Shown piece by piece: positions 1-64,000 of a stretch of DNA of 64,000 nucleotides. Position numbers and translations under genes: made by a program. The stretch is taken from positions 91,982,368 to 92,046,367 of the forward strand of contig OX457036.1 in NCBI GenBank assembly GCA_949752735.1, in the 5' to 3' direction. Positions within the stretch are counted from its first letter, which is position 1; the number at the start of each line of letters is the position of its first letter. A model generated the notes under the pieces. That model made no database searches and was not told the origin of the DNA. It was given only the letters and a program-made list of their open reading frames with translations. Source of the DNA: Lumbricus terrestris (Eukaryota; Annelida; Clitellata; Crassiclitellata; Lumbricidae).

Positions 1-626
1 AATTTTCATACTTGAAATTTCTGACAAATTATTAAAATTTGCTCTCTTTTCCCTCCCGATAAAATTCCTCCTGGCCTTTTTAGTCTTTTGCTCCAAAATT
101 CAAAATTGTTGGTCCAAATTCAAAATTTGTTTGACGTTTCTCACAACTTTTATAGATATTCGTTTTATTGACAAAATAACCGATCGACATAACGCGACAG
201 TTAACAAGCACAAAGGAGCAGCGGATAAAGCCTAGTAAATGTTTTTATACAGCATCCGTGTTATGAAGCTTTTATTGTTTTTATTGGTTAGTTCGAATGG
301 ATGTAGCCTAGGGCGTAGATTGTATTTTCCAGGGAGTCTATCGGAGAAAAATTTGCGAAGAACATGATTGTCATCTATAATAGGCTAATAGCTGCAAAGA
401 GTGCAGCATCAGCAGACTCAGCCATAATGGCTGCTTTGGGGGAGTCGGATGGAAGGAATCCAGCTCGTCTGACATTGTGCATTTTTACCTAAAAAAATAA
501 TTTTTTACATAAAACAGTCGGAAAACCGCAGTGAGAAAAAGCTAGATCTTGAAGAAAAACCTAGAAACCTAGACAAGACCGAAAATACCTAGATCTAGGT
601 GGAAAAAGCTATGAGTGGCATCCCTG
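1..626. mobile_element. Truncated hAT-like element, right part
   Basis: The end reads GAGTGGCATCCCTG (613-626). This is the inverse of the left end CAGGGATGTCACTC at 12746, and both copies share interior text such as GGCCTTTTTAGTCT. CAGGGATG-type ends are common in hAT elements. The left end lies outside the window, so the target duplication cannot be tested. No reading frame of note. Confidence 0.5.
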
Positions 627-934
627 CTTCTGCGCTTATTTCCTTAGCTTATTTCTATGCCGCCCACACACTTTAACACTTACAATACGCTGCTTCCTTG
701 CGTTCCGCGGATGACGAATGTAGTGAATAAGTAAGTAAATGAGTTCTATTATCATGACTAATAAATTTAATTGTAAAAAATATCACACATTAAATTAAGC
801 AAAAAATTATCATACCAACAATTATATTTCGTCTATGACTTGATATAGATGGAAAGCAATTTGCAAAGCGCATTGCGTGTTGGCCAATCGGAATAGTCTA
901 TCTTAAAGAACTTGCTGACACTGTGACACCGTGG

Positions 935-1006
935 TCCCACATGGTCTAGTGGTTAGGATTCCAGCCTTTCACGTTGGCGGCCCGGGTTCGATCCCCGGTG
1001 TGGGAA
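935..1006 (+). tRNA. tRNA-Glu (anticodon TTC)
   Basis: A complete 72-nt cloverleaf. The acceptor stem TCCCACA pairs with TGTGGGA and the discriminator is A. The A box is in GGTCTAGTGGTTAGGA. The anticodon stem CCAGC/GTTGG (one G-T pair) encloses loop CTTTCAC, giving TTC at positions 34-36. The T stem CCGGG/CCCGG carries loop TTCGATC (B box GGTTCGATCC). There is no intron and CCA is not encoded, as expected in eukaryotes. It decodes Glu GAA/GAG. All stems pair, so it is probably functional rather than a SINE head. Confidence 0.93.
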
Positions 1007-1011
1007 CAAAA

Positions 1012-1015
1012 TTTT
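1012..1015 (+). terminator. Pol III terminator of tRNA-Glu
   Basis: A TTTT run 6 bases after the tRNA 3' end, the minimal RNA polymerase III terminator. Known rule applied to visible sequence. Confidence 0.6.
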
Positions 1016-1336
1016 AACTGTTAAAAACATGCAGATCTTACAACAATGTGATGTTTTTTACGTTTATTCGCCAGAAAGCTAGAATGTAAAAGAAACAAAT
1101 TAAGTGCAGATAGATGGAAAACTAGGACACATAATTACAATAGCCTACTTAATGTAGACCAAGATAATCAGAACCATATAGACGTGTGGACTACAAAGTG
1201 GACGGGTCTTGCCCTTTTCCCCCGCCAGAATAGCTGGTGAGAAATAAGAAAATTTCTAAATGGGGGCCATGGCCGGATATGCCCCTCTGCCAGCCCCTGG
1301 ATCCGCCTCTGTACGGTTCTAGCCCTAACTCCTAAC

Positions 1337-1479
1337 CATAGGCGCAATCACGTCCTAAAAGTTGGGGGACCATAATGAATCACGTCCTAAAAGTTGGGGG
1401 ACCATAATAATAAAGTTAGCGGACCACTCAAAAGTTGGGGGACGCGTCCCGTGGGTCCCATAGGGTGGTTGCGCCTATG
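1337..1479 (+). mobile_element. hAT-type MITE (CATAGGCG family)
   Basis: 143 bp with ends CATAGGCGCAA and TTGCGCCTATG, an exact inverted pair. Both sides carry the perfect 8-bp target duplication CTCCTAAC (1329-1336 and 1480-1487). The interior repeats CACGTCCTAAAAGTTGGGGG twice. A nearly identical copy lies in opposite orientation at 20744-20889. An 8-bp duplication is the hallmark of hAT transposition. No coding capacity, so mobilised in trans. Confidence 0.88.
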
Positions 1480-1487
1480 CTCCTAAC

Positions 1488-2647
1488 AATAAATTATTTG
1501 GATCGATCTGCATAATAGGCCAAAGATATAATAATGTAGGCTAATCAGAGCCGTGCAGAAGTAGGGTGAGTGAGTAGGCATAGCGGATCTACAATTTTTT
1601 TATAGGATAGGCTAGATCCGCGACGCCACGAGTATAGACATAGGTATGATACATACGTCTAATTATAATAGCATAATAGGCTGACTGACAATGAGTGAGT
1701 ATAGGCAAACAAACATGACATGCACAGTAAGAGTAGGACTATAATAATAAATTATACTACAGCCTAGCTAGCATGACGTTCAACTGACGCTCCTCGTGGT
1801 TTCTCGGACTTTCTCCATCAGCAACTATCGCCAATAGGCCTATCTCCTAGCTAATGCCAAAGACCATAGAGTTTCACTTAAAGGTCTTTGCTAATGCTAT
1901 GACAAATCTATCTCGTAGCCTATGACCTTCACGTTATTATCAAACATAAGACGCTTAGAGGTTTATGCCGTTTCTGGTTCGGCTATAGGTAGGTTATGTT
2001 TACGTATTCATTTTGCTTATGTGGACTTTAGTCTGGCAGGCAACGCTTGTTGGCGGACCCTGCAGGTAGACGTAAGAGGTCTGCAATGTCAACGCAGAGT
2101 AGGCCTAGGCCTGTCCCAGGCTGTCTGGCCCGTATAGGCCTTCAAGACTGCAGGCCTAGCTGCGGCGTCAGTGCTCCTGCCGTGCATCCTGCTAGCCTAA
2201 AAGCCAATTAAAGCACATGCCTTTCGTGCTTTATAGCCTATACTTCCTGCTGGTGTTTTGACAGTTTTGGAGTGTTTTGGCGTGTCTATCCAACAAATCC
2301 AAAGTTTAAGGTTAGAGAAACCGGCTTAATCTCGGTAACACTTTTCTACTTGCTAAACTTTCCTCTCTGCATTTGGGCATAGATAATCCGCTGAAGAAAT
2401 CTACGAAGTTTTTCTTAACTGTCTTGGTAAATAAAGATTCCTTTCGGTTTCGATCATAAACTTTATAAACTTTTTTATTGTCTTGTCGTATTGACGTAGT
2501 CTTGTTTATTTAGTTTCTTTTAATACTGTTTATAAATTGAATATAATGTAATATCAAGGATATAATATAATTGATATGTACTATATAGTTACTATATATA
2601 GTACATATCAATGTACCTATTAGTGTTGTTGATGCACAGTTTAGTGG
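1488..2647. other. AT-rich non-coding stretch, many TAGGC motifs
   Basis: No gene recognised. Numerous TAGGCTA, TAGCCTA and AGGCCTA motifs (for example near 1538, 1840, 1915, 2101). A short palindromic run of TATATAGTAC text lies near 2576-2610. Confidence 0.5.
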
Positions 2648-2860
2648 GGTGCAGGCATAGGCGGAGGTTTGGTTTTCGTTCTGGGGGGATTTGGTCCAGA
2701 ACTAGCCGCGCCGAAAAAACATTTTTCCCAGGCCCCCAAAAAGTTGATGACCTTTTTTAGTCGTTTACTTGAAAGTTCTTAGGAGGGGGCTAAACCCGGA
2801 AAAAGATACCATTTACACGGTAAAAAAGGGTAATTTGGGACGTTAAACTACCCAATTACC

Positions 2861-3363
2861 GGTAATTGGGTAGTTTAGCGTCCCAAATTATTCAGGTTAT
2901 TGCTGAGGCTTGGAATTTCTCGTTAATCGAACTTCTATTTTTATCAAAACTGGAACCTTCATCCAGCTTCCATTTCTTTATCGTTCTTTTCATAAATCCA
3001 GCTTCTATTTTTTAGATCTATAAAAACATTCATCCAGCTTCCACTTCTTTATCGTGCTATTCGTGAATCCAGCTTCTATTTCAGATCGATGAAAACTTGT
3101 ATCCAGCTTCTATTTCAACTACTATTACAGAACTTTGATCCAGCTTCCATCTTTGAAACGTTCTTTTCATCATTTTAGCCATAAGAAATCCTCATCCAGC
3201 TTCCATTTCTACGCGATAGTTACCCCGTTTGGGACTTCCTTGAGGTTTTCAAGCACACATTTTATCATTTCCTCAATTAAATATGTGTTATTGTATATGT
3301 CTTTCAGTTATTATTGCAAAGAAATGGTCAAAATAATTTGGGACGTTAAACTACCCAATTACC
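2861..3363. mobile_element. Nested foldback element with 29-bp inverted ends
   Basis: Starts GGTAATTGGGTAGTTTAGCG (2861) and ends with the inverse (3335-3363) with one mismatch over 29 bp. A third copy lies immediately before the left end (2832-2860) in the same orientation as the right end. That makes a 58-bp near-perfect palindrome at 2832-2889. Interior is a degenerate minisatellite. Superfamily unknown. Confidence 0.6.
2950..3215. repeat. Degenerate minisatellite, ATCCAGCTTC unit
   Basis: About six copies of a ~48-50-bp unit whose core is ATCCAGCTTCCATTTCTTTA. The same core appears three more times outside the enclosing hAT element at about 3570-3662, so the array or its parent element was duplicated or split. 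Confidence 0.7.
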
Positions 3364-3435
3364 AAAAAAAGATTATGGGACTTCTGGGGGGGCTTAGCCC
3401 CCCAGCCTCTGATAAACTCCGCCCATGGGTGCAGG

Positions 3436-3758
3436 ACATTAACCCCTGGACAAAACCCCCTGAACAACCCCGTCTGACAAACCCCGGTCAACTCCCCCTC
3501 TGATTTAGCTTAGGACAAGCCCCCGGACAAAACCCCCTTCACTGGTGCACATAACATGTGTTTCATCATTCCAGCTTCTATTTAAATAGCAACAATTGTT
3601 TTTATCAATCCAACTTCTATATAGATATAACATTATTTTTCACCAATCCAGCTTCCATTTAGGCAAAAAATTCGTTTCATGCAAGATTCTATTCTTTAGG
3701 CACATTACAAAATAACGACAGTTTAATAATGATGAAAGTAATCGATTCGAATTGGAAC
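3436..3758. repeat. Continuation of ATCCAGCTTC repeat and unique DNA
   Basis: Three degenerate copies of the ATCCAGCTTCTATTT unit at roughly 3565-3662, then AT-rich sequence. No gene. Confidence 0.5.
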
Positions 3759-3766
3759 AAGTATAT

Positions 3767-3928
3767 CAGTGGCGTAGGCAAGGGGGGGTTTTGGGGGTTA
3801 AAACCCCCCCCATTGGCTAAGAAAAAAAGATTTTTTAAGGTTATTTTTTCATTTAAGTAAGAAAAAATAGCAAAAAACAGGGTTTCCGGCCATAAAACCC
3901 CCATGAAAAATTCCTGGCTACGCCACTG
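3767..3928. mobile_element. hAT-type MITE (CAGTGGCG family)
   Basis: 162 bp with ends CAGTGGCGTAG and CTACGCCACTG, an exact inverted pair. Flanked by the perfect 8-bp duplication AAGTATAT (3759-3766, 3929-3936). The interior has poly-G then poly-C blocks. A longer relative with an insertion is at 14921-16459. Lies about 150 bp upstream of the MyD88 start codon. Confidence 0.88.
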
Positions 3929-4074
3929 AAGTATATAATCTTGTAGGTGATCTATTTCAATTAGCTTAATTAGCTAATTGGTTAGTATCTAATCAGTTAG
4001 TTACCCACCTCTGATGCACTGGTAAATGTCAATTTTTTTACAACAGTTTTTCTGCGCATTCATTGCCCGCCTCA

Positions 4075-9294
<5,220 letters not shown>

Positions 9295-9495
9295 CAGTTA
9301 CTCAACTGTACAGGACCAATGCAATACCAATGCAATTTATATATGCTATTTCCTTGTAATAACGTTTAAATGCTTCTAGCACTTCTGAATATTTGAAGTC
9401 TACCTCCCCAAGGAAGGGGGGCGCTTGATAGTGTAGAGGTTAGCATACTTGACTGCAGTGACTAAAGTGTGGAAAAATAGGTGCCTGGACGCAGG

Positions 9496-10658
9496 CAAGG
9501 ACACTGAGACTGATAGGGGAAAAAGCAAGGAGAAAAAACAGCAAAATATACAACTGCTTTGTGGACTTCAGCAAGGCCTTTGACAGCATAGACCAGAGCA
9601 CAACATGGGCGGCCATGGAATCGTTCGGGGTGGACAAGAGGCTGACACGCCTGCTAAAGGAAATAAACGGAAACGCAACAGCAGCAGTACGGATAGGGAG
9701 CGAAAAGGGACACTGGTTCAAAACAAGTAGAGGCACGAGACAAGGAGACCCAATATCCCCAAGCTCCTTCATCATTCTGTTGGAAAGAGTCTTGGACAAG
9801 ATAAGAGACAAAGAAGATGGGGTAGTAATAAGCGGCACAAACATCAACAACCTATGTTTCGCAGATGATATCGACTTGATCGAAAGAGACGAGGAACGGC
9901 TAGAAACAACAGTGCAAGCACTAAACGAAGAAGGAAAAAGATATGGGCTGACTATGAATTTTGAAAAAACAAAAATTCTAGTATTCGGAGAAAAAGACTA
10001 TAGCAAGAAGCTAGCCATTGACGGAAACCAGCTGGAAAATGTGGAAAAGTTCACATACCTCGGGAGTAACATGACGTATGACCTGGACAACAGAAAGGAA
10101 GTATGGACAAGAATAGCAAAATCTATAGCAGCGCTAAAGGCCATGGACAAGATCTGGAAAAGTAAATCGATAAAAATGGAAACAAAGAAAAAAGTGCTAC
10201 AGACATGCATCTTCAGTGTAGTACTATATGGATGCGAGTCCTGGACAATAACGAAGGAGATAGAACAAAGGCTATTAACTTTTGAAAGAAAGTGCTACCG
10301 AAAGATTCTGGGAATAGACTGGACACAGAAAGTAACGAACGTAGAGCTTTACAAACGAATACGCCAAAAGGAGAACATCATGCAGAAGCTGATCGGAAGA
10401 AAGCTGAGGCTTTTTGGGCACATCTGCAGAATGAAGGACGATAGGAAAATAAAAACGCTGATGTTCGGCAGGATGGAAGGAACAAATCGAAGAGGGAGAC
10501 CGCATAGGGAGTGGCTGGACGACATCACCAGGTGGGGGAGAGCATCACTCCAAGAGCTGAGTCACGCGGCGATGGACAGAGGTCGATGGAGGAGCTTGAT
10601 GAAGATGGCAGTGGACACCTACGGGCGCTGAGCCCATGGTTCCTGATGATGATGATGA
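9496..10658 (+). mobile_element. 5'-truncated non-LTR retrotransposon
   Basis: Inserted in the hAT element above and flanked by the 10-bp duplication TGGACGCAGG (9486-9495 and 10659-10668). Ends in a short GATGATGATG tail after the stop codon. 5' truncation inside the RT gene plus a variable-length duplication are the normal products of target-primed reverse transcription. Confidence 0.85.
9498..10631 (+). pseudogene. Reverse transcriptase, 5'-truncated but open
   Basis: The frame is open from the first bases of the insert to TGA at 10629-10631 (377 codons). It has the RT palm: VDFSKAFDSI with the first catalytic Asp, the GTRQGDPISP turn, and CFADDIDL (the FADD active-site box). The thumb region follows, then the C-terminal WTITKEIEQRLLTFERKC and GRRGRPHREWLDDI segments seen in endonuclease-RT elements (RTE-like or a related clade; not assigned). 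The endonuclease and the start of RT are missing, so it cannot be autonomous. The absence of stops suggests a fairly young copy. Confidence 0.88.
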
Positions 10659-11251
10659 TGGACGCAGGGCTTACCTCTCCAAAAGAAGTGCCTGGACGCC
10701 CCTTACCTTTCTAGTCTGTGCTCGCCAATAAGTGGCTGGACGGCGTTCAAATTTTAAAACAAGTGCATGGACGCCGTCCATGACCGTCCAGGCACACTTT
10801 AAGCCCTGCTTGACTGTCAGTTTAGAGACTGTGGTTGAAGTTTCCATCTGACAGAAATTTGGTTGAAGATTTTTGCTCCATCTGCCTCCCCCCCTCTGCC
10901 AACCCGTCTCTAATGAGTACACTGATCGTTCACTGTCGATGGGAAGATAAGAAGGCAGAGGAGAGGACTTGCCGCCCACCGTCCTCATAAGCAGAGGCCA
11001 AGAAAATGAAGTCGCCAGCACTTCATACCCACGACTGCCTTACATATAGTTTAAAGGGCGGCTCTTCTTGTATCTGCACAATGCAAGGGATAAACAACAG
11101 TTGCCTAGTTAATTAATCTTTTGTTCTAGTCCGCTGTATCTGATGGTTATAATTACCTTGCTTGTATTGTTATAATTACCTTGCTTGTAGTTCATATTAT
11201 CATTTTTTATCAGTACATGGACCACTTGTGACGTGTTCAACTGTTCATGCT

Positions 11252-11432
11252 CAGTGGTTAAAGTGGTTTGGGTGAGCAATGGGAACGCCGAATATGTGAG
11301 CAGTGGGAACACCAACGAAGAGTTTTATTGGATTCCATCGTTTCATGCAGGTGAGCAGTGGGAACGCAAGCAAAGCATTTCGAGAGCAGTGGGAACGCCG
11401 TTCCCACGCGCTCCCACCCACTTTAAACCCTG
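11252..11432. mobile_element. hAT-type MITE (TAAAGTG family)
   Basis: 181 bp with left end CAGTGGTTAAAGTGG and right end CCACTTTAAACCCTG (partial inverse). Flanks TTCATGCT (11244-11251) and TTCATGCA (11433-11440) agree at 7 of 8 positions. The interior repeats GAGCAGTGGGAACGC several times. Related ends are found at 9456-10808. Confidence 0.65.
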
Positions 11433-12345
11433 TTCATGCAATCGAGAACAAAGATCTTTGTTAATGTGAACAGTTTTGTCCTGTGTGTGAACTTGTGTAA
11501 GTTCTTTATAGATCAACTTTTCAGATCAGAAGACTTGGTGGCACAGTCAATGGATAAATAATCGTTAGTTAGTAGGTTTAAAAAAATTCATTTTAGTAAC
11601 AGAAGATAATAAGGGCTGCATATAAATTATGTGCAAAGGTAGGGGAGGGCAATAAGGGTCACGGGATATAGGTGATTTGCGTACGGTTTCGTACACCACG
11701 GGAGGGTCCTGACAAAATGTACGTAAGCAAAATAAATGTCTGATTATGGGTCCACATTAGCTTATTTATACCTCTGTATTATCCTGTTGTTGTCCAGAGG
11801 CTTTTGATTACGTTTTAATTAAATTTTTCAGATCTAAATAGTAAATAGTAAACCACATCAGGTAACAAATACGATGTTCAACAGAAATAAATAACCTACG
11901 GTAAAATAACTGTTTTATTGACGACTTTAGCTAATTAGCTTTTGTAAGGGAGAGAAGTTTATTTTTATGTACTCGAGGGTTCCACAAAATGTACAAGTTG
12001 CAACAGGAGAAGCGGTTTTGAAAATGCCATTTTTGCATACGTGATAAATTGATGGTCCCCAAATAGACTAGTAAGTTTTTTGCAAGCCGAGTGGCAAAAT
12101 CGTGTGTAACAGATTTTGACAGTTGTACATAGCCATCTCAAGTTTCTAGGAAACCGAGACAAATGCGTTCTGTTTGATTCAATCTTATAAGATGTGTTTA
12201 TGACATTTCACCTGATTGTAAGGACACGTTGCCTTAGTAACAGTTTTGCTTTGGCTTCTGTTATGTCATTTTGTTCTCTGTGGTACAGTTCTGGGTTGAA
12301 GCAATTTTTGAATTATATGTATGATATTCAGGGTGTGACTTGTCA
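11433..12345. other. Non-coding stretch with a dispersed repeat
   Basis: No gene seen. 11897-12042 resembles 48893-49053 (listed separately). The remainder is AT-rich unique sequence. Confidence 0.5.
11897..12042 (+). repeat. Unclassified dispersed repeat, copy 1
   Basis: Begins ACGGTAAAATAACTGTTTTA and includes GGGTTCCACAAAATGTAC and ATACGTGAT, in the same order and spacing as 48893-49053. No ends or duplication identified. Confidence 0.6.
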
Positions 12346-12359
12346 GGGGGAAAGGGAAC

Positions 12360-12508
12360 TCGTGGCAAGGAGTAGTAAATTTAGTAAAGTGGCAAGTAGT
12401 AAATTTAGTAAAGTGGCAAGGAGTAGTAAATTTAGTAAAGTGGCAAGGAGTAGTAAATTTAGTAAAAGTTGCAAGGAGTAGTAAATTTAGTGAAGTGGCA
12501 AGGAGTAG
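12360..12508. repeat. 27-bp minisatellite with an inverted copy
   Basis: About five tandem copies of GGCAAGGAGTAGTAAATTTA followed by GTAAAGT. An inverted copy (TTTACTACTCCTTGCCACTT) lies at 12600-12619, so the region can fold back on itself with a ~90-bp loop. Confidence 0.8.
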
Positions 12509-12745
12509 CTTACTTGCCTGTTATGTGTTATGTTATGTGTTATGTTATGTGCAATCACTAAAAACCCAAACATCACCACATCATAACCTCTGCTCTCAAA
12601 TTTACTACTCCTTGCCACTTTAATAAATTTAATGTGAAATTTTAACCGATGGCTAGACGCAAAGATTTTACCAGGTAAAATCTTTGGCTAGACGGTTGGT
12701 AGCCTGGCCCATTGAGATAAGAAAGGACAAAATTATGCTAGAAAC

Positions 12746-12930
12746 CAGGGATGTCACTCTGATTTTTAAAAAAGGTCATATCTGGCCGAAAAAAGGCTAG
12801 ATCGTACAATTTTCGAAAAATTTATTCAATTTTCGGGCTTGAAATATTATTTCTGACTTTTTCAGTTGTTCAAAGGCTCCGAAAAATTTCTGCTTCTCTC
12901 AAATTTGCTGATGGCCTTTTTAGTCTAGAA
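12746..12930 (+). mobile_element. hAT-like element, left end only
   Basis: Starts CAGGGATGTCACTCTGA, the inverse of the right end at 626. Interior shared with positions ~1-90 (ACTTGAAAT..TTTCTGAC..GGCCTTTTTAGTCT). No right end or matching 8-bp flank found, so it is truncated. Confidence 0.5.
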
Positions 12931-13510
12931 TATAGACCTAGTATATTAATTAGACGTGCGCGAGAGCCTATACATGTAGATGTCTAAGAATAGGTATGTA
13001 GATGTAGCCTAGAGGCATATGTGAAGCGCAATCTGACATTTCCTATTGTGTAAGCTAGGATTATCATTGTCGTTATTAATTTTTGTTTTGTTGCGATCTG
13101 TTTATTCCCCAGAGGCTAACTCTTGTGAGCGTCTGATTAAAAAGGTCACGTCATTAGATTATGATGGTCAGAGGGTGTAGGCTATATATACTGAGTAGTG
13201 AGTAGGCCTACATTGGGTCCTTTAAAGGCTTAGTTAGGCCTATAGGCTACTATTGATACAGCTATAGTGACCTAGTTTGGAGTGGGCAGTGAGGTAAGTG
13301 GAGCGGCCACCGTGAAAGTAGCAGCAAGTAAGACGGCGATACCAGTTGTTCAAAGGCAATTTATTATTGTCACAATAATTTCAATGGTCATCGCATGACA
13401 GACAACGAGAGTTAGGCTACGAGATTTTGTCCAAACTGTTCCCTTATAGACCTACTGGCGAGAAGCTAATTCAGATTCGAAGTAGGCCTACAAGACCATT
13501 CAGAGTGTGT
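12931..13510. other. Non-coding stretch
   Basis: No gene recognised. Several TAGGCCTA motifs (for example 13204, 13235, 13486). Confidence 0.4.
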
Positions 13511-13514
13511 CCTA

Positions 13515-13832
13515 ATCTGTGTGTGCCTTTCTCTCTTTGTTTCTCTATTTCTTTTTGTCTTTGTTTCTCTATTAATTTTCTTTCTGTCTTTATCTCTCTA
13601 TTTCTTTCTGTCTTTGTTTCTCTATTTCGTTCTGTCTTTGTTTCTCTATTTCTTTCTGTCTTTGTTTATCTATTTCTTTCTGTCTTTCTGTCTTTGTTTC
13701 TCTATTTCTTTTTGTCTTTGTCTCTCTATTTCTTTTTGTCTTTGTTTCTCTATTTCTTTTGTCTTTGTTTCTCTATTTCTTTCTGTCTTTGTTTCTCTAT
13801 TTCTGTTTGTCTTTGTTTCTCTATTTCCCTGA
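13515..13832. repeat. 24-bp pyrimidine-rich minisatellite
   Basis: About 13 copies of a ~24-bp unit, TTTCTCTATTTCTTTCTGTC plus TTTG. Reading frames through it (SLFLSVF repeats) are artefacts. A strong purine/pyrimidine strand bias. Confidence 0.9.
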
Positions 13833-14039
13833 AGATCCATGCACCGGGGAGGAGTGTATATTGCCAGAGCTGCACAGTGCACACCTTTGCCTCTGTCAAT
13901 GAAGTAAGCTTGTTTTGTTTTCTGCCAGCCAGACACTTTCATCTGTTCCTCTCGGTCCCAAAATCGCATGCTCATCAACTTATCTCTCTCTCTCTCGAGA
14001 TTAGCATGCATGCTGAAGAAAATCCGTCCTTCAATATCC

Positions 14040-14422
14040 AACTGTATGTATGTATGTATGTATGTGTGTGATTGTGTGTGTGTACGTATGTATGTATGTA
14101 TGTATGTATGTATGTGTGTGTATGTATGTATGTATGTATGTATGTATGTATGTATGTATGTATGTATGTTTATATATATTATGTATGTGAGTGTATGTAT
14201 TTGTTTGTATGTAGCTATGTATGTATGTATGTATGTATATATGCGTGTATGTATGTATGTATTTATGACTGTATTATGTGTATGTATGCACGCATGTATG
14301 TTTTTATGCATTATGTATGTGTGTGAATGTATGTATGTATGTGTGTATGTATGCTTGGATATATGTATGTATGCATGCATGCATGCATGTATGCATGCAT
14401 GCATGCATGCATGCATGTATGC
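14040..14422. repeat. (GTAT)n microsatellite with GCAT segment
   Basis: Long (TATG)n with TGTG variants, turning into (CATG)n near 14370-14417. Frames of YVCM/HTYI type are artefacts. Confidence 0.95.
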
Positions 14423-14912
14423 ACATTTTTACGAGACAAGTTACTTAGCACCATATGATTATTTTTCTAGTGTGGTATTCCCTGTCTTCGGAATATTACT
14501 TCTTTCGTGTTGCTAGGATCATACTACGCTTTCACAGCTGCATTGAGGAAACCCATACAGCGGTTGTCATTAGGTTTCGTCTCGAGAAACAATTTCCGCC
14601 GCATAAACTTCATATTTGCTGCTAAATAAAACATCTCGGGCGATCGACACGCAGACTTAATCAACGCAGTTGTCGCCAAATTACATATTTCAATCAACGG
14701 AGAAGTTGTTTACGAAACCGATTCTCGGACGCAAGACTTGCCAATCGACGGAAATTGCCATCGCTGTTTTCTTCCGCTGGTTATAATCAGCCATTAATTT
14801 CTAGAACGCTGTTGTTGTGTGGAGCGAGCTGTCGTTCATTGAGGTATAGGCATATATAGGCCTACAGAGAAGTACATTATTCTGTTCGATGATGGTGGGT
14901 AAATGTTCGCTT
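14423..14912. other. Non-coding stretch
   Basis: No gene recognised. A TAGGCCTACA motif lies near 14858. Confidence 0.4.
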
Positions 14913-14920
14913 CTTTAGGG

Positions 14921-16459
14921 CAGTGGCGTAGGCAAGGGGGGGGTTCGGGGGGTAGACCTATAGCCTTTGGCCATGCTCAGAATTGGTCCAAATTTTATCT
15001 GGTCATACCTCGCAATGATTGCAAGCTAACGCGCATAATCTGGACTGGTGGAAATCGAAAAATTTTACCTCCAATTTGTAAAAATTCCTATTTTAGCATT
15101 GCGATAATACATCGCTTTACCTACGCCGTAAGTCAAGATGGCATTACCATGCGCACATGCGCGGCCATCAAAAGGAGTGCACGTGTCAGCATTATTATTA
15201 CTCTGTAGCGACATCTTCCGATTGGCAAAATTATATTTTTTTAAATGTTGCAATGTTTCAAATAATTATCTTTTATAAATTCTTTAGCAACTGAAATTAA
15301 ATGCAATACTGATTTTTTTCAATGTAAATTCCCGAATTAATAGATGCACTTGGCAACACTGGATAAGCATAGAAACAATTATGCAAGTATCACAGTCTTC
15401 AATTATCTATACTGTGGTAGGCTAATAATTTAAGTTTCATGACCAATCTGTTTGTCTAGTTTTGCAATTATCTCAATTAGGCCTATCATCAATCAAACGA
15501 ACAGGCAGTCAGAAAAATAATAAAATACAACGGCGCCAACAGCAACCTACAAAGCGCTTGTTGTGTAAATAACTGCGCTACAAAAATTTACGTCAATAGT
15601 GCCCGACATAGATGTAAAAAAGATGAAAATGAAAATAAAGAACGGAAAAAAGTCGGTTTTTTTAATAAAAAAAAACGGAAACGGATAATAATTTGCCTTT
15701 GTCAAATCTGAAACCTCATTTTTGGGAGAGATTAAAAAAACGGGGAAAACTTTTTTTACAACTATGGTGCCCGATAATTACTCTATCGGGAATGGCGTGT
15801 ACCAGTATGACGGTAAATTAAAACTAATCTGTTAAATGTAAGTGTTTGATATAACTAAGAAGCTTTCACAAATGCATTTCTCGTTTTTTAACAATCTGGT
15901 TGACAGCGCGCGTCCATTGCACAGTTCTGGTTATCGTATTTGATACCAATCTTAACTACTAAACGAATAGACAGTCAGCAATTCAATATAATATAACGGC
16001 GCCAGTAGCATCATATAAAGCGCGTCTGCTGTGTAAATTACTGCGCTATAAAACCTGTAAATTGCTGCGCTATATGAATTGGATGTTGCTGCCGCGACCG
16101 GTCAACCTCGACTTCCGGTTGAAGTCAAGCGATTGAATGCTTAGATTGGATGTATTCCGCGTTATTGCGGTGCTATGATACGATTTAAAAAAATTGATAT
16201 AAAAATTTGTCATTTCCACCAGTCCAGATTATGCGCGTTGGCTTGCATTCATTAGCAGGTATGACCAGGTAAAATTGTGTGCAATTCTGAGCATGGCCAA
16301 AGGCTATAGCCGTACCGTTCGGGTGTCAAAACCCCCCCATTGGCTACGGAAAGAAAGTTTTTTAAGGTTATTTTTCCATTTAAGTAAGAAAAAATAGCAA
16401 AAAACAGGGTTTCCGGCCATAAAGCCCCCCCCCATGAAAAATTCCTGGCTACACCACTG
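14921..16459. mobile_element. hAT-type element (CAGTGGCG family) carrying an insert
   Basis: Ends CAGTGGCGTAG and CTACACCACTG (one mismatch), with a perfect 8-bp duplication CTTTAGGG (14913-14920, 16460-16467). The flanking parts match the 162-bp MITE at 3767-3928, including AAAAAACAGGGTTTCCGGCC. The middle 14950-16316 is a second element absent from that MITE. Confidence 0.85.
14950..16316. mobile_element. Nested element with ~110-bp inverted repeats
   Basis: The segment after the left end (TATAGCCTTTGGCCATGCTC ... CATAATCTGGACTGGTGGAA, ~14960-15057) recurs inverted before the right end (~16205-16310) with moderate divergence. GTTCGGG flanks both sides (14943-14949, 16317-16323), a candidate 7-bp (possibly 8-bp) duplication. 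Interior AT-rich, no transposase. CGGCGCCA..AGCA text occurs twice inside (~15530, ~15998), another duplicated block. Confidence 0.7.
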
Positions 16460-16579
16460 CTTTAGGGGCTATCGGTCTAAAACTACAAACGGGCCTAAGG
16501 TCTTCAAACGCCATTAATAGAATTATAGACTCGTTGTGTGTTCCTTTACAAGTATATATAGGGCCGTGTTCATTGCAGA

Positions 16580-16669
16580 GAGTAAAAATTAATGCGTGTA
16601 TTAATTAAGATGAGTAAAAATTAATGCGTGTATTAAGATGAGTAAAAATTAATGCGTGTATTAAGATGT
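16580..16669. repeat. ~31-bp tandem repeat
   Basis: Three copies of GAGTAAAAATTAATGCGTGT followed by ATTAAGAT. Confidence 0.9.
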
Positions 16670-17499
16670 TTGTGGAAACATTTAATCTCCAAACAAACCG
16701 GTCTTTCAAACTGTTCAAAGACAGCTGCTGCATGCTTGTTTCTGGGCTTTCTTCCATTCCCGAGAAAAGCATTAATTATGTACTTGTCAATCTCTTTTCT
16801 CACACCGGGTCAGTTTTTGATGACGGAATTATGTCTGTCTGTACAGATTTCGAATTTGATCAGAGGCTCGAGGGAAAAGGAACCAGAATGAGAACAATAA
16901 TAATTATTATTGCCTGTGATGTTACAATATTTATGATAGAGCGATCTCTCGTGCTGCATGGTCATCGCGACGACGAATCAGATAGAGCGCTCTATTTACG
17001 TATACGTCGCTGTTATTTGACATTCAGTGCAGCTTATTGTCCACGACCCTTACCTTGTGAAAGCCAGCAGTCTGGATGCGCCTGGTAGATACCGCACATA
17101 GGCTACCCGGATTAAGCCCTCGGGGACCGCCGCCATAATCTCATGTGGTTCTTGATATCCTCCATTAACTTTCGTGCACGATACTCCTTCCACAGGTCAC
17201 AGTCCCACATGTTTATTGATGCATACTATTGACTATAATAATTCAAACTTAAGTAAGTGTAGCTTAATGGAATACCAATATATATTTTAAATGACACGAC
17301 GTTATGAACGGCGATACAGTTCAGTTTAGTGGTTTAGATCCTAGGCCTATAGGCCTACCGACTGTAATATGGTTCACTTTTTTCAACTCTTGGCAGTGTG
17401 AAAAAATGGTCAAGAATATCATCGAAATAAACAGTAGGCCAACCTAAGCGATTACTCTCAACAATGAGAAATTCCATTGCAGTTAGGCGTTTGTGTTAT
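16670..17499. other. Non-coding stretch
   Basis: Open frames of up to 140 codons start at 16652-16666 but match no family I recognise and have no splice or homology support. TAGGCCTATAGGCCTA occurs at ~17345. Confidence 0.35.
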
Positions 17500-17614
17500 T
17501 TATTCCATTTGTTACTTTATTCCATTTTTATTTGCTGTAATACTGATGGGTTGGTGTCAGGAAGGGCTCTGGCTAGGCAATAAACCATCCATCATAAATT
17601 CCTGGCCCCGCCAT
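17500..17614. mobile_element. Degenerate right end of CAGTGGCG-family element
   Basis: Matches 48765-48878: TTTATTCCATTTTTATTTGC, TGGGTTGGTGTCAG and AAATTCCTGGC. It ends in a decayed CCCCGCCATTG in place of CTACGCCACTG. No left end. Confidence 0.55.
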
Positions 17615-17955
17615 TGTATCGCGTCAACATCGTTCATGTGTAGCGCTTAAAACCTGGCATGTTTAAAAGCTCAAATGAACACGCTGAATCAGCTGTTGAC
17701 AGATCATCAGCTGATGTCGTTTACGGATGTAGGAAGAGGCGGTGTAAGAGATATTTCCCATGGCAGATCCAAACCCACGAGCATCCATTTGCAGGGTTAA
17801 AGGTCGTGCAGAAATTGATATTCCCTCCTCTTGGTCAAGCGTTCCGCTGGCGCTTTTGACCTCCACTGACATAAAGTCCACATCAGTTCTGTGGAGTGCA
17901 CAGTCGTAGGCTGTCACTACAGTGCTGCTGGTATTGGCTTTTAGACAGACGGCCG

Positions 17956-18185
17956 CAGTGGCGGCGCTAAGGGAGGCTGGGGGGGCTAAGCCCCCCCTAC
18001 AAGAGGCTCAGCCCCCCCTAAAAAGGGCCATCCGAAATTTTTTACAGTGAAATATCCACGATTTCGGGCTGACGACTAAAAAAAAAAAGGTCGTCAGAAA
18101 TTTTGGCGGCGAAAATGGAAAATTTTCATGAGATTTCGGTCGAGGCTTCAGCCCCCCAGAAACTGAAATCCTGGCGCCGCCACTG
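17956..18185. mobile_element. hAT-type MITE (CAGTGGCGGCGC)
   Basis: 230 bp with ends CAGTGGCGGCGC and GCGCCGCCACTG, a perfect 12-bp inverted pair. Perfect 8-bp duplication GACGGCCG (17948-17955, 18186-18193). Interior is C/G-block rich. A sister subfamily of CAGTGGCGTAGG. Confidence 0.9.
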
Positions 18186-18369
18186 GACGGCCGGTGCCAT
18201 AAGGGCACCAATCCGCCGCGTGGCTCTCAAAAACGCAATTTTAATTTTAAAATGAGTAAGTAACTTCAAATAAACATCCTCTAAGACTTTATTAAGTATG
18301 GCCGACTTGCAGCACATCCACCCGCAGTTTTGAAAGCGGCCCGCAGTTAGAAATAATTATGCGCTTGGT

Positions 18370-18850
18370 GGACAAGTGCACAGCACCTTGGTGGAACGGT
18401 GCACAGCACCTTGGTGGAACGGTGCACAGCACCTTGAACCGGTGCACAGCACTTTGGTGGAACGGTGCACATCACCTTGAACCGGCGCACAGCACCTTGG
18501 TGGAAACGTGCACAGCACCTTGGTGGAATGGTGCACAGCACCTTGAACCGGTGCACAGCACCTTGGTGGAACGGTGCACAACACCTTGGTAGAATGGTGG
18601 ACAGCACCTTGGTTGAACGGTGCACAGCACCTTGGTGGAACGGTGCACAGCACCTTGGTGGAATGGCGCACAGCACCTGGGTGGAATGGCGCACAGCACC
18701 TGGGTGGAACGGTGCACAACACCTTGGTGGAATGGCGCACAGCACCTTGATGGAATGGCGCACAGCACCTTGGTGGAATGGCGCACAGCACCTGGTGAAA
18801 TGGTGGACAGCACCTTGGTGGAATGGTGCACAGCACCTGGGTGGACCTTC
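18370..18850. repeat. 23-bp minisatellite of small hairpins
   Basis: About 21 units such as GGTGCACAGCACCTTGGTGG plus AAC, alternating with a shorter form ending TTGAACC. Each unit holds the inverted repeat GGTGC-ACA-GCACC. Long frames on both strands (HSTLVERCTAPWWN and similar) are artefacts. Confidence 0.95.
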
Positions 18851-20140
18851 CACCTTTCATCGCGTCGATTGATTCCGTTCTTCATGGATCAATTCAACCG
18901 ATTTAGGAAAGTGACGGACGATGTCTGCTCATAGTTTCCTCATCGTCGTTTTGGGGTTTTCTCGTTTTGTTTTTAAATTGTAGGACCAAGTTATCCCAAT
19001 AGTCAGCCTCCTTCCGATGGTAGAGCTGGTGATAAGTACGATGTTCAACGATCCACGTCAGTTTGTCAGCCGGATCCCGAGTCCAACGGAAACGTCTCTC
19101 AATATAGACCTAAAATATAAACCTAACTAATTATAGCCTAACTAATTATAGCCTAACTAATTATAGCCTAAATAGCCTACATATTATTATGTCTACGTCT
19201 GACTGTGGTCCATTCATTGTCTGTTATTTTTGCGTTTGTTTGCCTCTGTCGACAATAATTCATATCTCTACAGTAGTCTGTCCGACAGTCAATGTTTGTC
19301 TGGCTCTTAAGTCTCGACTGTTGTGACATACGATACACTACAGACACAGAAAGAATGATCCTATAAATTTTACTTTGACTGTGAGGCGTTTAGACACTTC
19401 TGTGTAGAACGGACTGAATGCGCTAAATATTTAAAAAAAAAATCATGAACAACATGATAATATTAGGCGGTTAGCTTAACCTATAGCCTATACATGTTAG
19501 AATAGAATTCATGCCATGGAATTTTCTTATTTTTAATTTTTTTGTAATACTTCTTTTTCTAATTCTTACCTTCACATTGGCTAACTCTTACTTGAATTAA
19601 ATTAATCTTTTATTTCATAATTTTGCGTAGGTCTATAGGTTAAACAAACTTCCTCACTAAATGATCGAGAATATTAATTTTTAATGACGTCATAATTTCT
19701 GACATAAGCTTACGTCACGAGTGATTTCTCTTTCACTTCGATGATTGCATAAATACGTTGCTTTCTTCGTCATCTTCTTTGTATTTCGTTGTCATTTAAA
19801 TCGTTTTAGTCGTCAATTTCAGCACAATAATTTTCGTCTTCTTCTTTGCCAGCATCTGTTCTGTCTGCTGCCTTCAACAGAAATTAATCGAATGTTCTTT
19901 TAAGGCCGGACTTGATCGGAGAACAATGAAAATGATGTCATTTTGCGATGACGTCATTTTGGGGATTGTGACTTCAAGCGACTTGCTAGTAGACCTACAG
20001 GCAATCGCAACGGGTGTAGTAATCTTTAAAAATCTTCAAGTCGCTATACTCTACTAAGTTGTAATCTAGACTGAGTATTTATTCTTATAATAGGCTTATT
20101 ATAATAGGTCTCGCTCCAGTCGTAGCAATTCGTCGCTCAA
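18851..20140. other. Non-coding stretch
   Basis: No gene recognised. Four copies of a short TAACTAATTATAGCC unit at ~19123-19170. Confidence 0.4.
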
Positions 20141-20971
20141 TCTATATAAATAAAGAGAAGATTCTGTGTGTCTGTCTGTCTGTCTGTTTGTTCGGGATGC
20201 ATTTTCACAGTTTTTGAGCTCTTTACTCCAAACCTTCACTACCGTGTAGGTCTCGGCAGGAGACACAAAGTCGAGGAGTTGGCGATTCTCTACCACCATG
20301 GGGGTCAGGGTGGGGGTCGAAACCCCAATTTTTTTTCCAAAAAAACGCAGCCATTGATATGATTTTTTTTAGCTAGATAGAGGGCCATCAGAACCATCCG
20401 GATCAGTGGTTGGCGAATCTCTACCACCAAGAGGGCCAGGGTGGGGGGCCGAAAACACTGAGACGGCAGTTTCCTAAACACCTTTTAAAACGCTTGCATA
20501 GTCATTATATAAACGGCGAGTGCAAAAGATGTACTTTTCACGAAAATCTTAATTTGACGGGTGGCGTACTGGTGCAGGTCGGTGTGGTGGGATGAGGTGG
20601 GGAGAGGGTGGGGTTGGGGGAGGGTTGGGTGGGGAGGGGTGGATGAGGGGAATTTTCCCCTAAACCCTAATTTCACGGGTGGCGTACCGGTGGAAGTCGG
20701 AGTGCTGTGGGGTGTTGTGGGGTGGGGGTGGAAGGGGTGGGGCCATAGGCGCAACCACCCTATGGGACCCACGGGACGCGTCCCCCCAACTTTTGAGTGG
20801 TCCCCTAACTTTATTATTATGGTCCCCCAACTTTTAGGACGTGATTCATTATGGTCCCTCCCAGCTTTTAGGACGTGATTGCACCTATGGGTGGGGCGTG
20901 GTGTGGTGGGGTTGAGGCCGGGAGCGGGTCGAGTCCTAAATTTCTCGGGCAACGCCGGATACCCCAGCTAG
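20141..20971 (+). mobile_element. Non-autonomous Helitron
   Basis: The 5' end is TCTATATAAATAAAGAGAAG, preceded by A. The 3' end is CGGGCAACGCCGG then ATACCCCAGCTAG, followed by T. This fits the Helitron rule: 5' TC, a small GC hairpin, 3' CTRR (here CTAG), insertion between A and T, no duplication. Interior has a (TCTG)n start and repeats of the GGGTGGCGTACCGGTG block. Contains a hAT MITE at 20744-20889. No Rep/helicase gene. Confidence 0.8.
20744..20889 (-). mobile_element. hAT-type MITE (CATAGGCG family) inside the Helitron
   Basis: Near-identical reverse complement of 1337-1479. Ends CATAGGCGCAA and TTGCACCTATG (one change), perfect 8-bp duplication GGTGGGGC (20736-20743, 20890-20897). 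The nesting shows it is younger than the Helitron. Confidence 0.9.
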
Positions 20972-21239
20972 TTATCAATATGCGAACAAATTCAATTCAA
21001 GTCGATTTTTTTATTGATCCATTAGAAAATAAACAGTCAGTGATACACACAGTGATTATTTGCAGATGGCAATTGTGATGATAACTGTACAATACCATTA
21101 CAATCTAATGACTGCGTGATGTGCGTCGGTCTATATCAGGGAGCAATATCGCAAATGCCTGCGGAAGGACAAAAAAGAATGATGTGTAGCAAGCTGCAAC
21201 TTCTACTGAAAAATTCTAACCAACTTAACGATGTTCAAT

Positions 21240-21410
21240 ACACCAGAGGAGAACTACCCCGAAAAATGCGTAGGCTCCTGGGGAGGGCGGGGGCTGGGAC
21301 GAGGAAATTTTCCCGAAAACCCAAATTTCTCTGGTGGCGTACCGGTGGAGATCGGAGTGTGGTGTGGTGTGTTGTGGTTGTGGTGGGGTTGTGGCCGGTA
21401 CCCCAGCTAG
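21240..21410 (+). mobile_element. Helitron 3' end, second copy
   Basis: Shares GGTGGCGTACCGGTGGA with the first Helitron and ends GGCCGGTACCCCAGCTAG followed by T (CTAG at 21407-21410). The hairpin is reduced. Similarity continues a few bases past the end (TTGTCAATA against TTATCAATA), so this may be a duplicated segment rather than an independent insertion. Confidence 0.6.
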
Positions 21411-21411
21411 T

Positions 21412-22037
21412 TGTCAATAAAAAAGAGCATCCATTGAGCCGACCAATGTAAATCAAACCGACCTGCTTAAGCAATTGGCTGAATAAAACATTTTATAGTC
21501 AGAAAATCGGTTGTCTAATTTCACATTTTATACAATTTTGCAGGTTGCTCAGACTAAGCATTAAAGGCCTTTGAACAGCTGATTGATCTGAACAGTGTTT
21601 CAATTATTTCTTTTATGCAAAACTGTGCAATAAAGTCTGGATAGGCCAAAGGTTATTGAAACTGTTTTCTAATGGAAAGCAAGCATTCAGTCATAATGCT
21701 AAATCGTATTCTATATGGGTCTATATAAAAATACAAAGATTAATGTGGGCCTACACTTGAAGGAAATGTGTTGTGATAAATTTGCAGCTAATTGCGATTA
21801 AAAAATTTAATCGTGCAATTAATCGCGATTGAATTTTTAATAGAACAGCAAGTAATCCTATTTTAATCGTCTTTAAACATATCTGATCCGCCAGCAATTC
21901 TAGAAAGCACACTGATTGTAAATCGCTGATTATAATCAGCGATTTACAATCAGTGTGTTTCTGTAGGGCTGTCCCTATTAATATGGCGTAATTTAATCAC
22001 AAAACAGCCTTTTAAGTCTTATTCTTTCAACACGATC
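21412..22037. other. Non-coding stretch with a palindrome
   Basis: No gene. A palindrome of about 50 bp at ~21908-21960 (CACTGATTGTAAATCGCTGA and its inverse). Confidence 0.5.
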
Positions 22038-22150
22038 AATTGCAAGTGAAGGACTTGCTCAGAGTCCCTACCAGGCGCATTGAGGTGTATTCGAACCTGG
22101 AGTCCTCCGGCTTCAAGGCACCAAACCCATCACTATGCCATTGCGCCCCA
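22038..22150 (-). mobile_element. tRNA-derived SINE, partial
   Basis: On the minus strand it carries an A-box-like head and B box AGGTTCGAATACACCTCA, followed by GGTAGGGACTCTGAGCAAG. It matches the + strand SINE at 24520-24745 over CAGGTTCGAAT-CACCTCA and CAAGTCCTTCA. Confidence 0.6.
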
Positions 22151-22576
22151 CAATATAATCATATGCACATGAATAAAAACAAAATTCTGGACAAATGGAC
22201 ATGTGCCCTACATGTACAATTGTACATGTATGTGTGCGTATGACTTACGGTAGTAATCAACGGTTGAGGACAAGAAGCGAGTGACTTGTAGCAACCGGTG
22301 CAACCGTTGTCCTCCGAAACCATTCACCAACCTCCTTCATCTGCTCAGTGCAGTTTGAATTCCCCGGCTGCGCTTCTTTCAATTTCCGTCGGTGTCTACA
22401 ACAACCGCCTACAACCGGTGCGAGATTCATAATTGCAGATCCTTCATACCAGTCGGAGTGTCAGCGACTTCCTGTCCATCCATGCAGGTGGTTAGAACGC
22501 GTTAAGCCAGGTGCACAAATTCCTTTGTCGTGCCAACACTTGCTGGTGTAATTGTTATTATGGTAGTAATTGCTTT

Positions 22577-22910
22577 CAGGGCAGACGACAAAAATTCCGG
22601 TCTCCTATGCAGAGCATCCACGGACCCTTAAACCATCTTAAGACTTAAAGAAAAACAATTTTTTCGACGTAAACTGAAGCGGAAAAAGTGCAGTAAGATC
22701 TACAATTTTATATTTATATGAATTATGAATTTTATTCAGTTGTAATCTGAAGTTTAAACTGATTGTAGTTGATGCCCAGCAATGTTATAGTTTTAACAGT
22801 CATAAATTATAAACATTTCTTTATAATTAATTATACCAACCTAGCTCGGGGCCCTATAAGTCGCAGGGCTCCTGCAGGTATTTGCAGAGGATCTGATTGT
22901 TTTTGTTTGT
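22577..22910. mobile_element. Possible decayed relative of the 25309 hAT element
   Basis: CAGGGCAGACGACAAAAATTCCGG resembles the left end of 25309 (CAGGCCCGCCGACAGAAATT). GGCCCTATAAGTCGCAGGGC resembles its right part. No intact right end or duplication found. Confidence 0.3.
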
Positions 22911-23635
22911 GCTATTTGCAGTGCTCTAGCTTTGATATTCTATGACTTGACTTGACCAGGGCTTGGCTCTAGTCCGCCATCTTTCGGTAACCTTTTTTTG
23001 CTAAGCACAGGTGCAGTCTAGAAGTCCATCATTTCGGTTGAAATTGATGCTGTCATTTCTGCAACTTTTTCAGCCTTACTTCTTCTTTATATAGTTATTT
23101 TAACTGTCGTCATTGCTTTTGCTGTAGTTGCTGCCTTTGTGGCTATTGTTACTGTTGCATTCGTCATTGTTGTTTTTATTATTTTCTGGCATTTGTTGAT
23201 GATATTATTACCTATAGGCTAAAGTTTGATAAATCATTCCTGATGAAGCTATTGTTTGTTTTGCTGCCGTTTTTCCCACTGTTGATGTATAATAGTTATA
23301 CCATTGTAGCGTTGCTTTTGTGCAACTTTCTTTGTTGCTGTCCTTATAAGACATTGTCATTATGGTTATAATTATATTGCCATGAGCTCCCTTTTAAATG
23401 GGACATGCTAGGAAGAAATGTCTCGGATATTCATTGGCCCTAGACACATAAAAAATTAATGTTTTTATGCATTTATGTACGTTCCTTTGAAGTGCGTCTT
23501 ACGTACGCACGTGTGTTGGCATGGATCAAAGTGCATTGCTGTTCTTATTATTTGCATAAAAAATTATTATTGATAATTAATAGTTATTTTCTCTTTATTT
23601 TTACTCGTGGTGGAAATGATCCACCAGGAACAAAT
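22911..23635. other. Non-coding stretch
   Basis: No gene recognised; T-rich, with GTTGTTATT-type runs. Confidence 0.4.
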
Positions 23636-23719
23636 ACTACTACTACTGCTGCTACTGCTGCTGCTGCTACTGCTGCTACTACTACTACTACTACTAGGCT
23701 ACTACTACTACTACTACCG

Positions 23720-23795
<76 letters not shown>

Positions 23796-23815
23796 GCTAC
23801 TACTACCACTACTAC

Positions 23816-23859
<44 letters not shown>

Positions 23860-23930
23860 TACTACTACTATTTTTACTACTCCTATAATTATTATTATTA
23901 TCATCATCGTCGTCGTCGTCGTCATCATCA
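23636..23930. repeat. (CTA)n / (CTG)n microsatellite
   Basis: Mostly (ACT)n with GCT variants, turning to (ATT/CAT/CGT)n at the end. Interrupted by TAGGCTA at 23695-23701 without loss of repeat phase. Confidence 0.95.
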
Positions 23931-23939
23931 TCATAGAGT

Positions 23940-24519
23940 TCTTCGTCTCGTTTTATGTTCCTATATAAGAAGAAATTATGACAGAATTATTCTATCCAAT
24001 CGGTTTGTTTTATTAGATATTTCGTCTTTAATCTTCACGTTTTATGACTTTTCGTTTCTCGTTTGAATCCATTGTTGAATCAACACAAAAACATTTATGG
24101 CTTTTCTTTTCTCGTGCCAGGCAATTGAGGATCTGTGACGGATGAAAGAAACGCGCTTCCTTTCATCTTCAGGAGACGAATGGTTTATTGTAAAACTTCA
24201 CATTTATCCAATAATTAATTGTACAGTCGTAACGTGTTTACGCCCACTTCCTATGTCGTGCGAATGTGAATGTTTTGTTTTCGGTGAGTCCTATCTTTCG
24301 AGGCGTTGGTGAACTTTGAGCAATGGGGTCCGCTTTATACTCTGTATGCCTACATGTCGCTTTCGGAAAGGATATTCTTGTGGAGTACGGTAGGTCCTAT
24401 TGCTAACGAAACAGAGTATACAGGGCTATCCTCCACTGAGATGTTATTGTGTAGGGACCATGGGCAAGAATTTCACTCACCAATGCCAGTGCCATCCAAT
24501 GATGCTTTATTATCATTAG
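23940..24519. other. Non-coding stretch
   Basis: No gene recognised. Confidence 0.35.
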
Positions 24520-24745
24520 TGAGACGCGTTGGTGTAACCTATTGGATATGTCCGCTGCCTTGCAGCCGGAAGGCTGCAGGTTCGAATCCACCTCAAGCCG
24601 GCTCGTGGGGACCTTCAACAAGTCCTTCAATCGGCAATTGCTCATGAGCTTCGTCATGAAACTCCGATTCAGTGTCCGCGCTGTAGTCGGGAGCACTTCT
24701 GAGTAGAATCTTGACGGACGCTATAACAAACGCATATACATTAGA
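24520..24745 (+). mobile_element. tRNA-derived SINE
   Basis: tRNA-like head with B box GGTTCGAATCC (24579-24589), then a body ending CGCGCTGTAGTCGGGAGCAC. The 3' body recurs at 28763 and the head, inverted, at 22038. No poly-A; the end is weakly defined. Confidence 0.65.
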
Positions 24746-25300
24746 TAGTGACAATAAGGATAGAAGAGCTTAAACATCGTCACTTCAATTCCACGTCGTG
24801 TGTAGAAAGCTGCAGGGAGGGAGGGTGGGAGGGAGAGAGAACAAAAGAAAGAGAACAAACATTGTCAGCCGTTTTGTAAATTCAGACAAGACAATTATTT
24901 TGTTTACGTGTGGCGTAAAAAACTAAACAAGTTGTATCCTATCCCCCGATCCATCTTGACATCAAGCCTCTTCTCTCAGATTCTGCTTCTGATACTCAAT
25001 CTTTTCTGTTCTAGCAGCTGGTACTTCCTCTCAAAGATATTCCTCCCTTTGTTCGGTCATGCCTTATTTTCCTGTGTCCATCCGATCATTCTTTCGCATG
25101 CTTTCTCCCCTGACTCCAAATTGAAAGTGAACTTCCTTAGCAATCTCTGTTTCCGCTCCATTCAATTACCACATGCGAACTCAATTTCCTTCCGACCGCA
25201 TGTGTCTCCTGGTTGGACTTTCCGGACGCTGAACAGCCACGTAAACTAAGAAAACAAGCTGGCTTTTGTGGACCTAGTTGCAACCCTGTGTAAGTTGTCT
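24746..25300. other. Non-coding stretch
   Basis: No gene recognised. A 113-codon open frame at 24908 shows no family signature. Confidence 0.35.
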
Positions 25301-25308
25301 CTCATACG

Positions 25309-26536
25309 CAGGCCCGCCGACAGAAATTCCGGGCCCCTGGGCTGAGCAGTCACGGGCTCCAAACTATTTTTAGGCTTTTTAAAAGCAAATTTGCACAAAA
25401 ACAAATAAAAAATAACAATAGTGTGGGTATGAATGTACGTACGCCAATGCTTACATTTATGATTTTAATCAGTTCTTAATGTTAAGAGTTTAATTTTCAA
25501 ATAATATGTCAATCAACAAGCAACCTATCTGGATTTAACTGCAACAATATCTTTTATAATATCCTGATAGTTCTCCATCTTGTCTGCGAACCTAAACATG
25601 AACTTCAGAAAATGCTCTTGCTTCATCGCCTGGAAAGACGGTCTGTCCGAAGGTCTTGGAAGACCGTTTCTTATAAGCTTTATAGCAGTCCATATCGTCT
25701 CAATCGTTTGTGTAGCCTATAATAGGCCTAAACGCGGGCCCTTTGGCGGCAGAGTGCCAACATAAAAACAAAACTTTTTTTACAGTTTCTATAATTTCAG
25801 CATTTTCATAATTTGTATTTACAATGTCTTCTTTTGAAATTAAGATATTAACACCAAAAACTTCATTTTCATTCATTCAGTTAAATACGATCATCATACA
25901 GGCACGTTTAGGCCTAATTCACTATAATTATATAAAATCAGCGAATGTAGGAGTAGGCCTATACGCCTAATTACGGGCTCTGGTTGCCTTCTTTTGAGAT
26001 TCTGAATTGAAATAGTGTGCGACTGGGGGCCCACATAAGCTTACCAACTTTTGCCTTTTCAAACTTATTAGCCTTTTCTTTTTGTTTTTGTAAGCTTACC
26101 GGTACTCCTGATGTGTGTTTATAAAATATTCATCGTTGCGAGAGAAATTTATCATTAAGATTTGTTAACTTATGACTGAAATATGAAAACGCATAATTTA
26201 GCAAAAGAACGTTCTGAGACGGAAGTGAGCGTGTTCTTTGTCAAAACACTGATAACTAAGGCAATGGACAGTAATTACTTGAAACTTAAACAGTTGTAGC
26301 AGTGTAACAGTAATAGCCTATTAGGCTAAAACAACATAGGCATGTAAATCAGATTTATTTAGACTTTTGCTATTGTTGGTCCTTTACATGTAAGTGATTA
26401 TAGGTTGGGCCCGCCGCCCGCAATCAACATATGAAACACATTATAATCACTGTAGCCCGGGCCCCCTCCGGGCCCCTAAAAGTCGCCGGGCCCCTGGGCA
26501 TTTGCCCCCCCTTGCCCCCCCCTCTCGGCGGGCCTG
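25309..26536. mobile_element. hAT-type element (CAGGCCCGCC ends)
   Basis: 1228 bp. Left end CAGGCCCGCCGA and right end TCGGCGGGCCTG are an inverted pair (one mismatch). Perfect 8-bp duplication CTCATACG (25301-25308, 26537-26544). Subterminal text is GC-rich on both sides (GGGCCCCTGGGC). Interior AT-rich and without a recognisable transposase. Confidence 0.85.
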
Positions 26537-26544
26537 CTCATACG

Positions 26545-26995
26545 GACGACTTTTTGGCGTGGAGAATAATTATTTTTGAAAACCTGCTTTTACATTAACA
26601 GGATGAAATTTTTGCAACATTTTTGATTCTTCTACATCGGCGGAACGTTTTATTTTTTGTATACGAGTTTTCATGTATAGTCTCCTCACGTGTTTTAATT
26701 ATCTTCACGAACGTTTTCAATCCTAAAGCACAACTATTTTCACAGGCAGAAGCAACAACAGCACATTCGTAGAAAGTCTAGACACGACCAGCAGATTTGC
26801 GGTAATGCCATAATGGTCTGTATGTTGATTTGATTGTGTATTCAAGCTGTTGTTCTAGTTATGGAAACTCATAAAAAACCAGATTAGAGAGACGAGAATA
26901 TCTTAATTAAAAATAGACGGAATTCATAGAATATTTTCATTCATCAATATCGTCGTCGTGTTTTGCATCACACATGAAACGCGACGACGACTAAC
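26545..26995. other. Non-coding stretch
   Basis: No gene recognised. Confidence 0.35.
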
Positions 26996-27157
26996 AAATG
27001 ATAACAAATGATAACAAATGATAACAAATGATAACAAATGATAATGACAATAATAATAATAATAGCCTAATAGGGCAATGATGATAATAATAGTGATCAT
27101 ATAGCAGCAACAACTGCAACAGTTATGATGATAGTGATGATGATGATGGTGATGACG

Positions 27158-27202
<45 letters not shown>

Positions 27203-27301
27203 GTAATAATAATAACAGTAATAATAACAATTTACATATCAAAGATAACAATATTAGCAATAATAGTTATAAAGATGATGATGATGATGATGATGACGAT
27301 G

Positions 27302-27390
<89 letters not shown>

Positions 27391-27424
27391 AATTATAATA
27401 ATAAAAAAAAATAATAATAATAAT
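26996..27424. repeat. (ATA)n/(ATG)n compound microsatellite
   Basis: Five copies of ATAACAAATG, then long (AAT)n and (GAT)n. Interrupted by TAGCCTA at 27063-27069 in phase. Confidence 0.95.
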
Positions 27425-27862
27425 GGCGTTCCCAACATCAAAGAGCCAACCGGTTTGATGAGGACGGACGGAAAGCGTCCCGATGGGTTGACTCTAGTTC
27501 CATGGCGCGGAGGCCGTAGTCTCGTTTGGGACGTCACAGTGACTGACACCGTGGCTCCTTCCTACCTTAATTCAACGTCGGTTGCAGCTGGAGCGGCGGC
27601 TGAGATGGCAGCCACCAGAAAGAATTCGAAGTACAGTGAATTGTCCAAAACCCACTTATTTGTCCCGCTCGCCTTCGAGACCCTGGGTCCTATCAACGAA
27701 GACGGTCTTGATTTCATCAAAGATTTAGGAAGACGTCTTTCTCAATTTTCTGGTGACTCTAGAGAAACTTGCTTTCTCTTCCAGCGCTTGTCGATTACCG
27801 TCCAGCGCTTTAATGCCGTGGCCTTCCGCGGTTCTTTTGTCAAACCAGATTTTGTCGAATAA
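27425..27862 (+). pseudogene. C-terminal endonuclease-like domain of a non-LTR retrotransposon
   Basis: A 145-codon open segment with coding character. It starts GVPNIKEPTGLMRTDGKRPD and ends at TAA 27860. It contains KRPDG, then WDVTV 15 residues later, followed by conserved TLGP, LGRRLSQ and FLFQRLSITVQR blocks. I recognise this as the C-terminal module found after RT in many animal retroelements. The PD..D spacing is compatible with the restriction-like endonuclease of R2/R4-type elements (inference). It sits exactly between TAA microsatellites on both sides. Dong elements of the R4 clade are known to target TAA repeats. RT and zinc-finger parts are missing, so it is a 5'-truncated copy. 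Confidence 0.6.
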
Positions 27863-27868
27863 TAATAA

Positions 27869-27920
<52 letters not shown>

Positions 27921-27939
27921 TAATATAAAAAATAAATAA

Positions 27940-27970
<31 letters not shown>

Positions 27971-27976
27971 AATACT
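27863..27976. repeat. (AAT)n tail
   Basis: An almost pure (AAT)n begins immediately after the stop codon of the fragment above. Confidence 0.95.
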
Positions 27977-28762
27977 GCCATACTAAGTAGCCCATTGTGG
28001 TTAAATGGCCTTGTCCATGGTCATTGAAGTCTTTAAGTAGGCCTAAAGAAGAGCGTCACATCTGCATCGGACACTTGAGCTTGACGGATGGAAGGTCCAA
28101 AGACAATTGTATATAAATGAAGATGATAAAACATTGATCTTCGTATGACGTCTGCATTAATGCCATGTCTGTCTGTCTGTCTGTCTGTCTATCTGTATGT
28201 CTGTCTGTCTGTCTGTCTCTATCTGTCTGTCTGTCTGTCTGTCCTTGTATCTATCTGTTTGTTTGTTGTCTATTGACCTTGCAATGAGAGATTGGACATT
28301 GTGCTCATATGTTCGAGTGATTCAATCGAGCTTATCAACGGCAGATCAGAAAACCTGCTTTGTAAGCAAACGACCTACATGCAGTTCGACCACAGATGTC
28401 GGTCTCTTATTATGAGTTGGATTAGCTTCAATCAATCCAATAGTACCGTTTTATGGAATAATCCGCCCTCTGAGACTCAGAGAACACGGTCAAGGGTGGC
28501 CATGTAGGCGGAAGGCAACGAGTGAAGGTCACAGCCGACGAAATCAGAATTCCCAAGAATACAAAATAACCCTACGTGAGATAATTATAGGTCTATAATG
28601 TAATAATTATAGGCCTACGTTAAAATAATGTCTCCTTTCTGAATCTCTGTATTGTAACAAAAGCTTTCTGATATAATAGTTAATAATTTGGTTGACGCGT
28701 TTTCTTGCTAAATTATTTAGCAACGCAAACTACTGTTTAACCTGCAGGTTGGCTATGGAGAT
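27977..28762. other. Non-coding, with (CTGT)n
   Basis: (CTGT)n with ATCT variants at 28167-28255; the remainder shows no gene. Confidence 0.6.
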
Positions 28763-28905
28763 TATATGGTGAATCTCCGATGCAGTATCCGCGCTGTAGT
28801 CGGGAGCAACTCTGAGTAGCCATAAGGAACTTGAAAGGGCGCTTTAGCAAATGCTAGAAATAATGTATAAATAAATAAATGAATAAAGAAATAAATGAAC
28901 GAATT
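28763..28905 (+). mobile_element. SINE 3' half
   Basis: AATCTCCGATGCAGTATCCG and CGCTGTAGTCGGGAGCAACT match the 3' body of the SINE at 24640-24710. Ends in an (AAAT)n-type tail. Confidence 0.6.
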
Positions 28906-28981
28906 GAATGATGAATGAGTAACATGGATTGAATGTGGATGGATAACATGATAGATTGAATGATGGAAATCACACGATTTT

Positions 28982-29028
28982 ACCGGAAGTTCTTGTTTTT
29001 ACCGGAAGTTCTTGTTTTTACCGGAAGT
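28982..29028 (+). promoter_or_regulatory. Three tandem ETS-type sites
   Basis: ACCGGAAGT occurs at 28982-28990, 29001-29009 and 29020-29028, spaced exactly 19 bp. It equals the classical ETS/GABP consensus. A small tandem repeat explains the spacing. No gene start is recognised beside it, so a role is not established. Confidence 0.4.
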
Positions 29029-29034
29029 TCTTGT

Positions 29035-29315
29035 TTTAACGTAGATGGCAACGTGGCGCCCCTATTAATCGCCATTTTCCACAGAGTCCCCCATTGATGA
29101 CTGCATCATGCATGGATGGAACGAATTAAAAGATGGCTGGAGCGATGAAACAATTCATGGATCGATAAATTCAGCTTTGCGCAATAATTCCACTTCCGCC
29201 TTCGTGACCACGATAAGTAAAAACACAGGTTGCGCGAGCCATCAATAATCCTGCCAATCTGTCCTAAACAGGTCCAGCTTGGATGCAGGCGATGTATGCC
29301 GAAAACAGGGCTGTA
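29035..29315. other. Non-coding stretch
   Basis: No gene. GCGCCCC and GCCATTTT motifs follow the ETS-like sites. Confidence 0.35.
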
Positions 29316-29462
29316 GCCAAGGTTATACGCAAGTATACGGCGTATACTGACCTCCGGGAAAAACGGCGTATACTGACCTCCGGGAAAAACGGCATCGTAT
29401 ACTCACCTCCCGAAAACCAGGGTATACGTGGGCAAAAACCAGGGTACACGGGTATACGCGAG
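29316..29462. repeat. ~29-bp degenerate tandem repeat (GTATACTGACC unit)
   Basis: Two near-perfect copies of GGCGTATACTGACCTCCGGG plus AAAAAC, and about three decayed ones. Note the palindromic GTATAC. Confidence 0.8.
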
Positions 29463-29769
29463 TAAATCAGGGTAGGTCTATATGTTGCTATTTAGGTGCA
29501 TTTCGGCTGAAATTCGGAGCAAATGACAAAAAAGTCATCAGTTTTTTCGGACGAAAAAATTTACATAGCAAAAATGTGCATATGACTTTGTTTTCCGAAG
29601 GAAAAGCAGAAGAAACAACAATCGGTTGACAATAATTAAAGTCACTCAATCCAAAGCTCAAAGTTACGTTTAGATAGGCTATGTATTACTATAATTAAAT
29701 AGCCTACCCCTGGAAATTAAGTTATCTCTCAATTTATTTGGTTTAAGTCAAAGGATCACGTGCATCGCG

Positions 29770-29846
29770 CCACACACACACACACACACGCACGCACACG
29801 CACACACACACACATACACACACATACGCACACACACACACACATA

Positions 29847-29881
<35 letters not shown>

Positions 29882-29925
29882 GCACACACACACACACGCA
29901 CGCACGCACACACACACACACACAC
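29770..29925. repeat. (CA)n microsatellite
   Basis: (CACA)n with CG and TA interruptions; frames are artefacts. Confidence 0.98.
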
Positions 29926-31009
29926 TGATGTTTATCCACTAAGCCCAAATTAATTAGTTATGATTTACTTTCCTTGCATCACTGGAGGTAGATCTAGTTG
30001 ATTTATTTCCTTATGGATAATCTAAACTAATATATCATGATATGAAGCGTAATGATATTAAAGTTGCATGACATGCTTTTTTGGATAGGCCTGTGAATAG
30101 GCCTACATCATTATTAGGAATACTACAATATCACAATCGTGTTTGTATATCTAAACTAATTAATTACGATGTGACATGCAACGATATTATAGTTCTATGC
30201 GACATGATGTAGCATGAGATAGCTGTATGAAATGATAGCCTTATGGCATGGTATTAGATAAGGCGACATGTTTTTTATACATGACTTGTTTTGTTAGGAA
30301 TACTATATCATATATTTGCCTCTGAACGGTTAACAATGCGAGAGGCACTTACAACAATATATATGGCCTAAATGCAATAATATTGTTATTTATTATACGA
30401 TATAATGCAATAATTATGATGTAACCAGAAATGACATGCTACGATAGGATATGCTATACTGTATTTAGGTATGACACAATTGATAGGATATGTAATGATA
30501 TCATATCAAATGGTAGAGGTCAGGATTTGAATTGAATTGATACATCATATGACTTGACATGATGCGATATGCTGATTCCATATTATAGATACCCGGTACA
30601 CGTACAAATATGATATAATATCATTTTTTCTAGCGCAACTCTAGTAGGCCTAATGCTCAAGGCGGCAGTGGTTGGTGACTGATTAGCAAAATTGGCGTGC
30701 AGTACAGAGTTCAAGGGATTCTCTTTTTTGTGATGACGGCTTCATTACGTTGAGTCGCTGCTTGCAGGCATTGTCCGGACTATTCCTGGCTCCTAATGAT
30801 TATTGGATTTCAGAATGACCAACGGAAAAGGCTTCTCTACACCGGCATCCATATGTCAGAATTACAATGCTCTCTGAGACACACCCACGCGAGAAAAAAA
30901 ACCCAGAAAGGACGGCAGGCAAATGGACAGATATATTTGGACGGACAAAAACACTGAAAGACAGAGATAGGCCTAATGCTTACAATAATTTAATGATAGT
31001 AATGATACA
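29926..31009. other. Non-coding stretch
   Basis: AT-rich with many ATGATAT-like short repeats. No gene. TAGGCCTA motifs near 30087, 30103, 30645 and 30968. Confidence 0.4.

Positions 31010-31088
<79 letters not shown>
31010..31088. repeat. (AAT)n microsatellite
   Basis: About 26 near-perfect AAT units. Confidence 0.98.
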
Positions 31089-31090
<2 letters not shown>

Positions 31091-31757
31091 GTCATTCCAG
31101 AATACAATTTGTACGTCTCCGGAATTTTTTTTAATTCCGAGGGATCTGAGATACCTCGGGTAAAAAAAAATTAATAGGCTGCTATTGGACCCTGGATCAT
31201 AGGCCACACACTCTGCCAATTATATTCCATAGCACATGACACGTCTCAAAGGAATGGAGTAGGAAGAGCATAATTATAGTTTTACACGCGTAATAATCTA
31301 AACTGAAACAAGGACTATCCATAATTATAATGTCTAATATGTCTGTCCACGTTGCGTTGCTTTGCATCGTAATAATAATAATAATTATTACCCTATTTTC
31401 TACGTAGTATGGCTTATTAAATGACGAAATGCCTGCAGACAAATTGCTTCATCTGGCTGAAAACAAGGCTATGTTTTTACACGAAACAACACGACTTGAA
31501 AGGCTATTCTGATCAGCATAACTATTGCTCACGTACATAGGGACACACACACACACACACACGCACATATGCACGCACACACATGCACGCACGCACAATG
31601 CACGCACGCACTCATGCACGCGCGCGCGCACACACGCACGCATGCATACCCGCAAATACAGACCTCCTAAAAGAACGTTAAAAATGTATGTTTAAACATG
31701 ATTATTGCAATATTACATTATTGCAGCCTCATACATGTAGCCTACATCATGAGTATA
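31089..31757. other. Non-coding, with a (CA)n tract
   Basis: (CA)n/(GCACACAC)n at 31541-31640. No gene. Confidence 0.6.
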
Positions 31758-31759
31758 TA

Positions 31760-32973
31760 CACCGTGATTCAAAAAAAAGTAAGCCAAAATGTTTTTCAAA
31801 TATCTCCAATGCCTGATGACATATCACGCTAAAAAATTTCAAATATTTACAGAACTGGGCCAAGAATATGATTCCAAAATTTCATGAGATAAAGTTGAAC
31901 GGATAAAAAGATATGAATCTTCCAACTTCATATGCCGAAATTTCAGTTTACAAGCAATTTTCTGTTAGATTCAATAGAATGTATAAGTCAGTTCTGTTTT
32001 TCTTATATCTCTTATGCCTGATGATTAATCATACTAAAACTTTCCAGATATGTAGGGAATTGAATAACAATATGATTCCAAAAGTTTGGTTTGATTATTT
32101 AATTAAATAAAATGCTCAAAATGTCCTCCTCCTGCTTGCACGCAAGCCTAGAGACGCTGGCGCCATTGTGCAACAGCATCGTCGATTATCCTTTGGTCTA
32201 GGCCATCTCACACTTCCATCAAGCGCTTCTTCAGTTCATTTACATCATGGATTGTTGTCTAGTCGGTCTTGCGTCAAGCTCCACACTTCATAGTCGACAG
32301 GATTCAAATCTGGGCTGTTCGGAGGCCATAATGTTGGAGAAATTAAGTCTGGCGTCTCTCTTGTTAGCATTTCAATGGTTTCCTTGGCTCTGTGGGCTGG
32401 GACACTGTTCCTGTTGAAAAAAGCAGCCTTCTGGGGCTATATTTCTGATTACATGTAGAAGATGTTGTGACAGTAGAACGTCGCGATAATAGTCTCCATT
32501 AATTTTTACTCCAGGATCACTGAAGATCAAAATTGGGAACTATCAAGCGTCGAAACCGCAAAGAACACATAACAGACTTGCCGAAAACTGAACTTTCGGG
32601 AGATGAAGTTGAAATATTCGTATCTTTCTATCCGTTCCAATTTATGACTTGATATTTTGGAATCCTATTCTTGGTTCAATTCTCTAAATATTGTGAACAT
32701 TTTAGCATGATTAATTCTCAGGCCATAAAGATACTGAAAGAGTTTGACTTACATTTTATTGAATCTAACAGAAAATTGATTGTAAACTAAAATTTCGGCA
32801 TATGAAGTTGAAAGATACACATCTTTTTATCCGTTCAACTTTATCTCATGAAATTTTGGAATCATATTCTTGGTCCAATTCTCTAAATATTTGGAAAATT
32901 TTAGCGTGATATGTTATCAGGTATTGGAGATATATGAAAAATAATTTGGCTTACTTTTTTTTGAATCACGGTG
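31760..32973 (-). mobile_element. Tc1/mariner relic with doubled long inverted repeats
   Basis: Ends CACCGTGATTCAAAAAAAAG and its exact inverse, each next to a TA (31758-31759, 32974-32975). The inverted repeats are long, about 220 bp with few differences. A second, decayed set of the same ~170-bp module lies inside each arm (left ~31980-32100, right ~32590-32750). A decayed minus-strand transposase lies between. A 110-bp fragment of the right arm is at 58436-58545. Confidence 0.9.
32107..32520 (-). pseudogene. Tc1/mariner transposase, decayed
   Basis: The minus strand encodes in order NGDYYRDVLLSQHL, then (after a frameshift) VPAHRAKETIEML and LWPPNSPDLNPVDYEVWS, the DDE-domain signature around the last catalytic Asp. 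The Asp normally before APAHRA is not readable. Stops follow. The DNA-binding N-terminus is missing. It cannot be active. Confidence 0.85.
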
Positions 32974-32975
32974 TA

Positions 32976-33349
32976 TAAATAAAACGGCCAATAATATTAT
33001 CTAGTGCTTATCAGACAAATTGTTTTCGATGAGGCTGTGATTATAATATCATGTATGGACGCAGTACATAAGTTGTTGTGACCTCGTTCGACTGTTCGGG
33101 AGACCTTAATGTTGCTCGGATTAAATGACGAAATCAGAGCTGTGAATTGATTCCTCGAACCCTTCTCAACACTAAGCTTCACTTTCGACCGTTTTGCAGT
33201 TACCGGTCTGTTGGTTTGTCTGTGTTTGAGTTGAGAGTGTCGGGGGATAAATTCACGCTACATTATGTTTATTATGATGTTTCCGAGTCTCTAATCCTTT
33301 GTTGACTGTGAGGATTTACTGCTGCAATTATATGCTGTTTCTATTATTT
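32976..33349. other. Non-coding stretch
   Basis: No gene recognised. Confidence 0.35.
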
Positions 33350-33350
33350 G

Positions 33351-33421
<71 letters not shown>

Positions 33422-33422
33422 T
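33350..33422. repeat. (ATT)n microsatellite
   Basis: Pure (TTA)n of about 23 units. Confidence 0.98.
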
Positions 33423-33559
33423 AGTATTATTACCATTTATTAATATGATTTAATATTACAATTTTATTATTATTATTATCATTATTTCATTGTATGTTTA
33501 TCCCTATTACTTTCAGTTATGTTCTAATTAATTAAGTATTAATTAAGTATTAGTTAAGT

Positions 33560-33718
33560 ATTAATACTGACTTGCACTAAAAATAGTCTTGGAGCTAGGG
33601 GTCAGGGTTATATAATCTGTTAGCTTTTCCTGATTCCTTTTGCACTATGTTTATTGAGGCATGTTTATACTATTTGACTTGTGTGTGTGCAATAAACAAG
33701 TTCATTCATTCATGTTGT
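33560..33718 (+). mobile_element. Possible L2/CR1-type 3' tail
   Basis: T-rich text with CAATAAACAAG followed by TTCATTCATTCATG resembles the 3' ends of L2/CR1-type elements, which finish in short ATTC-like repeats. No coding part is attached. Confidence 0.3.
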
Positions 33719-34619
33719 GCTTTGTGTATTAGAGCCTAACGGTTTAGAATTTGTTGATTGTACTGAAAACATTACATACATTTTGACAATGCCATAAAAA
33801 TTATATGCAGCGAAAACGTCCACAAACACACACGCACGTATAATCCTGATATCCCACGGCCTCTCTACAACCGTACAACACGATGTGGCAAGAGCAACGA
33901 CCGTTTTCCGTCTCGTGCGCAACTTGGTGGGGCTTCACTAAAACTAATGACAAGATGAGACTCGATAGATTTCTGCAAAGAAATCGGCGAATCTGCCAGA
34001 AAATGCGTCCGATGGCTCTGTCATTAATCGCGAAGCCGACGACAGACTGCTTGCGTCTATCAGTAGTAATGCATGCCATGTCTTACGGAATTTGTTTCCG
34101 CCTGTAATTAAACGTCGCTTTGGTCTTCGCCCGAGAACCAATAACTTTGAATTGCCAACTAAGGATGATAAGGACTTCATACCTAGTGTAGGTCTACTCT
34201 ATAAGACCTTACCAAAAAGAAAACTAATATAAGTAAATATGTAACTTATCTCTATCTAGGCCTATAGGCTACGTTCACTTTCCAACGCACGGCACCGAAA
34301 GTATAGATAAACAAATAATGTGGAAATGGTTCATATCATTTTTACTATTTAGGGCTGACTGACTGGCTAATTGACTGACTTACTGATCGACCGACCGACT
34401 GACCGTTCAAATTAAGCCCTGATCGCACATTCTACCATCATACAGCGGGTCGCTCTCCTTGATTCGCACGTTCTTCAAATTCTGTTGACGCAGCAACGCC
34501 TTGTCTACAGCAAGCAGGATCTGAGAAGCGAAGAGCGTAGTAGACTGGTGACCATCGTCAATAGCTCTAGACGACGCTTGGACGACGCATCGGCCTCGAG
34601 AGGAGCGGCAGTCACGCTA
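33719..34619. other. Non-coding stretch
   Basis: No gene recognised. Small overlapping frames on both strands lack family signatures. Confidence 0.35.
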
Positions 34620-34958
34620 CAGCGATCGACGGTGGGTGGTGGGTGGCGGGTGGCGGCGGGTGGTGGGTCTCCCTTCGAAGGCAGAGGACGGCGGCGGTTG
34701 CGGCGGCGGTGGACACATGCGGTTTGTCCTGCGTCATTACGCGGCTGGTCGAGAACGACTATATAAGCCATGCGCGTTGCATGGAAGTATAAATATTCCG
34801 CGAATTCGGCATGACTAGAGCAGGATGTTGGTTGTGTTAATTGTAGTTATTTCAACTCTAGACTATTATACGTCGGAGCTTATGACGTCTCCCAGTGGAT
34901 ACTTCCTATAATATATCATCTCTGCTGAGTTGCTTAAAGCAGTTTTTTTTTAATTGAG
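34620..34958 (+). promoter_or_regulatory. Candidate TATA promoter and first exon
   Basis: A GC-rich block (GGTGGGTGGCGGGTGGCGGC; GGCGGCGGTTGCGGCGG) at 34630-34720 stands out from AT-rich surroundings. CTGCGTCATTAC (CRE/AP-1-like) is followed by a TATA box, CTATATAAGCC (34759-34769). About 190 bp on there is a strong splice donor GAG|GTGAGT (GT at 34959). That layout fits a promoter with a non-coding first exon. No downstream coding exon was recognised, so the gene is unknown. Confidence 0.35.
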
Positions 34959-34959
34959 G

Positions 34960-37194
34960 TGAGTTTTTGATTTATATTTCATAATCATGTTACGATGGGT
35001 AGATGAAAAAAACACAGAAAAAAATCGAATGTGAAGAAAGAGGCAGAATAATGTACGCACCTCTGTAGATATTCTGTCAAAACCCGAAGGTAAAGAAAAT
35101 TCACGTTTTAGCACCTTTGTGGATATTGTGGAAACTGCCTAAAGGCTATGTGCACCGACGATTATTCTTGCAGAATGGTCAGACCAACATGTTTTAGCCA
35201 AAGTGCTTGAAGAATGGAAAATAGGAAATTTGGAGTTCATGAATATAGGCCCTATTTCGTACAGAGGTTTTTAAAATTAGAAAGTCATTGCATAGGCACC
35301 ACAATGCATACAGGTATCATCATACTTATTGCAGAAGACGACATAGGAACGCTGTGGACATGACTAGGCATTTTTTCAATTTTTACTAAAAGTTTAATTG
35401 TCTAGTTTCGTTTTCTGTTTAATCGGTATAATTAGCGCTTTAGTGCGAAGAAATTGGTACAAAAAACAACAACAAAGAAGTTGTTAAAAATGGATGTCAG
35501 TATTCCAGGGAGTGTGGCAAGTTTTATGTGCGGGCGCCAATGGCTAAGGTTTGTGCCTCTATAGGCCTACTATGATGATAATAATTATTCGCTTTTGGAC
35601 CTAAAATGATATGTTGCTCAATTCTAGGCCCTACTGATTATGTACATCACCATGTCTGTAAGCCTTCACCAACATGCGGATAGAAATTTGTCAAATAAAG
35701 TATATTCTTATCTTATCCATAAAAACATAAAGAGAAGCGCAAAATCAAAGTCAATAGGCCTACGCTTGTTTTCGTGCTTCAACAGAAACCTTACTGCAGT
35801 GTGGTTTTGCAATCAGTCTTGTGAACGAAACGAGCGACTAGAGAGCAATTCAGCGATACAACGGCCACATCTATTCAGAATGACTTTCCCAGTAGGCACA
35901 CTTGTCCCCGCCCACTCAGTAAACAGCGAGCAATGAAAAAGCGATCGGGCAACAGATGGCGAAGTATTCTGAGCCAGCCATCCAATAAAAACGACATTTG
36001 ATTCAACTGCAGATGTATATGCATATTTAATTTCCTATCAAACTATATGATTTTTATTATTCACATTATTCTTTTGTATATACTTCATATAGGCCCACTA
36101 AAAATTATTTTTATACACCCTTACTTGATTTACTGCAATCTGTAACCTCATCTGGACCTCTACACATGACACTCACCAAACAAACCTAAAAAATTACAGA
36201 AACAGTCATAAGAATTATTGCAAAATCTCCCTTTAATACTCACACTAACAATTTTTTTTCGTCAACTGAGATTCCTAAAATATTGTAAATTAAGTTTGTA
36301 CAAACTAGTAGAAATCTTACATTTATGTACAATTATGTACAACAACCTTCCAATTCCAATCTATTCCTATTTTAGACCAAACTTAGGCTATGCATCGAAG
36401 GTAAGGTATTAAAAGTGACCGTCTAGGCATACACAAGCATCTTTGCAGAACAAACACCAACAAGATTTCTATTAAGTATCAGGGCCCTCTCTAATGGAAC
36501 AATGGGGCCACCTAACGAGTTAGCTGCCTGTGTCAGTATATGATAATATATTCTGATATTAAATGCTATTAAGCATAGAAAAATGCTAAACAGCGCTCAG
36601 AAACTAGAATGCTTTCACGGGCTCCCACCCAAGCATGGGTGTTACTCCATAGTTAATAGATGGCATTGTGTTTCGAGTCTCTTGACCAAGTTGCGTCGAT
36701 ATTATGTAGCGACTACACGCAGAACAATTCAGGCTTCCTGCCATCAGTCCGGCATTGATAGATGATGACACAAGTCCGGCTATCCCTTGAATCACCGCTT
36801 GCACGTGTGATAGGCATTCTTCGCTTGCCGGTCGGTAGATTGAAGCATAATTATAATAGTAATTTTCGTTTATAAATTCAATAATCCGGTTGACAGATCG
36901 CAACAGTTAATTCACAGGAACGCAAAATAATCACAGAAAACATAAATCACAAAGTTGCAGCTATGCCAGGCGCATGCTCAGGCGCATGCTCACTGCATGC
37001 TCAGGCGCATGCTCTATGCACTTCAGCTGCCACCTAGGGAATGAAGGTAGAACTAAACCCAGGGACCTGTGGTATTCGAATTGCGTACCGTGAGCACTTC
37101 AAATCAAAGTGTTATCCATTTTACTGACCTCTCCTAATGCTTGCGTATCCGTGCATACTTACATACAATGTCGTACATGCATACATGTACATAC
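34960..37194. other. Non-coding stretch
   Basis: No convincing exon. Open frames of up to 99 codons at 35640 (+) and 36604 (-) show no known domain. GGCGCATGCTCA is repeated three to four times at 36967-37018. Confidence 0.35.
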
Positions 37195-37615
37195 AATGTC
37201 ATACATACATACATACATACATACGTACATACACACATACATACATACATACATACGTACATACATACATACATACATACATACATACATACATACATAC
37301 ATACATACATACATACATACATACATACATACATACACACATACATACATACACACACATACATACATACATCATACATACATACATACATACATACATA
37401 CATACATACATACATACATACATACATACATACATACATACATACATACATACATACATACACACATACATACATACATACATAGATACACACATACATA
37501 CATACACACATACATACATACATCATACATACATACATACATACATACATACATACATACATACATACATACATACATACATACATACATACAAACATAC
37601 ATACATACATACACA
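37195..37615. repeat. (CATA)n microsatellite
   Basis: About 400 bp of (ATAC)n with CACA, CGTA and ATC interruptions. Because 4 is not a multiple of 3, it stays open in several frames at once (YIHT, YVCM). Confidence 0.98.
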
Positions 37616-37795
37616 CGAACATGCATGTTGCATGCATCTCATCCCAATGTCAACTGCATGATTGCGATTGCTCCTTCTAACTAGCTCTCTTGGTTTAGTT
37701 GTCTGACTATAAAAGTAGCTCAGTCGAGTATAAACTACTACAACAATCACTAGTAAAGAAAGAGTCTTAGCCGTTATTTTTATTTATACAATGTA

Positions 37796-38046
37796 CAGGG
37801 TGGGCCAAAAAGACCCCTACGGTTTTTTGTCAATATCTTGATCAATAGTAAGAATTTCGAAACGGTGGGTAACCTCACTAAAAGTGATATAACTTTTGTT
37901 CTGTTTGAAATATTTTGATGAAATCTGGCCATGATGCGTAAATATAAATTGTCTATAAGCCTGTAACATTTCATTTCGAAATTCAAATTCTTACTTTTGG
38001 TCAAGATATTGGCAAAAAATCGTAGGTTTTTGTGGGGCCCACCCTG
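37796..38046. mobile_element. Tc1/mariner-type MITE (CAGGGTGGGCC)
   Basis: 251 bp. CAGGGTGGGCC and GGGCCCACCCTG ends next to TA on both sides (37794-37795, 38047-38048). The inverted repeats run ~70 bp (GGTTTTTTGTCAATATCTTG against CAAGATATTGGCAAAAAATC) with some differences. No coding capacity. Confidence 0.85.
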
Positions 38047-38048
38047 TA

Positions 38049-39309
38049 CATTGCTGCAACAAAGCGTACCGTATAATGAACTGTGCTTAGAAGCTAAATA
38101 GTGATAAACGTGCATACATGTATACCATTGTATAGCCTATACGTGCTTACATGGATGCGTACATGCACAGCATTGCACACATTTATCCTGCACACATACG
38201 CACATAACTACATGTCTAGGCCTACACGACGTATACATGCATATTTGTGTTCGCATAAACAGGGTAATCTCAATAAATCGTTCTTGTGAACTCGTAATTT
38301 CTATTGTTATAATTTCTGTTGTTATAATTTCTGTTGTTATAATTTTACGTAACATGCGTATAGTAGTAATTGTTGTCGTTGCATGGCTGCAGAATATAAT
38401 TTACCTGACCCTTCTAGAGACCCAACCGAAATTACTCGATAAATCGCTCAGATTAACAAAGGCCAAACTATAAAGCGTCGTGTTCATGGCATCTAACTCG
38501 GTATCCGACGACGTGGATCGATGTTTGACCATGGAAAGCTGACGTCCGAGAACGTGTGAATCAATGCGATGCAACGGCAATGCTTTCAGAATCACTCACG
38601 CTCAATCGCTCATGTTATGTGGGCATCATTACATACAGTGAAAGAGCCGTTATTCGTATATAAATCTGACCAAAGATCCTTTTTAGATGCATTATACCAG
38701 CATGATGTGCTGTGGGTCTATAACGTTAATGTGTGTGTATTATTGTATATGCATACATATGCAACTTATGCAAGTATGTATATTTATAAATACATACCTA
38801 AATTATGTAAATTATAAGTATGTTCTAAATTGATGTAGAATTGAATGCTGCTCATTGGCTACATTGTCAACATAATGCTTTGTACAGTTTTATAAAAATA
38901 TTAGTTACTTTTTAGATTATACCAGCGTGATGTGTTTTATGGTGCATGATGTTATTGTTGGTGTAGGGCTGTATGTCTATCATTGTATATGGATGTGTAT
39001 GCATACATTTATCAATGTCTCCATATGTAAATCTAAAAGTGACGATCCATTTGTGCACCTGTAGCCAACCGTCGCGAAACGACGGCGGTGATATGACATA
39101 AATTTTAATCATGTATTGAATTGAAATTGAATTGAATGCCGTTTATTATCTTCTCTACATAATACGGCATAGGCGAAGGCTTGGTCCGAACTTTGAGGGG
39201 GGGACGGACGAGAGGCCGAAGGAAGATCGCCGAGGCGCGAAGCGTCGAACAGGGAAGGCGTTTGGGCAGGGGATGTTCCCCTCCCCAAATGTCGAAAAAA
39301 ATTAACTTC
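38049..39309. other. Non-coding stretch
   Basis: (TTATAATTTCTGTTG) triplicate at ~38292-38345. A solitary CATAGGCG end with G-rich subterminus at 39168. No gene. Confidence 0.4.
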
Positions 39310-39890
39310 CACACTGCAATGGTAGCATTTTAGGCTGTCATTTTAACGAAGTTGCTCATCATTTCAGTGCTAATAGTCTCAGTGTAAGACTTCAAAAGTC
39401 TCCCATCAATGTTTAAAATTATTGAAATTTCCACCCTGCAATGGAAACATTTCAGTCTGTGTTCTCAACAAAATATCTCTATAATATCTCAAATTATCTA
39501 AATAATTTCATTGCTGAAAAACATGTCTTAAGACTTCAATAAATTTCTCTTACACATTGTTAACAATTTTTGAATTTCCATGTTGTAATTTTAGGAATAT
39601 AAGCTATCATCTAAGTAAGATTGTTCCGTTTTCAATGCTGATAGTCATGGTTTTAAAACTTCAGAGTTTCGCATCTCGATTGTTCGCAATTTTTGGATTC
39701 CCACATTGTAACCGTAGTTTTTTAAGCTCTCATCTTCACAAAATTATTCATGATTTCAGTGCTCAGAGACATGGTTAAGACTTCAATAAATGTCTTCTCC
39801 AATTGTTTAAAATATTTTAAATTTGCAAACTGTAGTAGTGGTGACATTTTAGGCTATCTTAACAAAATTGCTCATTATGGATAAACAGTG
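39310..39890. repeat. ~125-bp degenerate tandem array
   Basis: About four to five decayed units. Each runs CTGCAATGGTAGCATTTTAG..., TCATTTCAGTGCT..., ACTTCAATAA..., TTTTTGAATTTCCA. Divergence is high, so it is an old array. Confidence 0.7.
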
Positions 39891-40059
39891 GATAGCACAG
39901 TAGAAATTTATAATGATATTTCTACAATATTGGGGGGGGGTGTAAAGCATCTCCGTCCCCTACCGCAAACTTTGGATTTGGATGGGATCGTCGCTTTGTC
40001 CCACAAGGCCCAAGTCTCCGCACATGATAATAGGCTCTGCTATTCTGTATAGTTTTACA

Positions 40060-40390
40060 ACATTCGAATATGCATGGCGGAGTTAATAAAAACATTAGAA
40101 AAAGAACGGGTCAAAAGAAACAGGAGAATACCATCAAGAAAAAACGACTGAATTGGATGGGACATGTGCCACGAATGAACAAGGATAGGAGAACCAACGA
40201 TGCAGTGAAATGAATCATCGAGGGGAAACGTGGGGCGGGGTGAAACCAAGAGAGAATTGGAAGGAGACCGTGCGAGAAGATCTACATTGTCTGGAGATGA
40301 CGCAGAGGGATGTTGTAGCGTTGGCGATGGATAGAGGAGAATGAAGCAGCTGCGTTGCCCGATGCGCAGTTTGCATAGGAAGGACTAAAG
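40060..40390 (+). pseudogene. Non-LTR retrotransposon 3' end, decayed
   Basis: Encodes RLNWMGHVPRMNKDRRTNDA, then after stops and frameshifts NWKETVREDLHCLEMTQRDV and ALAMDRGE. This is the typical C-terminus of endonuclease-RT elements. No duplication identified. Confidence 0.6.
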
Positions 40391-40497
40391 GTCTAAGGTC
40401 TTATATATACACGAACTCAATTTGAGTTAACATTTGAACGGCAAAAAGTCAATCACAATTGATGGTTGGTCGTTAAATAGTGATGCCTAACAAATGT

Positions 40498-40946
40498 GTA
40501 ATAGTTGTAATAATAATAATAACAAGAATAATAATAATAATAGTAATAATAATAATAATAATGGTAATAAAAATTAATAATGGTAACAAAGGTAATACTA
40601 CAACTAGGCCCTACTAATAATAATAAGAATAAGAATAAGTATTGTAATAATAATAATGATAATGATAATGGTAATAATAATAGCAACAGTAATAATATTA
40701 ATAATAATAATTATGGTAATAAAAATAATAATGGTTATAAAAGTAATACTACTACTACTAATAATAATAATAAGAATAATAATTGTAATAATAATAATAG
40801 TAATGGTAATAATAATAGGAACAATAATAATATTAATCTTAATAATAATAGTAATAAAAAATAATGAGAATAATAATTCTAATAAAATATTATTACTAAC
40901 ATCGTCATTATTATTATTATCATTATTATTATTTTTGTTGTTATTT

Positions 40947-41008
<62 letters not shown>

Positions 41009-41010
41009 GC
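40498..41010. repeat. (AAT)n compound microsatellite, inverted at the end
   Basis: (AAT)n with GAAT, GGT and AAC variants to ~40890, then (ATT)n from ~40910 to 41006. Two oppositely oriented arrays that could pair. Confidence 0.9.
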
Positions 41011-41371
41011 GCTGACTACAGGTTTATTGCACCTACATGTAGGCCTACTATTAGACGATGGGAAAAATTATGATTCTGATAGTTTTTAAGTAATCAATAT
41101 TTCATTGTTAGCTGTCCAATAAACCTGTCCATGGCTTATGTGGGATAAATCTTGATGCATAGCCTATGTTTGCTTTTAGACGAATCGCAGGACACTCGGC
41201 AGTTAAGGTCTTTTTCTGCTTAGTTGTAAAACACGGAACAGCAGATTTTGCTCAATGAATTATGAAGGCTGTCTAAATCAAACGATTTTACATTCGTTGC
41301 AGTGTCTCATCTTTTATTCCAATATTCGACCGCTCATTTCTTCTTTCTTCCAACAATCGTTGCTTAACTTT
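41011..41371. other. Non-coding stretch
   Basis: No gene recognised; TAGGCCTAC at 41041. Confidence 0.4.
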
Positions 41372-41417
41372 AGTCTCTCTGTCTCTGTCTCTGTCTCTGT
41401 CTCTGTCTCTGTCTCTG

Positions 41418-41450
<33 letters not shown>

Positions 41451-41632
41451 GTGTCTCTGTCTCTGTCTCTGTCTCTGTCTCTGTGTCTCTCTTTGTCTCT
41501 CTGTTTCTGTATCTCTCTGTATCTCTGTTTCTCTGTTTCTGTATCTCTCTGTTTCTGTCTCTCTGTCTCTCTGTTTCTGTCTCTCTCTGTCTCTGTCTCT
41601 GTCTGTCTGTCTCTCTTTCTCTCCCTCTCTTG
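41372..41632. repeat. (GTCTCT)n microsatellite
   Basis: (TCTCTG)n with TTTCTGT variants. Pure pyrimidine/purine strand asymmetry; SVSVSV and DRDRDR frames are artefacts. Confidence 0.97.
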
Positions 41633-41940
41633 ATCTTGATCTTTATCATATTTAGCCAATTTTTCTGTACTACACAACCTGGCTTTTGATGCTGTTCCGT
41701 TTGTTATGCTCTGTCAAATTTTGGCATTTCCTTGAAATTCTCATATGCTACGTCTGTTGTCATTGCATTCTTTTTTCATTCGTTTATTTAGACCTAGGCA
41801 GTAAGTAATCTAGCGATGACGTAGCTTATTAGTTCCTTGCTAGTTTGTCTAAGTTTTAATTACTAATTTATTAGTTAACTCGTTCGTTTACTTTCTTGTT
41901 TACTTGTTCATTCATTCTATCATTCAATTAAAAAAGTTTG

Positions 41941-42285
41941 TCAATCATTCAATGTCTTTCCACACGCCTTCCAAGGTTTCTTCCTTTTTAGCCTGATTCT
42001 CGTGGCTTTTATTACAAGCGCATGATATAATGTGCAGAATGCAGCAAATGGCTCGTCACTGATGATAGCACTGATCCAATTTAGACAGAATAATAAGGCA
42101 GTGATTATCAGGAAATGACACCGCTGCGTGTCCCGACTGCCAACAGTTTCAGCTTTAATTAGCCTACCATCAATCATAATGGCTTCATCACCTTTTACGC
42201 CATTTTTCTTGCTTTTGCTGAAAGCCACAGCGTTTCCATAGAAGCGGAACTCTTTTCTGTTTCTAAGGTGTCCTGTACCATTAGT
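41941..42285 (-). CDS. Uncharacterised open frame, possibly an exon
   Basis: On the minus strand an open segment runs from just after a stop near 42325 to a stop at 41941. It includes RNRKEFRFYGNAVAFSKSKK, a hydrophobic helix-like stretch (FLIITALLFCLNWISAII) and a Lys/Arg-rich end. It is neither repeat-derived nor low complexity. A possible splice acceptor (GGTACAG) lies near 42274. No family recognised. May be chance or a decayed element. Confidence 0.2.
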   Translation of the reverse strand, partial: TNGTGHLRNRKEFRFYGNAVAFSKSKKNGVKGDEAIMIDGRLIKAETVGSRDTQRCHFLIITALLFCLNWISAIISDEPFAAFCTLYHALVIKATRIRLKRKKPWKACGKTLND

Positions 42286-42650
42286 AGTGGAAAAGCCGGG
42301 TTTCGTAGTACAGAAACTAATTGAATAGGGTCAAGTCTTTCACAATGTCATAATTATATAGAGATCACGAAGTTCATTGTTAATTAGGGTTCATATAATT
42401 AATTAGATAAAAAAACATAAACTCCTTCATATACGGAAATCTTTAGGATCACATCGAAAGATGCTAGGCCTATGTTATGTCATTTCTGCACTTATATCCA
42501 AGTTCCAAGAAAAGGAAAAAAATATTAAACTAGCGTGGTATTTTTAGAACGAGAAGTCCTTAGTGATTGCTGTTGAAAGTATTCGCACATTGCAGCCAAT
42601 ATCAACTCCACTATCACCAATATTGCCATCGCCCCCAACTATATTGCGAT
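42229..42650. other. Non-coding stretch
   Basis: Apart from the uncertain minus-strand frame above, nothing recognised. Confidence 0.3.
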
Positions 42651-42654
42651 CACT

Positions 42655-43030
42655 ACTACCACCATCATCACCAGCACGGTTCTCGTTGCTGCCATTATAT
42701 TCTCCACCACCACTACCACCACCGGTCCACCACCACCACTACCACCACCACCACCACCACCACCACCACCACCACCACCACCACCACCACCACCACTACC
42801 ACCACCACCACCACCACCACCACCACCACCACCACCACTTCACCAAAACCACCATTTCGAGAACTTAGACGCCATCTTATTCACCGCTTCGGCTATCACC
42901 ATCTTCACCACTGCAACCTCCTCCTTAACCATTTCACCACCATCACCCCACCACCCACCACCACCCCAACAACCACCACCACCACAACCACCACCACCCC
43001 CACAATCACCACCACCACCACCACCATAAT
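42655..43030. repeat. (CAC)n microsatellite
   Basis: (ACC)n over about 180 bp, then an interrupted CAC-rich stretch to 43025. Confidence 0.95.
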
Positions 43031-43076
43031 TATAATTAATAGAACTGGGTCCATTCGCAGGCTGCCGTATAGATAG

Positions 43077-43618
43077 CTCTATGGATTAAACTTCTTCCGA
43101 TAACTTGCTTTATGGACTTCTCGTTTTCTAACAAACAAAAATATTATTTGGCATGACTTTGTCATATTGTTTGAGCGCTAAAATCAAACTTGAAACGTCA
43201 ATTTGATATCTCAAACGTCTTCGTCTATTCTGTAACTGCCCAGTCTTTTGACCCGGACATAATATCACTGGAACAATATCTTCTGGATGTCGTGCAAAAA
43301 ATTATCCCTACAATAAACGTAGACCAAGCCGGACACATCTCAACCCAGTGAACTTATACTAGACCGCACCACACCGGCCACGTCCAGGCATGTTTACTAG
43401 AGTCATTATTTTTTTCCTGTTGGTACCCAACTGTTTACGACAGCCAAGGGAGATCTGCTCGCTCCTCAATTCCACAGAATGCACAAGTCGCTCCCATTGG
43501 AGCAGTCTTTCTTTGAACAATCGTTCCTCGCTATCTCTTTTAATTTCACCCAAAGAACATTCTCCTCGTTTACTAAGAAAACACCCCTTTAGATCTCTAA
43601 GACAGTTATGCACTGCGC
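43077..43618. other. Non-coding stretch
   Basis: No gene recognised. The minus frame running out of the CCA array (ending near 43359) has ordinary composition but no known domain. Confidence 0.35.
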
Positions 43619-43875
43619 TCTCTGGTGTTTCCACAAAAGTGATCCACCACCACCACCACCACCACCACCACCACACCACCACCACCACCACTACCACCAC
43701 TGGTGTTTCCACAAAAGTGATCATCCACCACCACCACCACCACCACCACCACCACCACACCACCACCACCACCACCACTACCACCACTGGTGTTTCCACA
43801 AAAGTGATCATCCACCACCACCACCACCACCACCACCACCACCACCACCACCACCACCACCACCACCACCACCAA
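43619..43875. repeat. Triplicated spacer plus (CCA)n blocks
   Basis: Three copies of TGGTGTTTCCACAAAAGTGA (43622, 43700, 43789), each followed by a (CCA)n run. The last run is longest (about 23 units). Confidence 0.95.
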
Positions 43876-44274
43876 AGAGCAATAACACTACTAAACAAAC
43901 GTGCAATAGCTCTGTCTTTTCTCTTTCATCCAGGTCTCGTTAAAACGGTCGAATAAATTTTCTCTGTAGTTTTCTTTCTTCTTGATTGCCGACATTTTCA
44001 TAACCCTGCTGTGACCTGGAGTTCATTAGTTCATTACGGTCGGTGTGGGTCACCATGGTGACGCATTTCAGACGATGCTTATTGCTTTCTTGGACGAAGA
44101 ATTGTTGCGTCAGTTCCACGGAAAATCCACAAAGTGGACAGGCTAAGTACTAAGTAGGCTATACGCGCTGCTGCTATTGCTCGAAGTAAAACCGTCTTAA
44201 AAAACATCCTGTTCCTCACGCCGATCATTTTGCGGTGTGTAATTAGCGGACAATAACCCTCCGACTACCAAGGA
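43876..44274. other. Non-coding stretch
   Basis: No gene recognised. Confidence 0.35.
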
Positions 44275-44370
44275 GTGGTGGTGGTTGTGGTGGTGGTGGT
44301 GGTGGTGGGGTGGTGGTGGTGATGGTGGTGGTGGTGGTGGTGGTGGTGATGGTGATGGTGGCGGTATCCA
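44275..44370. repeat. (GGT)n microsatellite
   Basis: (GGT)n with GAT variants, opposite orientation to the (CCA)n block 400 bp upstream. Confidence 0.97.
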
Positions 44371-44625
44371 CCACCCAAGTTTTTTTTCTCATCACAAGCT
44401 TGTCTCATGTGGAATAAAATCATGTATTTTAAAGTAGGCTACGGGTAGCTGTAGGTTTCACTTTTCTAACATTTTGAGGCAGAAGTTATGATGGTATCCC
44501 AAGCGTTACAAAAGTTATACCCAAAATGAGAGGGGAGGGTAGGGATGGGGAAAGATAGGAGGGGAGGAGGTGGAGAGGGTAGGGTAGGGATGGAGAAAGA
44601 GAGGAGGTGGAGAGGGTAGGGTAGG

Positions 44626-46184
44626 CATAGGCGTAGGGGACATTTCAGCAGTGGGGGGGCAAAAATTTTACTTTTGCCCGAAAAATTAAACCCGGAATAA
44701 TTGACGTCGTGCACACATAGATATATACCTCTGTAAAAAATAGCCATCTCTGTTCTTGCACCCACACCCGGGGACAAGGGGCAAATACCCCGGGGCCCGG
44801 CCAAATTATAGGGACCAGGCTGGGTAATTTTAGGCATAATTATAGGCCTATGCAAATTTATTATGTAGCCTATGTATATATATTCCTGACGCTTAACCAG
44901 TTCAAACTTCACACGATTAAATTCATAATTGTAGATTGTTTTTCATTGTATCTAATCATCGACAAAGCGCTTCAGAAGGATGAACCGTTCAGAGGCAGGT
45001 TTTAAGATGAGAGAATGAAGAAGAGAGACTGCCACAGAAAGTGTATAGAGCGAACGCAAGCTGAAAGCTCAGTACAAAGAGAAGAATCAATTGTGGCAAA
45101 TGATCGAGACTGGGCCATGGCAGTTCTACGAGGAGGAAGCAAGGGTCAAGTCTGTTGGATGAACGAAGTGGACGGTTGGAGGAAGTTGAGTGAGGCCTTA
45201 TCATAACGTCGGTCAGATATTTGAGGCAAAATCCTCTGAGCCTTGAAGATCAGAGTGAGGAATTTAGATTGTATGTGAGCACGGAGAGGAAGCCAATGGG
45301 TGGAGACAGCTGTACAGAACGGCGAAAGACCCTGAGACACCCTAAATGAAAATAAGAGAAACGTGTGCTTTTGGAAATGTGCTCAGTTCAGGTATTATCC
45401 TACCCGTAATGTAAGTGAGCTATCAAGTGCAACATCCTGAACTCGTACACTTGACAACAAGGAATTTTTTTAAATTTTTCAGAGGGGCGGACCAAGATCT
45501 GCACGTTCAATGTTGATGATCGCAAGATTATTGTGTCTATTTTGCCTCATGACCAGTAGACATTTCGATGTCATTCAGGCAGTGAATTCCGTGTTCTGTT
45601 GCACCAGTCTGTGAATTTCCCCAAATGCCACGAATAGTCTCAATTTTCAGTCAAATTTCCGCTCTTGAATTTGCTGCAGCTCTAGTCATTATTTATCGTT
45701 AATTCAGAACTTTTTCGGGAATTTCTGCCATCCATAGTTGTTGTTTCGAGTTATATTAGCATCTATAGTCTATCCACTCAAGTAAAAATCTGTCCACGGT
45801 TCACCTCTAAGTCTCAAAGTTATAGAAATTTTCGCCTCTGCAAATGTTCCTGAGCAGATAGATGCTAATATCTAACTCGATTCGGGCAAGATTTTCGGGC
45901 AAATTTCGGCTCTTGAATTTGTTTCGATTCTGACTATTATTTACAAAATGCTACCGTGAATTCAGAATTTTCGGGAATTTCTGCTAACCATGGTTGTTGT
46001 GAGCTAATATCTAACTCGATTCGGGCAAGATGAAACTGGGAGATAATGTGGTGTACTAATGAACGTTGAACTTCAAGAAGTTTGGTTAATATTTTTCCGG
46101 GTCTACTTGCCCGAAAAAACAGACTTGCCCGAAATTTGGGGGGGGCATTTGCCCCCCTCTGGACCCCCGTCTCCTACGCCTATG
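44626..46184. mobile_element. hAT-type element (CATAGGCG family), 1.56 kb
   Basis: Ends CATAGGCGTAGG and CCTACGCCTATG are a perfect 12-bp inverted pair. 8-bp duplication AGGGTAGG (44618-44625, 46185-46192). The site is a GAGGGTAGGGATGGGG-type array, so the duplication alone is weaker evidence here. Subterminal CTTTTGCCCGAAAAATTAAA is mirrored by ACTTGCCCGAAAAAAC near the right end. Interior has duplicated text (GCTAATATCTAACTCGATTC twice, ~45869 and ~46003) and an RT fragment. No transposase. Confidence 0.85.
44989..45340 (-). pseudogene. CR1/L2-type RT fragment
   Basis: Minus strand STHWLPLRAHIQSKFLTLIF then KAQRILPQISDR is the well-known segment after the RT palm in CR1/L2-like elements (LHWLPV-R..KILTL-FKAL). 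A frameshifted remainder follows. Lies inside the hAT element above. Confidence 0.6.
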
Positions 46185-46192
46185 AGGGTAGG

Positions 46193-46584
46193 GATGGGGA
46201 AAGAGAAGAGGGGAGAACGAAGCGGAAGATAAATGGGTAAAAGAGTAGAAAGAAGAAGAAGACGATTTAGGATGAGAAGCTGGATGATTTATCTGACGCC
46301 GTAACTTATTTATTTAGCATTCTTATAGCGCCATGTTACCAGGGAGCCATCGCCAAAGACGTTAAACAGATCGGTTAAGCCGCAGTAAACAAAATTAATG
46401 GATCTGAAGTTTTGTCTGGAAAACTCAACGGAGTCGTCTGAGTGGATCAACCTTCGTCGGAGGTTGATCCACATTCCACAGCGACTGAAAAAGTGCGATC
46501 GAGATTATTCGTTTCACATGTAGGCCTAGAGAATGTTACCCTATTATCATATTCGCACATTGCAAGAAGGGTAATCTCGATGTA
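46193..46584. other. Non-coding stretch
   Basis: Purine-rich array remnant, then unique DNA. TAGGCCTAGA at 46522. No gene. Confidence 0.4.
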
Positions 46585-46880
46585 CGAGCAGTAGTAGTAG
46601 CATTAGTAGTAGTAGCATTAGTAGCAGAAGCATTAGTAGCAGTAGAAGTATTAGTAGCAGAGGTAATAATTATTAGCAGTGGTAATAATAATAGTAGAAG
46701 TAATAGTAGTAGTATTAGTAGGCCTGACAGTAATAACAATGATAATAATAACAATAATGATGATAATAATAATAGTCGTAGTAGTGATAGTGATAGTAGT
46801 TGTAGGTGTAGTAGTAGTAGCGATAGTAGTAGTAGTAGTAGCAGTAGTAGTAGTATTAGTAGTATATATATTAGTAGGCC

Positions 46881-46954
<74 letters not shown>

Positions 46955-46985
46955 AGTAGCAGTAGTAGTAGTAGTATAGTAGCCT
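46585..46985. repeat. (AGT)n microsatellite with TAGGCCTA interruptions
   Basis: (GTA)n with AAT and GATA variants. Interrupted by TAGGCCTG (~46721) and TAGGCCTA (46875-46882). TAGCCTA (46979-46985) ends it. Removing GGCCTA at 46877-46882 restores the repeat phase. Confidence 0.95.
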
Positions 46986-47744
46986 AATGCTGTGGCATTT
47001 AGGAGCACATTCGCCAACAAGGATAGAAAAGATGAGTAAAAAAATAATAACAATAATAAATAAAAACAATGACAATAATCTTGCGTTTCTAAGCGATTAC
47101 CTTCTTGTCATTCCAGAAATGCATGTTCGCTTGTTTAGAGCAGTTACCACAAACTCTGAATTTCATTCTTCGTCTTCAAACAAAAAAAATAGCTGCTACG
47201 CACAAGATTTCGTCGAAGTACTTCAAGGCTCTTAATGAAAAATAATTTTTCGCACAGACCATTAAAGCGGACTTCAACCTTAAAAGTTTTTTTATTCGAC
47301 TGTTGTTTTCGTGAAGAAATCGCATCAACTTCGCTCAGCATCGACACGAACCTGAACTGAGTGTATGGAGAAGCTAATCGAATGTCATATAATCAAAAAT
47401 CAAGGTTGTTTTGCAGCTGCTTCAGACGACCTGTTGCACGCTAAGACTTCTCGCGTGCAACCGTCTTCTTCTTGGAGACGTCCAGCTGTGACATCACCTG
47501 ACACTTTCACGTCGCAGTTCAAAACCGTTGCTTTTCGATGAATTTTTGCAGCCACGAATTATCTCAGTAACGTTGTGCTGTAATCGGAGTTCATCACGTG
47601 GTGTGTCCAACCTTCCTTCTATCGCGTGTTGTGGAGCTATATCAATTTTTTGAGTAGTACATAAACATGATTCCTCATGATTTTAAAAATTATTGGGGAT
47701 GAAATTTTCTAGAATGAAAATTCTTGCTATTAGGTAGCATTACT
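46986..47744. other. Non-coding stretch
   Basis: No gene recognised. Confidence 0.35.
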
Positions 47745-47877
47745 GTTACTACTACTACTACTACTACTGCTACTGCTACTGCTACTGCTACTGCTACTGC
47801 TACTGCTACTGCTACTGCTACTGCTACTGCTACTGCTACTGCTACTGCTGCTGCTGCTGCTGCCGCTGCCGCTGCCG

Positions 47878-47938
<61 letters not shown>

Positions 47939-47960
47939 AACTGCCGATACTAGGCTACAA
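47745..47960. repeat. (CTA)n/(CTG)n microsatellite
   Basis: (ACT)n, (GCTACT)n, (GCT/GCC)n, (ACT)n in order. TAGGCTA at 47951-47957 interrupts the tail. Confidence 0.97.
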
Positions 47961-48764
47961 CTACTTTTATCATTATCATTGCTATTATTATTATTACTAT
48001 TATTATTCTCATCATCATCACCATCTTCACCGACACAATCATTATCATTATCATACGTTCTATTATTATTTCTGTCACTAGAGACCTATTCATTTTGCGT
48101 CATTCTCATTTGTGTCCGTGCATTGTTTACGATAGTTTGCTTGCTGCATTCTCCAGAGAGACGTCTACGGTATTCCCTAATAATTGAGCATTTGTCGATA
48201 GACTCTGAGACGTTATATATAGCGTATACTCGGTGACGGTGTATTGCATTTGTCAGGTTTCGTAATGAATCCATCACAAGATCCAACCATTTCATGAATT
48301 GTGTGCCATAAATATCGCCCTAAAGACGACGAGTTTGAACGAGTCTGAGACAGAGCGGTGTGTTATTTTTAACCCACTTTATAATAACATATCCTTAATA
48401 GTCTGATCAAGATATCTAATCTTATTATCGCTTGGCTTTGGGGCACCAGCGGTTGCCTCCTTGTGCGTATGAAGTTACAGGTACGATTTATATACTGATC
48501 GATGTATTGCAGGCTGTCTGTTCAGTTGGTTGGCTATATAGTTAAGATTTATGTGTTCTGTAATCTGAGTTCCTGTAAATTGTTTCAACTGCATAATTGT
48601 ACACTGTAACCGGTTGCGGTCTGTAAACCGGATTGTTGATTAAAAAATATTATTATTATTATTATTTTTATTATTTTATTATTTTTATAAGGTTATTATC
48701 CACTTAAATAAAACAAAACAATTGCTTGCAGTAACAATTGCTTTTCTAACTTTATTCTCTTTGT
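47961..48764. other. Non-coding stretch
   Basis: No gene recognised. (ATT)n at 48645-48690. Confidence 0.35.
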
Positions 48765-48878
48765 TACTTTAGTCCCTTTTTATTCACTGTAATATTGTTG
48801 GGTTGGTGTCAGAAAGAGCATCCGGCCAGGCCATAAAACCCCCAAGCCCTCCCCCCATAATGAATTCCTGGCTACGCC
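48765..48878. mobile_element. Right end of a CAGTGGCG-family element
   Basis: Ends AATTCCTGGCTACGCCACTG as in 3767-3928 and is collinear with 17500-17614. No left end or matching 8-bp flank found. Confidence 0.6.
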
Positions 48879-48892
48879 ACTGCCATAAACAT

Positions 48893-49053
48893 ACGGTAAA
48901 ATAAGCGTTTTACGGATGACTTTAGTTAATTAACTGTGGTAAGAGGATAGAGAAGACTGCTTGTATGTAGGACTACACATGGGTTCCACAAAATGTGGTC
49001 GTATACGAGGTGCAACATGAGGGTCGAAAACACGATTTCTTGGATATACGTGA
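48893..49053 (+). repeat. Unclassified dispersed repeat, copy 2
   Basis: ACGGTAAAATAAGCGTTTTA .. GGGTTCCACAAAATGTGG .. GATATACGTGAT. Collinear with 11897-12042. Confidence 0.6.
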
Positions 49054-49815
49054 TGTATGTATGTGTCCATACCACGCCGTCCGGCATTGTGCAATTAGGC
49101 TTCATCATCTCATGAGTCCCAACGGTTTTCGCTGAACAATCTCCTTCGTTCTGCTGTGCTTCGGCCGCATCACCTCGTTAAGAGTATTCTCTCTCTGTGT
49201 GCCGGGGGATTTTCTACGGACGCGAACACGGATTTGTTTGGCGCCCGATGTTTCGCCGAAATTAATCAAATGTGGTTCGTATACGGGAAGAATGCGATGC
49301 ATTAGAGTCCGTTGTATGCTCGTCAGTGTGTCGAATAGGCAACGAGTCATTTCGATATTTATCAGGATTCCTGTCTTTCTTTTTTATGACATTTCTCTAC
49401 CAATCGAAGAAATGAGTCCAGCCAACCAAACACTTCGCAGTTAATCCGTTAGTCCGTTAGTCCCCTCTGTCCCCTCTGTGACTAAGCAACATTAATTATT
49501 GGTAATGGTTCGTGTTTAGTCTGGTAATGGTGCTTAGTCATAGTACTGGGACTAAAGGAATAACTGTGACACATTTCTACAAAGTAGGCTACCGCAGTAT
49601 GTCTGTTCATTCATTGGTTGTTTACAGTTCTTAGTACATTAGTACACAACTCATAACATTAATAGCATAACAATGTGAATTTTTTAAATTAAAATTGCTT
49701 TATTTGATTAGCCACTTGTGCGGATCACGTTGCTTACCCGTAATCGTAGGCTATGGTGCAAATTTTTGAATTGAAACTCAATAGCTACATGTAATCGCAG
49801 AGCACGAGTGTACAT
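49054..49815. other. Non-coding stretch
   Basis: No gene recognised. Confidence 0.35.
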
Positions 49816-49823
49816 GTATTCAC

Positions 49824-50847
49824 TAGGGTTGCCAACCGTCCAGATTTTTTCTGGATCGTCCAGAAATAGCATCCCGTGTACAGAAAACATAGGAAGGTCA
49901 TTCTGGACAATGTAATGTCCAGAAATAATATGAGTACGGAAAAAATAAAAAGTTGCACCATTCAACAAAGACAATAACTTTCCTGAAATAAAATAATCTA
50001 TATTAATAAAATTTGGTAAGAGTCTGAGATTTACAAAATGTTTCAAGAAAGATGCACCCAATGTCTATAGACACGAGTAGGCCTATTAACCTACTTGAAT
50101 CAGCTGGTTCAATTTTGAAGAAAATGTTTCAGAAAAAATCAAAATAGTGAGTCGTGATGATATTTTTTGCGTTCAACAGTTTCATAGAACCCGGAACTCA
50201 TTCATTGGCACACGTGGAATTACAGTTTTGGGAAATGACTTATACAAGGAACAAGGAACATTGCTTCTTAAGACAAGTTCTTCCAAAACTGAAGACAAAG
50301 CCAAAAGTCGATAAATGTTGGGTAGAATTTCTTTTTAAATGTGATGCTCCAAATTTCTAGAAACTGGTTGGGCAATTCCGATCAGTAATGCACATGTCGA
50401 AGGTATTTTCTCAATGATAAAAAATCTGTGGACTGATGAATGAAACCGGATGAGGCCTGAACTGGTAAAAGTGAACTGTGCGTGAAAGTCAATGCATGTC
50501 GATCAATCTTGCAAATTACAATGGAGATTTCATACATAATGTTTCGGAGCAGAAATTTCTGCTCAATGCATTGCAAGCAAAGTGAACAGAAATACAGATT
50601 TGAAAGAAAATAGGAGACCTTAATGTACTTCATGTTTGATAATTGATATTAGAATCTTGTTATAGGCCTACTAGTCCATGAAATAATATTCCTCCTGTAC
50701 TTTCTGTGCGCATTTCATTATAACTTTCATGGTATCCATACAAGGATACAGATCATGTACGGTACATTTTCACAGTAGGCCTAAATATTCTAAATGTAAC
50801 ATATTTTTCAGGATAGACCTACCTACAAGGATGATAATTTAATGAGT

Positions 50848-50893
<46 letters not shown>

Positions 50894-50993
50894 TGCTCTG
50901 CCAAAGTGGCCGGATCCTAATCGCTACAATTTCCACAAATTGTGGGGCTCGCACTACGTCCAGAAATTTCATAATCGAAAGTTGGCAACCCTA
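49824..50993 (+). mobile_element. hAT transposon fossil with transposase remains
   Basis: 1170 bp. TAGGGTTGCCAAC and GTTGGCAACCCTA are a perfect 13-bp inverted pair. Perfect 8-bp duplication GTATTCAC (49816-49823, 50994-51001). The interior carries the C-terminal end of a hAT transposase and an (AT)n run. It is the only element here that directly ties 8-bp duplications to a hAT protein. Confidence 0.9.
50160..50610 (+). pseudogene. hAT transposase C-terminus, decayed
   Basis: Open part to 50360 (RNKEHCFLRQVLPKLKTKPK). Then, after a stop and a frameshift, PISNAHVEGIFSMIKNLWTD and NRMRPELVKVNCA (stop between them). The SNA-VE-FS-MKN-WTD-NRM-PELVK pattern is the hAT C-terminal dimerisation region. 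Several stops, no N-terminal BED finger seen. Inactive. Confidence 0.75.
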
Positions 50994-51001
50994 GTATTCA
51001 C

Positions 51002-51320
51002 GAGAACTGTCTCAAGCCATAGGAGTTGTAGAGAGAGGGTTAAAATGAAGATCATGGTCCTACTGCTGGAGAGAGCAGCGAAAGAAGTCCGGTGATAAGA
51101 AAATGGCGGCTCTACACTGCAGGGCAATCCAAGGCAAATGCCTCTAAAAAACTATGGTCAATGCCCTGCCATGAAGGTTGCCAGAATTTATGTCCTGTCC
51201 ATAATTTAATTCTCAGTCTCCATAGAGACCATAAAAAAGAAGTTCGGTTGCCATAGTTACCAGGAACTGAGTAGAGAGCTGCTAAAGTGATTTTCGTTTA
51301 AGTACAAAGTGCATTCTTTT
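51002..51320. other. Non-coding stretch
   Basis: No gene recognised. Confidence 0.35.
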
Positions 51321-51322
51321 TA

Positions 51323-51495
51323 GGTCGGCGGAGTTTCCTACAACCTAGATGTCCGAACGCTAAATGCAATTGCATTTCTGCTGACAATGTCGCTCAACCA
51401 ACGTTGACATTCATTACAGGAATTTTTATCGCTCGTTGACATCGTCAGAAGATAAATGGCGAATAGACACGCTTAATGAAAACCTTCCGCCGACC
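51323..51495. mobile_element. TA-flanked MITE with GG..CC ends
   Basis: 173 bp. GGTCGGCGGA and TCCGCCGACC are a perfect 10-bp inverted pair, each bounded by TA (51321-51322, 51496-51497). Small and non-coding. Superfamily not certain (TA target fits Tc1/mariner-like). Confidence 0.75.
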
Positions 51496-51497
51496 TA

Positions 51498-52560
51498 TAA
51501 AAGCTTAATTAAAGTAGTTGATTGAAATCGAAATTTCATTCATTCCGAATTGTTTTTTCCAAAGAGCAATAACTTAATGGGTCAAGATGTTGTGCATTTG
51601 TCCATAACTACGTCCACTTAACGACGTCCCCGAAATCGTTGATTCATTGGCGTAAAAATAATTCCTGAAGACCTATTATAGAATCAATGCTTTAAGAAAT
51701 ATTTTCCAAGAGAACACTTAATTTATGCGTCGAAATGCTGTACCTATTATACTCGTGCAGGTTACTACGACTATTAGACGGACTCTATAATTACTGATTG
51801 TGAGCTGCTATTAGAACTAAATTCTTTCGGAATTGCTTCCCAAAGCAGGGTACATTACATTAGGCATGCAGACCTACCGGTATTGATGATTACAGGAGAT
51901 GCTGTCTCTGTAATTTTTAAAACGACGAAAATTGCATCAGAGACTGTGACAAAAGATTGGAGTGTCCAACGACTTTTGCAGCTTAACAATATTATGTGCT
52001 TTGTATTTATTGAATTGCATTTATAAATCCATATAGCGACTCTCACAGTGCACCTAATCAGAGGCGCTCCCAGTGCGTTGGACCAAGTCAGAAAAGTGGT
52101 ATTGAGACAATGAAAATAGGAATATGGAGGAACGCATCGAGAAAGGAAGTTAGCTTCGCAGTGCAGAGCCAATGAAAGCATAGGTTTCCGCTTTAGCCAT
52201 AGCGTTTTAACCAAAACGTTTTAGCCATTCCATATACAATATTTCCGTTGCTCTTGAGTCTTGATAGATTACACTGGAATTTCTGTTATTGCATTTTCAA
52301 CCATGAACTATGGATTATTTTTGAATTTAGATCATCTACAACTATGCTTTGAGCAAATGAGAAATTCCTCTCGCCTTTCCACTTCTGATTTAGCCGATCA
52401 GTATTTCAGCGAATTGCAATCCCCGATTTTTTTGGGTTTGTGTTACTTCACGCGATGAAATAACTCATTTTTTGCACTAAATATTAATTTATTGACTAAG
52501 CACATTGAAGCACACGTGCGAGATTCCTGTCAGGCGCAACATGCAGCCTGATATTTAAGC
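51498..52560. other. Non-coding stretch
   Basis: No gene recognised. A 119-codon minus frame at 51855-52214 has no known domain. Confidence 0.35.
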
Positions 52561-52564
52561 CTAC

Positions 52565-53150
52565 ATACATGCATGCATGCATGCATGCATGCATACATAC
52601 ATACATACATACATACATACATACATACATACATACATACATACATACATACATACATACATACATACATACATGCATGCATGCATGCATATATACATAC
52701 ATACATACATACATACATACATACAATGCATGCATGCATGCATGCATATATACATACACACATGCATACATACATACATACATACATACATACATACATA
52801 CATACATACATACATACATACATACATACATACATACATACATACATACATACATACATACATACATACATACATACATACATACATACATACATACATA
52901 CATACATACATACATACATACATACATACATACATACATACATACATACATACATACATACATACATACATACATACATACATACATACATACATACATA
53001 CATACATACATACATACATACATACATACATACATACATACATACATACATACATACATACATACATACATACATACATACACTCATACACTGCATACAT
53101 ACATGCAAACATACATACACTCATACACTGCATACATTCATGCACACATT
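52565..53150. repeat. (CATA)n microsatellite, ~580 bp
   Basis: Long, very pure (ATAC)n with (ATGC)n patches at the left (52569-52592, 52674-52691, 52726-52747). Frames of ~200 codons on both strands are artefacts. Confidence 0.98.
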
Positions 53151-53995
53151 TGTCGCATTTTATTAGTCGCCTTTCTTATTAAAACATTCCTATTTTAATT
53201 ATAAATCTTATTCAGTGATAACAAAGCTGCTATTATTTTCTATTTTCTGTGCAGAATGTTTGTTGCGGTCAATGACCAATGACCATGCGTCATGTCAACA
53301 ACATACAGAAAATTGTTATTCTAGAATTTATTCAGGACTGGAGAGCAACGGAATTTCTTTATTCCGTCTGGTCCAGATTTTGCGAATGTTGAAACGTCAG
53401 GAGACTCATTCCAACAAGTATTGTCTTAATTTTCAGTGGTGGCATTGCTAAATTCCTCCTCTTAGAAACAAGTTGGAAAGATCAGATGGACAATTTAACG
53501 CGCTATAGATTGACAATCCACGGTTCTTCACGATGCTGTTTCTAGCGACTTGTGGAAGAACAGATGGATATCAAATAGCAGATGAGGATGACTTGGACCG
53601 AGAAAGTACGAAAATCGTCGTTTAATCTTCTGCATGGCATTGTAGATGATCAAAACAATCTCCTACTACGACCTGGTCTGATTAACAACAGTGGCCAATG
53701 ACATCTGATTGATGTAACTAGATGTGGTGAAGCACAAAATATCTCGACCATTATTTATCAGAGACGGAATGAAACACTGTCGTGGTCAACACAATCGATG
53801 TGGATGAGATTATAGGATGTGTGGCGATGATGATACACTAGAAGCAAAACATCTGCGTAAACTACACAAATCTAACGACTCAATTGCAGCTGCTGTACGG
53901 ACTTGAGCGCCGAAGGAAACTCGTTAATTCCCACTAAAGTCTTTGCTCGAGCAGTAAATTGCCTAAGAGTAGATTGTCGAGTATTAGCTGCCGAC
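53151..53995. other. Upstream region of the receptor gene
   Basis: No exon recognised. Presumed 5' flank or intron of the GPCR gene. Confidence 0.35.
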
Positions 53996-54571
53996 ATGTG
54001 TAGCAATAACTCGGATAAGTGGTCGGTTGGGAGTGGCGAGGACAGGACGTGTACGTGCGACCCGGTGTTGCTCCAACCGAACATTACCAAGGACGTTGGA
54101 TCGGACAGGAACCAGTCCACCTCGACGGACCCTGACGACACACTTCCGGTCGAAATGACCTTCAACGAGGAGAGCCTGATGACGATCATCGGGTACTCGA
54201 TCCTCTGTCTGATCGCGACGATCGGTAACGTTACCGTCTTCTGGACTCTGTGGCGCTACCGTTACCGTTCCCGCGTTACCCTCTTCCTCATGCACCTCTC
54301 CGTGGCCGACCTCATCGTTGCCCTCATCTACATGCCACTCGAGATCGTCTGGAAGGCAACGGTGTCGTGGGAGGCGGGGGACTTCGTGTGTCGTGTCATG
54401 ATGTTCTTTCGTGCGTTCGGCTTCTACCTGTCGTCATTCATCCTCGTTGCTATCAGTCTCGATCGCTACTTCGCTGTCGCCAAACCCCTAAGTCTCCAGA
54501 TCGCCGACAGAAGAGGGAACATCATGCTCGTCTGCGCTTGGACGTTCAGCGTCATCGCCAGCATCCCACAG
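53996..54571 (+). CDS. GnRH/AKH/corazonin-type neuropeptide receptor, first coding exon
   Basis: Class A GPCR, plasma membrane, expected to bind a GnRH-superfamily peptide and couple to G proteins. 192 codons from the first in-frame ATG to CAG|GTCAGG (donor 54572, phase 0). An extracellular N-terminus of ~60 residues has three N-glycosylation sequons (N4, N29, N39). TM1 ~62-84 has conserved GN (N78). TM2 ~95-118 has LSVAD (D105). The TM3 disulphide Cys is C132, followed by SLDRYFAVAKPL (DRY at 156-158). TM4 starts at ~175 with W182 and stops at the intron. The MPLEIVWKATVSWEAGDFVC loop and CRVMMFFRAFG fit the GnRHR/corazonin-receptor group better than oxytocin/vasopressin receptors. TM5-TM7 were not found downstream. 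The frame is open further upstream but without an ATG. Confidence 0.85.
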
Positions 54572-54739
54572 GTCAGGCGACTGTTATATATTTAGAATAA
54601 TTAATAATTATAGATGTTATTTGTCGACTTAGAGGGCAGAACATCTGTGCTCTGCTTTTATCAAATTTCCTTCCTCCTGGGAAGTTCTCCTGTCCCTCCT
54701 TTCCCCCAAATCCTCTCCTCTTCTACTCTTGTTTTCTTG

Positions 54740-54740
<1 letters not shown>

Positions 54741-54822
<82 letters not shown>
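54741..54822. repeat. (AAT)n microsatellite
   Basis: About 27 pure AAT units in the putative first intron of the receptor gene. Confidence 0.98.
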
Positions 54823-54823
<1 letters not shown>

Positions 54824-54932
54824 TGCCTTTAGGGGCACTTTCGCCGATCAGAACACCGAATATGAATAGGGCCTTTCCAGACTGTGATTTTTATATTAGG
54901 CGGTAGCGAAGTCCCTGAGGGATCCTGTATAC

Positions 54933-55227
54933 TTCTTCTTCTTTTCCTTCAGGCTTGAATTAATCCCTCTCTACGGAGGGGTCAGCCACTCGGATCCTCC
55001 TCTTCCACTTTCCTCTGTCTTTGGTGTCTTCATTTTTCAGTTTGAGATGTTTCATGTCCTCCCGTATCGCATCCTCCCATCTTTTCTTTTGTCGTCCCCG
55101 ACTGCGTCGTCCATAGACATCTGCCTTCATGATTCTTTTAAGGCAGCTGTCTTCATCTCTTCTCATCACATGACCGTACCATCTCAACCTGGCCTCTTGT
55201 ATCTTGTCCGAGACACACGCCTTACAT
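54933..55227 (-). mobile_element. 5'-truncated non-LTR retrotransposon, minus strand
   Basis: Flanked by the exact 13-bp duplication GGATCCTGTATAC (54920-54932, 55228-55240). On the minus strand it ends in a short GAAGAAGAA tail, with only the last ~90 codons of the pol ORF. Confidence 0.85.
54960..55227 (-). pseudogene. RT/endonuclease pol C-terminus
   Basis: Minus strand ARLRWYGHVMRRDEDSCLKR, then GRRSRGRQKKRWEDAIREDM and DRGKWKRRI, ending at a stop at 54960. The RWYGHV-R and GR-RGR-KKRW blocks are typical of the end of endonuclease-RT elements. The reading frame is intact, so the insertion is rather young. Confidence 0.8.
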
Positions 55228-55240
55228 GGATCCTGTATAC

Positions 55241-55899
55241 CTCGGGGCCAAAAAAATAATAATAAAAAAAATAATAATAATAACGACAATTTATATGACG
55301 CCGTGATACGACATGCCGCTACAAGGGTGCCTTACAAAAGCAGCTAACACGCGGGATAAGTCCTAGTGAAGAAGTTTGTTTTTAGCATGGATTTAAAAGA
55401 GTCCAGTGAGCCGGCCAATCGAATAAAACAACCCAACTCAGTGGATAGAAATAGCGAGCGAAAATTGCAAAGAACCTACAGGGCTAGGCGGCAACATCCC
55501 GCGTGCAGACACAAGTGGCGCTCCTGCCAACCGTGGCCCGTGTCCTGTCCGAGCCTGTAACTTTCTCCATCCAGACCTAACAGGCTCTCATAATGTGATT
55601 ATTGTTCCCCATTTTCTCAGGTCGTTAAATCGCCAGATGATGAATAATTAATGTATTAGGCCTATTCGCCTGCAGTTTGCGCCACTCCCAAAACCGTATA
55701 GAGTCTAAGCATAGTATTGTATTGTGTTCCATTGTATTGCATTGCATTGTATTGTGTTGCATTGTCCTGTGTTGTATTGTATCTGACAATTTATAAAATG
55801 TTTCTCTCAGCAAGAGTCTTTCAGAAGCGCTCCCAGCAGGATTTGAGGCGAGATAAAGATGAGGAAAGACTATACCACAGTCGCAGCGGATGACATAGT
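55241..55899. other. Non-coding stretch
   Basis: No gene recognised. A short ATTGTATTGCATT-type repeat lies at 55720-55790. Confidence 0.35.
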
Positions 55900-56140
55900 A
55901 ACATAATAAAACAATAGTATTGTTATTATAATAATATGATAGTATTGTTATCATAATAATATAATAGCATTGTTACTATAATAATATAAAAGTATTGTTA
56001 TCATAATAATATAATAGTATTGTTATTATAATAATAGGATAGTATTGTTATCATAATAATATAGAATCTAATAGTTTTGTTATTATAATAATATAATAGT
56101 ATTTTTATCATAATAGTATAATAGTATTGTTATTATATGG
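55900..56140. repeat. ~37-bp AT-rich minisatellite
   Basis: About six copies of TAGTATTGTTATCATAATAA plus TATAA with small changes. Confidence 0.85.
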
Positions 56141-56429
56141 ACCAAACTGCCAACGACTAATGATGGAAACACGCTTTTTGGTCTGCACGCGAGTATAATA
56201 TGGGTGCGCCATTAATATCTATTCTAGTTTCTGGACATTGTTTTGTTAGTGATGATATTTCTACTCCTAACTATAAATATTATTCACCATCATATGCATA
56301 GACTGGCGCGTGCCAGCAATTTTATCCATGTACAAACAAATAGACTACAGTTTTTGTAGATCTATAATATTCCCCATGAAACATGTTTGCGACGGTCATC
56401 TTTCCACTTTGACGCCATAGCGTGCGAAG

Positions 56430-56680
56430 CCTGAGTAGGCCCCCTCTCTGCAGTCTCTACACGCCCACTCCGGTCTGCTGATCGACTTGATCTCCTAATT
56501 CCCGGACAAGGAGTACCATGGCCCAACACCGCGCCTTTTCCCATTATGGGCCCTTCTATTGGAACGAACTCCCACCATTTCTCCGTTGTAAGACTTTATT
56601 GAGTGTGCATGTCTTCTTCAGCCCTGAAAACTTCCTGATTTCATCGGGGCTGTCACGTTTATATGAGCACCTCTGAGTAG
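56430..56680 (+). pseudogene. Non-LTR RT 3' end, decayed
   Basis: FSHYGPFYWNELPPFLRCKT then VHVFFSPENFL resembles the FS-AGPRLWNSLP..FKKALKTHLF end of CR1/jockey-like pol proteins. Frame broken upstream. Confidence 0.4.
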
Positions 56681-57955
56681 TTATTGTAGAAGAGCAAGAG
56701 GCGCTTTGTAACTTCTCATTTACGATGCGATTCAGTGAACCAAGCAATCTGACCTTATTAGGAAAACAAGGGAGCATTTTAAATCTAAACATCTCCAAGA
56801 CAAGATTTATGTTCTCATAAATCAATACACTTAGCGGATGAATCTATGGGAGAATGTTCACTAGATTTGCGACAACCTGCAGGCCTATACCACGAAAACC
56901 TTCCATAATTAATTCATTTTAGTTCCAACGAAAAAATTAATTGAGATATCTTTCTGAATGACCTCGAAAACGACGAAAAAATCTAAATTTCAGGATGTGT
57001 CGTTTATTTTTCTCTTTACTACCACAAAAATCTATTCATTGTAGATCTGACTCTACATCTGTCTCCTGAATTGTCACTGCTCTGACCTGAGCTACATAAG
57101 TTTCAAATTACATTACATTTCAAATCAATTGGCCAATTTAGCCTACTTCTCTGTTTGATGAGCGTTGGAAGCATCTCCTAATATTAACGAAAACTGAACA
57201 TAGAAATCTATTCAGAACCTGATATAACTCTTCGTTTTTTCCACGGTCCAGTTCGTTCGCCTCCGATTAAACTCACAGTTGTAATAGTTTATTGCGCTCT
57301 CTCTTCCTTCCTTCCCCCATTACATCACCCCAAACCGCTGAACTATGATCGAATAGATCGGGGATTGTTTATCCAACCGACCATTGAGTTGTGCACAGAG
57401 GTGGAAGAGATCTATGCCTTTCCCGTATCATTCAGTCACTTCTTCCATAGATCTACACCAGCCGGTGATCCGCTTCTTCACAGGACGACCGAACAGCCGA
57501 AGATTTATCTCTCCCACATAATATTCTAACCGCCAACGGCACGCGAGACTTGGCGTCAGCGTGATTAATCTAGCGCCCGATCTCTAAGGCGCAAACATCC
57601 TGTATTAGAATTATTCGCCCACAAAGTCTGCAGCGTTGGCGATGACATTATGGTGTGATCAAGTCGCAGTTAATCATTTGCGCGATTCAATTTCGAATTT
57701 GAACAGTAGATATATTATATCTATTTATTTGTCTCTAATTGTCTTGTTAATTTATTTGTGGTATTCTGTTCATGTGTGTGTGTGCGTGTGCGTGCGTGCG
57801 TCATTTCATGCCAGCTTTTCTGTTGCCGATTTTGATCTGCATGGTAGAGCGCCGGTGATTAAGCTGGTCTCCCTGACGTGGCTTTTGCGGGCGCTGAGAA
57901 ATTTTCGACGATTTACACCACATTACATTTTTTAGCCTATACAATGCATACATAC
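56681..57955. other. Non-coding stretch
   Basis: No exon recognised. A (GTGTGC)n run lies at 57772-57800. Confidence 0.35.
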
Positions 57956-58066
57956 ACATAGATCTAATATTATTCGCACGCACATACGCATACACGTACA
58001 GCCGTATACACACATATACACACACATACACACATATACACACACATACACACATATACACACACG
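57956..58066. repeat. (CACATA)n tract
   Basis: Imperfect CACATATACACA repeats; more at 58380-58432. Confidence 0.9.
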
Positions 58067-58435
58067 TAGGAACGCAGACAAAGTCAGTCATCACTTCGCT
58101 CATTATCTTCCGACGTTCCTCATTATTCACCGAAATTTCAAAAATTATCCGAAATAACTCAAAATAATACGAAGCGAAAAGACTGGCTTTAAAAATCTCT
58201 TCTGGCATCTCTACAATCATTATAAATTATTCAGAAAATTGCAGCAATTACAGCTCTGATTCGGATGAGAGCGATGCCTATTATCATTATGTATAATAAT
58301 TATGTTCATGACAGCGTGCATCAACAAAATCTACAACAAAACAAGGTAGGCCTATACATACATGTACATAATGCATAAACACATACACACACATACATAT
58401 AGACACATACGTATACATACATACACACATACACC

Positions 58436-58545
58436 GTGGTCCAATTCTCTAAATATTTGGAAAATTTTAGCGTGATATGTCATCAGGTAGGCCTATTAGA
58501 GATATATGCAAAACAATTTGGCTTACTTTTTTGAACCATGGTGTA
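58436..58545. mobile_element. Mariner inverted-repeat fragment carrying TAGGCCTA
   Basis: Collinear with the right arm of the Tc1/mariner relic (32873-32973): CAATTCTCTAAATATTTGGA, AAAATTTTAGCGTGATATG, TTGGCTTACTTTTTTGAA. It differs by an extra GGCCTA at 58490-58495. Confidence 0.85.
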
Positions 58546-58688
58546 TATCCATATGCTAATGCTATTGCTGTTGCAACCTCTGTTTTTATTGCCAAGTCTC
58601 TACGACGTGTTGGAATTATTTTCGGTTTTCGTGACTAAGGCCTATCTAGAGCAAACGGTTCTGTGGCATGTTATCATGAGTTCGTCGT

Positions 58689-59849
58689 TGTAGCGATATC
58701 CTTGATCACACCCATACGTTCTTACCCTGCTATACATATTGTTGAATGTTAATTACACATGTTAAGTTAGGAAGAGGCCCTAGTTAATGATTAATTAATG
58801 ATTTGATTCAGAACTTTCACATTGCTCTGTTTAATTAATTAACCAGTACTAGAACCAGTACTTAGGGGCAAAAATATATATTAAACAGGGGCAAACATTT
58901 CGAGATATAGCAACATTCGGTCAGTCAGCCAATGGGAGGCGAACAAAAGGATCGTCTGCTACGCCTGCGCAAAGAGCATCTAGGGAGGCTGGAGAAGAAG
59001 GACGTAATGGCGGAGGTTTGAGCGATCGCAAGAAGTTGGTAATTGTTGTCGAACATTATCGTGTGATTTCGTGACATTCGGGACGATTGGAAGCCGAATA
59101 ACGAACGCTTAGTGTCCTAAGGTGTGGACTATAATGAAGGTCAACGAGCGTAACGTACGATCGATATAGCGCTGTACTTACCGGTAAGAGCATGTATGCG
59201 TTGCAGTTCACAGCGTATACCTTAGATCAATGAAGTTACTTCTCGTGACATTGCGAAGCGATAAATAATCTACAGAGACTACTTCGAACTGTAAATGAAA
59301 GTCGCAGTAGTTGGTAAATGCGATAAGGAACAGGAACTGTTCAAACAGTAAGCAGCGACCGCAAAGAAATTCAACGTTCGAGAAGAAAAGTCCGACAATT
59401 ATCCACAAAGGAGAAAAGATGCCAACAGCTTGGAGATCAGCCATTGATGAGAGAAAGATGAAGACTGGCCGGTGGTGAATAACTACAAGAACTAAAGAAT
59501 TCAACGCGGGAGGGTAGATATTAAAATTATATCCCTCAAATTACTGTAATCAGTACTGGTTTTAGGTAAGGCTATTTAATAGAAGATTGTGTTAAATCAG
59601 ACATTATCCCAAACCATTAGAGAAAGGTTTTGTGTGCTGTACATGTTGACATATATTAATATTCATATGCTAATATTATTTTTATATAAAACATTCGACT
59701 TGTTGATTGATGACATATAGGTCAATAACCTACATTACAGCGAATAGGAATATAGCATGCAAATGAGTAACTTGAACTCAGTTCTGGGTTCTGGAATATA
59801 ATTCCACTCAAACTATTGAGCCGTAGTGTGGTCTTAGCATTCCGTTACA
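58689..59849 (+). repeat. 5' LTR
   Basis: 1161 bp from TGTAGCGATATCC to GTTACA (TG..CA ends). The start is uncertain by 2-3 bp because GTTGTAGCG is shared by both LTR junctions. Contains transcription start and poly-A signals by analogy; I could not place them. Confidence 0.85.
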
Positions 59850-59853
59850 AAAC

Positions 59854-59874
59854 TGGGGGCTTCGTCCGAGGGAT
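59854..59874 (+). promoter_or_regulatory. Primer binding site
   Basis: TGGGGGCTTCGTCCGAGGGA, four bases after the LTR. It resembles the complement of the tRNA-Pro 3' end (TGGGGGCTCGTCCG) with one extra T and an extra A. Primer identity is inferred. Confidence 0.6.
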
Positions 59875-60153
59875 CTAGAACAATTTTAGATTGTAAATCT
59901 AAGGGATCTAAGAAGTATTAGATTGCGTAGTTTAGCTACGATAGAAATTAGTTTGACTCACGTGTGTATAAGATTCAAGCGCCGTTTGAATATTAATTAG
60001 GTGTGACGTAGCTTGTAGTTCGATTATACTGACTGTTATTGGTTGACAAGGAGGTCAGGTCTAAGGTTGAACTGATTCACCGCGAAAATTTAAATAGCGC
60101 TTTGGAAAATTTTCTAGCGCACGATTGTCTATAAGATAACTAATCTTTGACAA

Positions 60154-62694
60154 ATGGCGGCGGAATTTGCAAAGTGGGTTAAGATTGGATCGGACCTTGG
60201 TTATTCGGATCAAGGACTTAGAGATTTCGTCAGAGAGAGACAAGAAGAGAGCAAGGCCTTTAAACAAGCAGAATTACTGGCTGATTATGAAAAAGAGAAA
60301 TTAATTTCGGAACGAGAAAGGGAACGAAGGCAAGAAGTAATAGCTGACAAGAGACGTCAAGAAGAGATAGCTGACAAAATACGCGAAGAAGAGAAACGAG
60401 AAGCTGACAAGAGACGTCAAGAAGAGATAGCTGACAAAATACGCGAAGAAGAAATAGCTGACAAGAGACGTCAAGAAGAGATAGCTGACAAACGACGTAA
60501 TGAGGAATTAGAGTTACGAAAGCTGCAGATGGAGATGGAAGAAAAGAGGAATTCGGAAGAGAGAGAGAGAGAAGCCAATCTGAAGAGGATTGAATTAGAC
60601 AACCAGAAAACGATTAGACTTAAAGAACTGGAACAAGAAAGACGACAAGGCGATAGAGATGATTGGATTGGAAATGGTTATAGTAGGGAAACCAGTGGAC
60701 AGAATAATAATGCCAAGAATGTGAAGATGCCAGTATTTAGGGAAGACAGAGATTGTCTTGATGCTTATCTACTACGCTTCGAGAGGACCTGCATGGCATA
60801 CGAAGTCCCAGAAAGAATGTGGGCATTAACACTAGTGAAATCCTTAGATGGAAAAGCATTACAAGTTTTCGAGAGGTTGGAAGTAGATGAGGCACAAGAT
60901 TACAAGAAATTAAAAGAGGAACTGTTGAAACGATTCCAGCTCACGGAAAATGGATATAGAAAGAAGTTTCGCTCTTCTAAACGTGACACAGATGAAACTG
61001 TAACTCAGTATGTTGAGAGGTTGAGACGATATTTGAGGCAGTGGTTGTCAATGGCTGGATTCAAGAATGATTATAAAGGATTAGAGACACTGGTATTGCG
61101 TGATCAGTTCTTAGTGACATGTGATGATGAGATGAGATGCTTTCTCAAAGAGCAGGGTAAGGTGAATTTGGAAACGTTGCTAGAAAAAGCACAGAATTAT
61201 GTGGAGGCTAGAGAAATTAGCGAGAGGAAGCGGACACCTATTCACAAAGAAAGGGACACTGAACCTGAAGGTCGTTTTAGAGAATTTGCAAAGAGCAATA
61301 GTGAGAATAGAAGTAGTAGTCTTGGACGGAATAGGAACAGGAAACAGGACAGGTGCGAAGATAGAGGTCGGTTCAAAAATGAATGGGATTTTAGGAATAG
61401 TAAACGGAGGGAAGTTGGTAGAGAAGATCCAAGAGGAGGGTGCTTTCATTGTGGATCTACGTTACATTATGCATCAAAATGCGATAAGATGGGACCAGGC
61501 GCAAGGTCGCATACGGTCGCCACTATGCAGTGTTTTGAAGATAGAGAAGAGGAAGATGTGGAACATGAGGTTACCATATCGTGCTATGAAGCTGAAGGAG
61601 CAGAAACGATGGGGGCTTATACGAGCATGGCGTTGGTGAATGGGAAACAGGTGAAGGCACTAAATGATTCGGGTGCAACATGTGTTGCCATTAGAAAGGG
61701 TTTAGAGAAACCTTACCAGTATACTGGACGTAAAATGGTTTGCAGATTTGCTAATGGAACCAAAGTAAAATACCCAACAGCTCTGATTGACATCAAGAGT
61801 AAAGAATTTGAAGGGAAAGCAGAGGCATTAGTGATAAAGAACTTGGTCAAAGAGCTGATAGTAAATCCCGGATTATACGAGAAGAAACCAAAAAGAATCG
61901 GGTGTATAAATGAATTCAGGGTCAAGGACGTTGGAGTGAGTACCCATGAGGATGATGTCACAAGGGGCGATTCTAGTAAGGAGGTAGTCGCTGGTGATGT
62001 TGAGGAGACAATGCATAAACGAGTGACGTTCGAAGAAGATTATTTGCTAACAGGTGAACGTGACACACTTGAAGAAAAGACGGATGGTGGTCTGGACACA
62101 GCATTTAGGTCCAATATCATAGAGGAGTCGAAGGCAGAGGGGCCTGTGAGAGGAATATTAGCCGGGTACGATACACGTACACATGACAAAGATAGGAAAG
62201 AGCGAAAAGGTGAAACAATAAAGAAGACTTTTAGAAATAAGCCACTGAGATTGGTGGAAACATATGACAAATATTTAATCACGGGCGGAAGCAGTGAGTT
62301 AAGTGACAGTCGTAGAAATCAGAGTAAATATTGGAAGGAAAGAGCAGACTGGAGAAATGAAGAGAATAGAAATAAACGAAATGTGAGCCAATATAGGAGA
62401 TCGAATGAATGGAGGTACGGAGAATACGAAGAGAATCCAAATGTGGATAGTAGAGAAATAAGGTGGAATAGGAGGAACACATGCAGATATAATTGGAGAA
62501 ATAATAGACCGTGGTACAGAGAAGAACCAGCTAATCAGTTAGGAGGAAGACAAAATAAGAGTTATGGAGGTCGCAATGATCTGAGTAGGTGGAAAAGTAG
62601 GTCATGGAATGACGGAGAAAAGTCATGTCCTAAAGGCAGTGTTAGGTATAGAACTAACAGAGATGTGAGTGTAGGGAGTTTTGAGGAAAAGTAA
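60154..62694 (+). CDS. Gag-protease polyprotein of Ty3/gypsy element
   Basis: Structural protein and protease of the retrotransposon particle, 846 codons, fully open. Residues ~25-165 are a very charged Arg/Glu/Lys coiled coil with internal copies of RRQEEIADK. About 190-340 is the retrotransposon Gag (capsid) domain (FREDRDCLDAYLLRFER, YKKLKEELLKRFQL, YVERLRRYLRQW). The CCHC zinc knuckle is C430, C433, H438, C443. The aspartic protease motif ALNDSGATCVA has DSG at 505-507. The last ~270 residues are unusual, rich in Arg, Asn, Trp and Tyr (WRNEENRNKRNVSQYRRSNE), perhaps RNA-binding. The start is ATG 60154, context CAAATGG. There is no RT in frame or behind it; the stop is TAA at 62692. Confidence 0.9.
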   Translation: MAAEFAKWVKIGSDLGYSDQGLRDFVRERQEESKAFKQAELLADYEKEKLISERERERRQEVIADKRRQEEIADKIREEEKREADKRRQEEIADKIREEEIADKRRQEEIADKRRNEELELRKLQMEMEEKRNSEEREREANLKRIELDNQKTIRLKELEQERRQGDRDDWIGNGYSRETSGQNNNAKNVKMPVFREDRDCLDAYLLRFERTCMAYEVPERMWALTLVKSLDGKALQVFERLEVDEAQDYKKLKEELLKRFQLTENGYRKKFRSSKRDTDETVTQYVERLRRYLRQWLSMAGFKNDYKGLETLVLRDQFLVTCDDEMRCFLKEQGKVNLETLLEKAQNYVEAREISERKRTPIHKERDTEPEGRFREFAKSNSENRSSSLGRNRNRKQDRCEDRGRFKNEWDFRNSKRREVGREDPRGGCFHCGSTLHYASKCDKMGPGARSHTVATMQCFEDREEEDVEHEVTISCYEAEGAETMGAYTSMALVNGKQVKALNDSGATCVAIRKGLEKPYQYTGRKMVCRFANGTKVKYPTALIDIKSKEFEGKAEALVIKNLVKELIVNPGLYEKKPKRIGCINEFRVKDVGVSTHEDDVTRGDSSKEVVAGDVEETMHKRVTFEEDYLLTGERDTLEEKTDGGLDTAFRSNIIEESKAEGPVRGILAGYDTRTHDKDRKERKGETIKKTFRNKPLRLVETYDKYLITGGSSELSDSRRNQSKYWKERADWRNEENRNKRNVSQYRRSNEWRYGEYEENPNVDSREIRWNRRNTCRYNWRNNRPWYREEPANQLGGRQNKSYGGRNDLSRWKSRSWNDGEKSCPKGSVRYRTNRDVSVGSFEEK

Positions 62695-62919
62695 TAGGAT
62701 GGATGTAGACAGGACGAGCTGTCCAAAGAAGAGCAGAAGTCCTGCAAACAGAAGTTGATAGTAGTAAGTATAGAATAGTTAAGTAAGTAGATATGTAAAT
62801 ATAATACATTATGAGATTAAGTTGAGTTATTGTTGAAGGTAGGTTTGCGAGTTATGTTGAGTGAAAGGAAAATAACTAAAATATGATTAAACCAAAGGAA
62901 GAATCTGTTGATAAGATAA
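62695..62919 (+). other. Deletion junction region
   Basis: Non-coding purine-rich sequence where RT would be expected. No palm-domain motif seen in any frame. Confidence 0.6.
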
Positions 62920-63405
62920 AGGAAGATTGCCAGGATAACAGTCGAATGGAATGATGATCTAGAGAGGTCATTTCAGAGTCTAAAGAATGCTTTATCAGAA
63001 GCACCGATATTGAAGTTACCTGAGATTGGTGTGGAATTCACTTTGAGAACGGATGCGTCCAATACGGCGATGGGATGTGTGCTGATGCAGATTCATGATG
63101 GGGTTATGCATCCAGTGGTTTATGCAAGCAAGAAATTTAGTGAAAGTGAAAGGAACTATTCTGTGGAGGAGAGAGAGTGCCTGGCGATGGTTTGGGGGAT
63201 TAGAAAGTTCAACCGCTACCTGTATGGACAGGAATTTGTGGTAGAGACTGACCACTTAGGACTGCAATACTTAAAGACTGGTAACATAAGAAATGCTAGA
63301 GTAATGCGCTGGTACCTAATGCTTCAGAACTACAGCTTTAGAGTTAGATACCTCAAAGGTAGTGACAATGTAGTGGCTGACTATTTAAGCCGAGGATTAG
63401 AGTAA
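62920..63405 (+). pseudogene. RNase H domain remnant of gypsy pol
   Basis: Open from just after TAA 62917-62919 to TAA 63403-63405, with no ATG near its start. TVEWNDDLERSFQSLKNAL is the RT-RNase H connection. RNase H follows with its acidic residues: LRTDASNTAMG, YSVEERECLAMVWGIRKFN, VVETDHLGLQYL, and YLKGSDNVVADYLSR. The domain itself is intact, but no palm and no integrase are present. Confidence 0.9.
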
Positions 63406-63664
63406 GTAGAATTAGACATGTAGATAGGAGAATCAGTGTAAATGCAATGTAAATTACAAGTATAGGTACGGTAAAGGTGATACAAGTTGAATTATCACAA
63501 TAGATGTTAAATGTTAATGTTGAGTAGGTTGTTGCATAGTTACATAGCTATAGCTAGTGTAAGTGCTAGTGTAAATGACTGAGTAGTAGGAGTAGGCTAT
63601 TATAAGAAGTATGGGTAGTTTTAATAAGGATATTGAAAAGAAAATTTGTAGCAAATTTTAATTT
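63406..63664 (+). other. Non-coding 3' internal region
   Basis: No integrase motifs; AT-rich with GTAGTAGGAGTAG text. Confidence 0.5.
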
Positions 63665-63672
63665 GTGGGGGA
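63665..63672 (+). promoter_or_regulatory. Polypurine tract
   Basis: GTGGGGGA directly before the 3' LTR; expected primer site for plus-strand DNA. Confidence 0.65.
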
Positions 63673-63676
63673 TTGT

Positions 63677-64000
63677 TGTAGCGATATCCTTGATCACACC
63701 CATACGTTCTTACCCTGCTATACATATTGTTGAATGTTAATTACACATGTTAAGTTAGGAAGAGGCCCTAGTTAATGATTAATTAATGATTTGATTCAGA
63801 ACTTTCACATTGCTCTGTTTAATTAATTAACCAGTACTAGAACCAGTACTTAGGGGCAAAAATATATATTAAACAGGGGCAAACATTTCGAGATATAGCA
63901 ACATTCGGTCAGTCAGCCAATGGGAGGCGAACAAAAGGATCGTCTGCTACGCCTGCGCAAAGAGCATCTAGGGAGGCTGGAGAAGAAGGACGTAATGGCG
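63677..64000 (+). repeat. 3' LTR, cut by window end
   Basis: 324 bp, no difference from 58689-59012 that I can see. About 840 bp remain outside the window. Confidence 0.9.

Follow-up and report, generated by a model that had tools for sequence, protein, structure and literature searches.

The 64,000-nucleotide stretch of Lumbricus terrestris DNA analyzed here (hereafter, the window) contains the palindrome TAGGCCTA, that is, GGCC between TA and TA, together with the words TAGGCTA and TAGCCTA, at frequencies that raise the question of whether these words are scars of insertion at TA and, if so, which process left them.

Over-Representation of TA-Flanked Words in the Window

The palindrome TAGGCCTA was observed 32 times in the window, whereas 0.81 occurrences were expected from an order-2 Markov model. 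Under the same model, TAGGCTA (21 vs. 3.76) and TAGCCTA (23 vs. 3.19) were also in excess; jointly, these 3-bp words amounted to 44 against about 7 expected by chance, so some of them are chance occurrences. The excess of TAGGCCTA depended on both TAs, since 32 of the 146 GGCC in the window were flanked by TA on each side and the runner-up pair of flanks was found only 4 times. The flanks of most occurrences were unlike one another, which argues against their being mainly copies of a shared repeat consensus, and the abundance of the motif that an earlier note on this DNA had reported was confirmed. Four TAGCCTA at 19134-19173 were part of one 15-bp tandem repeat. Fusion of telomere repeats (TAGG + CCTA) was ruled out by eye, the flanks carrying no telomere repeat. 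The sites (Table 1) were unevenly distributed: none was located within 2234-13005, whereas the longest gap across 2,000 uniform simulations was 8,532. Moreover, 14 pairs of neighboring sites were no more than 50 bp apart, compared with a simulated mean of 4.2. The window also contains a receptor exon (53876-54595) that is similar to receptors of the gonadotropin-releasing-hormone and adipokinetic types (80-84% identity in the three best matches); limpets (Patella), then other molluscs and annelids, were among the further matches.

Table 1. Positions of TA-flanked words and of an unscarred repeat copy in the window
Feature	Position	Strand	Remark
TAGGCCTA, first bases, sites 1-16	1835, 2100, 13203, 13235, 13483, 14857, 15478, 17342, 17350, 25723, 25909, 25954, 28038, 28610, 30098, 30645		
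TAGGCCTA, first bases, sites 17-32	30968, 34257, 35562, 35755, 38217, 41040, 42465, 44843, 46521, 46875, 50078, 50663, 50776, 55657, 58347, 58488		
Two adjoining scars, TAGGCCTATAGGCCTA	17342..17357		
TAGGCTA in (CTA)n array	23695..23701		Insertion; length 5 or 2 bp
TAGCCTA scar in (AAT)n array	27063..27069		Array restored on removal of GCCTA
TAGGCCTA in (AGT)n array	46875..46882		Phase uninformative
TAGGCTA at end of (ACT)n array	47951..47957		Insertion weakly indicated
Empty copy (TA) of the L122:2900-3080 family	48537..48636	-	Other copies have GGCC, GGC or GCC at that TA
TAGGCCTA scar	58488..58495		6 bp absent from the related repeat copies at about 31.8 kb and 32.9 kb

Genome-Wide and Sample Counts

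The assembly that contains the window comprises 331 contigs with a total size of 1.056 Gb. Genome-wide, TAGGCCTA was found 354,398 times and its reversed control 8,418 times; for TAGGCTA plus TAGCCTA, the count was 460,350 against 85,208 for the reversed words; these control words contain CG and are perhaps rare, and the Markov expectations in the sample described below (2.6 and 22.6 per 264 kb) point to a similar background. The excess extends far beyond the window. The observed minus reversed counts of all words summed to about 0.72 million, i.e., one per about 1.5 kb. The density of TAGGCCTA in the window (0.50 per kb) was above the genome average (0.34 per kb).

The 264-kb sample consisted of the window and twenty 10-kb stretches, all from contig C1, and was denser than the genome. 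In this sample, with simple repeats masked, TAGGCCTA had the top over-representation score among all 8-mers (128 vs. 2.6). Its number per 10 kb ranged from 0 to 16, a spread that could reflect differences in the age of the sequence or hopping on a local scale. In viral contigs, pairs of TAGGCCTA separated by 0-30 nucleotides were found at at least 120 loci, six inspected contexts proving to be chance or tandem words; a comparison of LINE and RNase H proteins in viral contigs confirmed no relative.

Filled and Empty Sites: Insertion with TA Duplication

Five sites of the window had been quoted in the earlier note as places where the state before insertion can be read, and they proved to be of unequal value. 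Insertion at 58488 was confirmed by the 6 bp extra relative to two related repeat copies, one of which (near 32.9 kb) reads TA and the other, inverted, CA. Insertion was also confirmed in the (AAT)n array, where the form without GCCTA aligned better to other arrays (62.6 vs. 55.4 bits, and 64.4 vs. 57.2 in a second comparison). For the (CTA)n array, the insertion itself stood, whereas its length and score were ambiguous (empty/filled 119/114 bits, second comparison 165/171), the length because in a period-3 array 5 bp are indistinguishable from 2 bp (GG). The values at the end of the (ACT)n array were 70.7/67.1 and, in the second comparison, 109/106. As for the (AGT)n array, the argument that removal of GGCCTA restores the phase proves nothing, since 6 bp equal two repeat units (122/115, second comparison 168/168).

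A systematic test was performed on 271 scar sites outside arrays, the flanks being joined with the scar or with TA alone and matched to the rest of the sample. A homologue spanning the site was found for 38 of them, with the TA-only form fitting better in 22, the scarred form in 15, and a tie in 1. Among the control words TA-N3-TA and TA-N4-TA, a homologue was found at 660 of 3,101 sites, with the TA-only form better in 100, the filled form in 545, and 15 ties (22 vs. 15 against 100 vs. 545, Fisher p 6e-9). In a wider comparison that included extra repeat copies, 60 sites had a homologue, which was empty-like for 35. Filled/empty pairs that repeat one repeat group were left out of the counts; outside one repeat group, an empty-like homologue was found at 21 sites, a number that is one too low because the independent scar L151:1530 was excluded along with the group. 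Ten of these junctions were gapped or poor and 11 ungapped, and 10 of the latter carried the single TA to be expected of empty sites, the remaining one having CA.

In (ACAT)n arrays genome-wide, a doubled TA was found around GGCC 390 times and around GGC 185 times, whereas GGCC without the second TA and all reversed controls were found 0 times; the 390 matches are occurrences, several within one array, and hence are not independent events. Thus, the repeat copies and the genome-wide tetranucleotide arrays uphold the earlier claim, and, as judged from these alignments, the scar words are insertions with duplication of TA.

Repeat Family L122:2900-3080 and Target Preference

The outcomes at single target sites could be compared in the repeat family of L122:2900-3080, for which 33 alignable copies were found in the sequence examined (the groups of copies were defined solely by identity to this query). 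At one GTAC, the 13 copies closest to the query (87-100% identity) contained TAGGCCTA, L160 contained TAGGCTA, and L123 contained TAGCCTA, whereas the remaining 18 copies had TA (16), CA (1), or lacked the stretch (1). Consequently, one and the same TA had several outcomes (GGCC, GGC, and GCC), and comparison of the copies showed that a whole group of similar ones had inherited a single scar. At one ATAC, L151 had TAGGCCTA and L166 had TAGCCTA, while the near-identical copies L122 and L142 had a variant with only GG added ahead of CTA; TA was found in 25 copies, and in the other four the site was substituted, deleted, non-homologous, or read TATATAGCCAAC (the window copy). The other TAs of the unit were scar-free by eye, and both scarred sites were RTAC.

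A target preference of TAGGCCTA was also revealed in the sample, where GTAC (15 vs. 3.7) and ATAC plus GTAT (39 vs. 15.9) were over-represented and CTAG was absent (0 vs. 3.5). The composition at the first flanking base was nearly equal for the 3-bp forms and TAGGCCTA in the sample, suggesting that the 3-bp and 4-bp forms probably result from one process.

Age of the Scars

Decayed forms were few: 9 of the 12 one-letter neighbor types of TAGGCCTA summed to 72 in the sample, where about 50 were expected and 128 words were intact; this estimate leaves out TACGCCTA (21 vs. 3.9), TATGCCTA (21 vs. 8.8), and TAGACCTA (46 vs. 6.3), which may be other kinds of scar and which, if counted as decay, would make the scars appear older. 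Scarred and TA copies whose aligned flanks were 98-100% identical were found for L135:504, L151:1694, L142:3085, and L152:1495. One TAGGCTA and no TAGGCCTA were present in an LTR element (58687-64000) with LTRs that were identical over the 326 bp seen. On these grounds, the scar-making activity looks recent or continuing; the description of the responsible element as "once very active" probably places it too far back.

Search for the Donor Element

No TA-flanked element starting with GGC was found in 359 kb of the 1.056 Gb; according to our estimate, a donor with several thousand copies in the genome could be missed by a search of this extent. In the window, inverted-repeat pairs of TAGG and TAGGC were no more numerous than in block-shuffled controls. 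The TAGC pairs did exceed controls (24/24 at 14961-16306, and array pairs), the pair at 14961-16306 being located within a longer inverted duplication. In the 359 kb, inverted-repeat pairs belonged to other element types or to interior sequence, and TA-flanked inserts started with CAGGGTGGCTC, CATATTAAACC, and TATTCTATAATG. Among the candidates rejected, the TAGGTTTTTTG pair at L132:6818-7348 was interior to a CAGGGTG.. element, and the TAGGC pair of L124 was interior sequence. Two TAGGGTTRCCA elements (window 49824-50993 and L139:1113-1551) are not TA elements because they have 8-bp target duplications (GTATTCAC and CTCCCCAC), and the 8-bp duplication CTCCTAAC was found for a short element, CATAGGCGCAA.., located at about 1337-1479. 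The leftover pairs with unlike outer flanks (2 TAGG and 7 TAGC) were weak or repeat-like.

The 378-aa Tc1-like family was likewise rejected, its terminus, read at one end, being ..CATGACTG-TA, i.e., CAGTCATG, which is a CAGT end and not GGC; for the 911-aa family, 1.4 kb was read and the end was not reached. Genome-wide, DDE_3 (Tc1-like) transposases (147 of 150 scored, from 2,198 candidates) and Transposase_1 (mariner) matches (16 of 20) were identified, and none was linked to the scars. The assignment of the scars to a Tc1/mariner-type transposon agrees with their anatomy; the element with GGC or GG..CC ends that it implied was not found in the 359 kb.

Origin of the Scars

The reading preferred here, with a probability of roughly 0.7, is that the scars were left by the excision of a cut-and-paste DNA transposon that inserts at TA and both ends of which start with 5'-GGC; the absence of a donor element from the 359 kb searched speaks against this origin. 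Such an element would insert at RTAY and double the TA, and staggered cuts at its departure would leave both flanks with GGC as a 3-nt 3' overhang. Annealing of the self-complementary GC/GC tips, with one base filled per strand, would give TAGGCCTA; pairing of all three letters, with repair of the central G:G mismatch either way, would give TAGGCTA or TAGCCTA. The donor would have few copies that jump frequently, so that scars outnumber copies. That few elements jumping often yield many scars and few copies is arithmetic and not evidence. We infer the 3-nt overhang from the scar spectrum only; the element itself, its low copy number, and its frequent jumping are likewise postulated.

In the sample, TAGGTA (65 vs. 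97) and TAGCTA (49 vs. 49) showed no excess, which fits the model of a GGC overhang. According to published accounts, the nicks made by Sleeping Beauty lie three bases within the element, so that 3-nt 3' overhangs result and the footprint matches the overhang (PMC7827188), and the footprints of Tc1/mariner elements measure 2-4 bp (PMC7913693). It should be noted that the better fit of the filled form at 15 of 37 scar sites is counter-evidence, and that the GG-before-CTA variant of the L122:2900-3080 family fits the mechanism only with a lost CTA. Further words were in excess in the sample, namely, GGTC/GACC (46 vs. 6.6), GATC (17 vs. 3.7), GGCG (21 vs. 4.2), and GGCA (22 vs. 9.9), and a GGC overhang would predict them only with extra steps such as overhang deamination and errors at the filled base. 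Alternatively, GGT overhangs could anneal through G:T wobble, and repair mostly in favor of G:C would then yield GGCC, GGTC/GACC, and GATC together, and the donor may therefore end in GGT; GGC is kept as the simplest assumption. The GGTC/GACC words were unlike insertions, the empty form being better at 2 of 11 sites.

These additional words also bear on the possibility that more than one family of TA-targeting elements was at work, that the ends differ from family to family, and that GGC is merely the commonest, CATG being derived from CAT/CA, CCGG and CCG from CCG, and GATC from GAT. The masked sample did contain an excess of TACATGTA (36 vs. 5.3), TACCGGTA (15 vs. 1.3), TACCGTA (32 vs. 14.2), and TAGATCTA (17 vs. 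3.7); however, the empty form was not favored for the CATG, CCGG/CCG, and GATC words (2/6, 1/8, and 1/4, respectively), and TACATGTA is similar to (TACA)n and (TGTA)n, which are common repeats. We regard the contribution of several families as doubtful, and it is a supplement to the excision reading and not a replacement for it.

It is distinctly less probable that a TA-directed process never placed a whole element, for example with a mobile or domesticated transposase joining transposon tips to a target TA and letting go so that the GGC tips were healed in; the scars would then represent failed insertions and not departures. The presence of about 0.7 million scars with no donor seen speaks for such a process, and the scars and the target preference indicate a TA-specific enzyme, but the ordinary product of excision already fits, and a donor of the copy number estimated above could escape the search. 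To our knowledge, no element-free TA-directed process operates at such a scale.

Programmed DNA elimination, under which the scars would be somatic junctions healed after germ-line inserts were cut out, as in ciliates, appears very unlikely. The TA-bounded junctions, their high density, and the absence of inserts from the assembly sequence examined are in keeping with it, whereas the presence of GGCC in 13 of the 13 copies closest to the L122:2900-3080 query is not, since separate healing should mix the types, and the single TAs in other copies and arrays indicate that most sites never held an insert. A selected or structural word (one bound by a protein, or one that reflects an overall abundance of palindromes) is scarcely credible: TAGGCCTA is palindromic and the other palindromic 8-mers of the window are slightly in excess (363 vs. 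269 expected), but no other palindrome comes near it (the next, TACATGTA, 12 vs. 1.5), and the filled/empty pairs with TA duplication and the insertions in arrays would be left unexplained.

Comparison with Known Systems and Significance

Stowaway-type MITEs of plants target TA and are lost with small footprints; these elements are abundant and known in plants, whereas none were found here in 359 kb. In ciliates, the eliminated segments are TA-bounded and are excised precisely and at high density, leaving one TA, whereas here two TAs enclose GGC(C) and are common to whole groups of repeat copies. The footprints of Tc1/mariner elements, Sleeping Beauty included, resemble the scars in having TA doubled around 3-4 letters; the scars differ in having GGC(C) and not CAGT-type letters, in their heritable number within a single genome (about 0.7 million), and in that the donor was not found (359 kb). 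No report of such scars was found in the open-access literature, subscription papers being outside its coverage.

We propose tentatively, at somewhat less than even odds, that a transposon directed to TA, or else a transposase that lacks ordinary elements, was active until recently and left about 0.7 million heritable scars (about one per 1.5 kb) and almost no copies, the top non-repeat 8-mer of the genome being its footprint and the type of each scar recording how the break was healed. Footprints are usually studied few at a time, in assays. If the scars are footprints, hundreds of thousands of them in one genome would provide statistics on the germ-line repair of transposon breaks, on target choice, and on the history of an unseen element, and repeat annotation that counts elements would overlook such activity. 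Each scar adds 5 or 6 bp, and small insertions in this lineage would therefore stem in large measure from the process.

Other Elements and Genes

Besides the scars in which TA is doubled around GGCC, GGC or GCC, several other elements and genes were found in the window and elsewhere in the genome, as listed below.

Elements and genes observed (bare coordinates, window; C, contigs of the whole assembly; L, further stretches of the same genome)
Feature	Location	Character
Tc1-like family	C9:13829057; C18:2326733; C2:31629988-31650669	open frames of ~378 aa
Inverted-repeat element	31756-32977	arms 228 nt, 93% complementary
Adjoining TA-flanked element pair	L124:6078-8651	within larger inverted structure
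Short element, two window copies	1337-1479; 20744-20890	ends CATAGGYGCAA..TTGCGCCTATG
TAGGGTTRCCA-ended inserts (n = 2)	49824-50993; L139:1113-1551	
LTR retrotransposon	58687-64000	gag-like and RNase H frames
Rhodopsin-type receptor exon	53876-54595	resembles gonadotropin-releasing-hormone/adipokinetic-type receptors
Death-domain match in open frame	4015-4497	Pfam E 1e-8
tRNA-Glu (TTC) gene	935-1007	

In the Tc1-like family, the near-identity of two copies extended to the right end, and the C2 locus held a row of five copies spaced ~5 kb apart. The inverted-repeat element had a partial third copy at 58437-58547, and the TA-flanked pair comprised elements of 1,400 bp (ends CAGGGTGGCTC) and 1,168 bp (ends CATATTAAACC). 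The words TACATGTA, TACCGGTA, TAGATCTA and TAGACCTA/TAGGTCTA were also over-represented in the 264-kb sample (the window and twenty 10-kb stretches of contig C1), and are at most candidate insertions.

Target duplications of 8 bp were found around the first copy of the short element (CTCCTAAC), which had further copies in L147, L159 and L165, and around the TAGGGTTRCCA-ended inserts (GTATTCAC, CTCCCCAC), which are presumably hAT-like. The LTR pair of the retrotransposon was 100% identical (326 bp, the part inside the window), with domain matches to Retrotrans_gag, SCAN and RT_RNaseH.

The receptor exon had 80-84% identity to its best matches, and the tRNA-Glu gene was the sole tRNA detected within the window.
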